DNA from: an uncultured Psychroserpens sp.
GTDB taxonomy: Bacteria > Bacteroidota > Bacteroidia > Flavobacteriales > Flavobacteriaceae
Direction of reading: 5' to 3'
NCBI GenBank assembly: GCA_947488655.1
Contig: CANKZZ010000004.1
Coordinates: 310,001 to 374,000 of the forward strand
Length of the DNA: 64,000 nucleotides
A program made the translations under genes and the position numbers. Below are positions 1-64,000 of the stretch, piece by piece. The notes under the pieces are model-generated. The model was given only the letters and a program-made list of their open reading frames with translations, was not told where the DNA came from and did not search any database. The first letter of the stretch is position 1; each line of letters begins with the position of its first letter.

Positions 1-1
1 A

Positions 2-1576
2 ATTGCGAGTACTTACGATTTACGTTTACTTAATGCAGATCAAGTAGAAAGTATTGAGATTTTAAAAGGAGCAGCAAGTACACTTTACGGTACAGGAGCT
101 GCTAGTGCTGTAATTAATATAAAACTTAAAAAAGCCTCAAAAGACGCTTTTGCTATTAATTTAAAAAGTACGTTGGGTACTAATCAAAATCAGTACGAAA
201 ATGATTATGCAGTTGAGAATTTTGTAAATAGTGTATCTATTAATGGTACTGTAGAGAAATTTAATTATTTAGCAAGTTTTGGTCATCAATTTACAGATGG
301 TTTATCTGCAATTGCAGTAGGCGAAGAGGCTGATGCGTTTAATGCTCAAAACGGAAATGTAAGATTAGGCTATAATTTTTCTAAGGCATTTACATTTAAT
401 GCCTATGCAAGTTTTGATAAGTTTAAAGCAGAGTTTGATGATGGTTTTGGATTTGCAGATGCAGATAATGAATCTATCACAGACCAATACAGAGTGGGTA
501 TTGCTCCAGAGTATAGCTATAAAAATGGTAGTGTAACTTTAAATGTAGCTTACAACGATGTTGAGCGCGAGATTAAATCTAGTTTTCCAACTCGTTTCTT
601 AGCACGTAGTTTTGTAGGTGACCTATTTAATCGTTATAATTTTAATGATAAATTTTACACAGTATTGGGTGTAAATGCGCAAAAAAATGAAATCGAATCG
701 TATTCTATACCATTTGGACAAAGCGAATTTGCTCAAGATATAAGTTCTCAAGAAGGTAATTTTGATATTGTAGATCCTTATGCAAATGTGGTTTACATCT
801 CAGACTCAGGGTTAAGTCTTAATGCAGGTTTGCGTTTAAATAATCATAGCGAGTATGGTAGCCATTTGGTGTATAGTTTTAATCCGTCGTTTAAAAAAGA
901 TGTCAATTTTGGCTACATTAAAGGTTTAGCAAGTTACAGTACATCATTTATTGCACCTTCATTATATCAATTATTTGAACCTTCCTTCGGAAATGTTGAT
1001 TTGCAACCAGAAGAGAATCGTACCATAGAAGTAGGAGCAGAGGTAAAAATTAAGGATAAAGCAACCGTAAGTGTTGTTTATTTTAATCGTTTAGAAGAAA
1101 ATTTTGTTGACTTTGTAGATTTAGGAAGTTTCCAATTTCAGTATAATAACATAGAAGAAGATTTTACAGCTAGTGGTATTGAAGTCGTTGCAGATGTGGC
1201 TCTAACAAAAGCGTTACAACTAAGAGCTAACGGTACTTACACTAAAGTAGATGAAGATTTAAATCTTAGAATTCCTGAGTTAAAAGTAAATGCAACATTA
1301 AATTACCAAATTTGTGATGCTACCTTTATGAGTTTGAGTTATCAATTTAATGATGATCGTAATGATTCATTCTTTAACAGCAACACTTTTGCGAGTGAGA
1401 CAGTGATGTTAGAATCTTACAGTTTATTAGATTTTTACATAAGTCATAAGCTTGTTGAAAATAAGTTAATGCTATTTGCAAATGTTAGTAATATTTTAAA
1501 CGAAGAGTATAGAGAGTTATTTGGTTATACAACCAAGGGACGAAATATTAATATAGGGTTTACTTTAAGTTTATAA
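2..1576 (+). CDS. TonB-dependent outer-membrane receptor, 5' end cut by window edge
   Basis: The reading frame is open from the first bases of the window, so this is the C-terminal part of a longer gene; the first possible internal start (TTG at 173) is not the real one. The leading residues contain the end of a plug domain (VESIEILKGAASTLYGTGAA), the classic TonB-receptor plug signature. The rest is alternating aromatic/polar beta-strand sequence of a 22-strand barrel, ending in NINIGFTLSL, where a hydrophobic terminal strand suits BAM-dependent insertion. These receptors import vitamin B12, siderophores or glycans across the outer membrane, driven by TonB-ExbBD. The overall look is BtuB/siderophore-like rather than SusC-like, but the substrate cannot be told because the N-terminus and upstream neighbours are missing. 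An intrinsic terminator follows at once. Confidence 0.9.
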   Translation: MASTYDLRLLNADQVESIEILKGAASTLYGTGAASAVINIKLKKASKDAFAINLKSTLGTNQNQYENDYAVENFVNSVSINGTVEKFNYLASFGHQFTDGLSAIAVGEEADAFNAQNGNVRLGYNFSKAFTFNAYASFDKFKAEFDDGFGFADADNESITDQYRVGIAPEYSYKNGSVTLNVAYNDVEREIKSSFPTRFLARSFVGDLFNRYNFNDKFYTVLGVNAQKNEIESYSIPFGQSEFAQDISSQEGNFDIVDPYANVVYISDSGLSLNAGLRLNNHSEYGSHLVYSFNPSFKKDVNFGYIKGLASYSTSFIAPSLYQLFEPSFGNVDLQPEENRTIEVGAEVKIKDKATVSVVYFNRLEENFVDFVDLGSFQFQYNNIEEDFTASGIEVVADVALTKALQLRANGTYTKVDEDLNLRIPELKVNATLNYQICDATFMSLSYQFNDDRNDSFFNSNTFASETVMLESYSLLDFYISHKLVENKLMLFANVSNILNEEYRELFGYTTKGRNINIGFTLSL

Positions 1577-1580
1577 TTGA

Positions 1581-1608
1581 AAAAGCCACTCGAGAGAGTG
1601 GCTTTTTT
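1581..1608 (+). terminator. Intrinsic terminator, probably bidirectional
   Basis: A 10-bp stem AAAGCCACTC / GAGTGGCTTT with a GAGA loop is followed by a T run and preceded by an A run. It sits between the converging TonB receptor and S41 peptidase genes and can serve both. Confidence 0.85.
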
Positions 1609-1624
1609 TATCTTAAAATTTAAA

Positions 1625-3070
1625 CTAATTAAATTCTATCTTATTAATAAAGATATCATCTGTATCAATATACATGCCTTCTTCAAAAGGTTTTAAATTA
1701 ATATCTTTTTTTACTGCTTTAAATTCTAAACGGTCTTGTTGACCAATGCGTCCTAACCCTTGTATATCTGCAAGTGCTGCTGCTAAAAGAGGTTCGTTAA
1801 CATCACCTAAAGTACCAAAGTTTCTTGGAGATTCAATTACAGTGATATCTGGTGCTAATCCATTTCCGGGAACAGCCTCGTCATTTACATTTATAGAATT
1901 AGCCACTAAAGGTTGCATAGCGTATGTATGATTTGGGTTTATATCGCTAGCTGATAAATCTGGAGAATCATAAATTGTAACCGATGCCTGCGTTTTACCA
2001 GTTGTAAAGTCTCCAATTTGCACGACATTTATATATGAGCTCAAACTATTTATAACTAGTTCGCTTGCAGATGCAGATCTACTTGTTGTTAATACATAAA
2101 CCTTATCTAAATTTAAACTGTTTATACCATTACCATCAAAACTATTTACAAAATTAAAATTGTTATTAAACTCTTGTAAATCATTATTGTAAACTAATTT
2201 AGAATACACGTCTCCTGTAAATTGTCCAGTAATCATACTTCCTAAATAAGAGGCAGTTAATACAGAGCCTCCTGAATTGTATCTTAAATCTAAAACTAAA
2301 TGTTGCACATTACTTGCTTGAAATTGCGCAAACGCTGCATTTAACTCATTGTTAAAGTTTCTATTAAATGCATTATAAACTAAATACCCAACATTTTCGC
2401 CATTAACATCAATAACTGTTGCTTGGTGCACAGGGTTTTCTGTATATGTTTGTTTGGCAAGTTCTTGGCTCAATGATGTAGAAACTATGGTGTCATCATC
2501 TACAGTGTCTGTACCATTATCATCATAAGTTGCAAAATTGAGTGTATAAACGTCTTGACCTAATAAACTGTTTAAGTTACTAGTATTTAGTGGCACGCCA
2601 TCTACCGCATCAAAAATTTGACCACGTTGCAATCCTAAATTACTAGCAACACTATTGTTAAGTACTAATCTAATAATTCCAAAAACTTCGGTTTCACTAC
2701 CTGGTTTTAAATAGAGGTTAAATTCTAAACCGTTACTTATTGAAGTCCCAGCCAATTGTTGCTCAAATGCTATATAATTAGGTAAAATAATACTAAAACG
2801 ATCAACAGTTGATCTATTAAAAATTAGACTTTCAAATAAATCTTCTGGCGCAGAAAAGCTATTTAAATACGTGCCATACTCCTCATTGGTAGTAAACCGA
2901 TCATTTGCTAAATCTGGTACATCATCTTTATAAAGATACACTGCATTCATGCCTTTCCAAACAAAATCGTTTATTTCATTAACTCCAATAACGTTATCAT
3001 CTCTATCTTCAAAACAACTTGTCAATGACAGTGTTAAAATGAATAGTAAACTAAATTTTAATAGTTTCAT
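1625..3070 (-). CDS. S41-family peptidase (C-terminal processing protease type), lipoprotein
   Basis: The 481-residue protein starts with a lipoprotein signal peptide ending in the lipobox LTSC (Cys19), so it is probably membrane-anchored outside the cytoplasm. A PDZ-like stretch (about residues 138-170, with LGLQRGQIFDAVDGVPL) is followed by the S41 catalytic region: DLRYNSGG at 261-268, the serine motif SASASE at 332-337 and a following TGK at 357-359 that would supply the catalytic lysine. Members cleave proteins at or near C-termini. It differs from the larger Prc-like S41 protein at 11565-13625 in lacking the long Prc N- and C-terminal domains. The native substrate is unknown. The gene is transcribed away from the ECF sigma operon, and an octamer TTCCGAAG lies about 25 bases upstream of its start. 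Confidence 0.88.
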   Translation of the reverse strand: MKLLKFSLLFILTLSLTSCFEDRDDNVIGVNEINDFVWKGMNAVYLYKDDVPDLANDRFTTNEEYGTYLNSFSAPEDLFESLIFNRSTVDRFSIILPNYIAFEQQLAGTSISNGLEFNLYLKPGSETEVFGIIRLVLNNSVASNLGLQRGQIFDAVDGVPLNTSNLNSLLGQDVYTLNFATYDDNGTDTVDDDTIVSTSLSQELAKQTYTENPVHQATVIDVNGENVGYLVYNAFNRNFNNELNAAFAQFQASNVQHLVLDLRYNSGGSVLTASYLGSMITGQFTGDVYSKLVYNNDLQEFNNNFNFVNSFDGNGINSLNLDKVYVLTTSRSASASELVINSLSSYINVVQIGDFTTGKTQASVTIYDSPDLSASDINPNHTYAMQPLVANSINVNDEAVPGNGLAPDITVIESPRNFGTLGDVNEPLLAAALADIQGLGRIGQQDRLEFKAVKKDINLKPFEEGMYIDTDDIFINKIEFN

Positions 3071-3310
3071 ATGTAATTTTTGTGTTTTAAAATTTCCGAA
3101 GAAAAAAAGAGATCATAGCATTGTTCTACTTTATTCTGAAATTTTAGATTAATTTTCCTTTTCAACCTTTATTACTAAGTTAGTCTAGTAAACTCTAAAT
3201 TTACTTACATTATTGTAAATTAAAAAATATCGTGTAACAAAACTGATACATACTCGTCGTAATAATAAGAAGCGGAATTAATCACTCGTTTTCTAACTAA
3301 CAAACCACAA

Positions 3311-3820
3311 ATGACACAAACTGATTTTACAAAATTAGTATTGCCTTTTAAGGATAAAGTCTTTCGTTTAGCAAAAAGACTTCTAGTTTCTCGTGAAGAA
3401 GCAGAAGATGCAACGCAAGAGATTTTGATGAAATTGTGGAGGAATAAACAGAAAATAAGTGAATACAAAAATGTTGAAGCTTTTTCTATGACCATGACAA
3501 AGAATTTTTGTTTAGATCGTTTAAAATCAAAACAGGCACAAAATTTGAAAATAGTTCATAGTAATTACGAAGAGAAAAACACCTCTTTAGAAAAGCAAGT
3601 TGAAGCACGAGATAGTGTGGATTGGGTGTCTAAAATAATTGAAGAGTTACCTGAGCAACAAAAAATAATATTACAGCTTAGAGATATAGAAGAGTATGAC
3701 TTTGATGAGATTGCAAAAGTAGTAGACATGAATCCTACAGCAATTAGAGTTGCATTATCTAGAGCTAGAAAAACAATAAGAGAAAAATTAACTAATACAC
3801 ATCGCTATGGTATTAAATAG
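3311..3820 (+). CDS. ECF-type RNA polymerase sigma factor
   Basis: This is a 169-residue sigma-70 family protein with only regions 2 and 4, the extracytoplasmic-function architecture. Region 2 is seen at about residues 15-45 (VFRLAKRLLVSREEAEDATQ), and region 4 at about 115-160, with LPEQQKIILQLRDIE and a helix-turn-helix ending in ALSRARKTIREKL. It directs RNA polymerase to a small regulon, usually including its own operon. It overlaps the next gene by 14 bases, which suggests translational coupling with its likely regulator. The upstream 240-base gap holds an ATTTAC / GTAAAT inverted repeat, but I cannot assign a self-recognised promoter. Confidence 0.93.
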   Translation: MTQTDFTKLVLPFKDKVFRLAKRLLVSREEAEDATQEILMKLWRNKQKISEYKNVEAFSMTMTKNFCLDRLKSKQAQNLKIVHSNYEEKNTSLEKQVEARDSVDWVSKIIEELPEQQKIILQLRDIEEYDFDEIAKVVDMNPTAIRVALSRARKTIREKLTNTHRYGIK

Positions 3821-4319
3821 TATAGAAAAATTACTGGAAAAGTACGACAATGGTGAGACCACCATTAAAGAAGAGCAGCAGCTTAAAGCGTATTTTGCTC
3901 AAGATGAGGTTGCACCACATTTGGAGTCGTACAAAACCATGTTTCAATACTTTAACACAACAAAACAAGAGGATTTATATACAAAAGACGTTCCGTTAAA
4001 AACTAAAAAGAGTTACATCTATCAATGGATTTCTGTCGCAGCATTATTAGTACTCTCGTTAGGGATTTTTACCACCCAATTTGGTGAAGACAAAAAGACA
4101 TTTGATGATCTCACAGTAGAACAGCAAACAGCATACAACCAAGCTGTAGAAGTTTTTGACCTTGTAGGTTCAAAATTTGAACAAGGAGAAAGCAATATGG
4201 CAGCGATTGGCTTAATGTCTAATAAATTATCACTGGGAGCAGAGAAATTTGAACATGTTACAGAGTTTTCTAAAGCAACCAACAAGATTTTTAAATCAAA
4301 AAAGAAAAAACAAAATTAA
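3807..4319 (+). CDS. Putative anti-sigma factor / single-pass membrane protein
   Basis: I do not recognise a named family. The 170-residue protein has a charged N-terminal cytosolic part (about 1-68), one hydrophobic segment (about 70-88, IYQWISVAALLVLSLGIFT) and a C-terminal domain ending in a lysine-rich tail. This topology, and the overlap with the ECF sigma gene just upstream, fits an anti-sigma factor that tethers the sigma factor at the inner membrane. No zinc-binding HxxxCxxC motif of the ZAS type is present, so the role rests on context and topology only. The start at 3807 is the only ATG that gives the overlapped arrangement. Confidence 0.6.
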   Translation: MVLNSIEKLLEKYDNGETTIKEEQQLKAYFAQDEVAPHLESYKTMFQYFNTTKQEDLYTKDVPLKTKKSYIYQWISVAALLVLSLGIFTTQFGEDKKTFDDLTVEQQTAYNQAVEVFDLVGSKFEQGESNMAAIGLMSNKLSLGAEKFEHVTEFSKATNKIFKSKKKKQN

Positions 4320-4353
4320 AAACAAAACAAGTAAAATACTAAAACTAAAAATT

Positions 4354-4923
4354 ATGAAGAAGTTAATATTAGTAATCGCAATAGCATTAACAAGTGCTCT
4401 CTCTTATGGTCAAAGTATGTTTGACAAATATGAGGATATGAAAGATGTAAGCTCAGGAGTTATTAACTCAAAAATGTTTAGCATGCTTGCTACCATAGAC
4501 ATTGATTTAGATGATCCAGATGCGCAGAAATTTATGGAGATGGTAAAGAAAATACAAAGTGTAAAGATTTTAAGCACAGGTAATTCTACGATTTCTAAAA
4601 ACATGAAAGCAGATGCCGAAAACCATATTAATAAAACAAACTTAAGTGAATTAATGCGTTTTAAAGATGGTGATCAAACGGTAAAGTTTTATGTAAAAGA
4701 AGGAAAAGATGAGAACCACGTTAAAGAATTATTTATGCTTATTAGTGGGCTAGGAGAACTTACAAAAGAAAAGAGCGTAGTCATTAATGGCGAAAAACGT
4801 GAGTTTGAAACTGTTGTGGTATCTATCACAGGTGATATAGATTTGAGAGAAATTTCTAAAATTACAAGTAAAATGAATGTGCCAGGAGGTAAGAATTTAG
4901 AAAAAGTTGGTAAAAAGAACTAA
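4354..4923 (+). CDS. DUF4252-type exported protein
   Basis: The start is set at the ATG at 4354 because it opens a clear signal peptide (MKKLILVIAIALTSALSYGQ); the longer frame upstream overlaps the preceding gene and has no signal character. The mature part (about 170 residues) has the length and features of DUF4252 proteins of Bacteroidota: an N-terminal DKYEDMKDVSSGVINSKMF, alternating strands and a K/E-rich middle, often found next to ECF sigma factors. Its function is unknown. The protein probably sits in the periplasm or on the surface and may be the output or a sensor part of the ECF sigma system. The next gene starts two bases after its stop. Confidence 0.75.
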   Translation: MKKLILVIAIALTSALSYGQSMFDKYEDMKDVSSGVINSKMFSMLATIDIDLDDPDAQKFMEMVKKIQSVKILSTGNSTISKNMKADAENHINKTNLSELMRFKDGDQTVKFYVKEGKDENHVKELFMLISGLGELTKEKSVVINGEKREFETVVVSITGDIDLREISKITSKMNVPGGKNLEKVGKKN

Positions 4924-4924
4924 T

Positions 4925-5470
4925 ATGAACACATCAATCAAATCAATAATCACTATGTTAATTTTGGTTGTGACTTTACAAAGTTGCAACCAAGATTTAA
5001 CATTGCAAACGTATTACGTAGACAATGAATTGGCTCCAGGTTTTACCTCTCTAGATGTACCAATTAGTATTTTAGATATAGATGAAGAAGCACTTACCAA
5101 AGAGCAGTTAGAAGCTTATGAGTCTATAGAAAAATTGAGTTTAATTGTTTTTGTCTTAGACGAAAGTAATAAAGAACAAATGGATATTGAGTATGCTAAA
5201 GTAAAAGCAATACTTAAAGACCCTAAGTATGAAGAATTAATGCGTGGAGGTAATTCTACCGATGGGAAATTTGTTATAAAGTGTATCGCAGACGGAGAAG
5301 ATGTTGAGGAGTTTATTCTCTTCGGAAATTCAGAAACTTCAGGATTTGGCGTTATAAGAGTTTTAGGAGATGATATGAATTTTAATAAAATTGCAGAATT
5401 AGCTAAAGTACTGCAAAACACAGATATTGAGAATTCTCCATTAGAAAAATTCTCAGGATTTTTTAATTAA
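4925..5470 (+). CDS. DUF4252-like lipoprotein
   Basis: The start is placed at the ATG at 4925, which begins a lipoprotein signal peptide with lipobox LQSC; the few codons further upstream only overlap the previous gene. The 181-residue protein looks like a diverged paralogue of its neighbour: same size, same alternation, and an ILFGNSETSGFGVIRVLGDD stretch late in the sequence. It would be anchored in a membrane facing the periplasm or surface. It is the last gene of the sigma operon, followed by two hairpins, the second with a long T run. Function unknown. Confidence 0.7.
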   Translation: MNTSIKSIITMLILVVTLQSCNQDLTLQTYYVDNELAPGFTSLDVPISILDIDEEALTKEQLEAYESIEKLSLIVFVLDESNKEQMDIEYAKVKAILKDPKYEELMRGGNSTDGKFVIKCIADGEDVEEFILFGNSETSGFGVIRVLGDDMNFNKIAELAKVLQNTDIENSPLEKFSGFFN

Positions 5471-5552
5471 GCTTATGGCTTATCACACTGGGAAGTTGTT
5501 ATACGACTTCTCGATTTAAACCAATATAATATATTGATTTAAATGTTAATTG

Positions 5553-5589
5553 CCACTTCAGGTCTGACCACTTGAAGTGGTTTTTTTTT
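5553..5589 (+). terminator. Intrinsic terminator of the ECF sigma operon
   Basis: An 8-bp stem CCACTTCA / TGAAGTGG with a 12-base loop is followed by nine T. A second hairpin without a T run, GAAGTTGT / ACGACTTC with loop TAT (5492-5510), lies just before it. Confidence 0.85.
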
Positions 5590-5616
5590 AAGCAGTTTTA
5601 GGTAGAAAATAGCTGT

Positions 5617-5817
5617 TTAAGAGATAGAATCTTTTTCGGTTTTACTATTCTTAAATACAATACTTAATAAATAAAATGCCAATATAGCAAATGAAGAAAA
5701 CAGTATGATTTTAACCACAAAGTAGTCTAGTATATCTAAAATGCCAAAAATTAAAAAAGCAACAAAAATAAGCCCTGAGCATAAAAGGGTTATTGTATTT
5801 TTTGAAGGCATTTTCAT
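5617..5817 (-). CDS. Small two-helix membrane protein downstream of purB
   Basis: This is a 66-residue protein with two hydrophobic segments (about 8-28 and 31-53) joined by a short DILDYFVVK turn and a charged C-terminal tail (KNSKTEKDSIS). No family is recognised. It starts only four bases after the purB stop on the same strand, so it is very likely cotranscribed with purB. It is short but has strong transmembrane character, which makes it more likely real than a chance frame. Confidence 0.55.
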   Translation of the reverse strand: MKMPSKNTITLLCSGLIFVAFLIFGILDILDYFVVKIILFSSFAILAFYLLSIVFKNSKTEKDSIS

Positions 5818-5821
5818 AACA

Positions 5822-7165
5822 TTATATTCCTGTATAATTACTTGGGTTAATAGCTTTTAATTCTGTTTTAATAGCTTGAGAAACATCTAAAGTATCAATA
5901 AATTGAGAAATTGAATGTTCGTTAATCGTATCATTAGTTCTTGTTAAGCCTTTTAATGCTTCATAAGGATTAGGATACGCCTCACGACGTAAAATAGTTT
6001 GTATAGCTTCTGCAACTACAGCCCAATTATTTTCTAAGTCTTGAGCAAATTTAGGCTCGTTAAGTAATAATTTATTAAGTCCTTTTAATGTAGATTTAAA
6101 TCCAATAATTGTATGACCAAAAGGTACACCAACGTTTCTAAGAACAGTACTATCTGTTAAATCACGTTGTAATCTAGAAATAGGCAATTTTGCAGACAGA
6201 TGCTCAAAAATAGCATTTGCTATGCCTAAGTTACCTTCAGAGTTTTCAAAATCTATAGGATTTACTTTGTGAGGCATTGCACTACTACCAACTTCACCTT
6301 TTTTAATTTTCTGTTTAAAATAGTCCATAGAGACATACGTCCAAACATCGCGATCTAAATCGATAAGAATGGTATTGATACGTTTCATGGCATCAAATAA
6401 AGCTGCTATATGATCGTAATGCTCAATTTGAGTTGTAGGGAATGAGTGCTGTAAGCCTAATTTTTCTTGAACAAATTTTGTTCCGAAAGCTTTCCAGTCT
6501 ATTTTAGGATATGCTACTTTATGTGCATTGAAATTACCAGTTGCTCCACCAAATTTTGCAGCACTTGGCACGTCATTTAATAAATTAAACTGTTCTTCTA
6601 AACGTACAACAAAAACTTCTATTTCTTTACCCAAGCGCGTAGGTGATGCAGGTTGACCATGTGTTCTGGCTAACATTGGGATATCTTTCCAATCCTCAGC
6701 AAGTTGTTTTAGCTTATTAAGCACTTCTAGATATTCTGGTACATAGACATCGTTGATAGCCTCTTTAATACTTAGTGGGATGGCTGTATTATTAATGTCT
6801 TGAGAGGTTAATCCAAAATGAATAAACTCTTTATACTTTTCTAATTTTAACGTATCAAATTTTTCTTTTATAAAATACTCAACAGCTTTTACATCATGAT
6901 TGGTAATAGCTTCAATGTCTTTTATAGCTTGTGCATCTTCCGAAGAAAAAGTTGTGTAAATTGCTCTTAAATCATCAAAAACTGTTTTATCTACTCCTGC
7001 TAACTGTGGTAAATCTGCCTCGCAAAGCGCAATAAAATATTCGATCTCTACAAGGACTCTATACTTTATAAGAGCTTCTTCAGAAAAATAAGGTGCAAGA
7101 TTATTAACTTTACTTCTATAGCGACCATCAATAGGAGAGATGGCATTTAATGATGTTATTGACAT
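5822..7165 (-). CDS. purB: Adenylosuccinate lyase
   Basis: The enzyme splits fumarate from SAICAR and from adenylosuccinate in purine synthesis, in the cytosol. The 447-residue sequence carries the fumarase/aspartase superfamily regions in order: SPIDGRY near the N-terminus, TSQD at 120-123, THGQPASPT at 168-176, and the signature GSSAMPHKVNP at 293-303, whose serine is in the flexible catalytic loop. The length fits the E. coli-type PurB. A TAnnTTTG promoter element lies about 36-43 bases upstream. The small membrane protein gene follows directly downstream. Confidence 0.97.
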   Translation of the reverse strand: MSITSLNAISPIDGRYRSKVNNLAPYFSEEALIKYRVLVEIEYFIALCEADLPQLAGVDKTVFDDLRAIYTTFSSEDAQAIKDIEAITNHDVKAVEYFIKEKFDTLKLEKYKEFIHFGLTSQDINNTAIPLSIKEAINDVYVPEYLEVLNKLKQLAEDWKDIPMLARTHGQPASPTRLGKEIEVFVVRLEEQFNLLNDVPSAAKFGGATGNFNAHKVAYPKIDWKAFGTKFVQEKLGLQHSFPTTQIEHYDHIAALFDAMKRINTILIDLDRDVWTYVSMDYFKQKIKKGEVGSSAMPHKVNPIDFENSEGNLGIANAIFEHLSAKLPISRLQRDLTDSTVLRNVGVPFGHTIIGFKSTLKGLNKLLLNEPKFAQDLENNWAVVAEAIQTILRREAYPNPYEALKGLTRTNDTINEHSISQFIDTLDVSQAIKTELKAINPSNYTGI

Positions 7166-7200
7166 TGGTTGTGTGTGTTTTGTCCCGTTAATTAAGAGAC

Positions 7201-7208
7201 CAAAGATA
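7201..7208 (-). promoter_or_regulatory. Candidate -7 element for purB
   Basis: Reading on the minus strand, TATCTTTG matches the Bacteroidota -7 consensus TAnnTTTG about 36 bases before the purB start. I see no good -33 TTTG at the usual distance, so this is a partial match. Confidence 0.35.
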
Positions 7209-7238
7209 ACATATGATTCTCTATTAACTAGGCTCTAA

Positions 7239-7811
7239 CTATGATTTTTGCTTATTAATTTTCTTTAGAATATGTCGGGCTCTAGCTTTAAAAGCTGCGC
7301 TTTGTGTTGAGAAGTCACGCTCTAAAATAATTTTTAACTCTGGGTAAATCCAGTCTATATCTTTTCCGAAGAGAAATAATGTAGTCATGCTGTAGGCTTT
7401 TGGAGCTACTTTCTCGTCGTTTATCATCCAATCAAAGCAAGCTTCTACAATTTTTTCTTTATGTTTAGGTAGCAATGCAGCTTTTATAAGCGTTTCTTCA
7501 TTGCCATAATAAGCATATGCTAAGTACTCGCAAACTTTAGCAACAGGTCTAACAGCAGGATCTAAATGTACACGATGCATGTTTTCTGTAAATTGATCTA
7601 AATATGGTATGCAAGCCTCTAGGTTTTCGCCACACATGAACTCAAAAACCCAAGCTGCTCTGCAAGAAATTTTATCATCAACCATAAAAAGTATGGTCAT
7701 TAATTTAGGAATTAAATCAGGATTGTTAATTACCAGGTTTGCATAATGCATGCGTTTTTCTCGTGAGTGATTAACGTAGTTTAATTCTTTATAAAGTTCT
7801 TCGGTAGTCAA
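7239..7811 (-). CDS. Helical-repeat (HEAT-like) protein of unknown function
   Basis: A 190-residue protein built almost entirely of amphipathic helices, with segments such as LIPKLMTILFMVDDKISCRAAWVFEF and PKAYSMTTLFLFGKDIDWIYPELK that resemble HEAT/armadillo repeats. I do not know its role. A protein of this kind beside purB is, as I recall, common in flavobacteria, but no functional link is visible. It has no signal peptide, so it is cytosolic. It is divergent from the haem-binding gene with only 48 bases between the starts, so the promoters must overlap or abut. The octamer motif occurs in its coding sequence at 7364. Confidence 0.6.
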   Translation of the reverse strand: MTTEELYKELNYVNHSREKRMHYANLVINNPDLIPKLMTILFMVDDKISCRAAWVFEFMCGENLEACIPYLDQFTENMHRVHLDPAVRPVAKVCEYLAYAYYGNEETLIKAALLPKHKEKIVEACFDWMINDEKVAPKAYSMTTLFLFGKDIDWIYPELKIILERDFSTQSAAFKARARHILKKINKQKS

Positions 7812-7859
7812 ATTGATTTTTTTACTTTTATCACATACTCAATACGTAAAATTAAAGAT

Positions 7860-8333
7860 ATGAAAATTCTAAAAAAAATATTAGTAGCCTTGTTAATTGT
7901 ATTTATAATTATGCAATTTTTTGGACCAGATAGAAATGAAGGAGATATTGCAACAGTAGATGCATTTATTGCAGAGACAAATCCGCCAAGTGATGTTAAA
8001 ACTATTCTAGAAAACACGTGTTATGATTGCCATAGTGATGTAACTGCTTATCCTTGGTATAATAAAATTACTCCTGTAAATTATTGGCTGGCAGACCATG
8101 TAGAAGAAGGTAAGGAGCATTTTAATATTTCGGCTTGGGATAGTTATAACTTAAAGCGTAAAGAACATAAAATACATGAGCTTGTCGAGGAAGTAGAAGA
8201 AAAGAAGATGCCTTTAGAGTCTTATACATACACGCATGGTGATGCTAACCTTACAGATGAGCAAATTGCAGCAGTTGTTGCTTGGGGAAATGAGGTAAGA
8301 GCAAAATACCAAGCACAATTAAAAACAGAATAA
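7860..8333 (+). CDS. Haem-binding domain protein (c-type haem motif)
   Basis: The 157-residue protein has an N-terminal hydrophobic anchor (residues about 3-20) and one c-type haem attachment motif CYDCH at 54-58, followed by TAYPWYNKITPVNYWLADHV, a pattern typical of the Bacteroidota haem-binding domain family (Haem_bd). It is expected to be periplasmic and anchored, with haem bound through Cys54/Cys57 and His58. The electron-transfer partner is unknown. The glycosyltransferase gene starts seven bases after its stop, so the two are probably cotranscribed, though a functional link is not evident. Confidence 0.85.
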   Translation: MKILKKILVALLIVFIIMQFFGPDRNEGDIATVDAFIAETNPPSDVKTILENTCYDCHSDVTAYPWYNKITPVNYWLADHVEEGKEHFNISAWDSYNLKRKEHKIHELVEEVEEKKMPLESYTYTHGDANLTDEQIAAVVAWGNEVRAKYQAQLKTE

Positions 8334-8340
8334 GCTTCTT

Positions 8341-9570
8341 TTGATACAAAAATTATTAATTATAGGCTTTGTCTGGCCAGAGCCAAAAAGCTCTGCAGCA
8401 GGAAGCAGAATGTTGCAATTAATCATCTTTTTTCAATCTCAAAATTACGAGGTTACCTTTGCAAGTGCATGTGCTAAGAGCGATAATGCTTTTGACGTGA
8501 CTACCATTGGAGTGAAAAGAGAAACCATAGAACTCAACAATTCTAATTTTGATGATTTTGTTACAAATCTAAATCCTAATGTAGTCGTTTTTGATCGTTT
8601 TACAACAGAAGAGCAATTTGGTTGGCGAGTTACTACACAATGTCCAAACGCTTTAAAAATTTTAGACACAGAAGATTTACACTTTTTAAGACGAGCTAGA
8701 CAACAAGCGTTTAAATCACAAGTTGAATTAAGCAAAGAATATTTATTAAACGATACAACAAAAAGAGAAATTGCGAGTATTTATCGATGCGATTTAAGTT
8801 TAATAATTTCTTCTGCCGAAATGAGCCTGCTTCAAGATACGTTTGATATAGAACGTTCTCTATTACTGTATCTACCGTTTCTTTTGGAGCCAATTTCCGA
8901 AGAAAAAAAAGAAGGGTTTCCTAATTTTGAAGAACGAGCTCATTTTATTTCTATTGGTAATTTTCTTCATGAGCCTAATTACAATGCATTACTCTATCTA
9001 AAAGAAACAATTTGGAAAGGTATTAGAACCAAACTGCCACACGCAGAATTACACAATTACGGGTCGTATGCGTCGCAAAAAGTAACTCAACTACATAATG
9101 AAAAAGACGGTTTTTTAATTAAAGGCTTTGCAGAAGATGTTAATGAGGTTATGAAAAGCGCCAAAGTATTATTAGCACCAATTAGGTTTGGCGCAGGATT
9201 AAAAGGTAAACTTTTTGATGCTATGCAAAACGGAACACCTTATGTCTCTACAAGTATTGGAGTAGAAGGGATTGTAGATGATGTTAATAAGGATTTTGTT
9301 TGTGATACTGCTCAGGAATTTATCAATCATTCCATAAAATTATATACAGATGTTTCTACTTGGAGGCAACAACAAGCATATGGATTTGAAATTTTAGACC
9401 AGCAATTTTCTAAGTCTCATTTTGAAGATGAGTTTTCTTTACGTCTAGCTCAGCTGTCTAAAACGTTGACAGAGCATAGACAACAAAATTTTATTGGTCA
9501 ATTATTACAACATCATACAATGCAAAGCACGAAGTATATGAGTAAATGGATTGAGGCTAAGAATTCTTGA
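8341..9570 (+). CDS. Glycosyltransferase, GT-B fold (group 1/GT4-like)
   Basis: This is a 409-residue cytosolic glycosyltransferase. The C-terminal half carries the nucleotide-sugar binding pattern of GT4-type enzymes: FISIGNFLHEPNYNAL (about 197-212), then LLAPIRFGAGLKGKLFDAM with the E/G-rich donor-site region, then GTPYVSTSIGVEGI. The N-terminal half is the acceptor domain with FVWPEPKSSAAGSRM. The start is a TTG at 8341; there is no in-frame ATG upstream, and the next ATG (8410) would remove the conserved N-terminal strand. Donor and acceptor sugars cannot be inferred, and no polysaccharide cluster surrounds it. Confidence 0.8.
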   Translation: MIQKLLIIGFVWPEPKSSAAGSRMLQLIIFFQSQNYEVTFASACAKSDNAFDVTTIGVKRETIELNNSNFDDFVTNLNPNVVVFDRFTTEEQFGWRVTTQCPNALKILDTEDLHFLRRARQQAFKSQVELSKEYLLNDTTKREIASIYRCDLSLIISSAEMSLLQDTFDIERSLLLYLPFLLEPISEEKKEGFPNFEERAHFISIGNFLHEPNYNALLYLKETIWKGIRTKLPHAELHNYGSYASQKVTQLHNEKDGFLIKGFAEDVNEVMKSAKVLLAPIRFGAGLKGKLFDAMQNGTPYVSTSIGVEGIVDDVNKDFVCDTAQEFINHSIKLYTDVSTWRQQQAYGFEILDQQFSKSHFEDEFSLRLAQLSKTLTEHRQQNFIGQLLQHHTMQSTKYMSKWIEAKNS

Positions 9571-9610
9571 GTTTTCTATCATTTAGAGCATAGCGAACAA
9601 TCTAAGATTT

Positions 9611-9664
9611 GATAAGAGATTCTTCAGTCTCCCGATAGTTATCTCGATCCTTCTGAATGACAAA
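9611..9664. repeat. Intergenic interspersed repeat of flavobacterial type
   Basis: Read on the minus strand, the segment runs TTTGTCATTCAGAAGG ... GACTGAAGAATCTC. This resembles the GTCATTCTGA...GAAGAATCTC elements that I recall as scattered between genes in many Bacteroidota genomes. It lies between the convergent glycosyltransferase and yebC genes and has partial dyad symmetry. Only one copy is in this window, so repetitive status is from memory rather than seen here. Confidence 0.5.
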
Positions 9665-9682
9665 TTAAGATTCTAGCAAAAA

Positions 9683-10432
9683 CTACTCCTCTGTAGATTC
9701 TTCCATTGTATGATATACATTTTGTACATCATCATCTTCTTCTAATTTTTCAAGTAGTTTTTCTACGTCTTGTGCTTGTTCTGGCGTTAAGGCTTTAGTA
9801 ACCTGTGGTATGCGTTCAAAACCAGAAGATATTATTTCTATATTATTAGTTTCTAGGTAAGATTGGATATTACCAAAGCTTTCAAAAGGCGCATAAATCA
9901 TAATGCTAGTAACTTCATTCCCTTCTGCGTCTTCATCTGTATCTTCAAAAATTTCTTCTACACCAAAATCTATAAGTTCTAATTCTAAGTCTTCTAGATT
10001 TAAATCTTCTCCTTTAATTTTAAAATTACAAGTATGATCAAACATAAATACAACAGATCCTGAAGTGCCCAAGCTACCATCGGTTTTATTGAAATAAGAC
10101 CTTACATTAGCTACAGTACGTGTATTATTATCTGTTGCAGTTTCTATAAGTACTGCAATACCATGCTGTGCGTAACCTTCAAAAATAACTTCTTTATAGT
10201 CGCCTTGATCTTTTTCGCTAGCTTTCTTTATGGCACGCTCTACATTATCTTTAGGCATATTTACAGCCTTAGCATTTTGAATTACCGCACGTAAACGAGA
10301 ATTAGAATCTGGATCTGGTCCACCTTCTTTTACTGCCATAACAATGTCTTTACCAATACGAGTAAAGGCTTTACTCATTGCAGACCATCGTTTCATTTTT
10401 CTTGCTTTACGAAATTCAAAAGCTCTTCCCAT
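9683..10432 (-). CDS. yebC: YebC/PmpR-family regulatory protein
   Basis: The 249-residue protein has the family N-terminus (MGRAFEFRKARKMKRW, SKAFTRIGKDI) and the conserved stretches GGPDPDSNSRLRAVIQNAKA, MPKDNVERAIKKA and YEGYAQHG-like FEGYAQHGIAVLIE. Family members act as DNA-binding regulators, and recent work links YebC proteins to translation through difficult proline motifs, so the precise role here is open. The acidic C-terminal tail is typical. A good promoter (TTG-N20-TAATTTTG) lies upstream. The gene stands alone. Confidence 0.93.
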   Translation of the reverse strand: MGRAFEFRKARKMKRWSAMSKAFTRIGKDIVMAVKEGGPDPDSNSRLRAVIQNAKAVNMPKDNVERAIKKASEKDQGDYKEVIFEGYAQHGIAVLIETATDNNTRTVANVRSYFNKTDGSLGTSGSVVFMFDHTCNFKIKGEDLNLEDLELELIDFGVEEIFEDTDEDAEGNEVTSIMIYAPFESFGNIQSYLETNNIEIISSGFERIPQVTKALTPEQAQDVEKLLEKLEEDDDVQNVYHTMEESTEE

Positions 10433-10464
10433 TGCTGTTATTTTTTAGTAGTTGTAATTAGAGT

Positions 10465-10495
10465 CAAAATTATTGAAATTATATGGAATTGACAA
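10465..10495 (-). promoter_or_regulatory. Promoter of the yebC gene
   Basis: On the minus strand a TTG (-33) is followed after 20 bases by TAATTTTG, a full match to the -7 consensus TAnnTTTG. The -7 box is 33-40 bases before the start codon, giving a short leader. Confidence 0.5.
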
Positions 10496-10527
10496 TACTT
10501 GTCTCTAGCATATTTTTGGAGGTATTA

Positions 10528-11562
10528 TTAATCGTTAGGGATATGCTTAGACAGAAAGTTTGCATTAGCATTGTTTAAACCATTAATTGCATTTTGGCGT
10601 TTAGAGTTAAGCTCTGCATTTATTTTATTATAAGTGTTTGCGCCTTTATTAACCTCTTTTACCTTTTTATTGTAATTGTCTATTTGATCTTTTGTGCGTT
10701 TACGCTCTGGCGTTTGCTCTAATGTGGCTTTTATTTTTGTAAAGTCTTCATTAACAATTAAAAACTCGGTTATTTTTGGTATTTGATTTTCTCCCTCGTC
10801 TATAAAAAAATCAAACGCTTTTTTTGTAGCATTAATAATAGATTGATCTTTTTTATAGGCAGATTTAGATTTTAAAATTTCTAAGCCTTCTTTGGCAGCT
10901 GCCACGAGTGCATTAGCATTTTGTTGTATAGCGCTAACGTCATTTTTTTCTATGGCTTCCATTAGGTAAATTTCATTAATATACACTTTAAAATAGGTGA
11001 GATACATATCGTGATAATGCTCAAAAACTTGATTTGAGATGTTCATTTTTTTACCTAAATCTGATTCGCTCTCAATAATTTCAATGTCATGCTTAGCAGC
11101 ATACTCATAAAAGTTTTTTTCGTATTCTTGTTGCGATTCTTCCATTTTTTGATCTGCCATTTCTTGAGCCAGAATGTAAGCTTCCATAGCATCATATGAC
11201 TGTTCTGCAACTTCCTTCATATCAATGATTTTTGCATAATCATGATTTAGTAAGTTTTTGTTAAAAGTCATATGTTTAAGCACTTTTGCTTTATAATCGT
11301 CATCTCCAAAACCGTCAGCTTTTGTGATTTTAGCTATAGCCTGATCTATAGTTTTAAGTAATTTTTTGCGTTTGCCATCTATACTTCTAGCGCTTTTGCT
11401 GTGAGCAACTGCTTTAGTGTATTTCCACATATTTTTTGTGATTTCCTGCTGCTCTTCGGCAACGAAATCTAAATATTCTGAAGCATTATTAAAATTTTGT
11501 GCAGTGATTGATGTCGCTACAAATAGTAACAGTAGTGTTAGTGTAGAGGTAATTATTTTCAT
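10528..11562 (-). CDS. Exported helical protein, possibly LIC11966-family surface protein
   Basis: The 344-residue protein has a clear signal peptide (MKIITSTLTLLLLFVATSITAQ) and is then almost wholly alpha-helical and highly charged, with coiled-coil-like stretches (for example about 120-160 and 290-330). Its layout resembles what I recall as the LIC11966 family of surface proteins, but that assignment is from memory. It starts two bases after the stop of the Prc-like protease gene, so the two form an operon, and it may be a partner or substrate of that protease. Function unknown. Confidence 0.6.
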   Translation of the reverse strand: MKIITSTLTLLLLFVATSITAQNFNNASEYLDFVAEEQQEITKNMWKYTKAVAHSKSARSIDGKRKKLLKTIDQAIAKITKADGFGDDDYKAKVLKHMTFNKNLLNHDYAKIIDMKEVAEQSYDAMEAYILAQEMADQKMEESQQEYEKNFYEYAAKHDIEIIESESDLGKKMNISNQVFEHYHDMYLTYFKVYINEIYLMEAIEKNDVSAIQQNANALVAAAKEGLEILKSKSAYKKDQSIINATKKAFDFFIDEGENQIPKITEFLIVNEDFTKIKATLEQTPERKRTKDQIDNYNKKVKEVNKGANTYNKINAELNSKRQNAINGLNNANANFLSKHIPND

Positions 11563-11564
11563 GA

Positions 11565-13625
11565 TTAATTTAGAGGGATTAAATTAAGTAAATCTTGCAG
11601 AATGGCTTGTGCCTCTTCTACATAAATATCGTTTGTTAAATCTTTTAATATACTTTTATTAATAGTTTTTTTGTCTTCGTTATAGCTAATGACCTCGTTA
11701 GTGTAAGCTGTATTTTTAATTGTAAAATTTGAGATGTGATTTTCTAAAGGAGCATTGATTGTTTCCCATTGCGCTTTATACGATGACATCTCATTATAAA
11801 CATTATTGAGGGTAAGAAGATACTCTGTGTCTAATTCAAAATGGTTTTTTATAATTAATTGGTTTAGCTTTTTTACAGAGTTAAAATTAGAATTATTTTG
11901 TACTCTGGATATACTATACTTTTTTAATTGCTCAATAGGAAGCGGTTTTAATTTAGGATAGTTTTTAATGCCAGCAATCGAGTCATTTTCTAGTGCATAG
12001 GCTGTGAATTCTTCTTGAGTATTAAAACCGTCGTAGAGGTTAGGCAGTATGATATCTGGAACCACACCTTGTGCTTGATGACTCTTTCCTGTGACACGAT
12101 AAAACTTCTCTACTGTAAGCTTTGAGAACCCTAAAGTTTCATTTGCGTCTAGAGGTAAAATTACCTGAGCAGAAGCTTTGCCATGTGTTGTAGATCCAAC
12201 TACGACTGCTCTATTATAATCTTGCATGGAGGCTGCAAAAAACTCAGATGCTGAAGCGCTATAATTGTTTACTAAAATAACTATTGGTTTGGTAAATAAA
12301 GCACCTCTATTTACATCCTTAATTGTAAATGTCTCACCATTATTATATCTCAAAATGGATAAAGGACCTCTATTTATAAACATACCCGAAAGATCTGCAG
12401 CTTCTTTCATAGAACCACCACCATTAAAACGAAGGTCTATAATTAAGCCTTCTATATTTTCTTTTTGAAGTTTGTAAAGTTCTTTAGCAACATCATTTGC
12501 TAAACCGAGACCATTAGGCGATTCTAAATCTGAATAGAAACTTGCAATACTTATATAGCCTACTTTAGATTTTTGGTCTATAATAAAACCTGTTACTGTA
12601 TTTTCTTCTGTTTTGGTTTTGGTTTTGGTGAGTTCAATAGTTTTAAGAGCACCATTTTGTTTTTTTATTTTAAACGTAATTGTGTTATGCTCTTGATTGC
12701 TTGTAAAAGCCATAACATCTTGGTTAGAAATACAATAAGTTTCTAGCGTTTTTGTAGTTGTGCTTAATGATTTTATAATATCATTAACTTCAAAATTACC
12801 ATTATTAAAAGCTGCACTTCCTGGAGTTATGTGCACAATAATTATATCTCCATTATCATTTTTTGTTGTTATTATGCCAAATGATAATTGATCATTAGAT
12901 AGAGAATTCTCAAATATTTCCTTTTCCGAAGCATTAAAAAAAGAGGAATTAGGGTCATGATAATTTAAGTAAGCATTTAAAAATGATTCTTTTACAAAAT
13001 TATCAACGCTACCTAACCTGTTTTGGAGTGTTTCTAACTTACAAATCTCTTTTTGTATGAGTTTAGGTTTTAATTCGCTTTCTAGAGATTTAAACTCTTT
13101 TTGTAAATGGTCTAGAACGGAGTCGTTTTCTATGAGCGTATATAAAATATTATAGCGTAGACGTTTGCTCCAGTAGCGTTTAATGGCCTCATCATTTTTA
13201 AAATAAATGAATTGCGATTCTGGTTTAAAACGCAGTGTATCCTTACCAGTATAGTCAAAAGTTTCAAACTCTAAATTAGAAATTATAATCTTAGAGTTTT
13301 CTATACGTTGGTTAAGAACTTTAGCGTATTTATCTATAAATGAACAATCGTTATTGTCTATATAATTATCTAGCGAGAAACGATCTTTCTCAAATTGTTT
13401 GACATCTTCTTTTGTGAGTAATCTCTTATCTTCATCGATGCTATTTAAAAACAAATCAAATACGTGAGTAGATAAACTATCGTCTACAATTTTAGGTTGG
13501 TAATGGTTAGTTTTAACTACCATTTTTAATGCGTCTAACTGGTCGCAAAAGACTGTTTTTTCTTGGCTATAGCCAAAGTAAGAGACGATAAAATATAATA
13601 AAATTGTACTTGCGTTTTTATGCAT
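11565..13625 (-). CDS. Carboxy-terminal processing protease, Prc/Tsp-like (S41)
   Basis: This is a 686-residue exported protease with an N-terminal signal (residues 1-20, ending GYSQ). The long N-terminal helical region (DALKMVVKTNHY, IDEDKRLLTKEDV, about 30-240) matches the Prc N-terminal domain, followed by a PDZ region (about 245-335), the S41 core with DLRFNGGGS at 397-405, SASASE at 456-461 and HGK at 481-483 (serine/lysine dyad), and a C-terminal helical domain. E. coli Prc degrades or trims periplasmic proteins from the C-terminus, and a similar periplasmic role is likely. The PDZ segment is poorly conserved by eye. The helical surface-protein gene follows at a distance of two bases. 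Confidence 0.9.
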   Translation of the reverse strand: MHKNASTILLYFIVSYFGYSQEKTVFCDQLDALKMVVKTNHYQPKIVDDSLSTHVFDLFLNSIDEDKRLLTKEDVKQFEKDRFSLDNYIDNNDCSFIDKYAKVLNQRIENSKIIISNLEFETFDYTGKDTLRFKPESQFIYFKNDEAIKRYWSKRLRYNILYTLIENDSVLDHLQKEFKSLESELKPKLIQKEICKLETLQNRLGSVDNFVKESFLNAYLNYHDPNSSFFNASEKEIFENSLSNDQLSFGIITTKNDNGDIIIVHITPGSAAFNNGNFEVNDIIKSLSTTTKTLETYCISNQDVMAFTSNQEHNTITFKIKKQNGALKTIELTKTKTKTEENTVTGFIIDQKSKVGYISIASFYSDLESPNGLGLANDVAKELYKLQKENIEGLIIDLRFNGGGSMKEAADLSGMFINRGPLSILRYNNGETFTIKDVNRGALFTKPIVILVNNYSASASEFFAASMQDYNRAVVVGSTTHGKASAQVILPLDANETLGFSKLTVEKFYRVTGKSHQAQGVVPDIILPNLYDGFNTQEEFTAYALENDSIAGIKNYPKLKPLPIEQLKKYSISRVQNNSNFNSVKKLNQLIIKNHFELDTEYLLTLNNVYNEMSSYKAQWETINAPLENHISNFTIKNTAYTNEVISYNEDKKTINKSILKDLTNDIYVEEAQAILQDLLNLIPLN

Positions 13626-13678
13626 AGAGGTTTTAAAAAAGGATGTTTAAGTCTATTTATGCCAAAAATTGAATCATT

Positions 13679-13996
13679 TTAGTCTTCTACCTCAACTATG
13701 GCTTCTATGGCATCTGCTAGTTTAAAATCTTTTTCTGTAACACCGTTTGCATCATGCGTGGACAATGAAATTTTAAGAACATTGTAGGTGTTTGTCCATT
13801 TTGGGTGGTGGTTTTGAGCTTCACACTCAAATGCAATTCTACTCATAGCACTAAAGCAGTCTTTAAAATTGTCAAACTCAAACTCTGCGTGTAGCGCGTT
13901 ATTTTTATATTCCCAATCAGGAAATCGTAGTAATCGTTTTTCTATATTTTCATCGCTTAATAAATCCATAACTTTTTCTTTACTTAAATGTAGCAT
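13679..13996 (-). CDS. phhB: 4a-hydroxytetrahydrobiopterin dehydratase (pterin carbinolamine dehydratase)
   Basis: The small 105-residue enzyme recycles 4a-hydroxytetrahydropterin formed by aromatic amino acid hydroxylases. The family active site is intact: EAQNHHPKW at 59-67 with the paired histidines 63-64, and YNVLKISLSTHD with His81 and Asp82. No phenylalanine hydroxylase gene is in the window, so its partner enzyme must be elsewhere. It sits within a minus-strand run of metabolic genes, with gaps of 53 and 78 bases on its sides. Confidence 0.95.
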   Translation of the reverse strand: MLHLSKEKVMDLLSDENIEKRLLRFPDWEYKNNALHAEFEFDNFKDCFSAMSRIAFECEAQNHHPKWTNTYNVLKISLSTHDANGVTEKDFKLADAIEAIVEVED

Positions 13997-14074
13997 ATTT
14001 TTGCTTGAAAATAAAGGTATTTGTAGTTACAAACTATTAAAAAAGACAAACAGATTGGTTTTTACTTTAAAGTG

Positions 14075-14908
14075 TTATTTCGTTAAGTCCTCTAAAACCT
14101 CTGTACTGGTAATTTCTAAGTGTTTTGGGAGTTTATTAAATTTTGGTAATACTGCTAAATAACGATCTTCATTTGTTGTATAAACGTGTTTATAAATAAC
14201 GCCATTTTTTGAAGATATTTGCTTTACAATGTCTTTAAAATAATCATCGTGATGTACTAAATCTGTACTTCCAAGATGAAATATACCAGACTTATTTTGA
14301 TTTATAATGTAATGAATTTGTTGTGTTACTTTAGTGTCTGTAGTAACATTCATGATAATATTAGGGAAAATCTCTATGGCAGTTTTATCTTGTAAATGCT
14401 GCCTTATTTCTTTAAGTCTAGGAGATTGAGATCCTAATACCATAGGTAATCTAATAATTGCTACTTTTTTCTTTGGTAAGCGCAATAGCATATTTTCAAT
14501 TTTTATTTTGAAATGTCCATATACACTTCCACTTAGAGTTTTGTCAAACTCGTAACTAGGGTATTTGCTATAGGCATCAAAAACATTGGCAGATGATAAG
14601 AAAATGAGTTTGCTGTCATGATCAAAAAGGTACTCTGCAATATGTTGATGAGCTATGGTTTGAGCTCTAAAATCTCCTCTTAAACAAGAAATTATAATAG
14701 TAGGTTTTGTAGCCTCTAAAATTTCGTACACATCATCTTCTTCTACATTGTATTGAAAAAACTGATGGTTGTCTTCGTATATTTTTTTTGATACTCTGTA
14801 AGTGCCAAAAGTTTTAAAATAACCTAATAGCTCTTTGTAAATGGCATTACCTAAAAAACCACTTGCACCTAATATTAAGATACGATGTTTGCTATTATAC
14901 GTTTTCAT
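14075..14908 (-). CDS. NAD(P)-dependent SDR-family sugar reductase/epimerase (RmlD-like)
   Basis: The 277-residue protein opens with a Rossmann nucleotide-binding motif ILGASGFLG (12-20), followed by a strand ending IISCLRGDFR and a short-chain dehydrogenase core with SSAN (serine region about 104-107) and YGHFKIKIE (Tyr-xxx-Lys at about 130-134). This is the extended/atypical SDR pattern of dTDP-4-dehydrorhamnose reductase and related epimerases. No nucleotide-sugar cluster is nearby, so the substrate is not known. It lies between glsA and phhB on the same strand and may share their transcript. Confidence 0.75.
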   Translation of the reverse strand: MKTYNSKHRILILGASGFLGNAIYKELLGYFKTFGTYRVSKKIYEDNHQFFQYNVEEDDVYEILEATKPTIIISCLRGDFRAQTIAHQHIAEYLFDHDSKLIFLSSANVFDAYSKYPSYEFDKTLSGSVYGHFKIKIENMLLRLPKKKVAIIRLPMVLGSQSPRLKEIRQHLQDKTAIEIFPNIIMNVTTDTKVTQQIHYIINQNKSGIFHLGSTDLVHHDDYFKDIVKQISSKNGVIYKHVYTTNEDRYLAVLPKFNKLPKHLEITSTEVLEDLTK

Positions 14909-14932
14909 TGTAGATTATGGCAATTTTTTAAT

Positions 14933-15847
14933 TTAGAAAATAGATAAATTGGTTTTGGTAGTAAAAATCTCTAATGCTTGCATTCCCAATTTTGAATTTC
15001 CCTTAGGGTTTAGGCCAGGTGACCATACAGAAATCACAAACTCTTTTGGTAATAGAGCCACTATGCCACCACCAACACCACTTTTGCCAGGTAAGCCTAC
15101 CTCAAAGGCAAATTCTCCAGCTTCATCATAAAATCCGCAGGTTAACATTATTGCATTAATACGTTTGGTATGACTTTTTTTAAGATGTACTTTTTCTAAC
15201 ATACAAGCTCCTTTGTTTGCAAAAACGTAAAAGGTTTTGGTTAATTGCTCACACGTCATTTCTAAAGCACATTGGTGGAAATAAAAATCTAAAACTTCGT
15301 CAACATCATTTTTAAGGTTTCCAAACGATTTTAAAAGATTAGCTCCAGCATAATTTCTATAACCTGTTTCTTTCTCAGATTTTGCTACTTTTTCATTGTA
15401 GATTATACTGTCATCATTGGCCAATTGTCTAACAAAATTTAAAAAATCCTCTTTAGGGTTATCTAATTGTGATACCAAAATATCTGCAATAACCAGAGCT
15501 CCAGTGTTTATGAGTGGATTTCTAGGAATACCATTTTCTTGCTCTAATAATGATAAGTGATTAAAAGGATTTCCTGATGGTTCTACATCCACACGTTCCC
15601 AAAGATTATGACCTTCTATAGCAATAGCTTTTGCTAAGGTTAAAACTTTAGAAATACTTTGTATTGAAAATTTTTGATCGTATTGACCAACACCATAACT
15701 CTTATCTCCAACAACTTGAAGATGTATACCAAATGCATTTTTGTCAACATTTTTAAGTTCTGGGATGTATGATGCTACTTTACCCTTATCTTCTTTATTG
15801 CTGAGTTTATTATAAATGTCATTTATAATGCTTTGATAGTCTTGCAT
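14933..15847 (-). CDS. glsA: Glutaminase A
   Basis: The cytosolic enzyme hydrolyses L-glutamine to glutamate and ammonia. It has the serine-dependent glutaminase (beta-lactamase fold) architecture and normal length (304 residues). The nucleophile motif SISK gives Ser64 and Lys67, and the conserved RNPLINTGALV, GYRNYAGANLLKSFGN and PGKSGVGGGIVAL (oxyanion/loop region) are all present. Its start is six bases from the gcvT stop, so it is probably translated from the gcvT transcript. Confidence 0.96.
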   Translation of the reverse strand: MQDYQSIINDIYNKLSNKEDKGKVASYIPELKNVDKNAFGIHLQVVGDKSYGVGQYDQKFSIQSISKVLTLAKAIAIEGHNLWERVDVEPSGNPFNHLSLLEQENGIPRNPLINTGALVIADILVSQLDNPKEDFLNFVRQLANDDSIIYNEKVAKSEKETGYRNYAGANLLKSFGNLKNDVDEVLDFYFHQCALEMTCEQLTKTFYVFANKGACMLEKVHLKKSHTKRINAIMLTCGFYDEAGEFAFEVGLPGKSGVGGGIVALLPKEFVISVWSPGLNPKGNSKLGMQALEIFTTKTNLSIF

Positions 15848-15853
15848 ATTTTA

Positions 15854-16924
15854 TTAACCTTTATAAAAAGGTAGTTTTACAACGGTAGCAGGTACTGCGT
15901 TTTTTCTTATTTGAATATTAATTTTACTGCCAACCTCTGTAAATATTGTAGGCACATAACCTAGACCAATACCTTTACCTAAACTTGGTGACATGGTACC
16001 AGAGGTTACTTCTCCAATAGTTTTACCATTAGAGTCTACAATGTCGTAACCTTGACGAGGTATACCACGCTCGTCAATCTCAAAGGCAACTAATTTACGT
16101 TCTGGACCACGACGTTTCTCATCCTCTAAAGCATCAGAGTTTGTAAAAGATTTAGAAAATTTAGTAATCCATCCTAAACCAGCTTCAATAGGAGAGGTGG
16201 TGTCGTTTATATCATTTCCGTAGAGACAATAACCCATTTCTAGACGTAGCGTATCTCGTGCAGCTAAACCAATTGGTTTAGCACCTGCCTCAATTACTTT
16301 ATCCCAAATTTGTTTAACCTCATTGTTTTTACAATAAATTTCAAATCCACCGCTTCCAGTATAACCCGTAGCCGAAATGATGACATGCTCAATGCCAGCA
16401 AAATCTCCAACAACAAAATTATAAAATTTAATATCTGCAAGATCATGACTAGATAGAGCTTGCATCGCCTCAACAGCTTTTGGTCCTTGGATTGCTAATA
16501 AAGAGTAGTCTTCACTTAAATCTCTCATAGTAGCGCCAACGTCATTTTTAGACGAAATCCATTGCCAATCTTTTTCAATATTACTTGCATTAACAACCAA
16601 AAGATAAGATTCATCTTTAATTTTATAAATGATGAGGTCGTCTACAATACCTCCATCATCATTAGGTAAACAGCTATACTGCGCTTTACCAATTGTTAAT
16701 TTTGTTGCATCATTACTACTCACTTTTTGAATTAGTTCTAAGGCGTGAGGACCTTCTATCAAAAATTCTCCCATATGAGACACATCAAAAACACCAACAC
16801 CTGTTCTTACTGCTTCATGTTCTACATTGACACCATCATATTGCACTGGCATATTATATCCTGCAAAAGGAACCATTTTAGCACCAAGTGCTTCGTGAGT
16901 TGCTGTTAAAGCTGTATTTTTCAT
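15854..16924 (-). CDS. gcvT: Aminomethyltransferase (glycine cleavage T-protein)
   Basis: GcvT moves the methylene group from the aminomethyl-lipoyl H-protein to tetrahydrofolate, releasing ammonia, as part of the glycine cleavage system. The 356-residue sequence has the usual layout: [15 protein letters not shown] at the N-terminus, [12 protein letters not shown], the folate-site region [12 protein letters not shown], and the C-terminal [20 protein letters not shown]. No glycine riboswitch is visible upstream. The P- and H-protein genes are not in this window. A TACATTTG element (-7 type) is about 36 bases upstream. Confidence 0.96.
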
Positions 16925-16959
16925 CGAGAAATAATTTAATTTTTGTACTTAATAAGACA

Positions 16960-16967
16960 CAAATGTA
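16960..16967 (-). promoter_or_regulatory. Candidate -7 element for gcvT-glsA
   Basis: TACATTTG on the minus strand matches TAnnTTTG about 36 bases before the gcvT start. No convincing -33 box is at the expected distance. Confidence 0.35.
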
Positions 16968-17094
16968 TCGAAAAATAATTGTTCTTAAGGTGGAGTTTTA
17001 GTTTAAAAACAGATTAAAACTTTGTTAATTTTATTTTTATTTCTTCGGAAGGATGAGATATTTCTTTATTTTCAATGTTTAAACATTATAACTT

Positions 17095-18573
17095 ATGAAG
17101 CTCTCAATAACACTCATTTTTTCATTATTTTTTTTCTTCGGAAGTATGGCGCAAAGTGGTACGCCAAAAGATTATTTAAGCAAAGAATTTCATAAAGAAC
17201 GTCGCGATGCTTTAAGAGCAAATATGCCAGCAAATAGTGTTGCTGTGTTTTTTGCTAATCCGGTGAGAAATCGTGCTAATGATGTAGACTATGTATATCA
17301 TCAAGATCCAAATTTTTATTATTTAACAGGTTATAAAGAACCGCATGCTGTTTTAGTGATATTTTCTGAAAGTCAGAACGTTTCCGAAGGAAAACCCTAT
17401 AACGAAAAACTCTACGTGCAACAACGAAATGCGCAAGCAGAGCAATGGACGGGTCGTAGACTTGGAGTAGAAGGAGCAAAGACAGAACTGGGTTTTGACC
17501 AGGCTTATAATGGTAGTGATTTTAAAAACTCAGGAATAGATTTCGCATCTTTTGATAAGGTGATGTACGAAGATTTTAGAGATGATTATCGAGATACAAG
17601 AAATACTGCAGATTTGTATGATTTAATACAATCGTTTAAAACTCAAATACAATATGATAATAGTTTTACAATAACCAATACGACTAATGATGTAGAGGTT
17701 GATAGCGATTCTAAAGTAGAAACAGTAACGGTAAAAAAGGATACGAGAACTTTATCTCGTTTAATGGCTGGTTTACGAGAAGTAAAAACAGAAGAAGAAC
17801 TGCTATTACTAAAAAAAGCAGTAAGAATATCTGCGATGGGACAACGCGAAATTATGAAAGCTATGCACCCTGGAATGTCTGAAACCGAAGTGCAAGGTGT
17901 ACACGAGTTTATTTACAAAACGTATGGTAGTGAGTACGAAGGTTACCCAAGTATAGTAGGAGCAGGTAATAATGGTTGCGTTTTACATTATATAGAAAAT
18001 ACTAAGATGAAAGTAGAAAACGATCTTGTATTGATGGATCTTGGTGCAGAGTATCATGGTTATACTGCTGATGTTACTCGAACTATACCTGCAAATGGGA
18101 AGTTTACAAAAGAACAAAAAGCTATTTATGACATTGTATATAAAGCACAAGAAGCTGGCATAAAAGCTACGGTTATTGGTAATACGATGCAATCTCCTGA
18201 TACTGCTGCAAGAAAAGTAGTTTACCAAGGTTTAATAGATTTGGGTATTGCTAAAAATACTACCGAAGCAAGACAGTATTTCCCGCATGGTACGTCGCAT
18301 CATATTGGTTTAGACGTTCATGATCCTGGTACTTACGGACAATTACAAGCTAACATGGTAATAACGGTTGAACCTGGTATTTACATCCCAATTGGTAGCG
18401 ATTGCGACCCTAAATGGCATGGTATTGCTGTAAGAATTGAAGATGATATTTTAATTACAGAAAACGGACCTGTAAATCTATCTGCAGAAGCTCCTCGAAC
18501 TGCTTCGGAAATTGAAAAATTAATGAAAGAAAAGAGTGTTTTGAATAGATTGGAGTTGCCGAGTTTAGATTAA
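17095..18573 (+). CDS. Exported M24-family Xaa-Pro aminopeptidase
   Basis: The 492-residue protein has a signal peptide (MKLSITLIFSLFFFFGSMAQ) and so differs from the cytosolic aminopeptidase P. After an N-terminal creatinase-like domain (QDPNFYYLTGYKEPHAVLVI), the pita-bread metallopeptidase domain shows the dinuclear metal ligands: Asp in LMDLGAEY, Asp in YTADVTRT, His in HGTSHHIGLDVHD, Glu in VEPGIYIP and Glu in VRIEDDIL. It removes N-terminal residues before proline, presumably on peptides in the periplasm. Three octamer CTTCGGAA/TTCCGAAG copies lie in the gene and one more just upstream. Confidence 0.93.
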   Translation: MKLSITLIFSLFFFFGSMAQSGTPKDYLSKEFHKERRDALRANMPANSVAVFFANPVRNRANDVDYVYHQDPNFYYLTGYKEPHAVLVIFSESQNVSEGKPYNEKLYVQQRNAQAEQWTGRRLGVEGAKTELGFDQAYNGSDFKNSGIDFASFDKVMYEDFRDDYRDTRNTADLYDLIQSFKTQIQYDNSFTITNTTNDVEVDSDSKVETVTVKKDTRTLSRLMAGLREVKTEEELLLLKKAVRISAMGQREIMKAMHPGMSETEVQGVHEFIYKTYGSEYEGYPSIVGAGNNGCVLHYIENTKMKVENDLVLMDLGAEYHGYTADVTRTIPANGKFTKEQKAIYDIVYKAQEAGIKATVIGNTMQSPDTAARKVVYQGLIDLGIAKNTTEARQYFPHGTSHHIGLDVHDPGTYGQLQANMVITVEPGIYIPIGSDCDPKWHGIAVRIEDDILITENGPVNLSAEAPRTASEIEKLMKEKSVLNRLELPSLD

Positions 18574-18623
18574 CTTTTTCAATAAAACCTAGGGCTTAAA
18601 TAACATCTTAGACTTTTACTTTA

Positions 18624-18737
<114 letters not shown>

Positions 18738-18790
18738 GTGATTCTAATTCTGTTTTTCCGAAGAAAAAATGTTAGAAAATAGTTCTATCC

Positions 18791-19627
18791 TTATTTTTTA
18801 AAATCGGTTGGTTTTAAGTTGTTATCAAACTTTATATCTGTCCAGTTTACAAGTATCCATTCGTCTTTAGTTTCTTCTGCCTCCCAATTAGAACTTTTAT
18901 AGCGACGTTTTGTTGGTATTAAAATGCCATCAATATTTTCATATTCCATTTTCATTAGCATTGGCTCTGTTCTCCCAAAATCCATTACCGTAAAAAGAAA
19001 TTGATCTACCAATTTGGTGTCTCTGTTTATATATAATTGATAAATATCTTTTGGTGTGTCATCCTTAGACTCAAAAGTTACTTTTACAATGTCATATATT
19101 TTAGTATCTAGTTTTTGCTCTTTTATATATTCATATTGCAAACCCGGATCTAATAATTTTTGCATCATAGTAAACCAATAATAATTTGTTGGTCTATTAA
19201 AAGCAACTCTTTTTAAAGCAGTAGTATCTGTAATAATTTGGCCTTCATTTTTTAACCAATACTCTTTGCCATCATAACCTTGCTCTACGAGTCCCTTCAG
19301 ATTTTTAAGGGTTCTTTCGTGTTTACTGTAAGCGCCATATGATAACTCATCGTTAAAGATGTACTTCTCTGTAGAGACGTCTGTTTTGCCATCTGGAGTT
19401 TTGTAAGTGTAAGTATAGATTACATCTTTTTTATTAGCCAATTTACTATAATCACCAACTTTTTGGGTCATTTGATATACCAACTCATGGGCTTTATTTT
19501 GAAAGTTGGGAAAGCTATCTTTTTGCTCAACCGTAGTAGTTGTATTTTTGCTTTTTTTAGATTCTTCAGCGCAACCAATAAAGAGTGCAGCACTAATAAA
19601 AATTGAGAAAATAATATATTTATTCAT
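18791..19627 (-). CDS. DUF6503-like lipoprotein
   Basis: The 278-residue protein has a lipoprotein signal (FIGC, Cys19) followed by a Ser/Thr/Lys-rich linker and a beta-rich domain with YTYTYKTPDGKTDVSTEKYIF, YDGKEYWLKNEG and a C-terminal RYKSSNWEAEETKDEW. The strand pattern suggests an LolA/LolB-like lipid-carrier fold such as that of DUF6503 proteins, but the name is from memory. It would be membrane-anchored outside the cytoplasm. The gene stands downstream of the ars-like operon with a 99-base gap and is probably independent of it. Function unknown. Confidence 0.6.
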   Translation of the reverse strand: MNKYIIFSIFISAALFIGCAEESKKSKNTTTTVEQKDSFPNFQNKAHELVYQMTQKVGDYSKLANKKDVIYTYTYKTPDGKTDVSTEKYIFNDELSYGAYSKHERTLKNLKGLVEQGYDGKEYWLKNEGQIITDTTALKRVAFNRPTNYYWFTMMQKLLDPGLQYEYIKEQKLDTKIYDIVKVTFESKDDTPKDIYQLYINRDTKLVDQFLFTVMDFGRTEPMLMKMEYENIDGILIPTKRRYKSSNWEAEETKDEWILVNWTDIKFDNNLKPTDFKK

Positions 19628-19726
19628 ACTTTATGTTTTTGATTTAAAGTCTAAAATAGACTATGCATAATGTTATAAATTATTACAATGCTAAGTTTGA
19701 CATTAAGGTTAGCTTTTAATAATTTG

Positions 19727-20365
19727 TTAGTTTAATTTTATATTAATTTTAGAAAAAATATAATATAACTCGGTTGCAATTTGTAAGCTTCTTTCGTTAT
19801 ATTTTTCTATTTGTTGAGGTGTATTGTCAAATACTTTTGGGTCTTCAAACATGATGGGAAATTTCTTTTCTGATCCAAATACAAGAGGACAAGCTTCATA
19901 CGCAGAGTCACAAGTCATAACTGCAGCAAACCCAGATTTTGGGTTAAAATCATCATCAAATTTCTTAGAAAAGCCTATGATAGGATGCGCGTTAGCTGCA
20001 TATTTTATGCTGTAAATAGGATTTTTTCCTTCGGAAATCGTCTTAACTTCAAAACCAGAATTTTTAAGGGTTTGAGCAACTGTTGGAAAAAGTGCAGTAG
20101 CCTCTGTTCCGCCAGAATAACAAAATACATTTTTAATATTAAAATGATAAGCCAACGTTTGTGCCCAAACTTGAGATAAATGACTTCTTCTTGAGTTATG
20201 AGTGCAAATAAAATTAATACGTGCGACTTCGTTTTTAGAAACTTTTGATTGAATAAATTCTGCCAAAGGATCTAAAATTGCTTTTCTATTATTTGAAATT
20301 GTTGCAGGATTTAACTTATTGATTAAAGTCTCTATTGTATTATAAAGTGTTGGTTGTGTAATCAT
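19727..20365 (-). CDS. Low-molecular-weight phosphatase / arsenate reductase-like protein
   Basis: The start is set at the ATG at 20365 (MITQPTLYNT...), since the longer frame runs into the previous gene. The 212-residue protein carries the P-loop CTHNSRRS (Cys54, Arg60), the CX5R signature of the LMW protein-tyrosine phosphatase and thioredoxin-type ArsC superfamily, after an N-terminal helical extension of about 45 residues. Further cysteines near residue 150 (CDSAYEACPL) may serve as relay cysteines, as in arsenate reductases. The ArsR-type regulator two genes upstream supports an arsenate-reductase role. No arsenite pump gene follows. Confidence 0.8.
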   Translation of the reverse strand: MITQPTLYNTIETLINKLNPATISNNRKAILDPLAEFIQSKVSKNEVARINFICTHNSRRSHLSQVWAQTLAYHFNIKNVFCYSGGTEATALFPTVAQTLKNSGFEVKTISEGKNPIYSIKYAANAHPIIGFSKKFDDDFNPKSGFAAVMTCDSAYEACPLVFGSEKKFPIMFEDPKVFDNTPQQIEKYNERSLQIATELYYIFSKINIKLN

Positions 20366-20382
20366 TATCTCATTAAATTTTA

Positions 20383-20850
20383 TTAGCAACAACCACTACC
20401 TGGCGCACATGTATTTTTAGACGATATTTTAGATAGTTCTAGTTTTGGTTTTGCTGCAGGAATTCCGCATTGATCTTTTGCCAAACAATCAGTTTGTTTA
20501 GAGGTCAATAGAAAGTGAGTTTCGTCAAAATCTAGACCAAATTTTCCAATAGTATCTGCTTGATATTCTACTTCAATTTCTAAATCTTCAATACCCAAAA
20601 CATTTTCAGAAAGTTCAATAATATTTAATAATTTTTCTGGATGCAATCTATGGTCATAATCATTAGCATTCCAAAGTTGAAAATTTACAACCTCTTCTTT
20701 TCTTACGGTACCACCACAATCTATAAAGTGTTTTGTGATTTTACCAACCTCTGTAACATGGAAGTGATTTGGTACTAATTCTCCATTTGGAAGTTTAAAT
20801 GATATCGTTTCTAAGTTATTGAGCGCTTGTTTTACTTGAGATAGTTTCAT
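20383..20850 (-). CDS. DUF6428-like protein with cysteine-rich tail
   Basis: A 155-residue soluble protein with a mixed alpha/beta body (NHFHVTEVGKITKHFIDCGG, LWNANDYDHRLHPEKLL) and a C-terminal extension ending NTCAPGSGCC. It matches what I recall as DUF6428, a family found in flavobacterial arsenic operons between arsR and the phosphatase gene. The Cys-rich tail (five Cys in the last 35 residues) is a plausible metalloid-binding or transfer site, which is inference. It starts 33 bases after arsR and ends 17 bases before the phosphatase start. Confidence 0.7.
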   Translation of the reverse strand: MKLSQVKQALNNLETISFKLPNGELVPNHFHVTEVGKITKHFIDCGGTVRKEEVVNFQLWNANDYDHRLHPEKLLNIIELSENVLGIEDLEIEVEYQADTIGKFGLDFDETHFLLTSKQTDCLAKDQCGIPAAKPKLELSKISSKNTCAPGSGCC

Positions 20851-20883
20851 AAAATTATTTACTGTGATTATACATTATAAGAT

Positions 20884-21213
20884 TTAGCAACATTCTGATT
20901 TATTAAGGTCCTGATTTAAAAATTGTGACATAACCTCTTTCATTTTAGTCCAATTTACCGTGTCAATGCAATAGCATACGCTAGTTCCTTCAACATTTCC
21001 TTTTATTAAACCTAGATGTTTTAATTCTTTTAAATGTTGAGATATCGTGGGTTGAGCTAAGCCAATTTCATTTACCAAATCTCCACAAATACAATTGTTT
21101 ATTTTAAAAAGGTGTTGTAAAATTGCTACTCTTGCAGGATGACCAAAGACTTTAGCAAATAAGGCTATTTCATTTTGAAGGTCGGTAAACATTTCGGTTT
21201 TTGCTAATCCCAT
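20884..21213 (-). CDS. ArsR-family metalloregulator
   Basis: This is a 109-residue winged-helix repressor. The DNA-binding helix (PTISQHLKELKHLGLIKG, about 55-72) follows a CICGDLV motif with Cys41 and Cys43, in the same place as the arsenite-sensing cysteines of the E. coli ArsR ELCVCDL motif. A second Cys pair closes the protein (NKSECC). It probably senses As(III)/Sb(III) and represses its own operon (ArsR-DUF6428-phosphatase). The TATTGCAATA palindrome 20 bases upstream is the best operator candidate. Confidence 0.9.
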   Translation of the reverse strand: MGLAKTEMFTDLQNEIALFAKVFGHPARVAILQHLFKINNCICGDLVNEIGLAQPTISQHLKELKHLGLIKGNVEGTSVCYCIDTVNWTKMKEVMSQFLNQDLNKSECC

Positions 21214-21232
21214 TTTTTTTAATTCATTTGTT

Positions 21233-21242
21233 TATTGCAATA
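21233..21242. promoter_or_regulatory. Candidate ArsR operator
   Basis: TATTGCAATA is a perfect 10-bp palindrome, 20-29 bases upstream of the arsR start codon, where the promoter is expected. The link to ArsR is by position only. Confidence 0.4.
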
Positions 21243-21280
21243 TTACGATTAATGTATAGAATCACCAAATATTCTTTATA

Positions 21281-21317
21281 ATAGTAAAGCTTATAAACTT
21301 TATATAAGCTTTACTAT
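21281..21317. terminator. Perfect 15-bp hairpin after the AhpD-like gene
   Basis: ATAGTAAAGCTTATA (21281-21295) and its exact reverse complement (21303-21317) flank a 7-base loop, 10 bases past the stop of the AhpD-like gene. There is no adjacent T run in either direction, so it may end or protect that transcript rather than be a classic intrinsic terminator. It also lies about 70 bases upstream of arsR. Confidence 0.5.
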
Positions 21318-21327
21318 AATAATTGTT

Positions 21328-21885
21328 TTATGCAGTTTGAGATTGCCATGCAAATTTTTCAAAAGCACTATCTACTGGTGTATTAGCAATATGATTTGTG
21401 TAATTACTAATTACTTTTTGAGATAGTCCTAAAATAATTTCTAGTACTTGTCTTTCTTCATAACCAGCATTGTAAAACTCGTTTAAGTCCTCTTGAGAAA
21501 CATGTCCTCGATTTTGCGTTACTTTAAGCGTAAAGTTGTGCAGCGCTTGTAGTTTCTCGTTTGGCATTTTGGTTTTATTTCTTAATGCCTCTGTAATAGC
21601 AGGATCTACCTTCATCATATTAGCAATACCTGTATGTGCAGGCACGCAATAATGACATTCGTGCTCTACATTAATTGTTTGCCATACTACTGTTAGCTCA
21701 TCATTATTAAATGATGATTCTGTAAATAATTTATGCAGAGTTTGGTAGGCTTCTAAGATATTTGGTGCACCTGCTAGAACACCATGTAATCCTGGAATCA
21801 TTCCATACGCTTTCATAGATTGGTTTAATAATGTTTTGCTCTCTTCTGGAGCAGAATCAAGGTCGTGAATTTTTAATGTTGTCAT
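21328..21885 (-). CDS. Carboxymuconolactone decarboxylase / AhpD-like peroxidase family protein
   Basis: The 185-residue protein has the AhpD-type active site VEHECHYCVPAHTG with Cys77, Cys80 and His84, and the surrounding helices of the CMD fold. Family proteins reduce peroxides or act in thiol-disulfide and detoxification chemistry; the precise substrate is unknown. The gene is preceded by a perfect 20-bp palindrome that matches one before the neighbouring TetR gene, so it is very likely the target of that repressor. Confidence 0.85.
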   Translation of the reverse strand: MTTLKIHDLDSAPEESKTLLNQSMKAYGMIPGLHGVLAGAPNILEAYQTLHKLFTESSFNNDELTVVWQTINVEHECHYCVPAHTGIANMMKVDPAITEALRNKTKMPNEKLQALHNFTLKVTQNRGHVSQEDLNEFYNAGYEERQVLEIILGLSQKVISNYTNHIANTPVDSAFEKFAWQSQTA

Positions 21886-21911
21886 AATTTTAATATTTAA
21901 TGTTCAATTTA

Positions 21912-21931
21912 AACTAAACAATTGTTTAGTT
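21912..21931. promoter_or_regulatory. Palindromic operator before the AhpD-like gene
   Basis: AACTAAACAATTGTTTAGTT is a perfect 20-bp palindrome 27-46 bases upstream of the AhpD-like start, in the promoter position. Its core CTAAACAATTGTTTAG differs at one base from the site before the TetR gene (22536-22551), which strongly suggests binding by that TetR protein. Confidence 0.75.
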
Positions 21932-21949
21932 ATTAGTTAAAAAAAATCT

Positions 21950-22513
21950 TTATAGATTTTTAAAGGTCATTTCAATGTAATCTTTAATTTCTTCTTGGCT
22001 ATTAACTCTAGTGGCAGATGCTAAACCATGTTTGGCAAGTAATAAATAATTAGCTTGTCTTAAAATGGTAGCTTCATCCTTTGTAGGATCGGTTTTTAAT
22101 TTTTCTATGAATAATTCTTTTAGATTACCCATAAAATCATTCATTTGATTATTCACGATAATATCTTCTTTGACAGAAAACTCGTTGTAAGTATTGGTAA
22201 ACAAACACCCTTTTTGATTTCCACTAACATTACAGATTTCTACAGAGTTGTAAAAAAAATCTTTAATGTCTTCTACACCATTATTAGAGTTTTTAAAGGT
22301 TTCAAAAATAGATCTTACTTTACTTTTATAGCTTTTTAAACTTTCGATAAAAACACCATGTTTACTACCAAAGCTAGAGTATATAGAGAACTTGTTAATG
22401 CCCATTTCTTTTTCAAGCATTTTCATTGATGTTGACTCATAACCGTTTCGCCAGAATAAATTCATAGCTTTTTCGATAACTTCATTTTCAATATATTCTT
22501 TTTTTCTAGCCAT
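21950..22513 (-). CDS. TetR/AcrR-family transcriptional repressor
   Basis: The start is placed at the ATG at 22513 (MARKKEYIENEVIEKAM...), because the longer frame would run through the operator. The 187-residue protein has the TetR HTH at about 10-55 (ALNLFW-like MNLFWRNGYESTSMKMLEKEMGINKFSIYSSFGSK) and a helical ligand-binding C-terminal half with the KGCLFTNTYNEF and TRVNSQEEI features of the TetR_C_6-like group. It probably represses the AhpD-like gene and itself through the two near-identical palindromes. The inducer is unknown; electrophiles or quinones are a usual theme but are not shown here. Confidence 0.9.
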   Translation of the reverse strand: MARKKEYIENEVIEKAMNLFWRNGYESTSMKMLEKEMGINKFSIYSSFGSKHGVFIESLKSYKSKVRSIFETFKNSNNGVEDIKDFFYNSVEICNVSGNQKGCLFTNTYNEFSVKEDIIVNNQMNDFMGNLKELFIEKLKTDPTKDEATILRQANYLLLAKHGLASATRVNSQEEIKDYIEMTFKNL

Positions 22514-22535
22514 TAATTTTAATTTCAATACAAAT

Positions 22536-22551
22536 CTAAACAATCGTTTAG
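22536..22551. promoter_or_regulatory. Palindromic operator before the tetR-type gene
   Basis: CTAAACAATCGTTTAG is a 16-bp palindrome with one mismatched pair, 23-38 bases upstream of the TetR start. It matches the core of the 20-bp site at 21912-21931 at 15 of 16 positions and fits autorepression. Confidence 0.7.
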
Positions 22552-22667
22552 TATTAAACTAGTTTTTAACTTTTAATTTAGTTTTTAGATTTTTTAGATT
22601 TGGAGTAGAGGATTTAATTTAACTCTAATTATATCATGCTTAATAATGCATAACAGCTCATTATTAT

Positions 22668-24239
22668 TTAAAAGCCGATACCGATTTTGTATAAAATTTC
22701 ATCTCTTAAGTAAACAACGCCACCAATTATGGTAATGCTTTTACCTATTCTTACTTTTAGACCAGCTTCAGGATAAAACGCTAAATGGTCTTCGCCCTCT
22801 AGAGCGTAATAGTCATTAACATTTTCATTGTCGTTATTGTTAAAACGCTCCTTAAAATTTATGCCACCACCAGCATATATCCATACGGGATAGTAAATAG
22901 GATAAGAAAAACCAACACTTAAGCTTGCTACAGCAATTTTTTCGCCCTCTGGTATTTGGTCTTCGGTTAACACTAGTTCTGGTTCTTTGTACTTGAGTTC
23001 TAAGACTTCTGGTGATACTCTTAAATTTGTATAAAGACCTATTTTATCTTTGTTTAAACGCCCTAGCGTAATACCGTATTTATTTTCATTTTCATAAGTG
23101 AACCCAAAATAACTTGATGATACTTGTCTTGATTTTTTTGTGGCTTTTTTTAAACCTTTTTGGGCATCTTCAATATCTTCTCCATTAGGATAATTTTGTA
23201 CATATTTTGAATAATTTGAAATTGCCTTTGTATAGTCTTTGTCTTTATAGGCTTGATTTGCAAATTTGAAATAACTGTTTCTTATGATTTGGTTTACTTC
23301 GGTTGCATATTTACCGTATGGATATTTATTAATGTAGTTTTCGTAATTTTCTATGTAATTATTTGTTTTGGCATAGATATAAATGTCATATTCTATTTTT
23401 TCGGCTAATTTAAATTTTACCTGTTCTCTATATGCTCCTTTTTTGTAATTATTCAAATAATAGTTTAATGATTCTTGGGAGCCTATATTGATAGCGTTCT
23501 CATACGCTTTCTTATCTAAAATCTTTATTTGGGATGTTGCAGTAGTTTCATATTTACCTTTTGGATAATCATTAAGATATTCATAGTATGATTTTACTGT
23601 GTCTTCGCTTATGGCATAAGACCATAATTCTTCTTCTTCTTGAATAACTAATAATGCTTGTATTTCATTGACATAATCACTTTTGGGATATGAATTTAAA
23701 AATTCTTTGTATGTGCTTGACGAAGGGTTTTTAATGGCTCTATTGTAGAGATCTTCTTCTGCCATACGATTTTGGATTTTCTCATTTGTCTTTTCAATAC
23801 GTTCTTGTTTATATTGGTTTTTACTTGCATACTGTGCCTCAGTAAAAAGGGGAGGAGGTGTTTTATTCTGCTCTTCTTCAAAAGCAGTTTCTAGTTCTGC
23901 AAGTTTTATATCTAATTGCTCATTAGTGCTCTTGTATAGTTTAAAAGCATCTGAGTTTTCAACATCGTTTGATACTAATTTTCTCAAAGTCTCATAAGCA
24001 ACTTTTGCTTTTAGGTACTCTTCATTATTAAAGTATGCCATAAAAAGCATTGCCTCAATTTTAGGGTTTGTTTTGCCTAAGTTTTTTTTAGCATTTTCTG
24101 TAAAGCTTATGGCTTCACTGTAGTTTGCGGTTTTGTAAAACTCTTCTGCCTTTTCAAAATCTTGTTTTGGGGTTTGGGCTAAAACTGTGAAAAATGAAAT
24201 AAATAAAAATATAGCAATTAAAAATCTTTTAAAAATCAT
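22668..24239 (-). CDS. Exported protein with helical (TPR/Sel1-like) repeats and beta C-terminal domain
   Basis: A 523-residue protein with a signal peptide (ending VLAQ) and TPR-like helix pairs at the N-terminus (KAEEFYKTANYSEAISFTENAKK). From about residue 165 to 365 a series of 35-45-residue units each contain a YPKGKY-like turn (SYPKSDY, DYPKGKY, NYKKGAY, KYPYGKY, NYPNGED). The last 150 residues turn to alternating strands with glycines (IYAGGGINFKERF, SITIIGGVVYL), as in an outer-membrane beta-barrel. I do not recognise a family. It overlaps the upstream gene by four bases (ATGA), so the two are translationally coupled and probably form one system. Confidence 0.6.
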   Translation of the reverse strand: MIFKRFLIAIFLFISFFTVLAQTPKQDFEKAEEFYKTANYSEAISFTENAKKNLGKTNPKIEAMLFMAYFNNEEYLKAKVAYETLRKLVSNDVENSDAFKLYKSTNEQLDIKLAELETAFEEEQNKTPPPLFTEAQYASKNQYKQERIEKTNEKIQNRMAEEDLYNRAIKNPSSSTYKEFLNSYPKSDYVNEIQALLVIQEEEELWSYAISEDTVKSYYEYLNDYPKGKYETTATSQIKILDKKAYENAINIGSQESLNYYLNNYKKGAYREQVKFKLAEKIEYDIYIYAKTNNYIENYENYINKYPYGKYATEVNQIIRNSYFKFANQAYKDKDYTKAISNYSKYVQNYPNGEDIEDAQKGLKKATKKSRQVSSSYFGFTYENENKYGITLGRLNKDKIGLYTNLRVSPEVLELKYKEPELVLTEDQIPEGEKIAVASLSVGFSYPIYYPVWIYAGGGINFKERFNNNDNENVNDYYALEGEDHLAFYPEAGLKVRIGKSITIIGGVVYLRDEILYKIGIGF

Positions 24240-25690
24240 TTAAGTAAATTTTTTGCGTTAAACTCCTCGATTAAGTTAAAATTTTCATCATAAATGAAGG
24301 TGGTTGTTGAAACCTCTGTCCTGTAGTAGTAATCTTTATCATAATGAACTCTTTGATCTTCAGTATAATATTTTTTTATTTGTTTGGGATTTGAATATTT
24401 AACTAGAATATATCTATTTCCACTTGCGGTATATTTAAATTGATTTTCACCCCAACTCCAATTGTCTCCTCTTCTAAGTTTTAGTATATTGCCAGGCTCG
24501 TAATATTTTATGAAATGAAAATAGCCTTCTATGATTATTTTTCCATTTTCATCAATTAATTGATAATCATTTAATTTTTTACTGGAATCGTATGTTCGGA
24601 AATATGGTAATGCACTAATATTACAATTGCAATTATTATCATCTGTTTCAGTATCACTTTTAATAGTGAATATATCTATATCACGTTTGGCTTCATAAAG
24701 AACAATATCAGTATTGGCATAACCAATAATATATCTTTGTGTGTCTTGATTATATTTTACCATTAAATTAGGCTCAACCAACTCAGGCAATTCTCCCCAT
24801 TCATCACCATTTGTGTATTCTTTGGTCCGTTGTACTTTAGCTAACTCTGCCTCAATTTTTTCTTGAGGGCTTAGCTCTTTCTTCTTGTTTTTATAGCGAT
24901 CGTAGGTTTTTATGATGTCTATCATTTCCAGTTCTGGCCATTCTAATGTTTTTATGCTGAGTTGCATTTGCATCTTTTTGATTTGCTTCCAAGCATCCTT
25001 GATTTGTTTAATACGCTTTTTTTGTTCTGTTTCAGATAATCTTTTAAAGCTGGCCTCAGATATATTAAATTGAATGGCAGGCCCAATACTTGGGTCATTA
25101 TACGACCAATTGAAAAATTCGTTCCATGTTGGTGGACTGCCAGCAATCTTAGGTTCTCTAAACTCACCTTCTTTAGCAATGAGCAGGTCAACATCTGTAA
25201 CGGTATATGTAAAATGCATTTCTACAGGAACAATTTCTTCTGGTACATCTACCAATCCTACTTTGTAATGGTTAGTAGTGTTTTTTGTTGAACCATCTCC
25301 AGCTCTACCAGCGATTCCAATATCCACTTTGGTTGGTCTTAAATCTTTAAAACGCTTTACAAGGTCTGGATATTCCTTAAGGTCTTCTAGAGAAATACTT
25401 CTCATATCATTTCCTACACGAATTTCAAAGTAATTGTTTCTTTTCCATTGAAAAGCATACATTTCCATAGGTTCTCCCAGATAGTCCCAAACATTTACTC
25501 TAAGAGTATATTCTTTTAATAAACCAGTTTTATCAGCACTTCTTATAGAGTTTTTATTCATTAAATTAGAAACAGATATGTCGCCTTTAAAATGACCTTT
25601 AGAATCTTCTTCTAATGTACCATGGTAAATTTGTGCGTTTGCTACAAGAGTAAAAATAAGCGTTAGGATTGAGAGGATTTTAATCTTCAT
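24236..25690 (-). CDS. Exported protein of unknown function, coupled to the repeat/barrel protein
   Basis: The 484-residue protein has a signal peptide (MKIKILSILTLIFTLVANAQ) and a mostly beta-rich, charged sequence with many Trp/Tyr (MYAFQWKRNNYFEIRV, TWNEFFNWSYNDPSIGPAIQFN). A KMQMQLSIKTLEWPELEMI helical stretch lies in the middle and WSWGENQFKYTASGNRY is near the end. I cannot name a family. It is the first gene of a two-gene operon and overlaps the second by four bases. Its 309-base upstream gap is AT-rich. Confidence 0.5.
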   Translation of the reverse strand: MKIKILSILTLIFTLVANAQIYHGTLEEDSKGHFKGDISVSNLMNKNSIRSADKTGLLKEYTLRVNVWDYLGEPMEMYAFQWKRNNYFEIRVGNDMRSISLEDLKEYPDLVKRFKDLRPTKVDIGIAGRAGDGSTKNTTNHYKVGLVDVPEEIVPVEMHFTYTVTDVDLLIAKEGEFREPKIAGSPPTWNEFFNWSYNDPSIGPAIQFNISEASFKRLSETEQKKRIKQIKDAWKQIKKMQMQLSIKTLEWPELEMIDIIKTYDRYKNKKKELSPQEKIEAELAKVQRTKEYTNGDEWGELPELVEPNLMVKYNQDTQRYIIGYANTDIVLYEAKRDIDIFTIKSDTETDDNNCNCNISALPYFRTYDSSKKLNDYQLIDENGKIIIEGYFHFIKYYEPGNILKLRRGDNWSWGENQFKYTASGNRYILVKYSNPKQIKKYYTEDQRVHYDKDYYYRTEVSTTTFIYDENFNLIEEFNAKNLLK

Positions 25691-25999
25691 AGGTATATAG
25701 TTTAGTATTGTATATCTATATATAAAATATTGTTTTATTGATGACGTTTTTGAAATTTATTAGTCAATTCTAAATTTTCAAAGCAAATATTAAGTTGTAA
25801 GAAATTATATATAATATCGTTTAAAAGCGTAAAAATACGACAAAAAGTGTTGAAACTCAATATTTTGTCAGATTTTTTCTAATAATTTTTTTGATAATCT
25901 TGATGGAATTCAAAAATATTGTAGATATTTTCAATGGATTTTAATCAAATTTTACAATGTTTTGGCGAACATATAGTTAGGTTTTTTTAAGACTGAAAC
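25691..25999. other. AT-rich intergenic region with a weak hairpin
   Basis: This 309-base gap between the threonine synthase end and the unknown operon holds no ORF I would support. It has a TAGGTTT / AAACCTA inverted repeat (25978-26002) that overlaps the thrC stop and lacks a T run, and a TATTTTTG element (25911-25918, minus strand) that could be the promoter of the downstream operon, with a long leader. I see nothing else. Confidence 0.5.
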
Positions 26000-27301
26000 C
26001 TATTTGGTAGTATTCAATAAAAATGATTTTAATTCTTCATAACTTGAAATTTGCAAAGCCACTTTCTCCTTATCCATAACTGCCTTAATTTGTGATGGCA
26101 ATTCAACTTTAGTCTCAATAACATCTTCAACCACATCTAAAAACTTAGTTGGATGTGCAGTTTCTAAAAATACACAATGAGCATTTGAGTTGGTTTTTAA
26201 ATAGTCTTTACAACCTAAATATCCAACAGCTCCATGAGGATCTGCTACGTAATTGTATGATTTGTAAATATCTAAAAGCGCTTGTCTTGTCTCTTGATCT
26301 GTATAGCTGTAAGATGATAAATTAGCTCGTAATTGATCAAAATCGTTTTTGTAGATTTCTTGAATACGAATAAAATTACTTGGATTTCCAACATCCATGG
26401 CATTACTAATGGTTGCGACAGATGGTTTTGGATTGTAATGTTCTGTTTTTAGATATTCAGTGACCACATTATTAGCATTATTTGACGCAATAAAATGTTT
26501 TACAGGTAGGCCTAATTGCTGCGCTACCATTCCTGCGCAGATATTTCCGAAGTTACCACTCGGAATAGAAAACACAATCTCATCTTGATGCTTATGCAAT
26601 TGCTTATATGCAAACATGAAATAAAATAATTGCGGTAACCAGCGAGCCACATTGATAGAATTGGCAGACGTTAATTGCATTTTACTAGTAATTGACTCGT
26701 CTAAAAATGCTTTTTTAACCATGTCTTGACAATCATCAAAAACACCATCAACCTCTAAAGCAGTAATATTTTGACCAAGTGTTGTGAGTTGTTTTTCTTG
26801 AATATCACTCACTTTCCCAGAAGGATATAAAATCACAACATTTACACCTTTTACACCAAGAAATCCGTTAGCAACTGCACCTCCTGTGTCTCCAGAAGTT
26901 GCCACTAAAACGGTAACCTCGTTAGTATTGTTTTTGTTAAAATAGCCCAAGCATCTCGCCATAAAACGTGCGCCAACATCTTTGAAAGCCATCGTTGGAC
27001 CATGAAATAACTCTAATGTTGAAATATTATCATCCAATTTTACAACCGGAAAATCAAACGACAATGTTTCTTCAATAATCGTTTTTAAAATGTCTTCAGG
27101 AATTTCTGGACTTACAAATTGTTTAATAGCCTCAAACGCAATTTCGGGATATGATTTGTTATCGATATCCTCAAAAAATGACTTTGGTAAAGGATTTATT
27201 TCTTCGGGAAAGTATAAACCACTATCAGGTGCAAGTCCTTTAATAACCGCATTCTCGAAAGTTGTATCTGGAGCTTTTCTATTTAAACTATAATATTTCA
27301 T
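26000..27301 (-). CDS. thrC: Threonine synthase
   Basis: This PLP enzyme converts O-phosphohomoserine to threonine, the last step of threonine synthesis. The 433-residue sequence has the E. coli-type threonine synthase layout: an N-terminal LAPDSGLYFPEEI, then FHGPTMAFKDVGARFM with the PLP lysine, and VATSGDTGGAVANGF and IPSGNFGNICAG (phosphate-binding loops). It is the third gene of the thr operon, 66 bases after thrB, with an interspersed repeat in the gap. Confidence 0.97.
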   Translation of the reverse strand: MKYYSLNRKAPDTTFENAVIKGLAPDSGLYFPEEINPLPKSFFEDIDNKSYPEIAFEAIKQFVSPEIPEDILKTIIEETLSFDFPVVKLDDNISTLELFHGPTMAFKDVGARFMARCLGYFNKNNTNEVTVLVATSGDTGGAVANGFLGVKGVNVVILYPSGKVSDIQEKQLTTLGQNITALEVDGVFDDCQDMVKKAFLDESITSKMQLTSANSINVARWLPQLFYFMFAYKQLHKHQDEIVFSIPSGNFGNICAGMVAQQLGLPVKHFIASNNANNVVTEYLKTEHYNPKPSVATISNAMDVGNPSNFIRIQEIYKNDFDQLRANLSSYSYTDQETRQALLDIYKSYNYVADPHGAVGYLGCKDYLKTNSNAHCVFLETAHPTKFLDVVEDVIETKVELPSQIKAVMDKEKVALQISSYEELKSFLLNTTK

Positions 27302-27323
27302 TGTTAATATTTAATGTCAAATT

Positions 27324-27364
27324 CCTTAGTGAAACTCTATGCTTCTCTGCGGAACTCTGTGTAA
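27324..27364. repeat. Interspersed intergenic repeat between thrB and thrC
   Basis: Read on the minus strand it contains ACACAGAGTTCCGCAGAGAAG followed by a similar unit, GCATAGAGTTTCAC. I recall this CAGAGTTnCgCAGAGAAG type of element as widespread between genes in Flavobacteriaceae. It separates thrB from thrC within the operon. Confidence 0.5.
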
Positions 27365-27367
27365 TAA

Positions 27368-28300
27368 CTACGCGTTAGTATTTAGAATTTTAATCCCTTC
27401 TGTGTTAATTTTTGAAACGTAAACTTCAAAAGGAATTTCTGTTTTTGAATATACATTTCTAATGGCTTTAGCAACATTTTGAGCATTCTCATTGCCAAAG
27501 CATAAACTAAAAATTGATGGTCCAGATCCCGAAATTCCACAACCTAAAGCGCCATTCTCAAGAGCAGCATTTCTAACGTCTCCAAAATGTGGAATCAATT
27601 GGCTGCGAAAAGGTTCTACAACGACATCTGTCAATGATTTACTCAATAATTCATAATCATTGGTGTGTAATGCATGCACCAAACTCCCAACATTTGACCA
27701 TTGGGTAATAGCATCTTTTAAATCTATTTTCTTCGGAAGGATTGCTCTAGATTCGGATGTTTTTATTTCTATTTGAGGATGAATAATTACAGCAAATAAA
27801 TTTTTTGGTGTTGGTAATTGTAAGACCTCAAGAGGTGCAATCGATTTTACTAATGTGAATCCGCCAAAAATTGCAGGAGCAATATTATCGGCATGTTCAC
27901 ACTGGCTTGCTAAAGCTTCGCCTTTCATCGCGAAATTTGTGAGTTGCGTTTTATTGTAAGGTTTTCCTAAAAGCTCATTCATCCCAAAAACACTACCAAC
28001 TGCACTTGCTGAGCTGCTGCCAACACCACTTCCTGGTTTTATGTTTTTGAAGATTTCGATTTCGAAACCAAAATCGGGTTTAGCATCTTCTAACATTGCA
28101 AGCGCAGAAACGCCAGCAACATTTTTTTGGGCTTCATATGGTAAATCGTAACCTTCGATTTTAGTGATATGAATTCCTTTTTTATTAGTTTTTTTAATGA
28201 TCATTTCATCTCCAATAGTGTCAAGGCAAAACCCTAAAACATCAAATCCGCAAGAAACATTAGCAACTGTTGCTGGAGAGAAAATTTTTATCTCGTTCAT
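27368..28300 (-). CDS. thrB: Homoserine kinase
   Basis: This GHMP-superfamily kinase phosphorylates homoserine. In 310 residues it shows the family signatures: SPATVANVSCGFDVLGF (motif 1), the ATP loop KPGSGVGSSSASAVG (GHMP motif 2) and GCGISGSGPSIFSL (motif 3). It lies in the thr operon between thrA and thrC. The gap from thrA is 124 bases and contains one octamer motif; I see no separate terminator there. Confidence 0.97.
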   Translation of the reverse strand: MNEIKIFSPATVANVSCGFDVLGFCLDTIGDEMIIKKTNKKGIHITKIEGYDLPYEAQKNVAGVSALAMLEDAKPDFGFEIEIFKNIKPGSGVGSSSASAVGSVFGMNELLGKPYNKTQLTNFAMKGEALASQCEHADNIAPAIFGGFTLVKSIAPLEVLQLPTPKNLFAVIIHPQIEIKTSESRAILPKKIDLKDAITQWSNVGSLVHALHTNDYELLSKSLTDVVVEPFRSQLIPHFGDVRNAALENGALGCGISGSGPSIFSLCFGNENAQNVAKAIRNVYSKTEIPFEVYVSKINTEGIKILNTNA

Positions 28301-28424
28301 ATCTTAATCTTCCGCAAATGCGAAATTTTTTAGTTTTAAATTTTCCGAAGAAAATTAATCTTGTATTAACTATGGTTTTATTTGAGTGAATACTGCAAAT
28401 TAAATACTACTCACTGCTTATTTT

Positions 28425-30872
28425 TTATTTATTACTTACACGAATAATGTCTGCAAATAATCCTGAAGCAGTAACTTCTGCACCAGCTCCTGCGCCTTTA
28501 ATTATCATAGGCTGTTCTGGATAACGTTGTGTATAAAACATGACGATATTATCTTTTCCTTCTAGGTTGTAAAATGGATGACCTTGAGGGATTTCTTTTA
28601 AACCGACTTTTGCTTTACCATTGTTAAACTCTGCGACATATTTTAACTGACAATCATTAGATTTTGCTGAAGCGTATAACTTTTGAAAATGAGCTTCTTC
28701 ATCAATTAAAGTGTTATAAAAATCATCTACAGAGTCGCTCTCCAAATTAGCTTTGGTTAAAAATGACTCATTTTCTATGTCTTCGAGATTCATTTTGGTT
28801 CCGCTTTCTCGAGCTAAAATTAGAATTTTTCTAGCCACGTCAACACCACTCAAATCAATTCTAGGATCTGGTTCTGTGTAGCCTTCTTTTTGTGCTTGTT
28901 TGACTACGTCGTGAAACTTAGTTGAGTCATCAAAATTATTAAATACAAAATTCAAACTACCAGATAATACAGCTTGAATAGACGTGACTTTATCTCCAGA
29001 AGCAATTAAATTATTAAGTGTGTCAATAACTGGTAATCCTGCGCCAACATTGGTCTCAAACAAAAACGGAGCGTTATATTTAAGTGATAAATGTTTAAGT
29101 TCGCTGTAGTTTTTAAAAGTACTTGAACACGCAATTTTGTTACAGGCAACAACCGCAATACTGTGTTTTAAATAGTCGCCATATAATTTAGAAACCTGTT
29201 CATTTGCAGTTACATCAACAAAAATACTATTGCGTAAATTAAATGATTTGGCACGTTCTAAAAAACCTTCTAGAGATGCTTTTTCCCCAGATGGTAATTG
29301 TTGTTTCCAGTCTTTTAAATTTAATCCAGAATCATTAAAAATCATGGTTCTAGAATTGGATAAACCAACTACTTTTATATTGAGTTTTAATTGTTCTTTT
29401 AGGTATTTTTTTTGCTGATGTATTTGATCTACCAAATGTTCTCCAACATTACCAACACCTGTTATAAACACATTAAGTTGTTTGTTTTTATCTTCAAAAA
29501 ATCGCTCATGTAATGTGTTTAGAGCTTTTTTGACATCTTTTTCTACAATCACTGCTGAAATATTACGTTCTGAAGCACCTTGTGCTATTGCTCTTATATT
29601 AATATTGTTTTTACCTAATGTACTAAACATTTTTCCGCTAATACCTTGGTGACTTTTCATACTATCACCTACCAAAGCAATAATTGATAAATCTGTTTCT
29701 ACAATTATAGGATCAATTTTGTGTAATGAAATTTCATTTTCAAAACTAGTGTCAATTGCTGTTTTTGCGAGTTGAGAATCTTTATCATCAATACCAAAAC
29801 AAATAGAATGTTCTGAAGAAGCTTGGGTGATAAATATGATATTAATTTTCTCTTGTGCTAAGGTCTCAAATAGACGTTTAGAAAACCCAGGAATTCCAAC
29901 CATTCCATTACCTTGTAACGTTAATAAAGCAATGTTATTTATATTAGAAATTCCTTTAACAGGAGTTGTAGAATCTTCAACAATATCATTCGAAATTTTA
30001 GTACCTGTAGCTTCTGGCTCTAAGGTGTTTTTTATATGAATTGGAATGTTTAAATCCAATACAGGTTGTACTGTAGGCGGATACAAAACTTTAGCTCCAA
30101 AATGAGATAATTCCATAGCTTCTTGGTACGATAAATTTTGAATTGGAAATGCTTGTTTTACCAATTTAGGATTAGTCGTATACATACCACTTACATCTGT
30201 CCAGATTTCTAAAGAATCTACATGCAGAGCAGCTGCAACTATAGCTGCTGTAAAATCAGAACCTCCTCGACCTAAGGTGGTTATTTCGTTATTTGTTGAT
30301 TTAGATATAAATCCTGGGAGAATTGTGATTTGTTGTTTAGCTTCTTGAAAGTAACTTTTTATATTCGTATTGGTCTGTTGGTATTGAACTTCTGCTTTAG
30401 TAAAATTAGAGTTGGTGACAATCAATTCTTGACTATTTTTTCTTTCACAATTTATGCCTCTACTTTTCATAGTTTCGGCTATAATAAAAGAAGACAAAAG
30501 TTCACCAAAACTCACTAATTTATCAGATGTTTTTGGTGATAATTCATTGATCAAAAAGATGCCATCTAACAGATTTTTTAACTCTTGTAATTTATCAGTT
30601 AAATGTGTTGAAACCTCTGTGTTTTCCGAAGGGATTAATTCCTTTATAATATCATTATGCTTTTTAGAAATGATATCAAATTCTGAAATATAGTCTCGGT
30701 CTTTTGCTTGTGCTAATTCTGCAGCTTTTAATAATTTATCTGTTATGCCTCCAACTGCTGAAACCACACAAATAACACGATTATTATTTGAATAATTTTC
30801 GAGTATTGAAATGACTTTATTTATGTTTTTTGCAGACCCTACAGATGTTCCGCCAAATTTTAAAACATTCAT
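28425..30872 (-). CDS. thrA: Bifunctional aspartokinase / homoserine dehydrogenase
   Basis: The 815-residue fused enzyme catalyses the first and third steps of threonine synthesis. The N-terminal aspartokinase starts with KFGGTSVGS and has the GRGGSDFTA loop; the middle holds two ACT regions (about 310-450) for allosteric control by threonine. From about residue 465 the homoserine dehydrogenase begins with the Rossmann motif ITGVGNVGEHL and continues with VLSGSLNFVFN and YTEPDPRIDLSGVDVARK. A 29-residue Ile/Thr-rich leader ORF lies 77 bases upstream and probably controls the operon by attenuation. Confidence 0.97.
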   Translation of the reverse strand: MNVLKFGGTSVGSAKNINKVISILENYSNNNRVICVVSAVGGITDKLLKAAELAQAKDRDYISEFDIISKKHNDIIKELIPSENTEVSTHLTDKLQELKNLLDGIFLINELSPKTSDKLVSFGELLSSFIIAETMKSRGINCERKNSQELIVTNSNFTKAEVQYQQTNTNIKSYFQEAKQQITILPGFISKSTNNEITTLGRGGSDFTAAIVAAALHVDSLEIWTDVSGMYTTNPKLVKQAFPIQNLSYQEAMELSHFGAKVLYPPTVQPVLDLNIPIHIKNTLEPEATGTKISNDIVEDSTTPVKGISNINNIALLTLQGNGMVGIPGFSKRLFETLAQEKINIIFITQASSEHSICFGIDDKDSQLAKTAIDTSFENEISLHKIDPIIVETDLSIIALVGDSMKSHQGISGKMFSTLGKNNINIRAIAQGASERNISAVIVEKDVKKALNTLHERFFEDKNKQLNVFITGVGNVGEHLVDQIHQQKKYLKEQLKLNIKVVGLSNSRTMIFNDSGLNLKDWKQQLPSGEKASLEGFLERAKSFNLRNSIFVDVTANEQVSKLYGDYLKHSIAVVACNKIACSSTFKNYSELKHLSLKYNAPFLFETNVGAGLPVIDTLNNLIASGDKVTSIQAVLSGSLNFVFNNFDDSTKFHDVVKQAQKEGYTEPDPRIDLSGVDVARKILILARESGTKMNLEDIENESFLTKANLESDSVDDFYNTLIDEEAHFQKLYASAKSNDCQLKYVAEFNNGKAKVGLKEIPQGHPFYNLEGKDNIVMFYTQRYPEQPMIIKGAGAGAEVTASGLFADIIRVSNK

Positions 30873-30949
30873 TTTAAGATTTTTATGTGAGATTTATGGT
30901 GTTGTTTTGTTTTTTAATAAAAAAACGTTGTGGTGTTGAAGATATAGAA

Positions 30950-31039
30950 TTAATAACCCCAAAGGGTAATCATAGTAAAAGTAATCGCAAAACAAATTAC
31001 GATACTAATTTGAAAAAAAAATTGATTTAGGTTTGTCAT
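30950..31039 (-). CDS. Candidate thr operon leader peptide
   Basis: A short frame of 29 codons starts with ATG at 31039 and ends with TAA at 30950, 77 bases before thrA. Its middle and end read QISIVICFAITFTMIT, so it contains five Ile and four Thr, with AITFTMIT in one cluster. This is the composition expected of a leader whose ribosome stalling reports charged Thr/Ile tRNA. The downstream RNA has short competing complements (GUAAU against two ATTAC copies; ATTACCC against GGGGTTAT), but a strong intrinsic terminator is not evident. It is too short to be certain. Confidence 0.6.
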   Translation of the reverse strand: MTNLNQFFFQISIVICFAITFTMITLWGY

Positions 31040-31058
31040 TTTATAAGCCTATACATGT

Positions 31059-31066
31059 CAAATGTA
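31059..31066 (-). promoter_or_regulatory. Candidate promoter -7 element of the thr operon
   Basis: TACATTTG on the minus strand matches TAnnTTTG, 20-27 bases before the leader ATG, so transcription would start just ahead of the leader peptide. No clear -33 box is at the usual spacing. Confidence 0.45.
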
Positions 31067-31197
31067 TTATTTTTACAGGAATAAAAAAATTTAGAAAGGT
31101 GTTTTGCACATTTTTCATTTTAATAAGAATTAATTCAAGATTTCTTCATATTAGCTATTAATACTGAAGATTTTGCAACTAATATTACATTTTAAAC

Positions 31198-32754
31198 ATG
31201 AAGATATTTTCAAAAGAACAGATTTATGAAGGTGATTTGCTCACAGCAAAAAAACAGAATATAACCTCCACAGAATTAATGGAGCGTGCAGGAATTCAAA
31301 TTTTTAATTGGTTACATGTGCGTATGCAAGGCGCCCAGGTGCCAATACATGTGTTTTGTGGTATTGGAAATAATGGAGGAGATGGTCTAGTTGTTGCGAG
31401 ACATTTAATCACACATGGTTACAATGTTAAAACATATGTTGTTAATTGTAGTGATAAGCGAACTAAAGATTTTTTGATTAATTATGATTTAATAAAACAG
31501 ACGACTAAAAAGTGGCCAGACATGCTTGCTTGTGAGGCTGATTTTCCTGAAATTCATAAAGATGATATCATCGTTGATGCGGTTTTTGGCATTGGTTTAA
31601 ATAGACCAATTAATGATTGGGTTAAGATACTATTTCAGCATTTTAAAAAGAGTGAAGCATTTACTTTAGCTATAGATGTACCGTCTGGAGTTTATACAGA
31701 TAAAGTTATAGAAGATGAAAATGGTGTTGTTTGGGCTAATTATACACTTAGTTTTCAATCCCCAAAATTGATATTTTTTCTTCCAGATACAGCTAAATTT
31801 TCTACACAATGGGAAGTTATAGATATCGGGATTGATCGAGAGTTTTTATTTACAACAGAAACTAGTAGTGAGATTATAGGTAAAAATGAAGTACTGCCTA
31901 TATACAAACCTAGAGAGAAATTTGCCCATAAAGGTGATTATGGTCACAGTTTAATTATTGGAGGTAGTTACGGGAAAATAGGCTCTGTTTTGCTAACAAG
32001 TAGAGCAACGCTTTCTATTGGAGCTGGCCTTGTCACTTCATTCGTGCCAAAGTGTGGATATCAAATTATTCAAACTGCATTTCCTGAGGGTATGGTTGTA
32101 ACCGATGAGAGTGCTACTATAATTTCTAAAATAGATTATGATATTGAGCCAACAGTTATTGGTTTAGGTATTGGAGTAGGTACAGATGAAAAAACGATCA
32201 AAGCTTTTGAGGTGTTTTTAAAAGAAAATAAAATACCCTTAGTTATTGATGCAGATGGACTTAATATTTTATCTCAAAAAAAAGCATTATTAAAATTATT
32301 GCCTAAGCACTCTGTGCTAACACCACATCCTAAGGAGTTGGAACGTTTAGTTGGTAAATGGGATAACGATTTTGAGAAGTTAGAAAAAGCAAAAAAATTA
32401 TCTAAAAAGTATAATGTAATAATTGTAATTAAAGGCGCAAATACTATTACTGTTTTTGAAGATAAATTATATGTCAATACTACTGGTAATCCAGGAATGG
32501 CAACTGCAGGTACTGGCGATGTTTTAACAGGAGTGATTACGGGATTAATATCGCAAGGTTATGAAGCGCTAGCAGCGACTGTTTTTGGTATTTATTTACA
32601 TGGTAAAGCTGCAGATATTGCAATTGAAGATTTAGGCTATCAAAGTCTAACAGCAAGTCATATTATTGATGCTTTAGGAGAAGCTTACATTGATCTATTT
32701 AAGCAGCCAGAGCAACCTCAAAGTAAGGAGCAAAAAACTGACGATAAAAAGTGA
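31198..32754 (+). CDS. nnr: Bifunctional NAD(P)H-hydrate epimerase / ADP-dependent dehydratase
   Basis: The enzyme repairs damaged NAD(P)HX. In this 518-residue fusion, the N-terminal YjeF_N epimerase (about 1-210, with CGIGNNGGDGLVVARHL and VDAVFGIGL) joins the C-terminal carbohydrate-kinase-like dehydratase, with IGGSYGKIGSVLLTSRA, VIDADGLNIL, TPHPKELERL and GMATAGTGDVLTGVITGL (ADP/catalytic Asp region). The ending is Gln/Lys-rich. It stands alone and is divergent from the thr operon. A strong intrinsic terminator follows. Confidence 0.95.
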   Translation: MKIFSKEQIYEGDLLTAKKQNITSTELMERAGIQIFNWLHVRMQGAQVPIHVFCGIGNNGGDGLVVARHLITHGYNVKTYVVNCSDKRTKDFLINYDLIKQTTKKWPDMLACEADFPEIHKDDIIVDAVFGIGLNRPINDWVKILFQHFKKSEAFTLAIDVPSGVYTDKVIEDENGVVWANYTLSFQSPKLIFFLPDTAKFSTQWEVIDIGIDREFLFTTETSSEIIGKNEVLPIYKPREKFAHKGDYGHSLIIGGSYGKIGSVLLTSRATLSIGAGLVTSFVPKCGYQIIQTAFPEGMVVTDESATIISKIDYDIEPTVIGLGIGVGTDEKTIKAFEVFLKENKIPLVIDADGLNILSQKKALLKLLPKHSVLTPHPKELERLVGKWDNDFEKLEKAKKLSKKYNVIIVIKGANTITVFEDKLYVNTTGNPGMATAGTGDVLTGVITGLISQGYEALAATVFGIYLHGKAADIAIEDLGYQSLTASHIIDALGEAYIDLFKQPEQPQSKEQKTDDKK

Positions 32755-32780
32755 TAAAAGTTATCATGAATTAAAAATAA

Positions 32781-32810
32781 AAAACCACTTCATTTGAGGT
32801 GGTTTTTTTA
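32781..32810 (+). terminator. Bidirectional intrinsic terminator
   Basis: A 12-bp stem AAAACCACTTCA / TGAGGTGGTTTT (one G:U) with a TT loop and T run lies between the convergent nnr and TlpA-like genes. Confidence 0.85.
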
Positions 32811-32827
32811 TGATAATTAAAAAGTAC

Positions 32828-34213
32828 TTATGGTTGTATTTTAAGTTCTTTTTCTAATAATTCTACTAATTTAGGGTCTGATGGTCTAGGAGCATCTGCA
32901 CTAACAATATTTCCATTTGGATCTATTAAAATAAATCTTGGAATTCCTTGAATTGCATAGTCTTTCACAAACTTAGATGACCAATCCTTATCAGCCATCA
33001 ATTGCACACCACCTAAATCTTTATCTTTAACCATACTCACCCATTTGTCATGGTCTTTTGCTTGGTCTATAGAGGTGCTAACAAATTCTATATTTTCATT
33101 ATGAAATTGTTTTTCAACTTCCTTAAGAGAAGGGATTTCTCTAATACATGGTCCGCACCATGTTGCCCATACATCAACATATACATATTTTCCTTTCAAA
33201 TCTGTAAGAGATAACTCTCCTCCTTTATGATTTTCATAATTAACAAATTGAGGCGATGGTTTACCTTTAATTAAGTTTTTGTTTTTTTCAAAAGTTTCGG
33301 TTAAACTATTTATGGTATCCTCATTAGTAGAGTTGTTTTTAAAAAAATTATAAATCGCTTCCATATTTTCATTACCAGGAGAAACTAAAAAGCTTGATAA
33401 ATAATCAATAACGTCATTTTTTAAAGCAGGTATTTGTATATCTGCCACTCTTTTTAAATTATCTGGAGTAACAGTAGTAATGTCGTCACCTAATTCGTCA
33501 AATAACTTAGTTAAGACGTCATCAAAAGCTAATCTTTTATAAGAAGACGAATTTTTATAAGCCTGAGAATCATCAAAGGTGATTTCTTTTAATTCTTTTG
33601 GTATAAAATCTTCAGAAACTTCAAAATCTTCTTGCTTAGTGTAAACACTATGTCTTTGGACATAATTATTAATCATTGCATAATTATCATAAACTAGATT
33701 TTGTTTTTCCGCAGAAATAAATAATTTATCAGCATCATTTAAATCGTTGAGTAGAGCTTCATTTGTGCTTTTAATTTCTGCAATTTTGGCTTTAAACAGG
33801 TCTTCCTCCAAGGAGTAAAACGCAACAGCGTTTGCAGTAGCTTTGCCATTATTTAAAGTTTTGGCTGCTAAATAGTTGTTTTTTACTGCGCCTTCTCCTG
33901 AGTAGGTTATCGTTTCGTCAAATTTACTTGCATCTAGTGAGATAGCTAAATTATCTTCATGCCCTAAATGAATAGTTGTATATTCTCTACCTAATGACAT
34001 TTTATAAAAACCATTTTCGGGTATATGAAGGGTGTCTGTAAAAGAACCGTCATCATTAATTGTTATTTCGGTTTTAAAATCATCATTGCTAATAATCGCA
34101 TTTTTAATTTTAGTGTTTTCAATTTTTCCAGAGATAACAGCATAGTCAACTTTGGCTTCTTGATTGCACGATAAAATTGATAGCGACATCAAAGCGATAA
34201 TTAATTTATTCAT
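32828..34213 (-). CDS. TlpA/ResA-like thiol-disulfide oxidoreductase lipoprotein
   Basis: The 461-residue protein has a lipoprotein signal (LSILSC, Cys16). Its N-terminal part resembles the DUF4369-type beta domain of Bacteroidota thioredoxin-like proteins (ISGKIENTKIKNAIIS), followed by a helical region and a C-terminal thioredoxin fold. The active site is WCGPC, with Cys353 and Cys356, and a following IQGIPRFILID holds the cis-proline. It probably reduces or isomerises disulfides outside the cytoplasm. Substrates are unknown; the cysteine-rich giant secreted protein encoded 2 kb away is a speculative candidate. Confidence 0.88.
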   Translation of the reverse strand: MNKLIIALMSLSILSCNQEAKVDYAVISGKIENTKIKNAIISNDDFKTEITINDDGSFTDTLHIPENGFYKMSLGREYTTIHLGHEDNLAISLDASKFDETITYSGEGAVKNNYLAAKTLNNGKATANAVAFYSLEEDLFKAKIAEIKSTNEALLNDLNDADKLFISAEKQNLVYDNYAMINNYVQRHSVYTKQEDFEVSEDFIPKELKEITFDDSQAYKNSSSYKRLAFDDVLTKLFDELGDDITTVTPDNLKRVADIQIPALKNDVIDYLSSFLVSPGNENMEAIYNFFKNNSTNEDTINSLTETFEKNKNLIKGKPSPQFVNYENHKGGELSLTDLKGKYVYVDVWATWCGPCIREIPSLKEVEKQFHNENIEFVSTSIDQAKDHDKWVSMVKDKDLGGVQLMADKDWSSKFVKDYAIQGIPRFILIDPNGNIVSADAPRPSDPKLVELLEKELKIQP

Positions 34214-34236
34214 AATGTTATATTGTTTTAGTTCAT

Positions 34237-34270
34237 CAAAAATACAGTTAATGAAATTTTTAGAGCCAAA
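34237..34270 (-). promoter_or_regulatory. Promoter of the TlpA-like gene
   Basis: On the minus strand, TTTG is followed after 22 bases by TATTTTTG, both matching the Bacteroidota promoter consensus. The -7 box ends 24 bases before the start codon. Confidence 0.5.
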
Positions 34271-34341
34271 TTTTATTAATTATTAACATTTGTTGCATAG
34301 TCGAGATGTTATTCAGAATTTTATAACCGTAAAACCTAATT

Positions 34342-35853
34342 ATGACAATGACGCATTTTATATCTTCGGAAATTTTAGAATTATCTACAGTTGGCGATAT
34401 CCTATTTCAGAATAAAAAAATAGAATTATCACAAGAAGCTATAAAAAAAATAGAGGCTTGCCGAAACTATTTAGACGAAAAAATAAAAAATGAAGATCTT
34501 CCCATTTATGGCATAAATACAGGATTTGGATCATTATGTGATGTTAAGATTTCTAAAGATAAACTTACCAAATTACAAGAAAATTTAGTTAAATCTCATG
34601 CTTGTGGTATAGGTGAACGTGTACCTGCACAAATTGTTAAACTAATGCTATTGCTTAAAATTCAATCCTTGAGTTATGGTCATAGTGGTGTGCAATTAAA
34701 AACAGTGCAAAGGCTTATAGATTTCTACAATAACGATATTTTACCAATAATCTACACACAAGGTTCGTTGGGTGCTTCTGGTGATTTAGCACCATTGGCT
34801 CATTTAGCGTTACCCTTAATTGCAGAGGGCGAAGTAATGTATAAAGGAGAGGTTCATGACTCTAAAGTAATTTTAAAAACGTTTAATTGGGACTCTATAG
34901 AATTAAAGTCTAAAGAAGGATTAGCGTTGTTAAACGGAACTCAGTTTATGAGCGCCTATGGTATTCATTTACTTTTAAAATCTTATAAGCTTTCATATTT
35001 TGCAGATTTAATTGGAAGCACTTCATTAGATGCTTTTGATGGCAGAATAGAACCTTTTAACGAATTAGTACACTTAGTTAGACCACATAATGGTCAATTA
35101 AAAACTGCAGAGCGTGTGAGATTGTTTCTCGAGGGTAGTGAATTGATAAACCAGGATAAAGTTCACGTACAAGATCCTTACTCGTTTAGATGTATGCCTC
35201 AGGTGCATGGTGCGACTAAAGATACTTTAGACTTTGTACATAAAACATTTAAGACAGAAATAAACGCAGTTACAGATAATCCAAACATATTTGTTGGAGA
35301 AGATGAAATAATTTCTGGAGGTAATTTTCATGGTCAGCCATTAGCTTTAGCATTAGATTTTTTAAAAATTGCTATGGCAGAGTTAGGAAGTATTTCAGAA
35401 AGAAGAACTTATCAATTAATTTCTGGTACTCGAGGATTACCTGCATTTTTAGTTGATAACCCAGGACTTAACTCTGGTTTTATGATTCCACAATATACTG
35501 CAGCAAGTATTGTAAGTGCCAATAAACAACTTGCAACTCCTGCGAGCGTTGACAGTATAGTATCCAGTAACGGTCAAGAAGATCATGTGAGTATGGGTGC
35601 AAACGCAGCTACACAATGTTTTAAAGTAGTAGATAATGTTGAGAAAGTTTTAGCTATAGAATTACTCAACGCATCGCAAGCATTATACTTTAGAAAACCA
35701 CTAAATTCTTCGCCATTTATAAATTCTTTTTTAGAGAGTTATAGGTCTGAGGTTCAATTTGTAGCAGAAGATAAGGTCTTTTATAAATTGATGAAACAAA
35801 CCCAGCATTTCATCGGTGAATTTTACATTGAAAATGAGATACTTTTCGACTAA
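34342..35853 (+). CDS. hutH: Histidine ammonia-lyase
   Basis: The enzyme removes ammonia from histidine to give urocanate, using a self-formed MIO group. In 503 residues the MIO triad is at Ala145-Ser146-Gly147 in GSLGASGDLAPLAHLALPL, the catalytic tyrosine lies in PIYGINTGFG (Tyr56), and the substrate-selectivity motif SHACG (Ser85-His86) is the histidine type rather than the His-Leu of tyrosine lyases. Later features (NPNIFVGEDEIISGGNFHG and SSNGQEDHVSMG) are also standard. None of hutU, hutI or hutG is next to it, so the rest of the pathway must be elsewhere or absent. Flexirubin-type tyrosine lyase is a less likely alternative. Confidence 0.92.
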   Translation: MTMTHFISSEILELSTVGDILFQNKKIELSQEAIKKIEACRNYLDEKIKNEDLPIYGINTGFGSLCDVKISKDKLTKLQENLVKSHACGIGERVPAQIVKLMLLLKIQSLSYGHSGVQLKTVQRLIDFYNNDILPIIYTQGSLGASGDLAPLAHLALPLIAEGEVMYKGEVHDSKVILKTFNWDSIELKSKEGLALLNGTQFMSAYGIHLLLKSYKLSYFADLIGSTSLDAFDGRIEPFNELVHLVRPHNGQLKTAERVRLFLEGSELINQDKVHVQDPYSFRCMPQVHGATKDTLDFVHKTFKTEINAVTDNPNIFVGEDEIISGGNFHGQPLALALDFLKIAMAELGSISERRTYQLISGTRGLPAFLVDNPGLNSGFMIPQYTAASIVSANKQLATPASVDSIVSSNGQEDHVSMGANAATQCFKVVDNVEKVLAIELLNASQALYFRKPLNSSPFINSFLESYRSEVQFVAEDKVFYKLMKQTQHFIGEFYIENEILFD

Positions 35854-35904
35854 ATGCAAAAAAAAATGTTCAACGGTTTATTCTTAAAAAAAACGACAAA
35901 TTTA

Positions 35905-35936
35905 TTTGGCTACCAGCATATTATGATTTATTTTTG
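35905..35936 (+). promoter_or_regulatory. Promoter of the giant surface-protein gene
   Basis: TTTG (35905-35908) is followed after 20 bases by TATTTTTG (35929-35936), a full match to the -33/-7 consensus of Bacteroidota. Transcription would start near 35943, leaving a 5' leader of about 275 bases. No promoter-like element is seen nearer the coding start. Confidence 0.6.
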
Positions 35937-36218
35937 ATTTCAAGTAGAGGTAAAATTTAATTATTTCTAACTTAATAACAGGTTAAATTAATAGCAAATT
36001 ATCCTGTTATTCTTACCGCAAAATTGTTTGATAGCACAACAATTGATTATTAGCATTTATTGATTTAGAATGATTTCATTCTAATTGGTATTCTGTTTAT
36101 TCAGTATATCAAGATTAAATTTTAAGCTTACACGTAAATCTTGTATTTACGTTTTTGCTGACAATACTTGTATTGTCATTATAAATGTTAAAATAATTTT
36201 AATTTAAAACCAAATGTT
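35937..36218 (+). promoter_or_regulatory. Long structured 5' leader of the giant gene
   Basis: This stretch holds four inverted repeats in a row: AATAACAGG / CCTGTTATT (35974-36011), TTAGAATG / CATTCTAA (36065-36084), ACGTAAAT / ATTTACGT followed by T5 (36132-36156, terminator-like), and TGACAATAC / GTATTGTCA (36159-36178). The third and fourth share CTTGTATT. No coding frame is visible. Such a leader could hold a transcription or translation switch; I recognise no known riboswitch fold. Confidence 0.6.
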
Positions 36219-39200
36219 ATGTTTATGAGCAATTTTACTCGAAGTGGTAGACGCGCCAAAATTTGGCAATCTATCACGAACTTATCGTGTTGTAGCATTG
36301 ATCTTAAGACTAAACAATTTACTAGCATGAAGGCTATGGCCTTTTTCATGCTTTTTGCGTTTAGTGTGAGTTCAGTGATTGCACAACAATCCTCAAGAAG
36401 TACATTTATTAGTGGTTGTCTATCAGACGCTCCTAGTGGATTTTCTGAAGCAGAAGTAGCCCTTTTGTACGCGGATGAATGTGGAGATTTAACTCCTGAA
36501 GTTGAAAAAGTTATTGTCCAAGATGGAGACGACTGTAACTGGACATCTGTAATCACTTACTACATTAAATGTGGTGATTTAGATGAAACTTTCAAAATTG
36601 ATTATTTTGGAGGAGATAACAGTGCGCCTGTCTTAAATGATGGTGCAGAAATACCAGTAGGTGATCAAAACTTAAATTTATGTTTTGATAGCATTCCAGC
36701 TGGTCCATCTGCTGCAGAAATCGCTGCTTTATTTACAGACAACTGTAGTGATGTTATTGTTACTAAGTCTGGGACACCAACTGGTAGTGATTGCGAATGG
36801 TCTGTTAATTATCAATATAATATAACAGACGCTTGTGGTAACATGGCATCTGCTATTGATATTTCATATAGTGGAGGTGATATCCGAGCACCTCAATTAA
36901 ATAAAGGAGCAGTTGTACCAACGGGTGAGGTTGGATTAAACTTATGTTTTTCAGATAAAGCTCAAGGACCAACTGTTGAAGATATTGCTGCATTATTTAC
37001 TGATAACTGCGGAAATGTGAATGTTGAAAAACAATCGACATCAAAAGGAAGCGATTGTAAGTGGGCAGCGCAATATACATACATTATTCAAGATGACTGT
37101 GGTAATTTTGCTGAACCAATAGTTATAGATTACAGAGGAGGAGATATAGAAGCTCCTGTTTTATCAGGTGTTCCTGGTGATGTAACAGTAGATTGTATTG
37201 ATGAAGTTCCTTTTCCAGTTAAAGGAGAAGTTTTTGCTACAGATAACTGTTCATCTAAAATTTCAATTATTTCTAGTGATGACACTAGTGGATTAGATGG
37301 AGCATGTTTGGGTGGAGTAATTGTTAGAACTTATTCTGCAACAGATGATTGTGGTAGAACAACTAGTCAAGAACAGATAATTACAGTGTTACCTACACCA
37401 GAAGCTGTTGTTGAAGCACCAGTTTTACCGTCAAATATCACTTGTGATGAGGCTGCATCTTTTTTAGCATCTGATGTTACATATAGTAACGGTGTTTCTC
37501 AAGGAGCATGTTCAGTTTCTGGTTCTATCGAAGCAGAGGTAGATGCGCAATTTACAGCATGTGGTGGTACAATAACTGTTACTTATAATGGTGTTGATTC
37601 TTGTGATCGACCATTAAGTGCAGGTCCATTTGTAATTACAGTAGATCCAGCTCCAGTAGCTGTGTTTGATGGAATTGAAGGTGGAGATTTATCTTGTGAC
37701 GACGCAGCAACTTTTGTTGCAGATTCATTATCTTATACTAATGGAGCTTCAAGTGATGCTTGTTTAATCGCAGGATCAGTTGAAGGTGAAGTTACAAATG
37801 ATTATACAGTTTGTGGTGGATTCTTATATGTAGATTATGTATTTACAGATGATTGTGAAAGAACAATTAATAAGAAAATAACATTTACAGTTGCGCCAGC
37901 ACCAGTAGCAGCATTTAATGCTGTAGAAGACATGACAATTTCATGTGATGAAGCAGGATCATTCGAAGCAGGTTCATTAAGTTATACTAATGGAGCATTA
38001 AATGATGCTTGTTTAATAGCAGGATTTGTAGAAGGGGAAGCAACACCAGATTATACTGAGTGTGGTGGGACTATCACAGTAAACTATACATATACAGATG
38101 ATTGTGAAAGAACTATTGAGGCTGTTCAAACGATTACAGTTGAGCCAGCACCAATGGCAGCGTTTGACGCTTTAGAAGACATGACAATCTCATGTGATGA
38201 AGCAGGATCATTCGAAGCAGGTTCTTTAAGCTATACAAATGGAGCATTAAATGAGGCTTGTTTAATAGCAGGATCTGTAGAAGGGGAAGCAACACCAGAT
38301 TATACTGAGTGTGGCGGAACTATCACAGTAGATTATACATTCACAGATGATTGTCAAAGAACAATCACTGCTAAGCAAGTTATAACAGTTGAACCAGCAC
38401 CAATGGCAACTTTTGATGCTTTAGAAGACATGACAATCTCATGTGACGAAGCAGGATCATTCGAAGCAGGTTCTTTAAGCTATACAAATGGAGCATTAAA
38501 TGATGCTTGTTTAATAGCAGGATCTGTAGAAGGAGAAGCAACACCAGATTATACTGAGTGTGGTGGAACTATTACAGTAAACTATACATATACAGATGAT
38601 TGTGAAAGAACAATTGAGGCTGTTCAAACTATTACAGTTGAGCCAGCGCCAATGGCGACGTTTGACGCTGTAGAAGACATGACAATCTCATGTGACGAAG
38701 CAGGATCATTTGAAGCAGGATCATTAGGTTATACAAATGGAGCATTAAATGATGCTTGTTTAATAGCAGGATCTGTAGAAGGTGAAGCAATACCAGATTA
38801 TACTGAGTGTGGTGGAACTATTACAGTAAACTATACATATACAGATGATTGTGAAAGAACAATTGAGGCTGTTCAAACTATTACAGTTGAGCCAGCACCA
38901 ATGGCGACGTTTGACGCTGTAGAAGACATGACAATTTCATGTGATGAAGCAGGAACATTCGAAGCAGGTTCTTTAAACTATACAAATGGAGCATTAAATG
39001 AGGCTTGTTTAATAGCAGGATCTGTAGAAGGAGAAGCAACACCAGATTATACTGAGTGTGGTGGAACTATCACAGTAGACTATACATATACAGATGATTG
39101 TGAGAGAACAATCACAGCTAAGATTACAGTTACAGTTGAGCCAGCACCAATGGCAACGTTTGACGCTGTAGACGATATGACAATCTCATGTGATGAAGCA

Positions 39201-42200
39201 GGATCGTTCGAAGCAGGATTATTAGGTTATACAAATGGAGCTTTAAACGAAGCTTGTTTAATAGCAGGATCTGTAGAAGGAGAAGCAACACCAGATTATA
39301 CTGAGTGTGGTGGAACTATCACAGTAAACTATACGTATACAGATGATTGTGAAAGAACAATTGAGGCTGTTCAAACGATTACAGTTGAGCCAGCACCAAT
39401 GGCAACGTTTGACGCTGTAGAAGACATGACAATCTCATGTGATGAAGCAGGAACATTTGAAGCAGGTTCTTTAAGCTATACAAATGGAGCATTAAATGAT
39501 GCTTGTTTAATAGCAGGATCTGTAGAAGGGGAAGCAACACCAGATTATACTGAGTGTGGTGGAACTATCACAGTAGATTATACATATACAGATGACTGCC
39601 AAAGAACAATCACTGCTAAGCAAGTTATAACAGTTGAACCAGCACCAATGGCAACTTTTGATGCTTTAGAAGACATGACAATTTCATGTGATGAAGCAGG
39701 ATCATTTGAAGCAGGATTATTAGGTTATACAAACGGAGCATTAAATGATGCTTGTTTAATAGCAGGATCTGTAGAAGGAGAAGCAACCCCAGATTATACT
39801 GAGTGTGGTGGAACTATCACAGTAAACTATACGTATACAGATGATTGTGAAAGAACAATTGATGCTGTTCAAACGATTACAGTTGAGCCAGCACCAATGG
39901 CAACATTTGACGCTATTGAAAATATAACAGTAACATGTGAAGAAGCTGGTTTAATTACACCAGGTTCATTAACTTACACAAATGGAGCTGCAGATGAGGC
40001 TTGCTTAATAGCAGGTTCTGTGACTGGTGAATTAAGTGGTGAATACACTGAGTGTGGAGGATTATTATTTATAGACTGGACTTATACTGATGATTGTGAA
40101 AGAACAATTACAGAGAGAGTGCAAATTAAAGTGAATCCAGCACCAATGGCAACGTTTGACGCTGTAGAAGACATGACAATCTCATGTGACGAAGCAGGAT
40201 CATTCGAAGCAGGATCATTAGGTTATACAAATGGAGCATCAAATGAAGCTTGTTTAATAGTAGGATCTGTAGAAGGCGAAGCAACACCAGATTATACTGA
40301 GTGTGGTGGAACTATCACAGTAAACTATACGTTTACAGATGATTGTGAAAGAACAATTGAGGCTGTTCAAACTATTACAGTTGAGCCAGCACCAATGGCA
40401 ACGTTTGACGATGTTCAAAACATTACAATTTCTTGTGAGTTGGCTAATCAATATGAGGTTAATCCTTTAGGATATTCAAATGGAGCATTAAATGATGCTT
40501 GCTTGATAGAAGGGTCAGTTGCAGGAGAGTTAAGTGGTGACTACACAGAATGTGGAGGAACACTTTATGTAGATTGGACATTTACAGATGACTGTGAAAG
40601 AACAATCACTGTTAGAAAAACAATTACAGTATCACCTGCATTAATGGCAGAATTTGAAGCTGTAGAGGACATGACTATCTCATGTGATGAAGCAGGATCA
40701 TTCGAAGCAGGATCATTAAACTATACAAACGGAGCATTAAATGAGGCTTGTTTAATAGCAGGATCTGTAGAAGGTGAAGCAACACCAGATTATACTGAGT
40801 GTGGTGGAACTATCACAGTAAACTATACGTTTACAGATGATTGTGAAAGAACAATTGAGGCTGTTCAAACTATTACAGTTGAGCCAGCACCAATAGCAAC
40901 GTTTGACGCTGTAGAAGACATGACAATCTCATGTGACGAAGCAGGATCATTCGAAGCAGGTTCTTTAAGTTATACAAACGGAGCATTAAATGATGCTTGT
41001 TTAATCGCAGGATCTGTAGAAGGCGAAGCAACACCAGATTATACTGAGTGTGGTGGAACTATCACAGTAAACTATACGTATACAGATGATTGTGAAAGAA
41101 CAATTGAGGCTGTTCAAACGATTACAGTTGAGCCAGCACCAATGGCAACGTTTGACGCTGTAGAAGACATGACAATCTCATGTGACGAAGCAGGATCATT
41201 CGAAGCAGGTTCTTTAAGCTATACAAATGGAGCATTAAATGATGCTTGTTTAATAGCAGGATCTGTAGAAGGTGAAGCAACACCAGATTATACTGAGTGT
41301 GGTGGAACTATCACAGTAGATTGGACATTTACAGATGATTGTGAGAGAACAATCACAGCTAAAATTACAGTTACAGTTGAGCCAGCACCAATAGCAACGT
41401 TTGACGCTGTAGAAGACATGACAATCTCATGTGACGAAGCAGGATCATTCGAAGCAGGATCATTAGGTTATACAAACGGAGCATTAAATGATGCTTGTTT
41501 AATAGCTGGATCTGTAGAAGGTGAAGCAACACCAGATTATACTGAGTGTGGTGGAACTATCACAGTAAACTATACGTTTACCGATGATTGTGAGAGAACA
41601 ATTGAGGCTGTTCAAACTATTACAGTTGAGCCAGCACCAATGGCAACGTTTGACGCTGTAGAAGACATGACAATTTCATGTGATGAAGCAGGAACATTCG
41701 AAGCAGGTTCTTTAAGCTATACAAACGGAGCATTAAATGATGCTTGTTTAATAGCAGGATCTGTAGAAGGGGAAGCAACACCAGATTATACTGAGTGTGG
41801 TGGAACTATCACAGTAGACTGGACATTTACAGATGATTGTGAGAGAACAATCACAGCTAAAATTACAGTTACAGTAGAGCCAGCACCAATAGCAACGTTT
41901 GACGCTGTAGAAGACATGACAATCTCATGTGATGAAGCAGGAACATTCGAAGCAGGATCATTAGGTTATACAAACGGAGCATTAAATGATGCTTGTTTAA
42001 TAGCAGGATCTGTAGAAGGTGAAGCAACACCAGATTATACTGAGTGTGGTGGAACTATCACAGTAAACTATACGTTTACAGATGATTGTGAAAGAACAAT
42101 TGAGGCTGTTCAAACTATTACAGTTGAGCCAGCACCAATGGCAACGTTTGACGCTGTAGATGACATGACAATTTCATGTGATGAAGCAGGATCATTCGAA

Positions 42201-45200
42201 GCAGGTTCTTTAAGCTATACAAACGGAGCATTAAATGATGCTTGTTTAATAGCAGGATCTGTAGAAGGTGAAGCAACACCAGATTATACTGAGTGTGGTG
42301 GAACTATCACAGTAGATTGGACATTTACAGATGATTGTGAGAGAACAATCACAGCTAAAATTACAGTTACAGTTGAGCCAGCACCAATAGCAACGTTTGA
42401 CGCTGTAGAAGACATGACAATCTCATGTGATGAAGCAGGAACATTCGAAGCAGGATCATTAGGTTATACAAATGGAGCATTAAATGATGCTTGTTTAATA
42501 GCAGGATCTGTAGAAGGAGAAGCAACACCAGATTATACTGAGTGTGGTGGAACTATCACAGTAAACTATACGTTTACAGATGATTGTGAAAGAACAATTG
42601 AAGCTGTTCAAACTATTACAGTTGAGCCAGCACCAATGGCAGCGTTTGACGCTGTAGAAGACATGACAATTTCATGTGATGAAGCAGGAACATTCGAAGC
42701 AGGTTCATTAAGTTATACAAACGGAGCATTAAATGATGCTTGTTTAATAGCAGGATCTGTAGAAGGCGAAGCAACACCAGATTATACTGAGTGTGGTGGA
42801 ACTATCACAGTAGATTGGACATTTACAGATGATTGTGAGAGAACAATCACAGCTAAGATTACAGTTACAGTTGAGCCAGCACCAATGGCAACGTTTGACG
42901 CTGTAGAAGACATGACAATCTCATGTGAAGAAGCTAATTCTTTTGAAGCAGGATCATTAGGTTATACAAACGGAGCATTAAATGATGCTTGTTTAATAGC
43001 AGGGTCTGTAGAAGGTGAAGCAACACCAGATTATACTGAGTGTGGTGGATCTATCACAGTAAACTATACGTTTACAGATGATTGTGAAAGAACAATTGAG
43101 GCTGTTCAAACTATTACAGTTGAGCCAGCACCAATGGCGATGTTTGATGAAATCGAAGCTGCATCAATTGCATGTGAAGATTTAGCAACCTATGTGCCAG
43201 AGTTTTTATCATATACAAATAACGGAACTGAAGCATGTGAAATTTCAGGATCAGTACAAGGTGAAGCAGAGCCATTTGATGGAAGCTGTGGTACTTTTAA
43301 TGTAAACTTTACGTTTACTGATGATTGTGAAAGAACAATTACTGCTACGCAAGTAATTACAGTAATTGATGAAACTGCACCAGTATTAGTAGGTGAGTTA
43401 CCTCAAGGAGAGTCTAATTTAGACTTATGTTTTGAAAACCGTCCAGAAGGACCTTCAGAAGCTGAAATCGCTGCTTTATTTGCAGATAACTGTGGTAACG
43501 TAAATGTTACTAAAACGGTAAGTGCTCCTCAGGAAGATGATTGTAGCTGGGCTGTAATGTACAGATATGAAATCCAAGATGATTGTGGAAACTTTGCTAA
43601 TCCAGTAAAAATATTCTACAATGGTGGAGATCAGTCTGCTCCTGAATTAACAGGAACATTACCAGAAGGTGTTACAGGTTTACAATGTTTAAGTGAAAAT
43701 CCAGGTGCGCCATCTTTAGATGCACTTAATGAAGCTTATACAGATAATTGTGGTACAGTTGTTATTACTCCTTTAGAACCAGTAATTACTGGAGATGATT
43801 GTGGTTGGACAGCTACTTATGAGTATACTGTTGTTGACGCATGTGATAACTTTGCAGATAATATCGTAATCGTAAATAGTGGAGCAGATACTATGGCTCC
43901 AGTATTAGAAGGAGAATTACCAATGGGTCAAAATTCTTTAGACTTATGTATTGATTCTGATCTAGAAGAACCTAGTGAAGAAGAAATTGCAGCACTATTT
44001 ACAGATAATTGTAGTGTAGTAACTGTAACTAAGATTGAGAAAACCTTTGGTACAGACTGTGAGTGGATAAGAGTATTTGAGTATTCAGCTAAAGATGACT
44101 GTGGAAACATGTCTGCTTTAGTTAAAGTTAATTACCAAGGTGGTGATAACTCAGCTCCTCAACCAACAGGTGAGTGCGATAATGAAGTGATGATTATAGG
44201 AACTGAAATGGGTGCAATTTGTCCAGCAGATGCTTCTATCTCTTTAGAAATAGGAGATGAAATTTCTGCAGATGATAACTCTTGGTCAGTTGCTGGTTTA
44301 ACAATCGCTCAAATGAACGGTACGTTAGTACCATGCTTTACAGACAACTGTGCAGATTTAAGCGAATTAACTTATAGAGTAACAGATAAAGGAGAAGATA
44401 GAACAGATTGTTCTACCACTCTTACTGTAACTTTTGAAGTTGAAGATAACTGTGAGAATGTATCTCAGCCATTTGTATGTACATTTATCATCGTTGATGA
44501 TACTGCGCCTATAGTTGAATGCCCAGAAGGCGAAGACTATGGTGTTGTTACAGAAACACCAAGTGGTTTTGCTGATAAAGCACCATACACTGATAACTGT
44601 CAAGCTGATGGTCAAACTCAAGATTTCTCAGATAATTTATCATCTGTGATTGTTGAAGGTGGCAACTATGAGAATAGACTGTTGACTAGTGCAACGGACT
44701 TTAGTGGTAATGAAGAGTTAATTGATTTTGATGATCTTTCTTCAGGAGAAGTAATTGCAAATCAATATATATCATTAGGTGTTGCATTTAGTTCAACCGA
44801 TATAGAAGAACCTCAAGCGTTATCACCGAGTGGTACTCCAAGCAGTCCATATGCATTAAATAATTATGATGCTGTTGAACAAGTTGGTAAACCAGTATTT
44901 ATTGATTTCACAGAGACTCAAAATAGGTTTGCATTTATGGCTAGAACGAATAGTTCAGGAGAAGATGCTCTAGAGATTACCGTTAGATGTCTATTAAATA
45001 ATACGGTAATGGGAACTGAAACTTTAGTTTCTAGTGGTACTACTTTTGAATTCTTTGGGCTTGAAAGTGCCGCTGGTTTTGATCGAATTGAATTGATCGC
45101 AACAGGACCAAGTAACAATGCGTTTTCTATTGACAATCTTCGTTTTGAAGGTGGTGGAGACACTGTTGAAAACCATACTCTAGTACGTACATTTACTGCT

Positions 45201-47288
45201 AATGATGGTTGTGATAACACAGCATCATGTGACGTAACATATACATGGACTACAGTGTTAACTCCTGAAAATGATTCTTGTGAAGATGCGACACCAATTG
45301 CATGTGGAGATTCTGTAATGGGATCAACAGACTATGCAAGTCAAGAATCTGACTTACCATCTTGTGATACGAACTTGAATACATCACCAGGTGTATGGTA
45401 CGTATTAGAAGGTACAGGTGATATCCTTGATGTGACTGCTGATACATTTGGATCTGATTATGACACTAAATTAGGCGTCTTTGAAGGATCATGTGATGCA
45501 TTAGTATGTGTAGGTGGAAATGACGATACAGGAAGCTTACAATCTGAAGTATCATTCATATCTGAAGTAGGTGTAGATTACTACGTTTATGTTTCAGGAT
45601 TTGGTGGTAATACTGGAGAGTACATGTTAACTGTAGCGTGTGAAGTATTATCAGTTTGTGACTTTGCTGACGAGCTTGCTTGTGGTGATGTTGTAACTGG
45701 AGATACATCTATTGATGGTGCACAAGCTCTTGATGGGCAAGATTGTATATCTCAACCAACCGCTATCGGTGAATGGTACACATTTGTTGGTACAGGTGAT
45801 ACAGTGGTATTCTCTACATGTAGTGAAAACACAACGTATGACACGTATTTAAGTGCGTATTCTGATTGTGGTGTAACTTGTGTTGCTAATAATGATGACG
45901 CAGGTTGTACTCATAGTTCTCTTCACTCAACTATTGAAGTTGAAACTGTTGAAGGACAAGATTACAACATCTTCGTATCTGGATTCGTAAGTAGTTTTAC
46001 TGGACCAAGAACAGGAGCTTATGAGCTATCTGTTGACTGTGGAGATGATCTTGGAACTATCGTAGATTGCGGTGGACCAGGTGAAACTATCGAGGTGAAT
46101 AACTATTCTAATAATGAACTGTTAGAGTGGACATTTACATCTAGTACAGCAGATCCATTGACGTTAGACTTTAGTGGTGTAACTGAAAGTTTCTATGATC
46201 CTATTAGAGTATACGATGGTCTTGATGACAGTGCAACCTTATTAGGTACATTTAGTGGAGACTTAAGTGGAATATCTGTAACAACGACTCAGCAATCTGT
46301 GTTTGTTAGATTTGCAAGTGATGGTTCTGTAGCTGGATTCTCATTCGACGTTAATGTTGCTTGTGAAGCTGCTTGTACAGATGAAGCACCAGTACTAGAT
46401 TGTCCTGAGGGTGAAGACTTTGGACTAGTAGATGATGCACCAACTAATTTTGTTGATTCTGTTTTATACACAGATGATGATGGTGATGGTTCAACTTCTA
46501 TATATACCGAGGCTTCTTCAGTATCTGAAGGTGATTTTATCCAAACAGGAAGTGAATTTAGATTCATTTTTGAAGAAGGATATATCTTAACTTTCGGTGA
46601 AGGACCAGATTTTTCTCAAGGATATGTTACAGATCTTAGTGGTAATACATTACCAAGTTATGGTACATTTGAATTAGTTTACAACGAAGAGTATTTTGAC
46701 TATGATATTCAAAGAGATGGAGAGAATGTAGGTTTTGGAGGAATACTAGGAATCAACCCACCATCATGTGATGATTCATGGGTATTCTATAGCGAAGATG
46801 GACATAACAAAGCGTTTACATTAGAGTGTGCACAATTTAGTGCTACATTAAACTATAATCTTTCTCGTACATTCTCTGTAGAAGATGAGTGTGGTAATGT
46901 ATCTGAAGATTGTACTGTTGAGTATACTTGGTCTACAATTGCTGATAATACTTTTAGAGCTTCTAATGCAAACTTTGCTTTCACTGTTGGATCTAGAGAT
47001 CAAGTAAGTACTGAGGATGTAAAAATCGACTTTACTGCTTATCCAGTGCCTTTTGATAATGAAGTAAACATTGCTTACTCTTTTGAGTTTGATACAGATG
47101 TAACTATTGAGTTATTTGATACTAAAGGTTTACAAGTCTTTAGTGAAACTAACAAGAATTATGTTACTGGATCTAATAGTAAATCAACATTCGATTTAAC
47201 AAGATATTCAAGCCAAATGTTCTATGTGAAGTTAACTACTAGTCAAGGATCTGTTACTAAGAAGATTGTTTCTTCTGGTAAAAAGTAA
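36219..47288 (+). CDS. Giant cysteine-rich repeat surface protein with T9SS sorting domain
   Basis: The 3,689-residue cargo of type IX secretion begins with a signal peptide whose hydrophobic core is near residues 39-55 (ending SVIAQQ). The first ATG gives a basic N-region of about 36 residues; ATG at 36327 would give an ordinary signal peptide. Domain order: three about 79-residue units with PxxxEIAALFTDNC (about 69-310); an HYR-like unit; the four-Cys 83-residue tandem array (about 397-2388); three more units like the first ones (about 2390-2640); an anchor-like domain; two NDSCEDATPI-type carbohydrate/PPC-like domains; a CUB-like domain (about 3280-3390); and a T9SS type A C-terminal domain (about 3600-3689, FTAYPVPFDNEV to the end). 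It is probably a surface adhesin or fibrous protein. Its function is not known. Confidence 0.9.
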   Translation: MFMSNFTRSGRRAKIWQSITNLSCCSIDLKTKQFTSMKAMAFFMLFAFSVSSVIAQQSSRSTFISGCLSDAPSGFSEAEVALLYADECGDLTPEVEKVIVQDGDDCNWTSVITYYIKCGDLDETFKIDYFGGDNSAPVLNDGAEIPVGDQNLNLCFDSIPAGPSAAEIAALFTDNCSDVIVTKSGTPTGSDCEWSVNYQYNITDACGNMASAIDISYSGGDIRAPQLNKGAVVPTGEVGLNLCFSDKAQGPTVEDIAALFTDNCGNVNVEKQSTSKGSDCKWAAQYTYIIQDDCGNFAEPIVIDYRGGDIEAPVLSGVPGDVTVDCIDEVPFPVKGEVFATDNCSSKISIISSDDTSGLDGACLGGVIVRTYSATDDCGRTTSQEQIITVLPTPEAVVEAPVLPSNITCDEAASFLASDVTYSNGVSQGACSVSGSIEAEVDAQFTACGGTITVTYNGVDSCDRPLSAGPFVITVDPAPVAVFDGIEGGDLSCDDAATFVADSLSYTNGASSDACLIAGSVEGEVTNDYTVCGGFLYVDYVFTDDCERTINKKITFTVAPAPVAAFNAVEDMTISCDEAGSFEAGSLSYTNGALNDACLIAGFVEGEATPDYTECGGTITVNYTYTDDCERTIEAVQTITVEPAPMAAFDALEDMTISCDEAGSFEAGSLSYTNGALNEACLIAGSVEGEATPDYTECGGTITVDYTFTDDCQRTITAKQVITVEPAPMATFDALEDMTISCDEAGSFEAGSLSYTNGALNDACLIAGSVEGEATPDYTECGGTITVNYTYTDDCERTIEAVQTITVEPAPMATFDAVEDMTISCDEAGSFEAGSLGYTNGALNDACLIAGSVEGEAIPDYTECGGTITVNYTYTDDCERTIEAVQTITVEPAPMATFDAVEDMTISCDEAGTFEAGSLNYTNGALNEACLIAGSVEGEATPDYTECGGTITVDYTYTDDCERTITAKITVTVEPAPMATFDAVDDMTISCDEAGSFEAGLLGYTNGALNEACLIAGSVEGEATPDYTECGGTITVNYTYTDDCERTIEAVQTITVEPAPMATFDAVEDMTISCDEAGTFEAGSLSYTNGALNDACLIAGSVEGEATPDYTECGGTITVDYTYTDDCQRTITAKQVITVEPAPMATFDALEDMTISCDEAGSFEAGLLGYTNGALNDACLIAGSVEGEATPDYTECGGTITVNYTYTDDCERTIDAVQTITVEPAPMATFDAIENITVTCEEAGLITPGSLTYTNGAADEACLIAGSVTGELSGEYTECGGLLFIDWTYTDDCERTITERVQIKVNPAPMATFDAVEDMTISCDEAGSFEAGSLGYTNGASNEACLIVGSVEGEATPDYTECGGTITVNYTFTDDCERTIEAVQTITVEPAPMATFDDVQNITISCELANQYEVNPLGYSNGALNDACLIEGSVAGELSGDYTECGGTLYVDWTFTDDCERTITVRKTITVSPALMAEFEAVEDMTISCDEAGSFEAGSLNYTNGALNEACLIAGSVEGEATPDYTECGGTITVNYTFTDDCERTIEAVQTITVEPAPIATFDAVEDMTISCDEAGSFEAGSLSYTNGALNDACLIAGSVEGEATPDYTECGGTITVNYTYTDDCERTIEAVQTITVEPAPMATFDAVEDMTISCDEAGSFEAGSLSYTNGALNDACLIAGSVEGEATPDYTECGGTITVDWTFTDDCERTITAKITVTVEPAPIATFDAVEDMTISCDEAGSFEAGSLGYTNGALNDACLIAGSVEGEATPDYTECGGTITVNYTFTDDCERTIEAVQTITVEPAPMATFDAVEDMTISCDEAGTFEAGSLSYTNGALNDACLIAGSVEGEATPDYTECGGTITVDWTFTDDCERTITAKITVTVEPAPIATFDAVEDMTISCDEAGTFEAGSLGYTNGALNDACLIAGSVEGEATPDYTECGGTITVNYTFTDDCERTIEAVQTITVEPAPMATFDAVDDMTISCDEAGSFEAGSLSYTNGALNDACLIAGSVEGEATPDYTECGGTITVDWTFTDDCERTITAKITVTVEPAPIATFDAVEDMTISCDEAGTFEAGSLGYTNGALNDACLIAGSVEGEATPDYTECGGTITVNYTFTDDCERTIEAVQTITVEPAPMAAFDAVEDMTISCDEAGTFEAGSLSYTNGALNDACLIAGSVEGEATPDYTECGGTITVDWTFTDDCERTITAKITVTVEPAPMATFDAVEDMTISCEEANSFEAGSLGYTNGALNDACLIAGSVEGEATPDYTECGGSITVNYTFTDDCERTIEAVQTITVEPAPMAMFDEIEAASIACEDLATYVPEFLSYTNNGTEACEISGSVQGEAEPFDGSCGTFNVNFTFTDDCERTITATQVITVIDETAPVLVGELPQGESNLDLCFENRPEGPSEAEIAALFADNCGNVNVTKTVSAPQEDDCSWAVMYRYEIQDDCGNFANPVKIFYNGGDQSAPELTGTLPEGVTGLQCLSENPGAPSLDALNEAYTDNCGTVVITPLEPVITGDDCGWTATYEYTVVDACDNFADNIVIVNSGADTMAPVLEGELPMGQNSLDLCIDSDLEEPSEEEIAALFTDNCSVVTVTKIEKTFGTDCEWIRVFEYSAKDDCGNMSALVKVNYQGGDNSAPQPTGECDNEVMIIGTEMGAICPADASISLEIGDEISADDNSWSVAGLTIAQMNGTLVPCFTDNCADLSELTYRVTDKGEDRTDCSTTLTVTFEVEDNCENVSQPFVCTFIIVDDTAPIVECPEGEDYGVVTETPSGFADKAPYTDNCQADGQTQDFSDNLSSVIVEGGNYENRLLTSATDFSGNEELIDFDDLSSGEVIANQYISLGVAFSSTDIEEPQALSPSGTPSSPYALNNYDAVEQVGKPVFIDFTETQNRFAFMARTNSSGEDALEITVRCLLNNTVMGTETLVSSGTTFEFFGLESAAGFDRIELIATGPSNNAFSIDNLRFEGGGDTVENHTLVRTFTANDGCDNTASCDVTYTWTTVLTPENDSCEDATPIACGDSVMGSTDYASQESDLPSCDTNLNTSPGVWYVLEGTGDILDVTADTFGSDYDTKLGVFEGSCDALVCVGGNDDTGSLQSEVSFISEVGVDYYVYVSGFGGNTGEYMLTVACEVLSVCDFADELACGDVVTGDTSIDGAQALDGQDCISQPTAIGEWYTFVGTGDTVVFSTCSENTTYDTYLSAYSDCGVTCVANNDDAGCTHSSLHSTIEVETVEGQDYNIFVSGFVSSFTGPRTGAYELSVDCGDDLGTIVDCGGPGETIEVNNYSNNELLEWTFTSSTADPLTLDFSGVTESFYDPIRVYDGLDDSATLLGTFSGDLSGISVTTTQQSVFVRFASDGSVAGFSFDVNVACEAACTDEAPVLDCPEGEDFGLVDDAPTNFVDSVLYTDDDGDGSTSIYTEASSVSEGDFIQTGSEFRFIFEEGYILTFGEGPDFSQGYVTDLSGNTLPSYGTFELVYNEEYFDYDIQRDGENVGFGGILGINPPSCDDSWVFYSEDGHNKAFTLECAQFSATLNYNLSRTFSVEDECGNVSEDCTVEYTWSTIADNTFRASNANFAFTVGSRDQVSTEDVKIDFTAYPVPFDNEVNIAYSFEFDTDVTIELFDTKGLQVFSETNKNYVTGSNSKSTFDLTRYSSQMFYVKLTTSQGSVTKKIVSSGKK
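37407..43382 (+). repeat. Tandem array of about 24 coding repeats, 249 bp each
   Basis: Units of exactly 83 codons repeat in register; the boundaries I checked give 249-base steps. The first well-matched unit starts at 37911, after two diverged units from 37407 and 37662, and the last diverged unit starts at 43140. The 21 central units are near identical, except the units at 39903 and 40401. Each unit keeps four cysteines at fixed places (TISCDEAG, NDACLIAG, TECGGTI, TDDCERT). The family looks like HYR-like domains with four cysteines. Such DNA is prone to recombination and to assembly collapse. Confidence 0.95.
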
Positions 47289-47326
47289 TTGATAAATAAT
47301 TAGGGATAATCCCTAAGGGTAATATT

Positions 47327-47358
47327 AAAGGCAGCTATTTTATAGCTGCCTTTTTTTT
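47327..47358 (+). terminator. Intrinsic terminator of the giant gene
   Basis: A 12-bp perfect stem AAAGGCAGCTAT / ATAGCTGCCTTT with a TTT loop is followed by a T run. A smaller TTAGGG / CCCTAA hairpin (47300-47316) precedes it. Confidence 0.9.
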
Positions 47359-47524
47359 ATTTTTTTTTCTTTGGAAATGAGCCTCACATAAAATTTATTA
47401 TACTTATAAGAGCTACAGTTTTGAGTTCTACTGTTGTGATATTTCTCTTACATGTAGATTGCCCTTACCATTTTAAAATGATAAAAATAGGTGAGTTTTA
47501 ATATTTCAGTAGAAAGTGTTTTAA

Positions 47525-47887
47525 CTAAAGTATACTATTTGCCCAAGTGATAGCTTCTGGGAGCATATCAAAAATTTCGAAAGGTTTGTCTAAAAATAGC
47601 TTTTCTATTTGAGCTGTACTTTTTGCCATATAGTTTTGTGAAACCACACAAAAACCCGATAAGTTTTTAACTTTAGCAACTTCTTTATACACTGCAGGAT
47701 CCACTGAGTATGAATTTACTCTATGCGTTATATATACAAACTGTTTATTGCTAAAATAAGTGTTGGCAATATTTGTAAGTACTTTGTTATGAGTTATGGT
47801 AATATTGACACCAGTTTTTATAGTAACTACCATGTAGTTTTCATAGATATGAACATCGCAAAAGTCTAGTGTTAATTTATCTGTCAT
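47525..47887 (-). CDS. Small protein of unknown function, STAS/SpoIIAA-like in outline
   Basis: A 120-residue cytosolic protein with alternating strands and helices (IYENYMVVTIKTGVNI, FVYITHRVNSYSVDPAVYKEVAK, GFCVVSQNYMAKSTAQIEKLFL, MLPEAITWANSIL). This outline is similar to SpoIIAA/STAS-type domains used in protein-protein switching, but no serine phosphorylation site is clear, so I leave the function open. It stands alone between the giant gene and clpC, with a strong terminator upstream of it. Confidence 0.55.
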   Translation of the reverse strand: MTDKLTLDFCDVHIYENYMVVTIKTGVNITITHNKVLTNIANTYFSNKQFVYITHRVNSYSVDPAVYKEVAKVKNLSGFCVVSQNYMAKSTAQIEKLFLDKPFEIFDMLPEAITWANSIL

Positions 47888-47920
47888 CTTTTAAAGTTAG
47901 TAAACATTAGTTGTAAGAAC

Positions 47921-47955
47921 AAAAAAAGCCTCTTAATATTAAGAGGCTTTTTTAT
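47921..47955 (-). terminator. Intrinsic terminator of clpC
   Basis: A 32-base perfect palindrome at 47922-47953, with core GCCTCTTAAT / ATTAAGAGGC flanked by A and T runs. It lies 16 bases past the clpC stop and insulates the small gene that follows on the same strand. Confidence 0.9.
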
Positions 47956-47970
47956 TATTTAAATATTTAA

Positions 47971-50520
47971 TTAAGATTCTGTCTTCGTTTCAGGTTTAAT
48001 TATCTTAATTGTTAACTCATCTAACTTGCTGTCTAAATCCATATGTATAGTATCTCCTTCTTGTAATTGAGAGTTAATGATTTCTTCAGCAAGAGCATCT
48101 TCTATGTATTTTTGAATAGCTCTTTTTAATGGTCGTGCACCATAATCCTTATCAAATCCTTTTTCGGCTATATAATCTTTTGCTTTTTTACTAAGCTTAA
48201 GTTGATATCCTAAATCTTTAATTCTTGTTATAAGCTGCGCTAATTCGATATCAATAATTTTATTAATATCTTCTCTTTCTAGAGCATTAAAGACCATTAC
48301 GTCGTCAATTCTATTTAAAAACTCTGGAGCAAATGCTTTTTTAAGAGCGTTTTCTATAATACTCTTAGTGTTATCATTTATTTGAGCAGATCTTGCAGCT
48401 GTACCAAAACCAACGCCTTGTCCAAAATCTTTTAATTTTCTGGCTCCAATATTTGAAGTCATGATAATTATTGTGTTTCTAAAATCTATTTTACGACCAA
48501 GACTATCTGTTAAATAACCATCATCTAAAACTTGTAAAAGCATATTAAAAACATCTGGATGAGCCTTTTCTATTTCATCTAATAAAATTACTGCATAAGG
48601 TTTGCGTCTAACCTTTTCTGTAAGTTGTCCACCTTCTTCATAACCTACGTAACCTGGAGGTGCTCCAATTAATCTAGAGATTGCGAATTTTTCCATGTAT
48701 TCACTCATATCTATTCTAACTAATGCTTCTTCACTATCAAATAATTCTCTAGCTAGCACTTTTGCTAATTGTGTTTTACCTACTCCTGTTTGACCTAAAA
48801 ATATAAATGAACCAATTGGCTTATTAGGATCTTTAAGTCCAGCACGATTACGTTGTATGGCTTTTACGACTTTAGCAACTGCATCATCTTGTCCAATAAC
48901 CTTACCTTTAATGAGTTCTGGCAATTCTACAAGTTTATTACTCTCGGTCTGGGCAATTCTATTTACAGGGATTCCTGTCATCATAGAAACCACATCGGCA
49001 ACATTATCTTCTGTTACGATTTCTTTATGCTGCTTTGTTTCTTCTTCCCATTTCTCTTGAGCAATTGCTAATTCTTTTTCTAAGCGCTTTTCATCATCTC
49101 TTAATTTAGCAGCCTCTTCATATTTCTGTTTTTTCACAACAGAATTTTTAGTTTCTTTTACCTCTTCTAATTTTTGTTCTAACTCTAAAATTTGTTTAGG
49201 TACGTCTATATTAGTAATATGAACGCGAGAGCCTGCTTCATCCAAGGCATCGATAGCTTTATCTGGTAAAAAACGCTCAGTCATATATCTATTAGTTAAT
49301 TTTACACAAGCTTCTATAGCTTCATCTGTATAATCAACATTGTGATGCTCCTCGTATTTACCTTTTATATTATTTAATATTTCTATAGTCTCTTCTACCG
49401 TAGTAGGCTCTACAATTACCTTTTGGAAACGACGCTCTAATGCACCATCTTTTTCTATATACTGTCTGTATTCATCTAACGTAGTAGCACCAATACATTG
49501 TATTTCTCCTCTTGCCAATGCTGGTTTAAACATATTAGAAGCATCTAAGCTCCCAGTAGCTCCACCTGCACCTACAATGGTATGAATTTCATCAATAAAA
49601 AGAATTATGTCGTCATTTTTCTCAAGCTCGTTCATGACCGCTTTCATGCGCTCTTCAAATTGACCACGGTACTTTGTACCTGCAACGAGGCTAGCAAGAT
49701 CTAATGTTACAACACGTTTGTTAAAAAGTATTCTTGATACTTTTCGTTTAACAATACGCAATGCTAAGCCTTCTGCAATTGCAGATTTACCAACACCAGG
49801 TTCTCCTATTAATAACGGATTATTTTTTTTACGTCTACTCAAAATTTGTGACACACGTTGTATTTCTTTCTCTCTACCAACAACAGGGTCTAGTTTGCCT
49901 TCTTCTGCCATGACAGTAAGGTCTCTACCAAAATTATCTAAAACAGGTGTTTTAGATTTTTTTGTTGATTTGCCTGTAGATTGCCCAAACGGGTTTTCTT
50001 TAGAGTCATCTTCTTGATTAGGTTCGTCATCAGAGAATGATTCGCTTCTTGGGATTTCTAAATAATCATCATCGTTTGTAATCATAAATTTGAATTGTTC
50101 TTTTACATTATCATAATCTATCTTCAACTTATTTAAAAGTTTTGTAGTTGGGTCATTTTCATTTCTTAAAATACACAATAATAAATGAGCAGTGTTTATA
50201 GATGTACTTTGAAACAACTTAGCTTCTAAAAAAGTTGTTTTTAAAGCACGCTCTGCTTGTCTAGTGAGGTGTAAATTCTTTTTTTCGTTAGAGGACACTG
50301 TAATGTTTGGGTTAGCAGGACTTAAAATCTCAACCTTTCTTCTAAGGTGGTTTAAGTCTACGTCCAACGCATTTAAAATGTCTATAGCTTTGCCATTACC
50401 ATCGCGAAGAAGGCCTAACATTAAATGTTCTGTACCAATAAAATCGTGACCTAATCGCAATGCTTCTTCTTTGCTATATGCAATTACATCTTTAACTCTT
50501 GGGGAAAAATTATCATCCAT
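47971..50520 (-). CDS. clpC: ATP-dependent Clp protease ATP-binding subunit ClpC
   Basis: The start is placed at the ATG at 50520 ([20 protein letters not shown]...), matching the usual family N-terminus; the ATG at 50538 is less likely. The 849-residue Hsp100 unfoldase has an N-terminal double Clp_N domain (1-150), a first AAA+ module with Walker A GEPGVGKS (about 239-246), a middle coiled-coil domain ([20 protein letters not shown]), a second AAA+ module ([16 protein letters not shown]) and a C-terminal D2-small domain. It feeds substrates to ClpP for protein quality control. It is divergent from gyrA. Confidence 0.96.
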
Positions 50521-50777
50521 AGTAATCTCTTTCTGCATTAAAAATAATAAAATCTACCTATAAAAAGGCAAAAACTATACCTTAAATAAAGGCATGCTAC
50601 TAATAGAGTAAAAAAACTTTACAAATTCAAAGTTTTTAACAAAAGACTTATTAAAAATTTGACTAAAATTTGTTAATAAATAGTTCTAAATTTAGATTGA
50701 AAAAGACGCATAAACACTACAGAAATCCTTATCTTAGCCTGATTTGAAAACCTACAAAAATCTAATTTATATAATAT

Positions 50778-53327
50778 ATGGAAGAAGGAGAGAAATTGAT
50801 CCCTATCAACATTGAGGATGAAATGAAATCTGCCTACATTGATTATTCAATGTCGGTCATTGTGTCACGTGCGTTACCAGATGTGAGAGATGGTTTAAAA
50901 CCAGTTCACAGACGTGTACTTTATGGGATGCATGAACTTGGTGTTAGGTCAAATACTGCTCATAAAAAATCAGCAAGAATAGTTGGAGAAGTTCTAGGTA
51001 AGTATCACCCTCATGGAGATACATCTGTCTATGATGCTATGGTGCGTATGGCTCAAGAATGGAGTTTACGTTACATGCTAGTTGATGGTCAAGGAAACTT
51101 TGGTTCTATAGATGGTGACAGTCCTGCAGCAATGCGTTATACTGAAGCTAGAATGAAAAAAATATCTGAAGAAATGCTCGCAGATATTGATAAAGAAACT
51201 GTAGATCATAAATTAAATTTTGATGACACATTACAAGAACCAACTGTCCTGCCAACTAGAATACCAGGATTACTTGTTAATGGTGCCTCTGGTATTGCAG
51301 TAGGTATGGCTACAAACATGCCTCCTCATAACTTATCTGAAGTTATTGATGGTACTGTAGCCTATATTGATAATAATGATATTGAGATAGATGAATTAAT
51401 ACAGCATGTTAAAGCTCCAGATTTTCCAACGGGAGGAACAATCTATGGCTATGATGGTGTTCGTGAAGCATTTAAAACAGGACGAGGACGAATTGTCATT
51501 CGTGGAAAAGCAAGAATCGAAGAAGTACAAGGAAGAGAAAGTATAGTTGTTACCGAAATTCCTTACCAAGTCAATAAGGCAGACATGATTAAAAAAACTG
51601 CCGATTTAGTTAACGATAAAAAGATTGAAGGCATTTCTCTTATTAGAGATGAGTCTGATAGAAATGGTATGCGTATTGTTTACGTTTTAAAGCGCGATGC
51701 AATACCTAACATTGTATTAAATATGTTGTATAAGTATACTGCATTACAATCTTCATTTAGCGTTAACAACATTGCTTTAGTAAAAGGTCGCCCACAATTG
51801 TTGAATCTTAAAGAAATGATTCATCATTTTGTAGAGCATAGACATGATGTTGTTGTAAGACGTACTAAATATGAATTACGCAAAGCGGAAGAAAGAGCAC
51901 ACATCTTAGAAGGTTTAATTATAGCCTCAGATAATATTGATGAAGTTATTGCAATTATTAGAGCATCTGCAAATGCAGATGAAGCAAGAGCTAAATTAAT
52001 TGAGCGCTTTAAGCTATCAGAGATACAAGCTAAAGCCATCGTAGAGATGCGATTACGTCAACTTACAGGATTAGAGCAAGATAAATTGCGTAATGAGTAT
52101 GATGAGTTGATGAAAACCATTGAAGATTTAAAAGATATTCTTGATAAGGTTGATCGTCGTTATGAGATTATTAAAGAAGAACTTTTGGTAATCAAAGAAA
52201 AATATGGAGATGAGCGTCGATCATTAATCGAATATGCTGGAGGAGACTTAAGCATAGAAGATATGATACCAGATGAGCAAGTAGTAATTACAATCTCTCA
52301 TGCAGGATATATTAAAAGAACATCACTTACAGAATATAAAACTCAAAATAGAGGAGGTGTTGGGCAAAAAGCCTCAACAACTCGTAATGAAGATTTCTTA
52401 GAACATTTATTTGTTGGGACAAACCACCAATACATGTTATTTTTCACACAAAAAGGAAAATGTTTCTGGATGCGTGTTTACGAGATCCCAGAGGGTAGTA
52501 AGACTTCAAAAGGTAGAGCAATTCAAAATTTAATAAATATTGAGCAAGATGATAAAGTGATGGCTTTCATTTGTACTCAAGATTTAAAAGATGAAGCGTA
52601 TATTAATAGTCATTATGTTATAATGGCAACCAAAAAAGGTCAGGTTAAGAAAACGTCATTAGAACAATACTCTAGACCTCGTACCAATGGTATTAATGCC
52701 ATAACTATAAAAGAAGATGATGAATTACTAGAAGCAAAATTAACTACTGGTAACAGCCAAGTAATGTTAGCATTAAAATCTGGTAAAGCAATTAGATTTG
52801 AAGAAGAAAAAACTAGACCAATGGGTAGAAATGCTTCTGGTGTTAGAGGAATTAGATTAGCTAATGAAACAGATGAAGTAGTTGGTATGATTGCTGTTGA
52901 AAATCCACAAGAAGAATCTGTTTTGGTAGTTTCTGAAAATGGCTACGGAAAACGAAGCTATATAGATGATCCAGAAGATGGAGAAGCGATTTATAGAATT
53001 ACAAATCGTGGCGGAAAAGGTGTAAAAACAATTTCTGTTACAGAAAAAACGGGTCATTTAGTTGCAATTAAGACAGTAACAGATGACGATGATTTAATGA
53101 TTATAAATAAATCGGGTATTGCTATTAGAATGGCAGTTGCAGATTTGAGAGTAATGGGTAGAGCTACACAAGGTGTAAAACTTATTAATCTTAAAGGTAG
53201 TGACTCTATTGCAGCAGTAGCTAAAGTAATGAAAGAAGAAGAGGAAGAGGCACTTGATATTGATGATGCTGATAATCAGGACATTAATAAAGATGGCACA
53301 ACTCTTGATTCTAACGAAGAAGAATAA
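50778..53327 (+). CDS. gyrA: DNA gyrase subunit A
   Basis: Subunit A cuts and rejoins DNA to introduce negative supercoils. The 849-residue sequence has the catalytic tyrosine in MRYTEARM (Tyr121) and the quinolone-resistance region [11 protein letters not shown], where a threonine (Thr82) sits at the place of E. coli Ser83. The C-terminal half has the six-bladed DNA-wrapping domain, with a GyrA-box-like [10 protein letters not shown] near residue 530, and ends in an acidic tail ([12 protein letters not shown]). It is followed by a TPR gene after 27 bases, probably cotranscribed. Confidence 0.98.
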
Positions 53328-53354
53328 TTACATAAACACTAAAAATAACTAATA

Positions 53355-54629
53355 ATGAAAAAACAATTTATTGTTGCTCTTGCACTGTTAGTAAGTACGA
53401 TTTCTTTTGCACAAAAGAGCGAGCTTAAAACAGCTGAAAAGGCAATCAAATCAGGAAATTTTGCAGATGCTAAATCGGCAATTCAAACTGCAGAACCTTT
53501 AATAGCAAATGCAGACGACAAATTAAAAGCTAAGTTTTATTTTCTTAAAGGGCAGGCTTTATATGCAGGTGGTTCAGGTTCAAGCACAGAAATGGACCAA
53601 GCTATTGAAAGTTTTAATATGGTACAAAAAGTAGAAGGGTCATCTAAAGGTAAATATAGTTCTACTATAGAAGACTTAAAATCTCAAATGCTTAATAACT
53701 TTCTAACAAAAGCTAACGCAGCTATACAGAGTAAAGATTATGCAGCATCATCTGTAGGATTTGACAAAGCCTACCGTATGTCTCCAAAAGATACAATATA
53801 TCTATATTATGCAGCTTCAACAGCAGTATCTGGTCAAGACTATAAAACATCTTTAAAGTATTATGAAGAACTTAGAGATTTAGGTTTTAAAGGTATAGGA
53901 GTAGAGTATACAGCTGTTAATAAAGAGTCTGGTGAAGTAGAAACTTTTGATAACAAGTCATTAAGAGATATATCTGTTAGAGCAGGTACTCATACAGCGC
54001 CAAAAGACACTAAAACTGAGTCTAAATCTGCCGAAATTGTTAAAAACATTGCCTTAATACATTTAAGTAATGGTGATAACGAAAAAGCTATAGAAGCAAT
54101 GAAATTAGCTAGAGAGCAAAATCCAGATGATTTAGGATTATTAATTTCTGAAGCTAATGTTCAACTCAAAATGGGTAATAAAGATCGTTTTTCAGAATTA
54201 ATGAAAGAAGCGACTCTTAAAGATCCTAAAAATCCTGAGTTACAGTATAATTTAGGTGTAATTGCTGCCGAAGCTGGAGAAAAAGAAGCTGCAATGAAAT
54301 ATTATGACAAAGCTATTGAATTAGATCCATCATACTCTGATGCTTACAATAACATCGCTGTATTAATATTAGCAGAAGAGAGCTCTATAGTTGAAGAAAT
54401 GAATTCTCTTGGAAATTCTAGCGCAGATAATAAGCGTTATGATGAGTTAAGAGCAGAAAGAACAAAAATATTTGAATCTGCAATTCCTTATTTAGAAACG
54501 ACTTTAAAGTTAAAGCCTAAAAATGTGCAAGCAGCACAAACTCTTATGAATATTTATAGAGGAAGTGGTCAAACAGAAAAATATAAAGCGATGAAAGCTA
54601 GAGTTGAAGAACTCGAAGCTGGAAATTAA
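53355..54629 (+). CDS. Exported tetratricopeptide-repeat protein
   Basis: The 424-residue protein has a signal peptide (ending TISFAQ) and at least five TPR-like helix pairs, for example AEKAIKSGNFADAKSAIQTA, NGDNEKAIEAMKLAREQNP, YNLGVIAAEAGEKEAAMKYYDKAIELDP and FESAIPYLETTLKLKP. It is probably a periplasmic scaffold or envelope protein. It lies 27 bases after gyrA, an order that I recall as common in flavobacteria, and is ended by an intrinsic terminator. Its precise role is unknown. Confidence 0.75.
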   Translation: MKKQFIVALALLVSTISFAQKSELKTAEKAIKSGNFADAKSAIQTAEPLIANADDKLKAKFYFLKGQALYAGGSGSSTEMDQAIESFNMVQKVEGSSKGKYSSTIEDLKSQMLNNFLTKANAAIQSKDYAASSVGFDKAYRMSPKDTIYLYYAASTAVSGQDYKTSLKYYEELRDLGFKGIGVEYTAVNKESGEVETFDNKSLRDISVRAGTHTAPKDTKTESKSAEIVKNIALIHLSNGDNEKAIEAMKLAREQNPDDLGLLISEANVQLKMGNKDRFSELMKEATLKDPKNPELQYNLGVIAAEAGEKEAAMKYYDKAIELDPSYSDAYNNIAVLILAEESSIVEEMNSLGNSSADNKRYDELRAERTKIFESAIPYLETTLKLKPKNVQAAQTLMNIYRGSGQTEKYKAMKARVEELEAGN

Positions 54630-54647
54630 AAAGCAAAATATATTAGT

Positions 54648-54682
54648 AAAAAGGCGATTAGAATTTCTAATCGCCTTTTTTT
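54648..54682 (+). terminator. Intrinsic terminator of gyrA-TPR operon
   Basis: A stem AAAGGCGATTAGAA / TTCTAATCGCCTTT is followed by a T run. It touches the stop codon of the convergent NlpC/P60 gene and probably serves both directions. Confidence 0.85.
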
Positions 54683-55430
54683 ATATAATTTTTTTTATAA
54701 CTCTTAACTTATGAGTGTGCATACGCTTATCTGCATTATAAATGCCCGAGTGATCTAACCTATCTATTCTCACTTGACCGTGAGCATGAATTATATAGTT
54801 GTCTTCCATAATAATTCCTACGTGTACAATTTGACCATCTTGATTATCAAAAAAGGCTAAATCTCCAGGCTCACTCTCCTCAATAAAACTTAAAGCTTGT
54901 CCTTGAGTAGCTTGTTGTGAAGCATCTCTTAAAATATGATAGCCATTAAGTTTGTACACCATTTGTGTAAATCCAGAACAGTCTATACCAAAAGGTGTTT
55001 TTCCTCCCCAAAGATAAGGTGCATTTAAAAATGTAAAAGCAGTAGTAATTAAATTAGTTTTATCTTTTTTTGTAGTCGTAAAATTACCGTCAAAAGTATG
55101 GTTCAATAATTCTAATCCATTTAATGAAGACCCAATAGGTATTGTGTATAAATTATTAGTTTTGTCCTGCACATACTCAATTAAATCTAAAGATAATTTA
55201 TGATCTTGACTTTTAATGTTTTTGTAATCGTCCTCTGTAATTTCTAGATATTGTTTATTATCTATCCAACCTTCATATTTATCAAAAGCCAATCTAATTT
55301 TGCTCCACGACTTACGTTGTTCTAATACTTTAAAAATTTCTCCATAAAGTATTTGAGACACGAGCTCTGTAGGATCACTAGGTTCAGCCCTAAGAGGCAC
55401 AATGCTTAGATTACAAATTCCGTATTGCAT
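54681..55430 (-). CDS. NlpC/P60-family endopeptidase with SH3-like domain
   Basis: This 249-residue protein joins an N-terminal bacterial SH3-like domain (NLSIVPLRAEPSDPTELVSQI..., about 5-65) to a C-terminal NlpC/P60 papain-like domain. Cys151 in FGIDCSGFTQMVYKLNG is the nucleophile, and His203 (VHVGI) and His215 (IIHAHG) complete the site. Family members cut gamma-D-glutamyl-diaminopimelate bonds in cell-wall peptides. There is no signal peptide, so export or cytosolic recycling of muropeptides is open. It lies ten bases from the thiolase gene, probably as an operon. Confidence 0.88.
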   Translation of the reverse strand: MQYGICNLSIVPLRAEPSDPTELVSQILYGEIFKVLEQRKSWSKIRLAFDKYEGWIDNKQYLEITEDDYKNIKSQDHKLSLDLIEYVQDKTNNLYTIPIGSSLNGLELLNHTFDGNFTTTKKDKTNLITTAFTFLNAPYLWGGKTPFGIDCSGFTQMVYKLNGYHILRDASQQATQGQALSFIEESEPGDLAFFDNQDGQIVHVGIIMEDNYIIHAHGQVRIDRLDHSGIYNADKRMHTHKLRVIKKII

Positions 55431-55440
55431 TTATACCTTA

Positions 55441-56619
55441 TTAATTACGTTTTATAACCATTGCAGATGCACCACCACCACCATTACAAATTGCAGCAGC
55501 ACCAACATTAGCATTATTTTGTTGTAAAACACTTAATAAAGTGATGATAATTCTAACACCAGAACATCCTAAAGGATGACCCAATGAAACAGCACCACCA
55601 TTAACATTAACGTTGCTATCATTTAAGCCTAATATTTTCATATTGGCTAAACCTACAACAGCAAATGCCTCATTAAATTCAAAATAATCAACATCATTTA
55701 AAGATAAGCCAGCTTTATCTAAAGCTTTTGGCAGCGCTTTGGCTGGTGCAGTTGTAAACCATTTAGGCTCTTGAGCAGCATCAGCATAACTTTTTATTGT
55801 AGCTAAAGGAGTTAAACCTAATTCTTCAGCTTTCTCTTTACTCATAAGTATTATGGCTCCAGCTCCATCATTAATTGTAGATGCATTAGCAGCAGTTACA
55901 GTACCATCTTTTGTAAAAGCAGGTCTTAGTGCAGGAATTTTTTCCATTTTAACGTTGCTAAACTCTTCATCCTTAGATACAACTATTGGTTCACCTCGAC
56001 GCTGAGGAACTTCTACAGGTACAACTTCATCATCAAATTTTCCTGCTTCCCAGGCTGCAGCAGATCTTTTGTAAGATTGAATTGCATAATTATCTTGATC
56101 TTCTCTAGAGAATTCATATTCTGTAGCACAAGCATCTGCACAAACACCCATCGCATTCTGGTCATAAGCATCTACCAAGCCATCCTTTTGCATGCCATCA
56201 ATTAATGTTGCTGGTCCAAATTTAGTACCGGTTCTAGCGTGTAAATAATGTGGTATTAAACTCATGTTTTCCATCCCACCAGCAATAACAATTTGAGCAT
56301 CACCAAGCGCAATAGATTGAGCAGCTTGCATAACAGCTTTCATACCAGAAGCACATACTTTATTAATAGTTGTACAAGGTACAGTATCAGGAATACCAGC
56401 GTAAATTGCTGCTTGCCTTGCAGGTGCTTGTCCAGTTCCTGCTTGGACAACATTACCCATCAAAACTTCATCAACCATGTCTGGTTTTAGATTAATTTTA
56501 TCTAAAGCTCCCTTTATGGCTATAGCTCCAAGTCTTGGAGCAGGAATTGTTGATAATGAACCTAAAAAACTTCCAATTGGAGTTCTTGCTGTTGATACTA
56601 TTACGACCTCTTTACTCAT
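55441..56619 (-). CDS. Acetyl-CoA C-acyltransferase (thiolase)
   Basis: The 392-residue cytosolic thiolase makes or breaks the C-C bond of acetoacetyl-CoA and 3-ketoacyl-CoA. The acylated cysteine is Cys89 in TTINKVCASGMKAV; GGMENMS, NGGAVSLGHPLGCSGVRI and NGGGGAS (with His/Cys catalytic residues) follow in the usual places. It could serve beta-oxidation or ketone-body metabolism, and the sequence alone does not separate these. It is divergent from the HD-domain gene. Confidence 0.95.
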   Translation of the reverse strand: MSKEVVIVSTARTPIGSFLGSLSTIPAPRLGAIAIKGALDKINLKPDMVDEVLMGNVVQAGTGQAPARQAAIYAGIPDTVPCTTINKVCASGMKAVMQAAQSIALGDAQIVIAGGMENMSLIPHYLHARTGTKFGPATLIDGMQKDGLVDAYDQNAMGVCADACATEYEFSREDQDNYAIQSYKRSAAAWEAGKFDDEVVPVEVPQRRGEPIVVSKDEEFSNVKMEKIPALRPAFTKDGTVTAANASTINDGAGAIILMSKEKAEELGLTPLATIKSYADAAQEPKWFTTAPAKALPKALDKAGLSLNDVDYFEFNEAFAVVGLANMKILGLNDSNVNVNGGAVSLGHPLGCSGVRIIITLLSVLQQNNANVGAAAICNGGGGASAMVIKRN

Positions 56620-56781
56620 TTTAAATTTTATTTATTTTAAAGAAACAAAATTAATCATTTTTTAATTAAATAGTAGCTTAGAACTAATAACATCAGTTCT
56701 ATTATATTTTCTTACTTTTGAAAGCATAAGCACTCAGTTGAGAAGCTTTTTCACTAACATGTAGGGCTTAAACATTTTATA

Positions 56782-58827
56782 ATGAATGATTTAATAAATA
56801 GATGGTATCGTAATCATGCACTTTTATATAAGGTGCTTTTATTTTTAAGTACGACGTTTTTAATAGTTTATTTATTTCCGAAAAGTGGGAAATTTAGATA
56901 TGATTTTGATAAGGAGAAACCATGGCAATCTGAAAGTCTTCTTGCTCCATTTGATTTTGCTATTAAAAAAACTTCAGAAGAAATAAACTTAGAAAAACTT
57001 GAAGCGTCAGAGAGAAGTGCGGTTTACTTTGATATTGATAAAACGATAAAACCATCGGTTTTTAAAGCCTATTCAGAGAAATTTAAATCATCCTTTGCAG
57101 ATAGTATAATAAATAATAATAGAGGTCTTTTTAAAGTTGGAGAATCTGCAATTAGGGATATTTATGAATTTGGAGTGTTAGATGAAGAGTATGATTATGA
57201 CGAAACAAAAAATGTAATCTTATTAGATAAACAAACACAATTTGCCGAAACACAATTTTCAAATCTCACTAAACTAGATGGTTTTAGAAGTGTAATTGAA
57301 AATGAACTGAGTGTTAATGGTTTGTCGCAATTTGAAGCAACATTTGTCTCTCTGTTTTTTGATATAATAAAACCTAATTTAAAACTAAATTCTTCATTAA
57401 CACAAAATGCATTAGATGAAAAATTTGCTGCAATTTCTAGCGTTAGAGGGAGTATCGAAAAAGGAACACTTATTATATCTAAAGGAGAAATAGTAGAGGG
57501 TAATAAATTTGAAATTTTAAAATCATTAGAGGCAGAATATGAGTCGCAGGTATGGAATGATTCTAATTATAATTTAATCATTTTTGCATATGCTCTACTT
57601 GTAGCGTTAGCATTATTGATGCTTTTATTATTTCTTCGGAAATATAGAATGGAAGTCTTTTTAGACAATACGAAAGTAACTTTTATCTTTTTTAATATTT
57701 TATTAATGATATTGTTAACCACTTTGGTCATTAATTATAATTCTAAGTACGTATACGTAGTTCCATTGTGCATTCTTCCTTTGGTTTTAAAAGCCTTTTT
57801 TGATGCAAGATTAGGTTTATTTGCACACGTATTAACAGTATTACTTTTAGGCTTTATTGTGCCTAATAGTTATGAATATATGTTTTTACAAATTATCGCA
57901 GGTATTGTAACAATTCTAACAGTATCTGAGTTATATAAGCGTGCAAACTTATTTATTTCGGTAGGTCAAATAACACTCATCTATATCATAGCGTACTTTG
58001 CCTTTTTTGTTATTCAAGAAGGTAACGTAACAAGTCTAGATCCTTCAACTTTTGGTTTGTTTGTATTATGTGGATTAGCCACATTATTTGTGCAACCCTT
58101 AATTTATATTTATGAAAAATTGTTTGGCTTGGTGTCAGATGTTTCTCTATTAGAACTCTCAGATACTAATACAAAGCTTTTAAAAGAGTTGTCTAATAAG
58201 GCTCCAGGCACATTTCATCACTCATTAAATGTGGCCAATTTAGCAGAGGCATCTGCAAATGAGATTGGTGCTAACGCAATGTTAATAAGGGTAGGAGCTC
58301 TCTATCATGATATTGGTAAAATGAAGAATCCAACATATTTTACCGAAAATCAGGCAACAGGTATTAATCCGCACGATGAGCTCTCTCCACGAGAGAGTGC
58401 CAAAATAATTATTGACCATACTTTAGACGGAATTGAAATTGCTAAGAAAAATAATTTACCTGATCGAGTGATAGATTTTATTAGAACCCATCATGGAACA
58501 AGTTTGGTTTACTATTTCTACCGAAAAGAAAAAGAATTTGATGATGAAACCAATGAAGAGGATTTTAGATATCCAGGACCACAACCATACAGTAAGGAAA
58601 CAGCCATTTTAATGATGTGTGATAGCGTAGAAGCTGCATCAAAAAGTTTAAAAGAGCCTACATCTACAAAAATCGATAAATTTGTAGAATCAATTATTGA
58701 TAAACAAATGGAAGATGGTCAATTTTTAAACGCAAATATTACATTTAAAGAAATTCAATCCATTAAGAAAGTGCTTAAAACTAAGCTAGCAAACATCTTT
58801 CATTTACGAATTGAGTATCCAGAATAA
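56782..58827 (+). CDS. 7TM-HD family membrane phosphodiesterase (PgpH-like)
   Basis: The 681-residue protein has one N-terminal transmembrane helix (about 18-33), an extracytoplasmic domain of about 210 residues, seven transmembrane helices (about 265-450) and a cytosolic HD domain (from about 470, GTFHHSLNVANLAEASANEIG, ALYHDIGKM, IRTHHGTSL). This is the PgpH type; PgpH in Listeria hydrolyses cyclic di-AMP, so a role in c-di-AMP turnover is likely. A TACTTTTG -7-like element lies at 56713-56720. Confident for family, less so for substrate. Confidence 0.9.
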   Translation: MNDLINRWYRNHALLYKVLLFLSTTFLIVYLFPKSGKFRYDFDKEKPWQSESLLAPFDFAIKKTSEEINLEKLEASERSAVYFDIDKTIKPSVFKAYSEKFKSSFADSIINNNRGLFKVGESAIRDIYEFGVLDEEYDYDETKNVILLDKQTQFAETQFSNLTKLDGFRSVIENELSVNGLSQFEATFVSLFFDIIKPNLKLNSSLTQNALDEKFAAISSVRGSIEKGTLIISKGEIVEGNKFEILKSLEAEYESQVWNDSNYNLIIFAYALLVALALLMLLLFLRKYRMEVFLDNTKVTFIFFNILLMILLTTLVINYNSKYVYVVPLCILPLVLKAFFDARLGLFAHVLTVLLLGFIVPNSYEYMFLQIIAGIVTILTVSELYKRANLFISVGQITLIYIIAYFAFFVIQEGNVTSLDPSTFGLFVLCGLATLFVQPLIYIYEKLFGLVSDVSLLELSDTNTKLLKELSNKAPGTFHHSLNVANLAEASANEIGANAMLIRVGALYHDIGKMKNPTYFTENQATGINPHDELSPRESAKIIIDHTLDGIEIAKKNNLPDRVIDFIRTHHGTSLVYYFYRKEKEFDDETNEEDFRYPGPQPYSKETAILMMCDSVEAASKSLKEPTSTKIDKFVESIIDKQMEDGQFLNANITFKEIQSIKKVLKTKLANIFHLRIEYPE

Positions 58828-58927
58828 ATTTATGTAGAAAAAAATAAAAAAATAGTTGTGTTGTTGCTAATGAAAACTTACATTTGCATCCGCATTTGAG
58901 ATACAATGCAAAGTTCATATAATTAAC

Positions 58928-59016
58928 GGAGAGGTGCCTGAGTGGCCGAAAGGAGCGGTTTGCTAAATCGTCGTACCTAGAAATAGGTACCCAGGGTTCG
59001 AATCCCTGTCTCTCCG
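58928..59016 (+). tRNA. tRNA-Ser (anticodon GCT)
   Basis: An 89-nt class II tRNA: acceptor GGAGAGG pairs with TCTCTCC, discriminator G, anticodon loop TTGCTAA (GCT, decoding AGC/AGT), a long variable arm (GTACCTAGAAATAGGTAC) and T-arm CAGGG TTCGAAT CCCTG. CCA is not encoded. Confidence 0.96.
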
Positions 59017-59047
59017 CAAATTATTCCTAAAAATTTTATAACCAATT

Positions 59048-59122
59048 CGGGGTGTAGCGTAGCCCGGTTATCGCGCCACGTTTGGGACGTGGAGGCCGCA
59101 GGTTCGAATCCTGCCACCCCGA
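59048..59122 (+). tRNA. tRNA-Pro (anticodon TGG)
   Basis: A 75-nt tRNA: acceptor CGGGGTG pairs with CACCCCG, anticodon stem CCACG / CGTGG with loop TTTGGGA (TGG, decoding CCA and wobble), and T-arm with GGTTCGAATCC. It is 31 bases after tRNA-Ser and probably shares its transcript. CCA is not encoded. Confidence 0.96.
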
Positions 59123-59126
59123 CTTT

Positions 59127-59160
59127 AAGCCTAACTTTATCAAAAGTTAGGCTTTTTTTT
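59127..59160 (+). terminator. Intrinsic terminator of the tRNA pair
   Basis: A 12-bp stem AAGCCTAACTTT / AAAGTTAGGCTT followed by a run of eight T, ending just at the stop of the convergent lipoprotein gene. Confidence 0.88.
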
Positions 59161-59635
59161 AATCTAGTCGTTTGTAATTTTCTGCGTAAATCCTGTTCCC
59201 TTCATCGTCAATTTCTATCTGGCTAAAAGAATCGCCTTCAATTATTAATTCATGTCTAAACTCTTTCTTTTCTTGAATGATTTTACTCATCATTTCAGAT
59301 CCATACTCAAGAATTTCTATTAATTCTGAGTCGTTGACTGTATATTCTCCATAGCCAAACCATTCTGTCGTGTCTGAAGGCACATATTTGCTCCACATAA
59401 CTTTATTATGTGTATACATTTTAACTTGTCTATAGCCTTTAGATGTATTAAAGGAGTCTATTACTTTATTATCTTTATAATTATAATAACCTACGAGCTC
59501 CCATGCGCCTTCAAGAGGATTAATATTATTGTTGGTAATAGAGGTTGATGAAGTTTCTTCTAGTTTAGTATTAGGTGTTTCCTTACAGGAAAAAATTGAC
59601 ATCATAATAAGTAGTGATAACATTGGAGTTTTCAT
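59159..59635 (-). CDS. Small lipoprotein with lipocalin-like (DUF4488-like) domain
   Basis: The 158-residue protein has a lipoprotein signal (SIFSC, Cys17), a Ser/Thr/Asn-rich linker and a beta domain: LEGAWELVGYYNYKDNKVIDS, YRQVKMYTHNKVMWSKY, EWFGYGEYTV and ELIIEGDSFSQIEI. This is typical of small calycin-type domains of Bacteroidota. It is membrane-anchored outside the cytoplasm. Function unknown. It stands alone. Confidence 0.6.
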   Translation of the reverse strand: MKTPMLSLLIMMSIFSCKETPNTKLEETSSTSITNNNINPLEGAWELVGYYNYKDNKVIDSFNTSKGYRQVKMYTHNKVMWSKYVPSDTTEWFGYGEYTVNDSELIEILEYGSEMMSKIIQEKKEFRHELIIEGDSFSQIEIDDEGNRIYAENYKRLD

Positions 59636-59711
59636 AATAAGAATTTTTATGGCGTGAATTATCTTAAATTTACGAAAAAACCACGAGTAATCACTCGGAA
59701 TTGACTTAAAC

Positions 59712-59864
59712 TTAATTGTTTAAGAAAAACACTCCTGAAACCACAACTGCTACTACAAGTAGAATTAATACGACTATAACAAATGTGGATGTTTTTTTTG
59801 TTGTTTCATCTTTTTGTAAAATGTAATCTCTTGTTTTTTCTTCTTCGTCTTTTATAAATTTCAT
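59712..59864 (-). CDS. Small single-helix membrane protein (50 residues)
   Basis: A short frame from ATG at 59864 to TAA at 59712, just downstream of the aldehyde dehydrogenase gene (12 bases after its stop). It encodes a highly charged N-terminus (MKFIKDEEEKTRDYILQKDE) and one strong transmembrane helix (about residues 28-48, with FVIVVLILLVVAVVVSG). No family is recognised. The clear bipartite design and tight spacing argue for a real gene. Confidence 0.5.
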   Translation of the reverse strand: MKFIKDEEEKTRDYILQKDETTKKTSTFVIVVLILLVVAVVVSGVFFLNN

Positions 59865-59876
59865 AATTATTGAGTT

Positions 59877-61238
59877 TTATTTATTAATATATACTGTTTT
59901 TTTATTTACAAATTCTAGAATTCCTTCTCTAGATAATTCTCTACCGTAACCAGATGCTTTAGTTCCTCCAAAAGGTAATCTTGGGTCTGATTTTACCATT
60001 TCATTTATAAAAAATGAACCATCTTCAATTTTTAATATGTGTTTCTTAGCATCTTCTATATTTTTAGTGAAAATCATCGTACCAAGACCAAACCTTGAAT
60101 TAGACGCCATTTGATAAGCTTCTTCTTTGTCTTTCACCTTAATAATTGAGGCTACTGGGCCAAAGGTTTCTTCATCAAAGACTGGCATACCTGGTTTAAC
60201 GTTAGTTAATATTGTTGGTTGATAATAGGTTTTATTATTCTCATTTCCGAAGTGAAGATGAGCTCCTTTCTCTAATGAATTTTCAACTTGTTTTTTAAGC
60301 GTATCTGCTAAATCTTCTCTAGCCATAACTCCAACTTCACAATTTGTATTAGAAGGATCGCTAACTTTTAAAGCTGCTACTTTTTCTGTAAATCTTTTCA
60401 AAAATTCATCGTAGATTCCTTCTTCTATTATAAAACGTTTTGCAGCAATACAGCTTTGTCCTGTATTTTGCATTCTGGCCTTTACTATTGTATCTAAATG
60501 GATGTCTAAATTTGCATCGTTTAAAATAATGCATGCATTATTACCACCCAATTCTAAAACTGTCTTTTTTAAATTTTTACCAGAAATTTCAGCGATTTTA
60601 ATTCCTGCTTTTTCACTCCCTGTTAGGGATACTGCTTTGATAACATCATTTTCAATAATTTTCTCAATTTGATCATGATCTGCTAATAAGGTTTGAAAGC
60701 AACCATCAGGATAACCAGCCTCTACAAATATATTTTGTATTGCCAAGGCACATCCAGTAACATTAGAAGCGTGCTTTAGTAATGCAGTATTGCCAGCTGT
60801 TAAAGTGGGAATTGCAAATCTCATAACCTGCCAAAATGGATAATTCCATGGCATTACAGCCAAAATAACTCCTAAAGGATCATAACTAATAAAAGTTTCG
60901 TGTGCTTCAGTTTCTATAAGCTCATCTGCTAAAAGTAGATCTGCATTTTTCTTATAAAAATCACAAAGTAAAATACACTTTTCAATTTCAGCCTTACTTT
61001 CTGAGATTGGCTTACCCATTTCATCTGTAATAAGTTGGCTATAACTATCAATTTTTTGATGTAGTATATTAGCAACCTTGTCTAGCAATTTAGCTCTTTT
61101 TTTAACGCTGAGTAGTTGCCATGAATCAAATGTTTTATTTGCCGATGTAACCGCATCATTTACTTCTTGGGTAGAGTATAAGGTGTAAGTTTTTATATGT
61201 TGATTATTGTAAGGATTTATAGTTTCTATCTTGGACAT
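59877..61238 (-). CDS. NAD(P)-dependent aldehyde dehydrogenase (succinate-semialdehyde dehydrogenase-like)
   Basis: The 453-residue enzyme has the ALDH active site: Glu229 in LELGGNNAC and Cys263 in TGQSCIAAKRF, with PWNYPFWQVMRF and LTGSEKAG in the cofactor domain. The compact length and the C-terminal PFGGTKASGYGRELS suit the GabD/Sad-type subgroup. It oxidises an aldehyde to an acid; succinate semialdehyde is the best guess. It is divergent from the YtxH cassette, so shared stress regulation is possible but not shown. Confidence 0.9.
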   Translation of the reverse strand: MSKIETINPYNNQHIKTYTLYSTQEVNDAVTSANKTFDSWQLLSVKKRAKLLDKVANILHQKIDSYSQLITDEMGKPISESKAEIEKCILLCDFYKKNADLLLADELIETEAHETFISYDPLGVILAVMPWNYPFWQVMRFAIPTLTAGNTALLKHASNVTGCALAIQNIFVEAGYPDGCFQTLLADHDQIEKIIENDVIKAVSLTGSEKAGIKIAEISGKNLKKTVLELGGNNACIILNDANLDIHLDTIVKARMQNTGQSCIAAKRFIIEEGIYDEFLKRFTEKVAALKVSDPSNTNCEVGVMAREDLADTLKKQVENSLEKGAHLHFGNENNKTYYQPTILTNVKPGMPVFDEETFGPVASIIKVKDKEEAYQMASNSRFGLGTMIFTKNIEDAKKHILKIEDGSFFINEMVKSDPRLPFGGTKASGYGRELSREGILEFVNKKTVYINK

Positions 61239-61411
61239 TTTTTTATTTATAAAATTAAGGAGATTGTCAAATTTGATTTAACTCATTAAGTAAAACTATT
61301 AACGTTTATAAAAATTTGGTTTAAGTCAATATTTATATCTATAGCGTCAACTCAATTAGTAGTATTGTGTGATATTTGAATAAATCATTTAACAAATAAA
61401 ACAATAAAATC

Positions 61412-61777
61412 ATGGGAAAAGAAAGTAATACAATTATAGGAATTTTAGCAGGTACAGCTATAGGAGCAACTTTAGGAATTTTATTTGCACCAGATAAAGG
61501 TGTTAATACAAGACAGAGAATAGCAGATGAAGCTCAATTACAAAAAGATAGATTAGCAAGTACAGCTGTTGATTTAAAAGATAGAGTAGCTGCAGGTGCA
61601 ACTGATTTAAAAGACAGAGTTGTAACTACTGTTGGTGCACAAAAGCAAACCTTAGATGAAAAGGTAGACAGTATTGTAACCGATGCAAGCCATAAGGCAG
61701 ATGACGTTATCTCTACTTTAGAAAAAAAACTAGCAGAGCTTAAAGCTAAGAATAAGAAATTGCAAAAAACTTCATAA
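61412..61777 (+). CDS. YtxH-domain protein
   Basis: The 121-residue protein opens with a glycine-rich membrane-associated helix (IIGILAGTAIGATLGILFAPDKG, residues about 7-29), the YtxH signature, followed by a long amphipathic helix with a repeated DLKDRV motif (AVDLKDRVAAGATDLKDRVV). Such proteins are induced by general stress in many bacteria. It is the first of three genes separated by two or three bases, clearly an operon. Confidence 0.9.
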   Translation: MGKESNTIIGILAGTAIGATLGILFAPDKGVNTRQRIADEAQLQKDRLASTAVDLKDRVAAGATDLKDRVVTTVGAQKQTLDEKVDSIVTDASHKADDVISTLEKKLAELKAKNKKLQKTS

Positions 61778-61780
61778 TAG

Positions 61781-62131
61781 ATGACTGTTTTTGAATCTTT
61801 AAACGAAACTACAAACAAGGCTACAGAAACCGCCGAGAAGTACGCTCAAACGTCAAAAGAGTACTTTAAGTTAAAGGTGTTTCAGCAACTAGCATTATCC
61901 TTAAGTTTAGTAACAAAAGCTTGTATAATAGGAGGGTTAATTGTGTTAGCTTTAATATTTATTTCTGTTTCTGCAGCTATTGCGATAGGACATGAATTAG
62001 AAAATCTGGCTATGGGTTATTTAATAGTGGGTGTTATCTATTTAATACTATCAATTATAGTTTATTTAATAAGAGGAAAAATTGATATTAAAGTTATTAC
62101 ATCTGTATCCGATAAATTTTTTGACCAATAA
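61781..62131 (+). CDS. Holin-like membrane protein (phage holin superfamily III / Holin-X type)
   Basis: The 116-residue protein has an N-terminal helical part and two transmembrane helices (about 47-72 and 80-100), with the LSLVTKACIIGGLIVLALIFISVSAAI pattern of holin-X-like families. Despite the family name, nothing phage-like surrounds it; it sits in a stress cassette with YtxH and a small protein. The role is presumably in the membrane and is unknown. Confidence 0.8.
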   Translation: MTVFESLNETTNKATETAEKYAQTSKEYFKLKVFQQLALSLSLVTKACIIGGLIVLALIFISVSAAIAIGHELENLAMGYLIVGVIYLILSIIVYLIRGKIDIKVITSVSDKFFDQ

Positions 62132-62133
62132 TT

Positions 62134-62334
62134 ATGAAACAATATAAGTCATTTAGTGAAATAGAATTTGATCTTAAGAGGCTAAATCTTGAGCGACAAA
62201 TAGCTTTTGAAGAATTAAAAGGAATAAAGGGAGAATATGCAGAAAGTTTAAAACCAGCTAACTGGTTACAAACAGCCTTTAAATATGTCTTTAAAATTGG
62301 ATCACTAATGCTGGTTAAAAAAGCAGTTACGTAG
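62134..62334 (+). CDS. Small DUF6327-like protein
   Basis: The 66-residue protein starts MKQYKSFSEIEFDLKRLNLE and ends in a hydrophobic helix (AFKYVFKIGSLMLVKKAV). It resembles what I recall as DUF6327, which travels with YtxH and holin-like genes in flavobacteria. It is the last gene of the three-gene unit, two bases after the previous stop. Function unknown. Confidence 0.65.
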   Translation: MKQYKSFSEIEFDLKRLNLERQIAFEELKGIKGEYAESLKPANWLQTAFKYVFKIGSLMLVKKAVT

Positions 62335-62359
62335 AAAGTAAGTTTAAATTAAAATATAA

Positions 62360-62389
62360 AAATGTCTCGAATTTATCGAGACATTTTTT
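62360..62389 (+). terminator. Intrinsic terminator of the YtxH operon
   Basis: A stem AAATGTCTCGA / TCGAGACATTT with an ATTTA loop and following T run. Confidence 0.9.
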
Positions 62390-62470
62390 CTTTTATCAAA
62401 TAAGGCAATGTCTAAATTGATTGAGCAAACTTAAAGCGATTTCCTACTGTATATTGCATAAAGAATAATG

Positions 62471-62487
62471 AGAGTAATAATTACTCT
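62471..62487. promoter_or_regulatory. Palindrome upstream of the acidic lipoprotein gene
   Basis: AGAGTAAT / ATTACTCT is a perfect inverted repeat with one central base, 30-46 bases before the start codon. It may be an operator; the binding protein is unknown. Confidence 0.4.
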
Positions 62488-62516
62488 TGAATGAAAATTA
62501 AAACCAATTATAAGTT

Positions 62517-63110
62517 ATGAAAATTAGAACTATTACCCTAACCGTAGCAATGGCTGCATTATTATTTAATTGTAATGTAGACCAAAAAAAAGAAGCTGAG
62601 TTACCATCTGTTGATGTAGATGTCGATGCAGAATCTGGTCAATTACCTACATTTGATGTAGATTGGGCAGATGTTAATGTAGGAACTACAACTAAAACTG
62701 TTTCAGTACCCAAGGTGGTAATTGTGATGGAAGAAGAAGAAGTTGAGGTGCCATTTATTGATGTAGAAATGCCAGATGATAATGATGATACAGAAAGAGA
62801 AGAGCGCAGTATTGTTATTGAAGCTGAAGTTACTGATAATGAGCACGAAATTAGTATCAAAGAAATTTGGGCAAGTAACAATAATTTATATGTGATTTCT
62901 GAATTAATGGCTACAGACCAAACAATTGGAGATAAAAAAATGAGAGTCTCAGATCAAATTACTTTGAAAGCTAGAGATTTAAATGTAAAGCATTTTATTG
63001 TTGGAGAAAGACCAGATAGAGTTTTTAATACACAACACACATATGTTAAAAATATGGAAGCTTTAAAATCTAAAATAGAAGGTGATTATAAGGTTATTTA
63101 TAAAAAATAA
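62517..63110 (+). CDS. Acidic lipoprotein of unknown function
   Basis: The 197-residue protein has a lipoprotein signal with lipobox LFNC (Cys19), followed by a very acidic segment (SVDVDVDAESG, then MEEEEVEVPFIDVEMPDDNDD at about 71-91). After this comes a small folded domain with strands (IEAEVTDNEHEISIKEIWASN, LYVISELMATD). I recognise no family. The acidic stretch may bind cations or a basic partner; this is inference. A palindrome lies just upstream and an intrinsic terminator just downstream, so it is monocistronic. Confidence 0.55.
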   Translation: MKIRTITLTVAMAALLFNCNVDQKKEAELPSVDVDVDAESGQLPTFDVDWADVNVGTTTKTVSVPKVVIVMEEEEVEVPFIDVEMPDDNDDTEREERSIVIEAEVTDNEHEISIKEIWASNNNLYVISELMATDQTIGDKKMRVSDQITLKARDLNVKHFIVGERPDRVFNTQHTYVKNMEALKSKIEGDYKVIYKK

Positions 63111-63141
63111 TTCATTGTAATAATGATCACGTTTTAGTGTG

Positions 63142-63171
63142 AACCTCAGTCTTTTGGCTGAGGTTTTTTTT
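63142..63171 (+). terminator. Intrinsic terminator between convergent genes
   Basis: An 8-bp stem AACCTCAG / CTGAGGTT with a T run, between the acidic lipoprotein and AraC-family genes. Confidence 0.85.
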
Positions 63172-63180
63172 GTTTAGTTG

Positions 63181-64000
63181 TTAGGCAGCAGAAACCTCTG
63201 TCATTAAATTGTTTAATGCATTTTTTCTATAGGCGTTTGGCGTGATGCCATATTTCTCTTTAAAAATTTTAGAAAAATAGCTTCGGCTTGTAAAACCAAT
63301 ACTATAAACTACTTGTGATACATTTAAATCTGCACTTCTCATTAGTTCTCTAGCAGCTTCTAGTCTAATGTGTCTAACAAATTCGGTAACCGTTCTTTTA
63401 TACAAAAATTTAAATCCTTCTTGTAATTTAGCCTGAGATAATCCAGTCTCTGCAGATAATTGCTCTAATGAATAATTAAAAGAAGGATCTTTTATAATTT
63501 TTGTACCAAATTTTCTAATATGTTTCAATTCTGTTTTAGATAAAGTGGTTGGTAACTGTACACCTCTTTGAAACTTATTATGCTGTTCTATATGCAATGA
63601 GAGTATATCGTATAATATAGATTCTATTTTTAAAATACGAACCATACCTTTAGACTTAATCTTTTTAAGTTTTTTGATATAATCAGACATTCGTAAATTT
63701 AAGGCACCATAATGAGCAAAACGGTTCTCGTGATCTGTATCTACAAAAACTTCGTGTAAACGATTGTTTAAAGAAGATACATTTGTTGTTCTCTTCTTTA
63801 AAAAATTCTTTCTAACAATTTGAATGCTTATAATTTCTAATTTTTTTTCCTTCGGAAAATGGATATAATTATAACCACCAGTCTTATTAGTATATATTAG
63901 TGAATGAAACTGTTCTACTAATTTCTCTTCATTATTGATACCAAATCTATGTTTAAAGTCTCCGTTATAGCTATAGATAAAACGTAACGGATTAAAATCA
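63181..64000 (-). CDS. AraC-family transcriptional regulator, N-terminus cut by window edge
   Basis: The frame stays open to the right edge of the window, so an apparent start at 63690 is not the real one; at least 100 more residues precede it. The C-terminal 110 residues contain the double HTH of AraC proteins (YSLEQLSAETGLSQAKLQEGFKFL and RSADLNVSQVVYSIGFTSRSYFSKIFKEKYGITPNAYRK). The preceding part reads like a PchR-type sensor domain. In Bacteroidota such regulators often control iron or polysaccharide genes, but the target is not seen here. Confidence 0.85.
   Translation of the reverse strand, partial: DFNPLRFIYSYNGDFKHRFGINNEEKLVEQFHSLIYTNKTGGYNYIHFPKEKKLEIISIQIVRKNFLKKRTTNVSSLNNRLHEVFVDTDHENRFAHYGALNLRMSDYIKKLKKIKSKGMVRILKIESILYDILSLHIEQHNKFQRGVQLPTTLSKTELKHIRKFGTKIIKDPSFNYSLEQLSAETGLSQAKLQEGFKFLYKRTVTEFVRHIRLEAARELMRSADLNVSQVVYSIGFTSRSYFSKIFKEKYGITPNAYRKNALNNLMTEVSAA

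What the first reader, a model, noticed from the sequence alone, without database searches (positions are those of the whole stretch)
985..63857. Over-represented octamer TTCCGAAG / CTTCGGAA across the window
By eye I count 21 exact copies, starting at 985, 3094, 5320, 6938, 7364, 8895, 12924, 17043, 17136, 17382, 18503, 18756, 20029, 26545, 27731, 28343, 30624, 34364, 57634, 60245 and 63850. At about 33% G+C an 8-mer of this composition should occur about once on both strands together. Ten copies read CTTCGGAA and eleven TTCCGAAG on the plus strand, so there is no strand bias. Seventeen are in coding DNA in all three codon phases, so it is not a protein motif, and four are intergenic. Context is often TTTCCGAAGRAA. 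None lies between 34.4 and 57.6 kb, which spans the giant gene, clpC and gyrA. A DNA-uptake, Chi-like, chromosome-organisation or restriction/methylation word is possible. I know no named element of this sequence in Flavobacteriia.
Basis: partly seen in the sequence, partly recalled or inferred. Interest (0 to 1): 0.72.

Follow-up and report, generated by a model that had tools for sequence, protein, structure and literature searches.

The report
Possible self-DNA tag in marine Flavobacteriaceae
An eight-letter DNA word is scattered over a thousand times through the chromosome of this marine bacterium, on both strands and inside genes as well as between them, much as known DNA-uptake tags are in Haemophilus and Neisseria, which suggests that a quite different group of bacteria may also mark its own DNA.

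Summary
The excess is genome-wide: 580+614 copies against 57+62 for the word read backwards. In the 854 kb I read it is the most over-represented 8-mer (291 against 6.6), with an A-rich tail on one side. Coding copies: 240, against 11.5 after synonymous-codon shuffling. There is no gene-strand bias and no GC-skew-strand bias. Copies are conserved in position (42 of 56 identical in a relative at 77% DNA identity; background 15%). Excess occurs in 22 of 23 genomes of the genus and patchily beyond: 26 of 299 family genomes, 17 of 203 genera, reach 3-fold. The largest motif-free gap sampled is an integrase/Ssp-Pbe defence island. These are genomic marks of a DNA uptake sequence. No pilus ATPase passed the cut-off in this genome (it did in 11 of 23 genus members); likely counterparts of Riemerella's pilus-free transformation genes are present. 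Neighbours within 1 kb prefer divergent orientation. Uptake itself is untested. Verdict: real, probably a DUS-like word in a new phylum.

The parts
985..992 (-). copy of TTCCGAAG, in ORF 173-1576
3094..3101 (+). copy, outside ORFs of 150 aa or more
5320..5327 (-). copy, in ORF 4907-5470
6938..6945 (+). copy, in ORF 5822-7165
7364..7371 (+). copy, in ORF 7239-7811
8895..8902 (+). copy, in ORF 8341-9570
12924..12931 (+). copy, in ORF 11565-13625
17043..17050 (-). copy, outside ORFs of 150 aa or more
17136..17143 (-). copy, in the N-terminal (signal-peptide-like by eye) part of the M24 peptidase gene 17095-18573; left half of a divergent pair with 17382
17382..17389 (+). copy, in ORF 17095-18573; right half of a divergent pair
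18503..18510 (-). copy, in ORF 17095-18573; left half of a divergent pair with 18756
18756..18763 (+). copy, outside ORFs of 150 aa or more; right half of a divergent pair
20029..20036 (-). copy, in ORF 19727-20392
26545..26552 (+). copy, in ORF 26000-27301
27731..27738 (-). copy, in ORF 27368-28300; divergent with 28343 (612 bp)
28343..28350 (+). copy, outside ORFs of 150 aa or more
30624..30631 (+). copy, in ORF 28425-30872
34364..34371 (-). copy, in ORF 34342-35853; last before the 23.3-kb gap
57634..57641 (-). copy, in ORF 56782-58827; first after the gap
60245..60252 (+). copy, in ORF 59877-61238
63850..63857 (-). copy near the window's end; no closed ORF of 60 aa or more covers it
34372..57633 (.). 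motif-free gap: 3689-aa HYR-repeat protein with a T9SS C-terminal sorting domain (36219-47288), ClpC (47971-50538, -), GyrA (50778-53327) and neighbours

Best explanation
TTCCGAAG with its A-rich 3' tail works like a DNA uptake sequence. It would be a short tag read on free double-stranded DNA by the outer-membrane uptake machinery of a naturally competent Flavobacteriaceae lineage, so that kin DNA is taken up preferentially; biased uptake and recombination then make and maintain more than a thousand copies by point substitution (molecular drive, possibly with selection). Shown here: genome-wide excess on both strands, independence from protein and codon use, conservation of position, origin by substitution rather than insertion (within local alignments), lineage specificity, absence from one acquired island, and preference for divergent neighbours within 1 kb.
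For: Genome-wide 580+614 against 57+62. Top 8-mer in 854 kb, 291 against 6.6; 12-mer TTTTCTTCGGAA 108 against 0.14; A at 0.65, 0.73 and 0.82 in the three positions after the core. CDS copies 114+126 against 6.3+5.2 after synonymous shuffling; 0.31/kb coding, 0.65/kb intergenic. No strand bias: own 142 and 149; G006 165 and 152, and 158:159 by local GC-skew strand. 42 of 56 own copies exact in G006 at 77.3% identity, against 14.8% of equal-composition 8-mers; core identity 0.926 against 0.777 and 0.765 in the flanks. Ungapped at 56 of 56 and 90 of 93 aligned sites. Genus-wide excess over 1.5-fold in 22 of 23, patchy in the family. The largest gap, 25.5 kb, is an integrase/SspABCD/PbeAC island. 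ComEC is present. A DUF5689+DUF5017 lipoprotein-like protein next to a CarboxypepD_reg outer-membrane protein matches the domains reported for RA0C_RS04920/04915, needed for Riemerella transformation, with homologues reported in Psychroserpens (PMC8459023, passages). R. columbina prefers its own DNA (PMC7965970, section 16).
Against: No uptake or competence data exist for this organism in what I saw. Known DUS/USS systems use type IV pili, but no PilB-type ATPase passed the family cut-off in G000, G006, G003, G005, G016 or G018; it did in 11 of 23 genus genomes, among them the motif-rich G009 and G021, so the word does not follow it either way. No receptor was pinned down: identity of the DUF5689 lipoprotein to the own copy does not follow enrichment (G009: 32% identity, 8.7-fold). 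A second, secreted DUF5689 protein follows enrichment within the genus (8 of 23; Mann-Whitney p 3e-5, not corrected for kinship, found after looking) but in the family only 9 of the 26 genomes at 3-fold or more match it, against 82 of 299 overall. In the reverse direction conservation is weaker: 42 of 93 G006 copies are exact in the own genome, core identity 0.819 against 0.783-0.785. Positional conservation seems stronger than drive alone might need. Depletion in acquired DNA rests on one annotated island; the second-largest gap holds core genes. Ichthyenterobacterium magnum, whose GyrA is 93% identical, has no excess (24+32 against 64+68).
Confidence: 0.6

Rival explanations
1. Chromosome-organisation site: a nucleoid or condensation protein binds the word, with divergent pairs as double sites, to arrange or compact the chromosome.
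For: Strong positional conservation, genome-wide spread, divergent-pair preference within 1 kb, A-tract next to a GC-richer core.
Against: Present at very different densities in close relatives (1.1- to 18-fold within one genus); spacing is near random (CV 1.08 and 1.11); absent from a 25-kb island that is also part of the chromosome; no orientation to the GC-skew strand.
Confidence: 0.15
2. Chi-like word that regulates a RecBCD/AddAB-type nuclease and so protects or recombines self DNA.
For: Octamer, self-enriched; divergent pairs are the arrangement that would shield a segment from exonucleases entering at both ends, if the word is read from its 3' side (inference).
Against: No GC-skew-strand bias: 158 against 159 in G006 (summed); no coding-strand bias: 114 against 126. 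Known Chi sites are oriented (recalled). Presence of RecBCD or AddAB was not checked.
Confidence: 0.1
3. HIP1-like word kept by a methyltransferase or another modification system.
For: HIP1 is an over-represented octamer tied to orphan methyltransferases (PMC4390886, start of abstract in the search listing). A phosphorothioation-type island exists in this genome.
Against: The word is not a palindrome; it carries a long one-sided A-tail; the Ssp island itself is free of it. Modification was not testable.
Confidence: 0.08
4. RNA element: terminator or C(UUCG)G tetraloop hairpin.
For: CTTCGG reads as C-UUCG-G on one strand (seen in the sequence).
Against: 240 of 291 copies lie inside called genes, 114 sense and 126 antisense; the single-site hairpin is only -0.8 kcal/mol on one strand and none on the other; convergent pairs would fold equally well but only divergent ones are in excess.
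Confidence: 0.02
5. By-product of protein composition, codon use or a dispersed repeat.
For: Four intergenic copies at C4 48.9-66.4 kb sit in one repeat. Codon phases are uneven. A 4-fold excess in Altibacter and Aequorivita could partly be ordinary.
Against: Synonymous shuffling keeps only 11.5 of 240 copies; contexts carry little shared information beyond about 20 bp; aligned orthologous sites are almost all ungapped.
Confidence: 0.02

Closest known systems
Pasteurellaceae uptake signal sequence (AAGTGCGGT)
   Same: Core of 8-9 bp, hundreds to thousands of copies, both strands without chromosome orientation bias, in and between genes, AT-rich extension on the 3' side (H. influenzae consensus in PMC1939737, passages). 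In several Pasteurellaceae the reverse complement leans to gene 5' ends and the forward form mostly to 3' ends (PMC2346458, part 1 of 3), which would also favour divergent pairs.
   Different: Different word and phylum; uptake not shown; no type IV pilus ATPase passed the cut-off in this genome. A gene-end bias is not clear here (deciles). Divergent pairs here are about 30-1000 bp apart, unlike the 0-3 bp overlapping hairpin pairs of Haemophilus (PMC7811141, passages).
Neisseriaceae DNA uptake sequence and its dialects (ATGCCGTCTGAA)
   Same: Genus-level word with lineage variants, atypical in integrated mobile elements (PMC7371117, abstract and outline; PMC3630211, search listing only).
   Different: Neisseria reads it with ComP (title in a reference list); no such pilin was sought here. 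A second dialect here is only suggested.
Chi recombination hotspots
   Same: Over-represented octamer on the self genome.
   Different: No strand orientation.
HIP1 of cyanobacteria
   Same: Over-represented octamer across a clade (PMC4390886, search listing).
   Different: HIP1 is palindromic.
Natural transformation of Riemerella (Flavobacteriales)
   Same: Candidate gene pair with the same reported domains (DUF5689+DUF5017; CarboxypepD_reg) and ComEC; self-DNA preference reported for R. columbina.
   Different: Only A/T-rich k-mers were listed for Riemerella (PMC7965970, Table 3 in section 16); no word like TTCCGAAG appears there.

Membership tests
DNA uptake sequence (DUS/USS) | short word strongly over-represented genome-wide | tested here: met
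DNA uptake sequence (DUS/USS) | excess not due to protein or codon use | tested here: met
DNA uptake sequence (DUS/USS) | both strands, no chromosome orientation bias | tested here: met
   orientation judged by local GC skew in 520 kb of G006
DNA uptake sequence (DUS/USS) | lineage-specific word with relatives sharing it | tested here: met
   within-genus correlation of log enrichment 0.81 over 94 genus pairs
DNA uptake sequence (DUS/USS) | scarce in acquired elements | tested here: inconclusive
   one annotated island of 25.5 kb without copies; the second-largest gap includes core genes, and the third (15.5 kb) is below the 18.3 kb expected by chance for the longest
DNA uptake sequence (DUS/USS) | dialects in related genera | tested here: inconclusive
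   TGCTGAAG: 37 against 2.5 in 80 kb of Mesonia mobilis; 33 against 6.3 in CDS after shuffling; genus g105 is the strongest outlier
DNA uptake sequence (DUS/USS) | read by type IV pilus machinery | tested here: not met
   no T2SSE/PilB match over the cut-off in G000; 11 of 23 genus genomes pass, with no visible link to enrichment; another candidate route is present. Other pilus genes were not sought.
DNA uptake sequence (DUS/USS) | presence raises DNA uptake or transformation | not testable with these tools
   needs bench work
Chi site | oriented along replication or coding strand | tested here: not met
   158:159 in G006 (summed); 114:126 in CDS
HIP1 | palindromic octamer | tested here: not met
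   TTCCGAAG is not its own reverse complement
HIP1 | linked to a DNA methyltransferase | not tested
   no methylome; methyltransferases not sought
Intrinsic terminator | intergenic, oriented hairpin | tested here: not met
   240 of 291 in CDS; hairpin -0.8 kcal/mol
MITE/REP repeat | inserted element with shared body | tested here: not met
   context information falls to about zero within 20 bp; ungapped at 56 of 56 and 90 of 93 aligned sites. Four copies do sit in one repeat.

The most novel reading that the evidence does not exclude
Flavobacteriaceae have an uptake-sequence system independent of those in Haemophilus and Neisseria. The tag is read not by a pilus tip but by a SusC/SusD-like surface pair (CarboxypepD_reg barrel plus DUF5689/DUF5017 lipoprotein). 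Reading is directional, which is why sites within 1 kb face away from each other, and genera carry dialects such as TTCCGAAG and TGCTGAAG.
Probability: 0.28. Interest if true: 0.92.

Novelty: new variant of a known kind. Interest (0 to 1): 0.78.

Why it matters
I know experimentally supported uptake sequences only from Pasteurellaceae and Neisseriaceae (recalled). A third, independent origin in Bacteroidota, shared by genomes with and without the pilus ATPase, would test whether uptake tags arise by drive whenever a receptor is biased. It would give a handle on the unknown outer-membrane DNA receptor of Flavobacteriia, offer a genomic marker for competence and for acquired islands, and suggest how to transform these marine bacteria.

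Tried and rejected
Protein or codon by-product: rejected by synonymous shuffling. Dispersed repeat: rejected by context and ungapped orthologues, apart from four copies in one repeat. Terminator or RNA hairpin: rejected. Chi/KOPS by strand: not supported.

Receptor search: identity of the DUF5689 lipoprotein across 23 genus genomes does not follow enrichment. The secreted DUF5689 paralogue does within the genus but not across the family: 9 of 26 genomes at 3-fold or more match, against 82 of 299 overall. ComEC is in 52 of 57 genomes and so uninformative. T2SSE passes its cut-off in 13 of 57 genomes, 11 of them in the genus, including motif-rich G009 and G021 but not G000 or G006. Polarising gains with G014 gave only 4 usable sites. 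Divergent pairs in Altibacter (10, against 5, 11, 2) and Aequorivita (5, against 4, 2, 0) were not clearly significant: 38 and 31 of 500 permutations reach them. The control words for the pair test were too few or clustered on one strand, so of little use. A search of papers for the octamer's letters gave 1,874 papers, 20 listed, none of the listed on this subject. Library searches for uptake sequences, frequent octamers or Chi in this phylum listed no report of such a word; one search showed 20 of 445 papers. One search (Psychroserpens, natural competence) showed 20 of 1,250 papers.
Full report
What was claimed and what is there. All 21 are present at the stated coordinates, 11 and 10 by strand; 100 dinucleotide shuffles give 0.99 on average and 4 at most. 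Sixteen of 21 lie in closed ORFs of at least 150 aa, not 17. The gap from 34.4 to 57.6 kb holds a 3689-aa HYR-repeat protein with a type IX sorting domain, ClpC and GyrA.

Whole genome. The window lies in a 3.6-Mb assembly (G000) in which the octamer occurs 580 times forward and 614 times reverse, against 57 and 62 for the word read backwards. The best GyrA matches are two uncultured Psychroserpens (95 and 94%), P. burtonensis (93%) and Ichthyenterobacterium magnum (93%). I. magnum itself shows no excess (24+32 against 64+68). In 854 kb that I read (790 kb fetched plus the window), the octamer is the most over-represented 8-mer by an order-2 Markov score: 291 against 6.6; the second to sixth are shifted versions of it. 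The extended consensus is T-TTCCGAAG-AAAAAA: T at 0.73 before the core, A at 0.65, 0.73, 0.82, 0.66, 0.56, 0.66 after it. Some one-mismatch forms are also in excess (TGCCGAAG 43 against 4.0, TTCCGCAG 49 against 5.8, TTCCGTAG 52 against 8.6), while the median one-mismatch ratio is 1.13.

Not protein, codon or RNA. With genes called as longest ORFs, 240 copies are coding and 51 intergenic; density is 0.31 and 0.65 per kb. Shuffling synonymous codons within each gene leaves 6.3 and 5.2 copies against 114 sense and 126 antisense observed. Codon phases are uneven (11, 81 and 148 in phases 0, 1, 2), so proteins limit where the word can sit. The lack of gene-strand bias speaks against an RNA role; the single-site hairpin is worth only -0.8 kcal/mol on one strand.

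Not oriented to replication. In 520 kb of the complete relative G006 (chosen because it has the highest count in the genus), 158 copies lie on the locally G-rich strand and 159 on the other (summed; GC skew is a proxy for the replichore). Spacing is close to random (CV 1.08 and 1.11).

Conservation. In 155 kb aligned between the own genome and G006 at 77.3% identity, 42 of 56 own copies are identical in G006, against 14.8% of 8-mers of equal composition. Identity over the core is 0.926, against 0.777 and 0.765 in the flanks, and 0.82 in the A-tail. In the other direction the signal is weaker: 42 of 93 G006 copies are identical in the own genome and core identity is 0.819 against 0.783 and 0.785, as expected if G006 has gained copies. 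Sites are ungapped at 56 of 56 and 90 of 93, so within these local alignments copies arise by substitution, not by insertion.

Divergent neighbours. Within 1 kb, pairs reading CTTCGGAA...TTCCGAAG (tails outward) number 53 in the own sample, against 16 convergent and 11 + 11 tandem. In G006 the numbers are 75, 41, 28 and 38. None of 1000 strand permutations reached either divergent count. From 1 to 3 kb the types are about equal (51, 51, 43, 48 in the own sample; 95, 103, 110, 81 in G006). The excess is seen within genes, across genes and between genes, and the distances vary, so it is not one inserted element. Altibacter and Aequorivita, with fewer copies, are not clearly significant. A one-sided action of each site would make a second site on its tail side redundant; that is my inference, and it explains the depletion of the other types better than the two-fold excess of divergent ones.

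Distribution. All 23 genomes of the genus have the word; enrichment over the reversed control runs from 1.1 to 18.4, above 1.5 in 22 of 23 and above 3 in 11 of 23. Of 299 family genomes drawn (three of them from the genus), 26 are at 3-fold or more, spread over 17 of 203 genera; the median is 0.71; the within-genus correlation of the log ratio is 0.81 over 94 pairs. Among 50 genomes behind my GyrA loci (50 of the 80 loci), 6 are at 3-fold or more: two Psychroserpens, Salinimicrobium sediminilitoris, two Aequorivita and Altibacter lentus. In Altibacter and Aequorivita samples the word is still the top 8-mer but only about 4-fold (65 against 14.0; 38 against 9.7), with a weak tail. In 80 kb of Mesonia mobilis another word leads, TGCTGAAG (37 against 2.5), in CDS 33 against 6.3 after synonymous shuffling. 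Across 299 genomes that word has a broad baseline; genus g105 is the strongest outlier (945 and 1302 copies), followed by G301 (821) and G325 (652). Whether g105 is Mesonia was not established, and part of the signal may be the codon pair Ala-Glu. A dialect is therefore suggested, not shown.

Acquired DNA. The largest motif-free stretch in the own sample, 25.5 kb, contains a tyrosine integrase, a DUF3987 protein and SspA (almost equally DndA), SspB, SspC, SspD with PbeA and PbeC. The second, 23.3 kb, is the window's gap with core genes. The third, 15.5 kb, looks like a glycosyltransferase cluster by eye, but is shorter than the 18.3 kb expected by chance for the longest gap. For Neisseria, atypical uptake-sequence distribution has been used to find integrated elements (PMC7371117, abstract).

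Machinery. No T2SSE/PilB-type ATPase passed its cut-off in G000, G006, G003, G005, G016 or G018; it did in 11 of 23 genus genomes, including motif-rich G009 and G021. ComEC is in 52 of 57 genomes including G000. Riemerella transformation needs ComEC, DprA, ComF, RecA, an HHH protein, a DUF1343 protein, a DUF5689+DUF5017 protein and a CarboxypepD_reg outer-membrane protein; no pilus homologues were found there, and homologues of the new genes are reported in Psychroserpens (PMC8459023, passages). The own genome has a 476-aa DUF5689+DUF5017 lipoprotein-like protein beside a 957-aa CarboxypepD_reg protein and an Exo_endo_phos_3 gene (L229); the DUF5017 hit is below Pfam's cut-off, and orthology to the Riemerella genes rests on domains and adjacency, not on a sequence comparison. 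Within the genus the first protein varies from 32 to 83% identity to the own one, while its neighbour stays at 72-77% in the four genomes compared. The variable protein is a fair receptor candidate, but its identity does not follow enrichment. A second, type-IX-secreted DUF5689 protein is found in 8 of 23 genus genomes, with enrichment 3.2-18.4 against 1.1-4.7 in the rest. I found this after looking, did not correct it for kinship, and it does not extend to the family: 9 of the 26 genomes at 3-fold or more match it, against 82 of 299 overall.

Judgement. The set of features matches what defines uptake sequences in genomes, apart from the pilus, and the functional test is missing. I therefore say that it works like a DUS/USS with about 0.6 confidence and do not file it as a member. 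Chromosome organisation is the main rival, chiefly because of the strong positional conservation and the paired arrangement. On checking this report against the calls I corrected the pilus-ATPase statement (it is present in G009 and G021) and the family test of the paralogue; neither changes the odds, because the word occurs with and without both.

Literature seen. PMC7965970: sections 14 and 16 and passages. PMC8459023, PMC1939737, PMC7811141, PMC2843746: passages. PMC2346458: part 1 of 3 of the text. PMC7371117: abstract and outline. PMC3630211 and PMC4390886: search listing only. Library searches that listed no Bacteroidota uptake word: (one search lists the R. columbina paper, which gives only A/T-rich k-mers). 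Known Chi orientation and the taxonomic limits of known uptake sequences are recalled.

Noticed in passing
G000:C1:306742-332218 (L016, L017): 25.5-kb island with tyrosine integrase, DUF3987, SspABCD, PbeA and PbeC (phosphorothioation-type defence) and no copy of the word.
   Followed up: partly
window 36219-47288: 3689-aa gene with HYR-like repeats and a T9SS C-terminal signal, G+C 0.37-0.39; probably the source of other frequent words in the window such as TCCTGCTT and TACTGAGTGTGG (not checked).
   Followed up: partly
L230:9283-11034 (G000) and L232:9036-10697 (G006): T9SS-secreted DUF5689 protein at the same syntenic spot in several genus members with different N-terminal domains (weak Lamin-tail match in one), as if modules were swapped.
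   Followed up: partly
L229:9061-14634: DUF5689/DUF5017 lipoprotein-like protein, CarboxypepD_reg barrel and Exo_endo_phos_3 protein side by side; the first is far more variable in the genus than its neighbour.
   Followed up: partly
G000:C4:48929, 58125, 65592, 66396 (L023, L024): Four copies of an intergenic repeat that holds AATTCCGAAGGAATTT and so carries the word by duplication.
   Followed up: no
Mesonia mobilis G088 sample L225-L228: TGCTGAAG is the leading 8-mer, a possible dialect.
   Followed up: partly
G029 sample L217-L220: Both TTCCGAAG and TTCCGCAG are in excess, with GATC-containing words such as GATCTCC.
   Followed up: no
window about 18600-18680: A run of AAT trinucleotides near an intergenic copy of the word (18756).
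   Followed up: no
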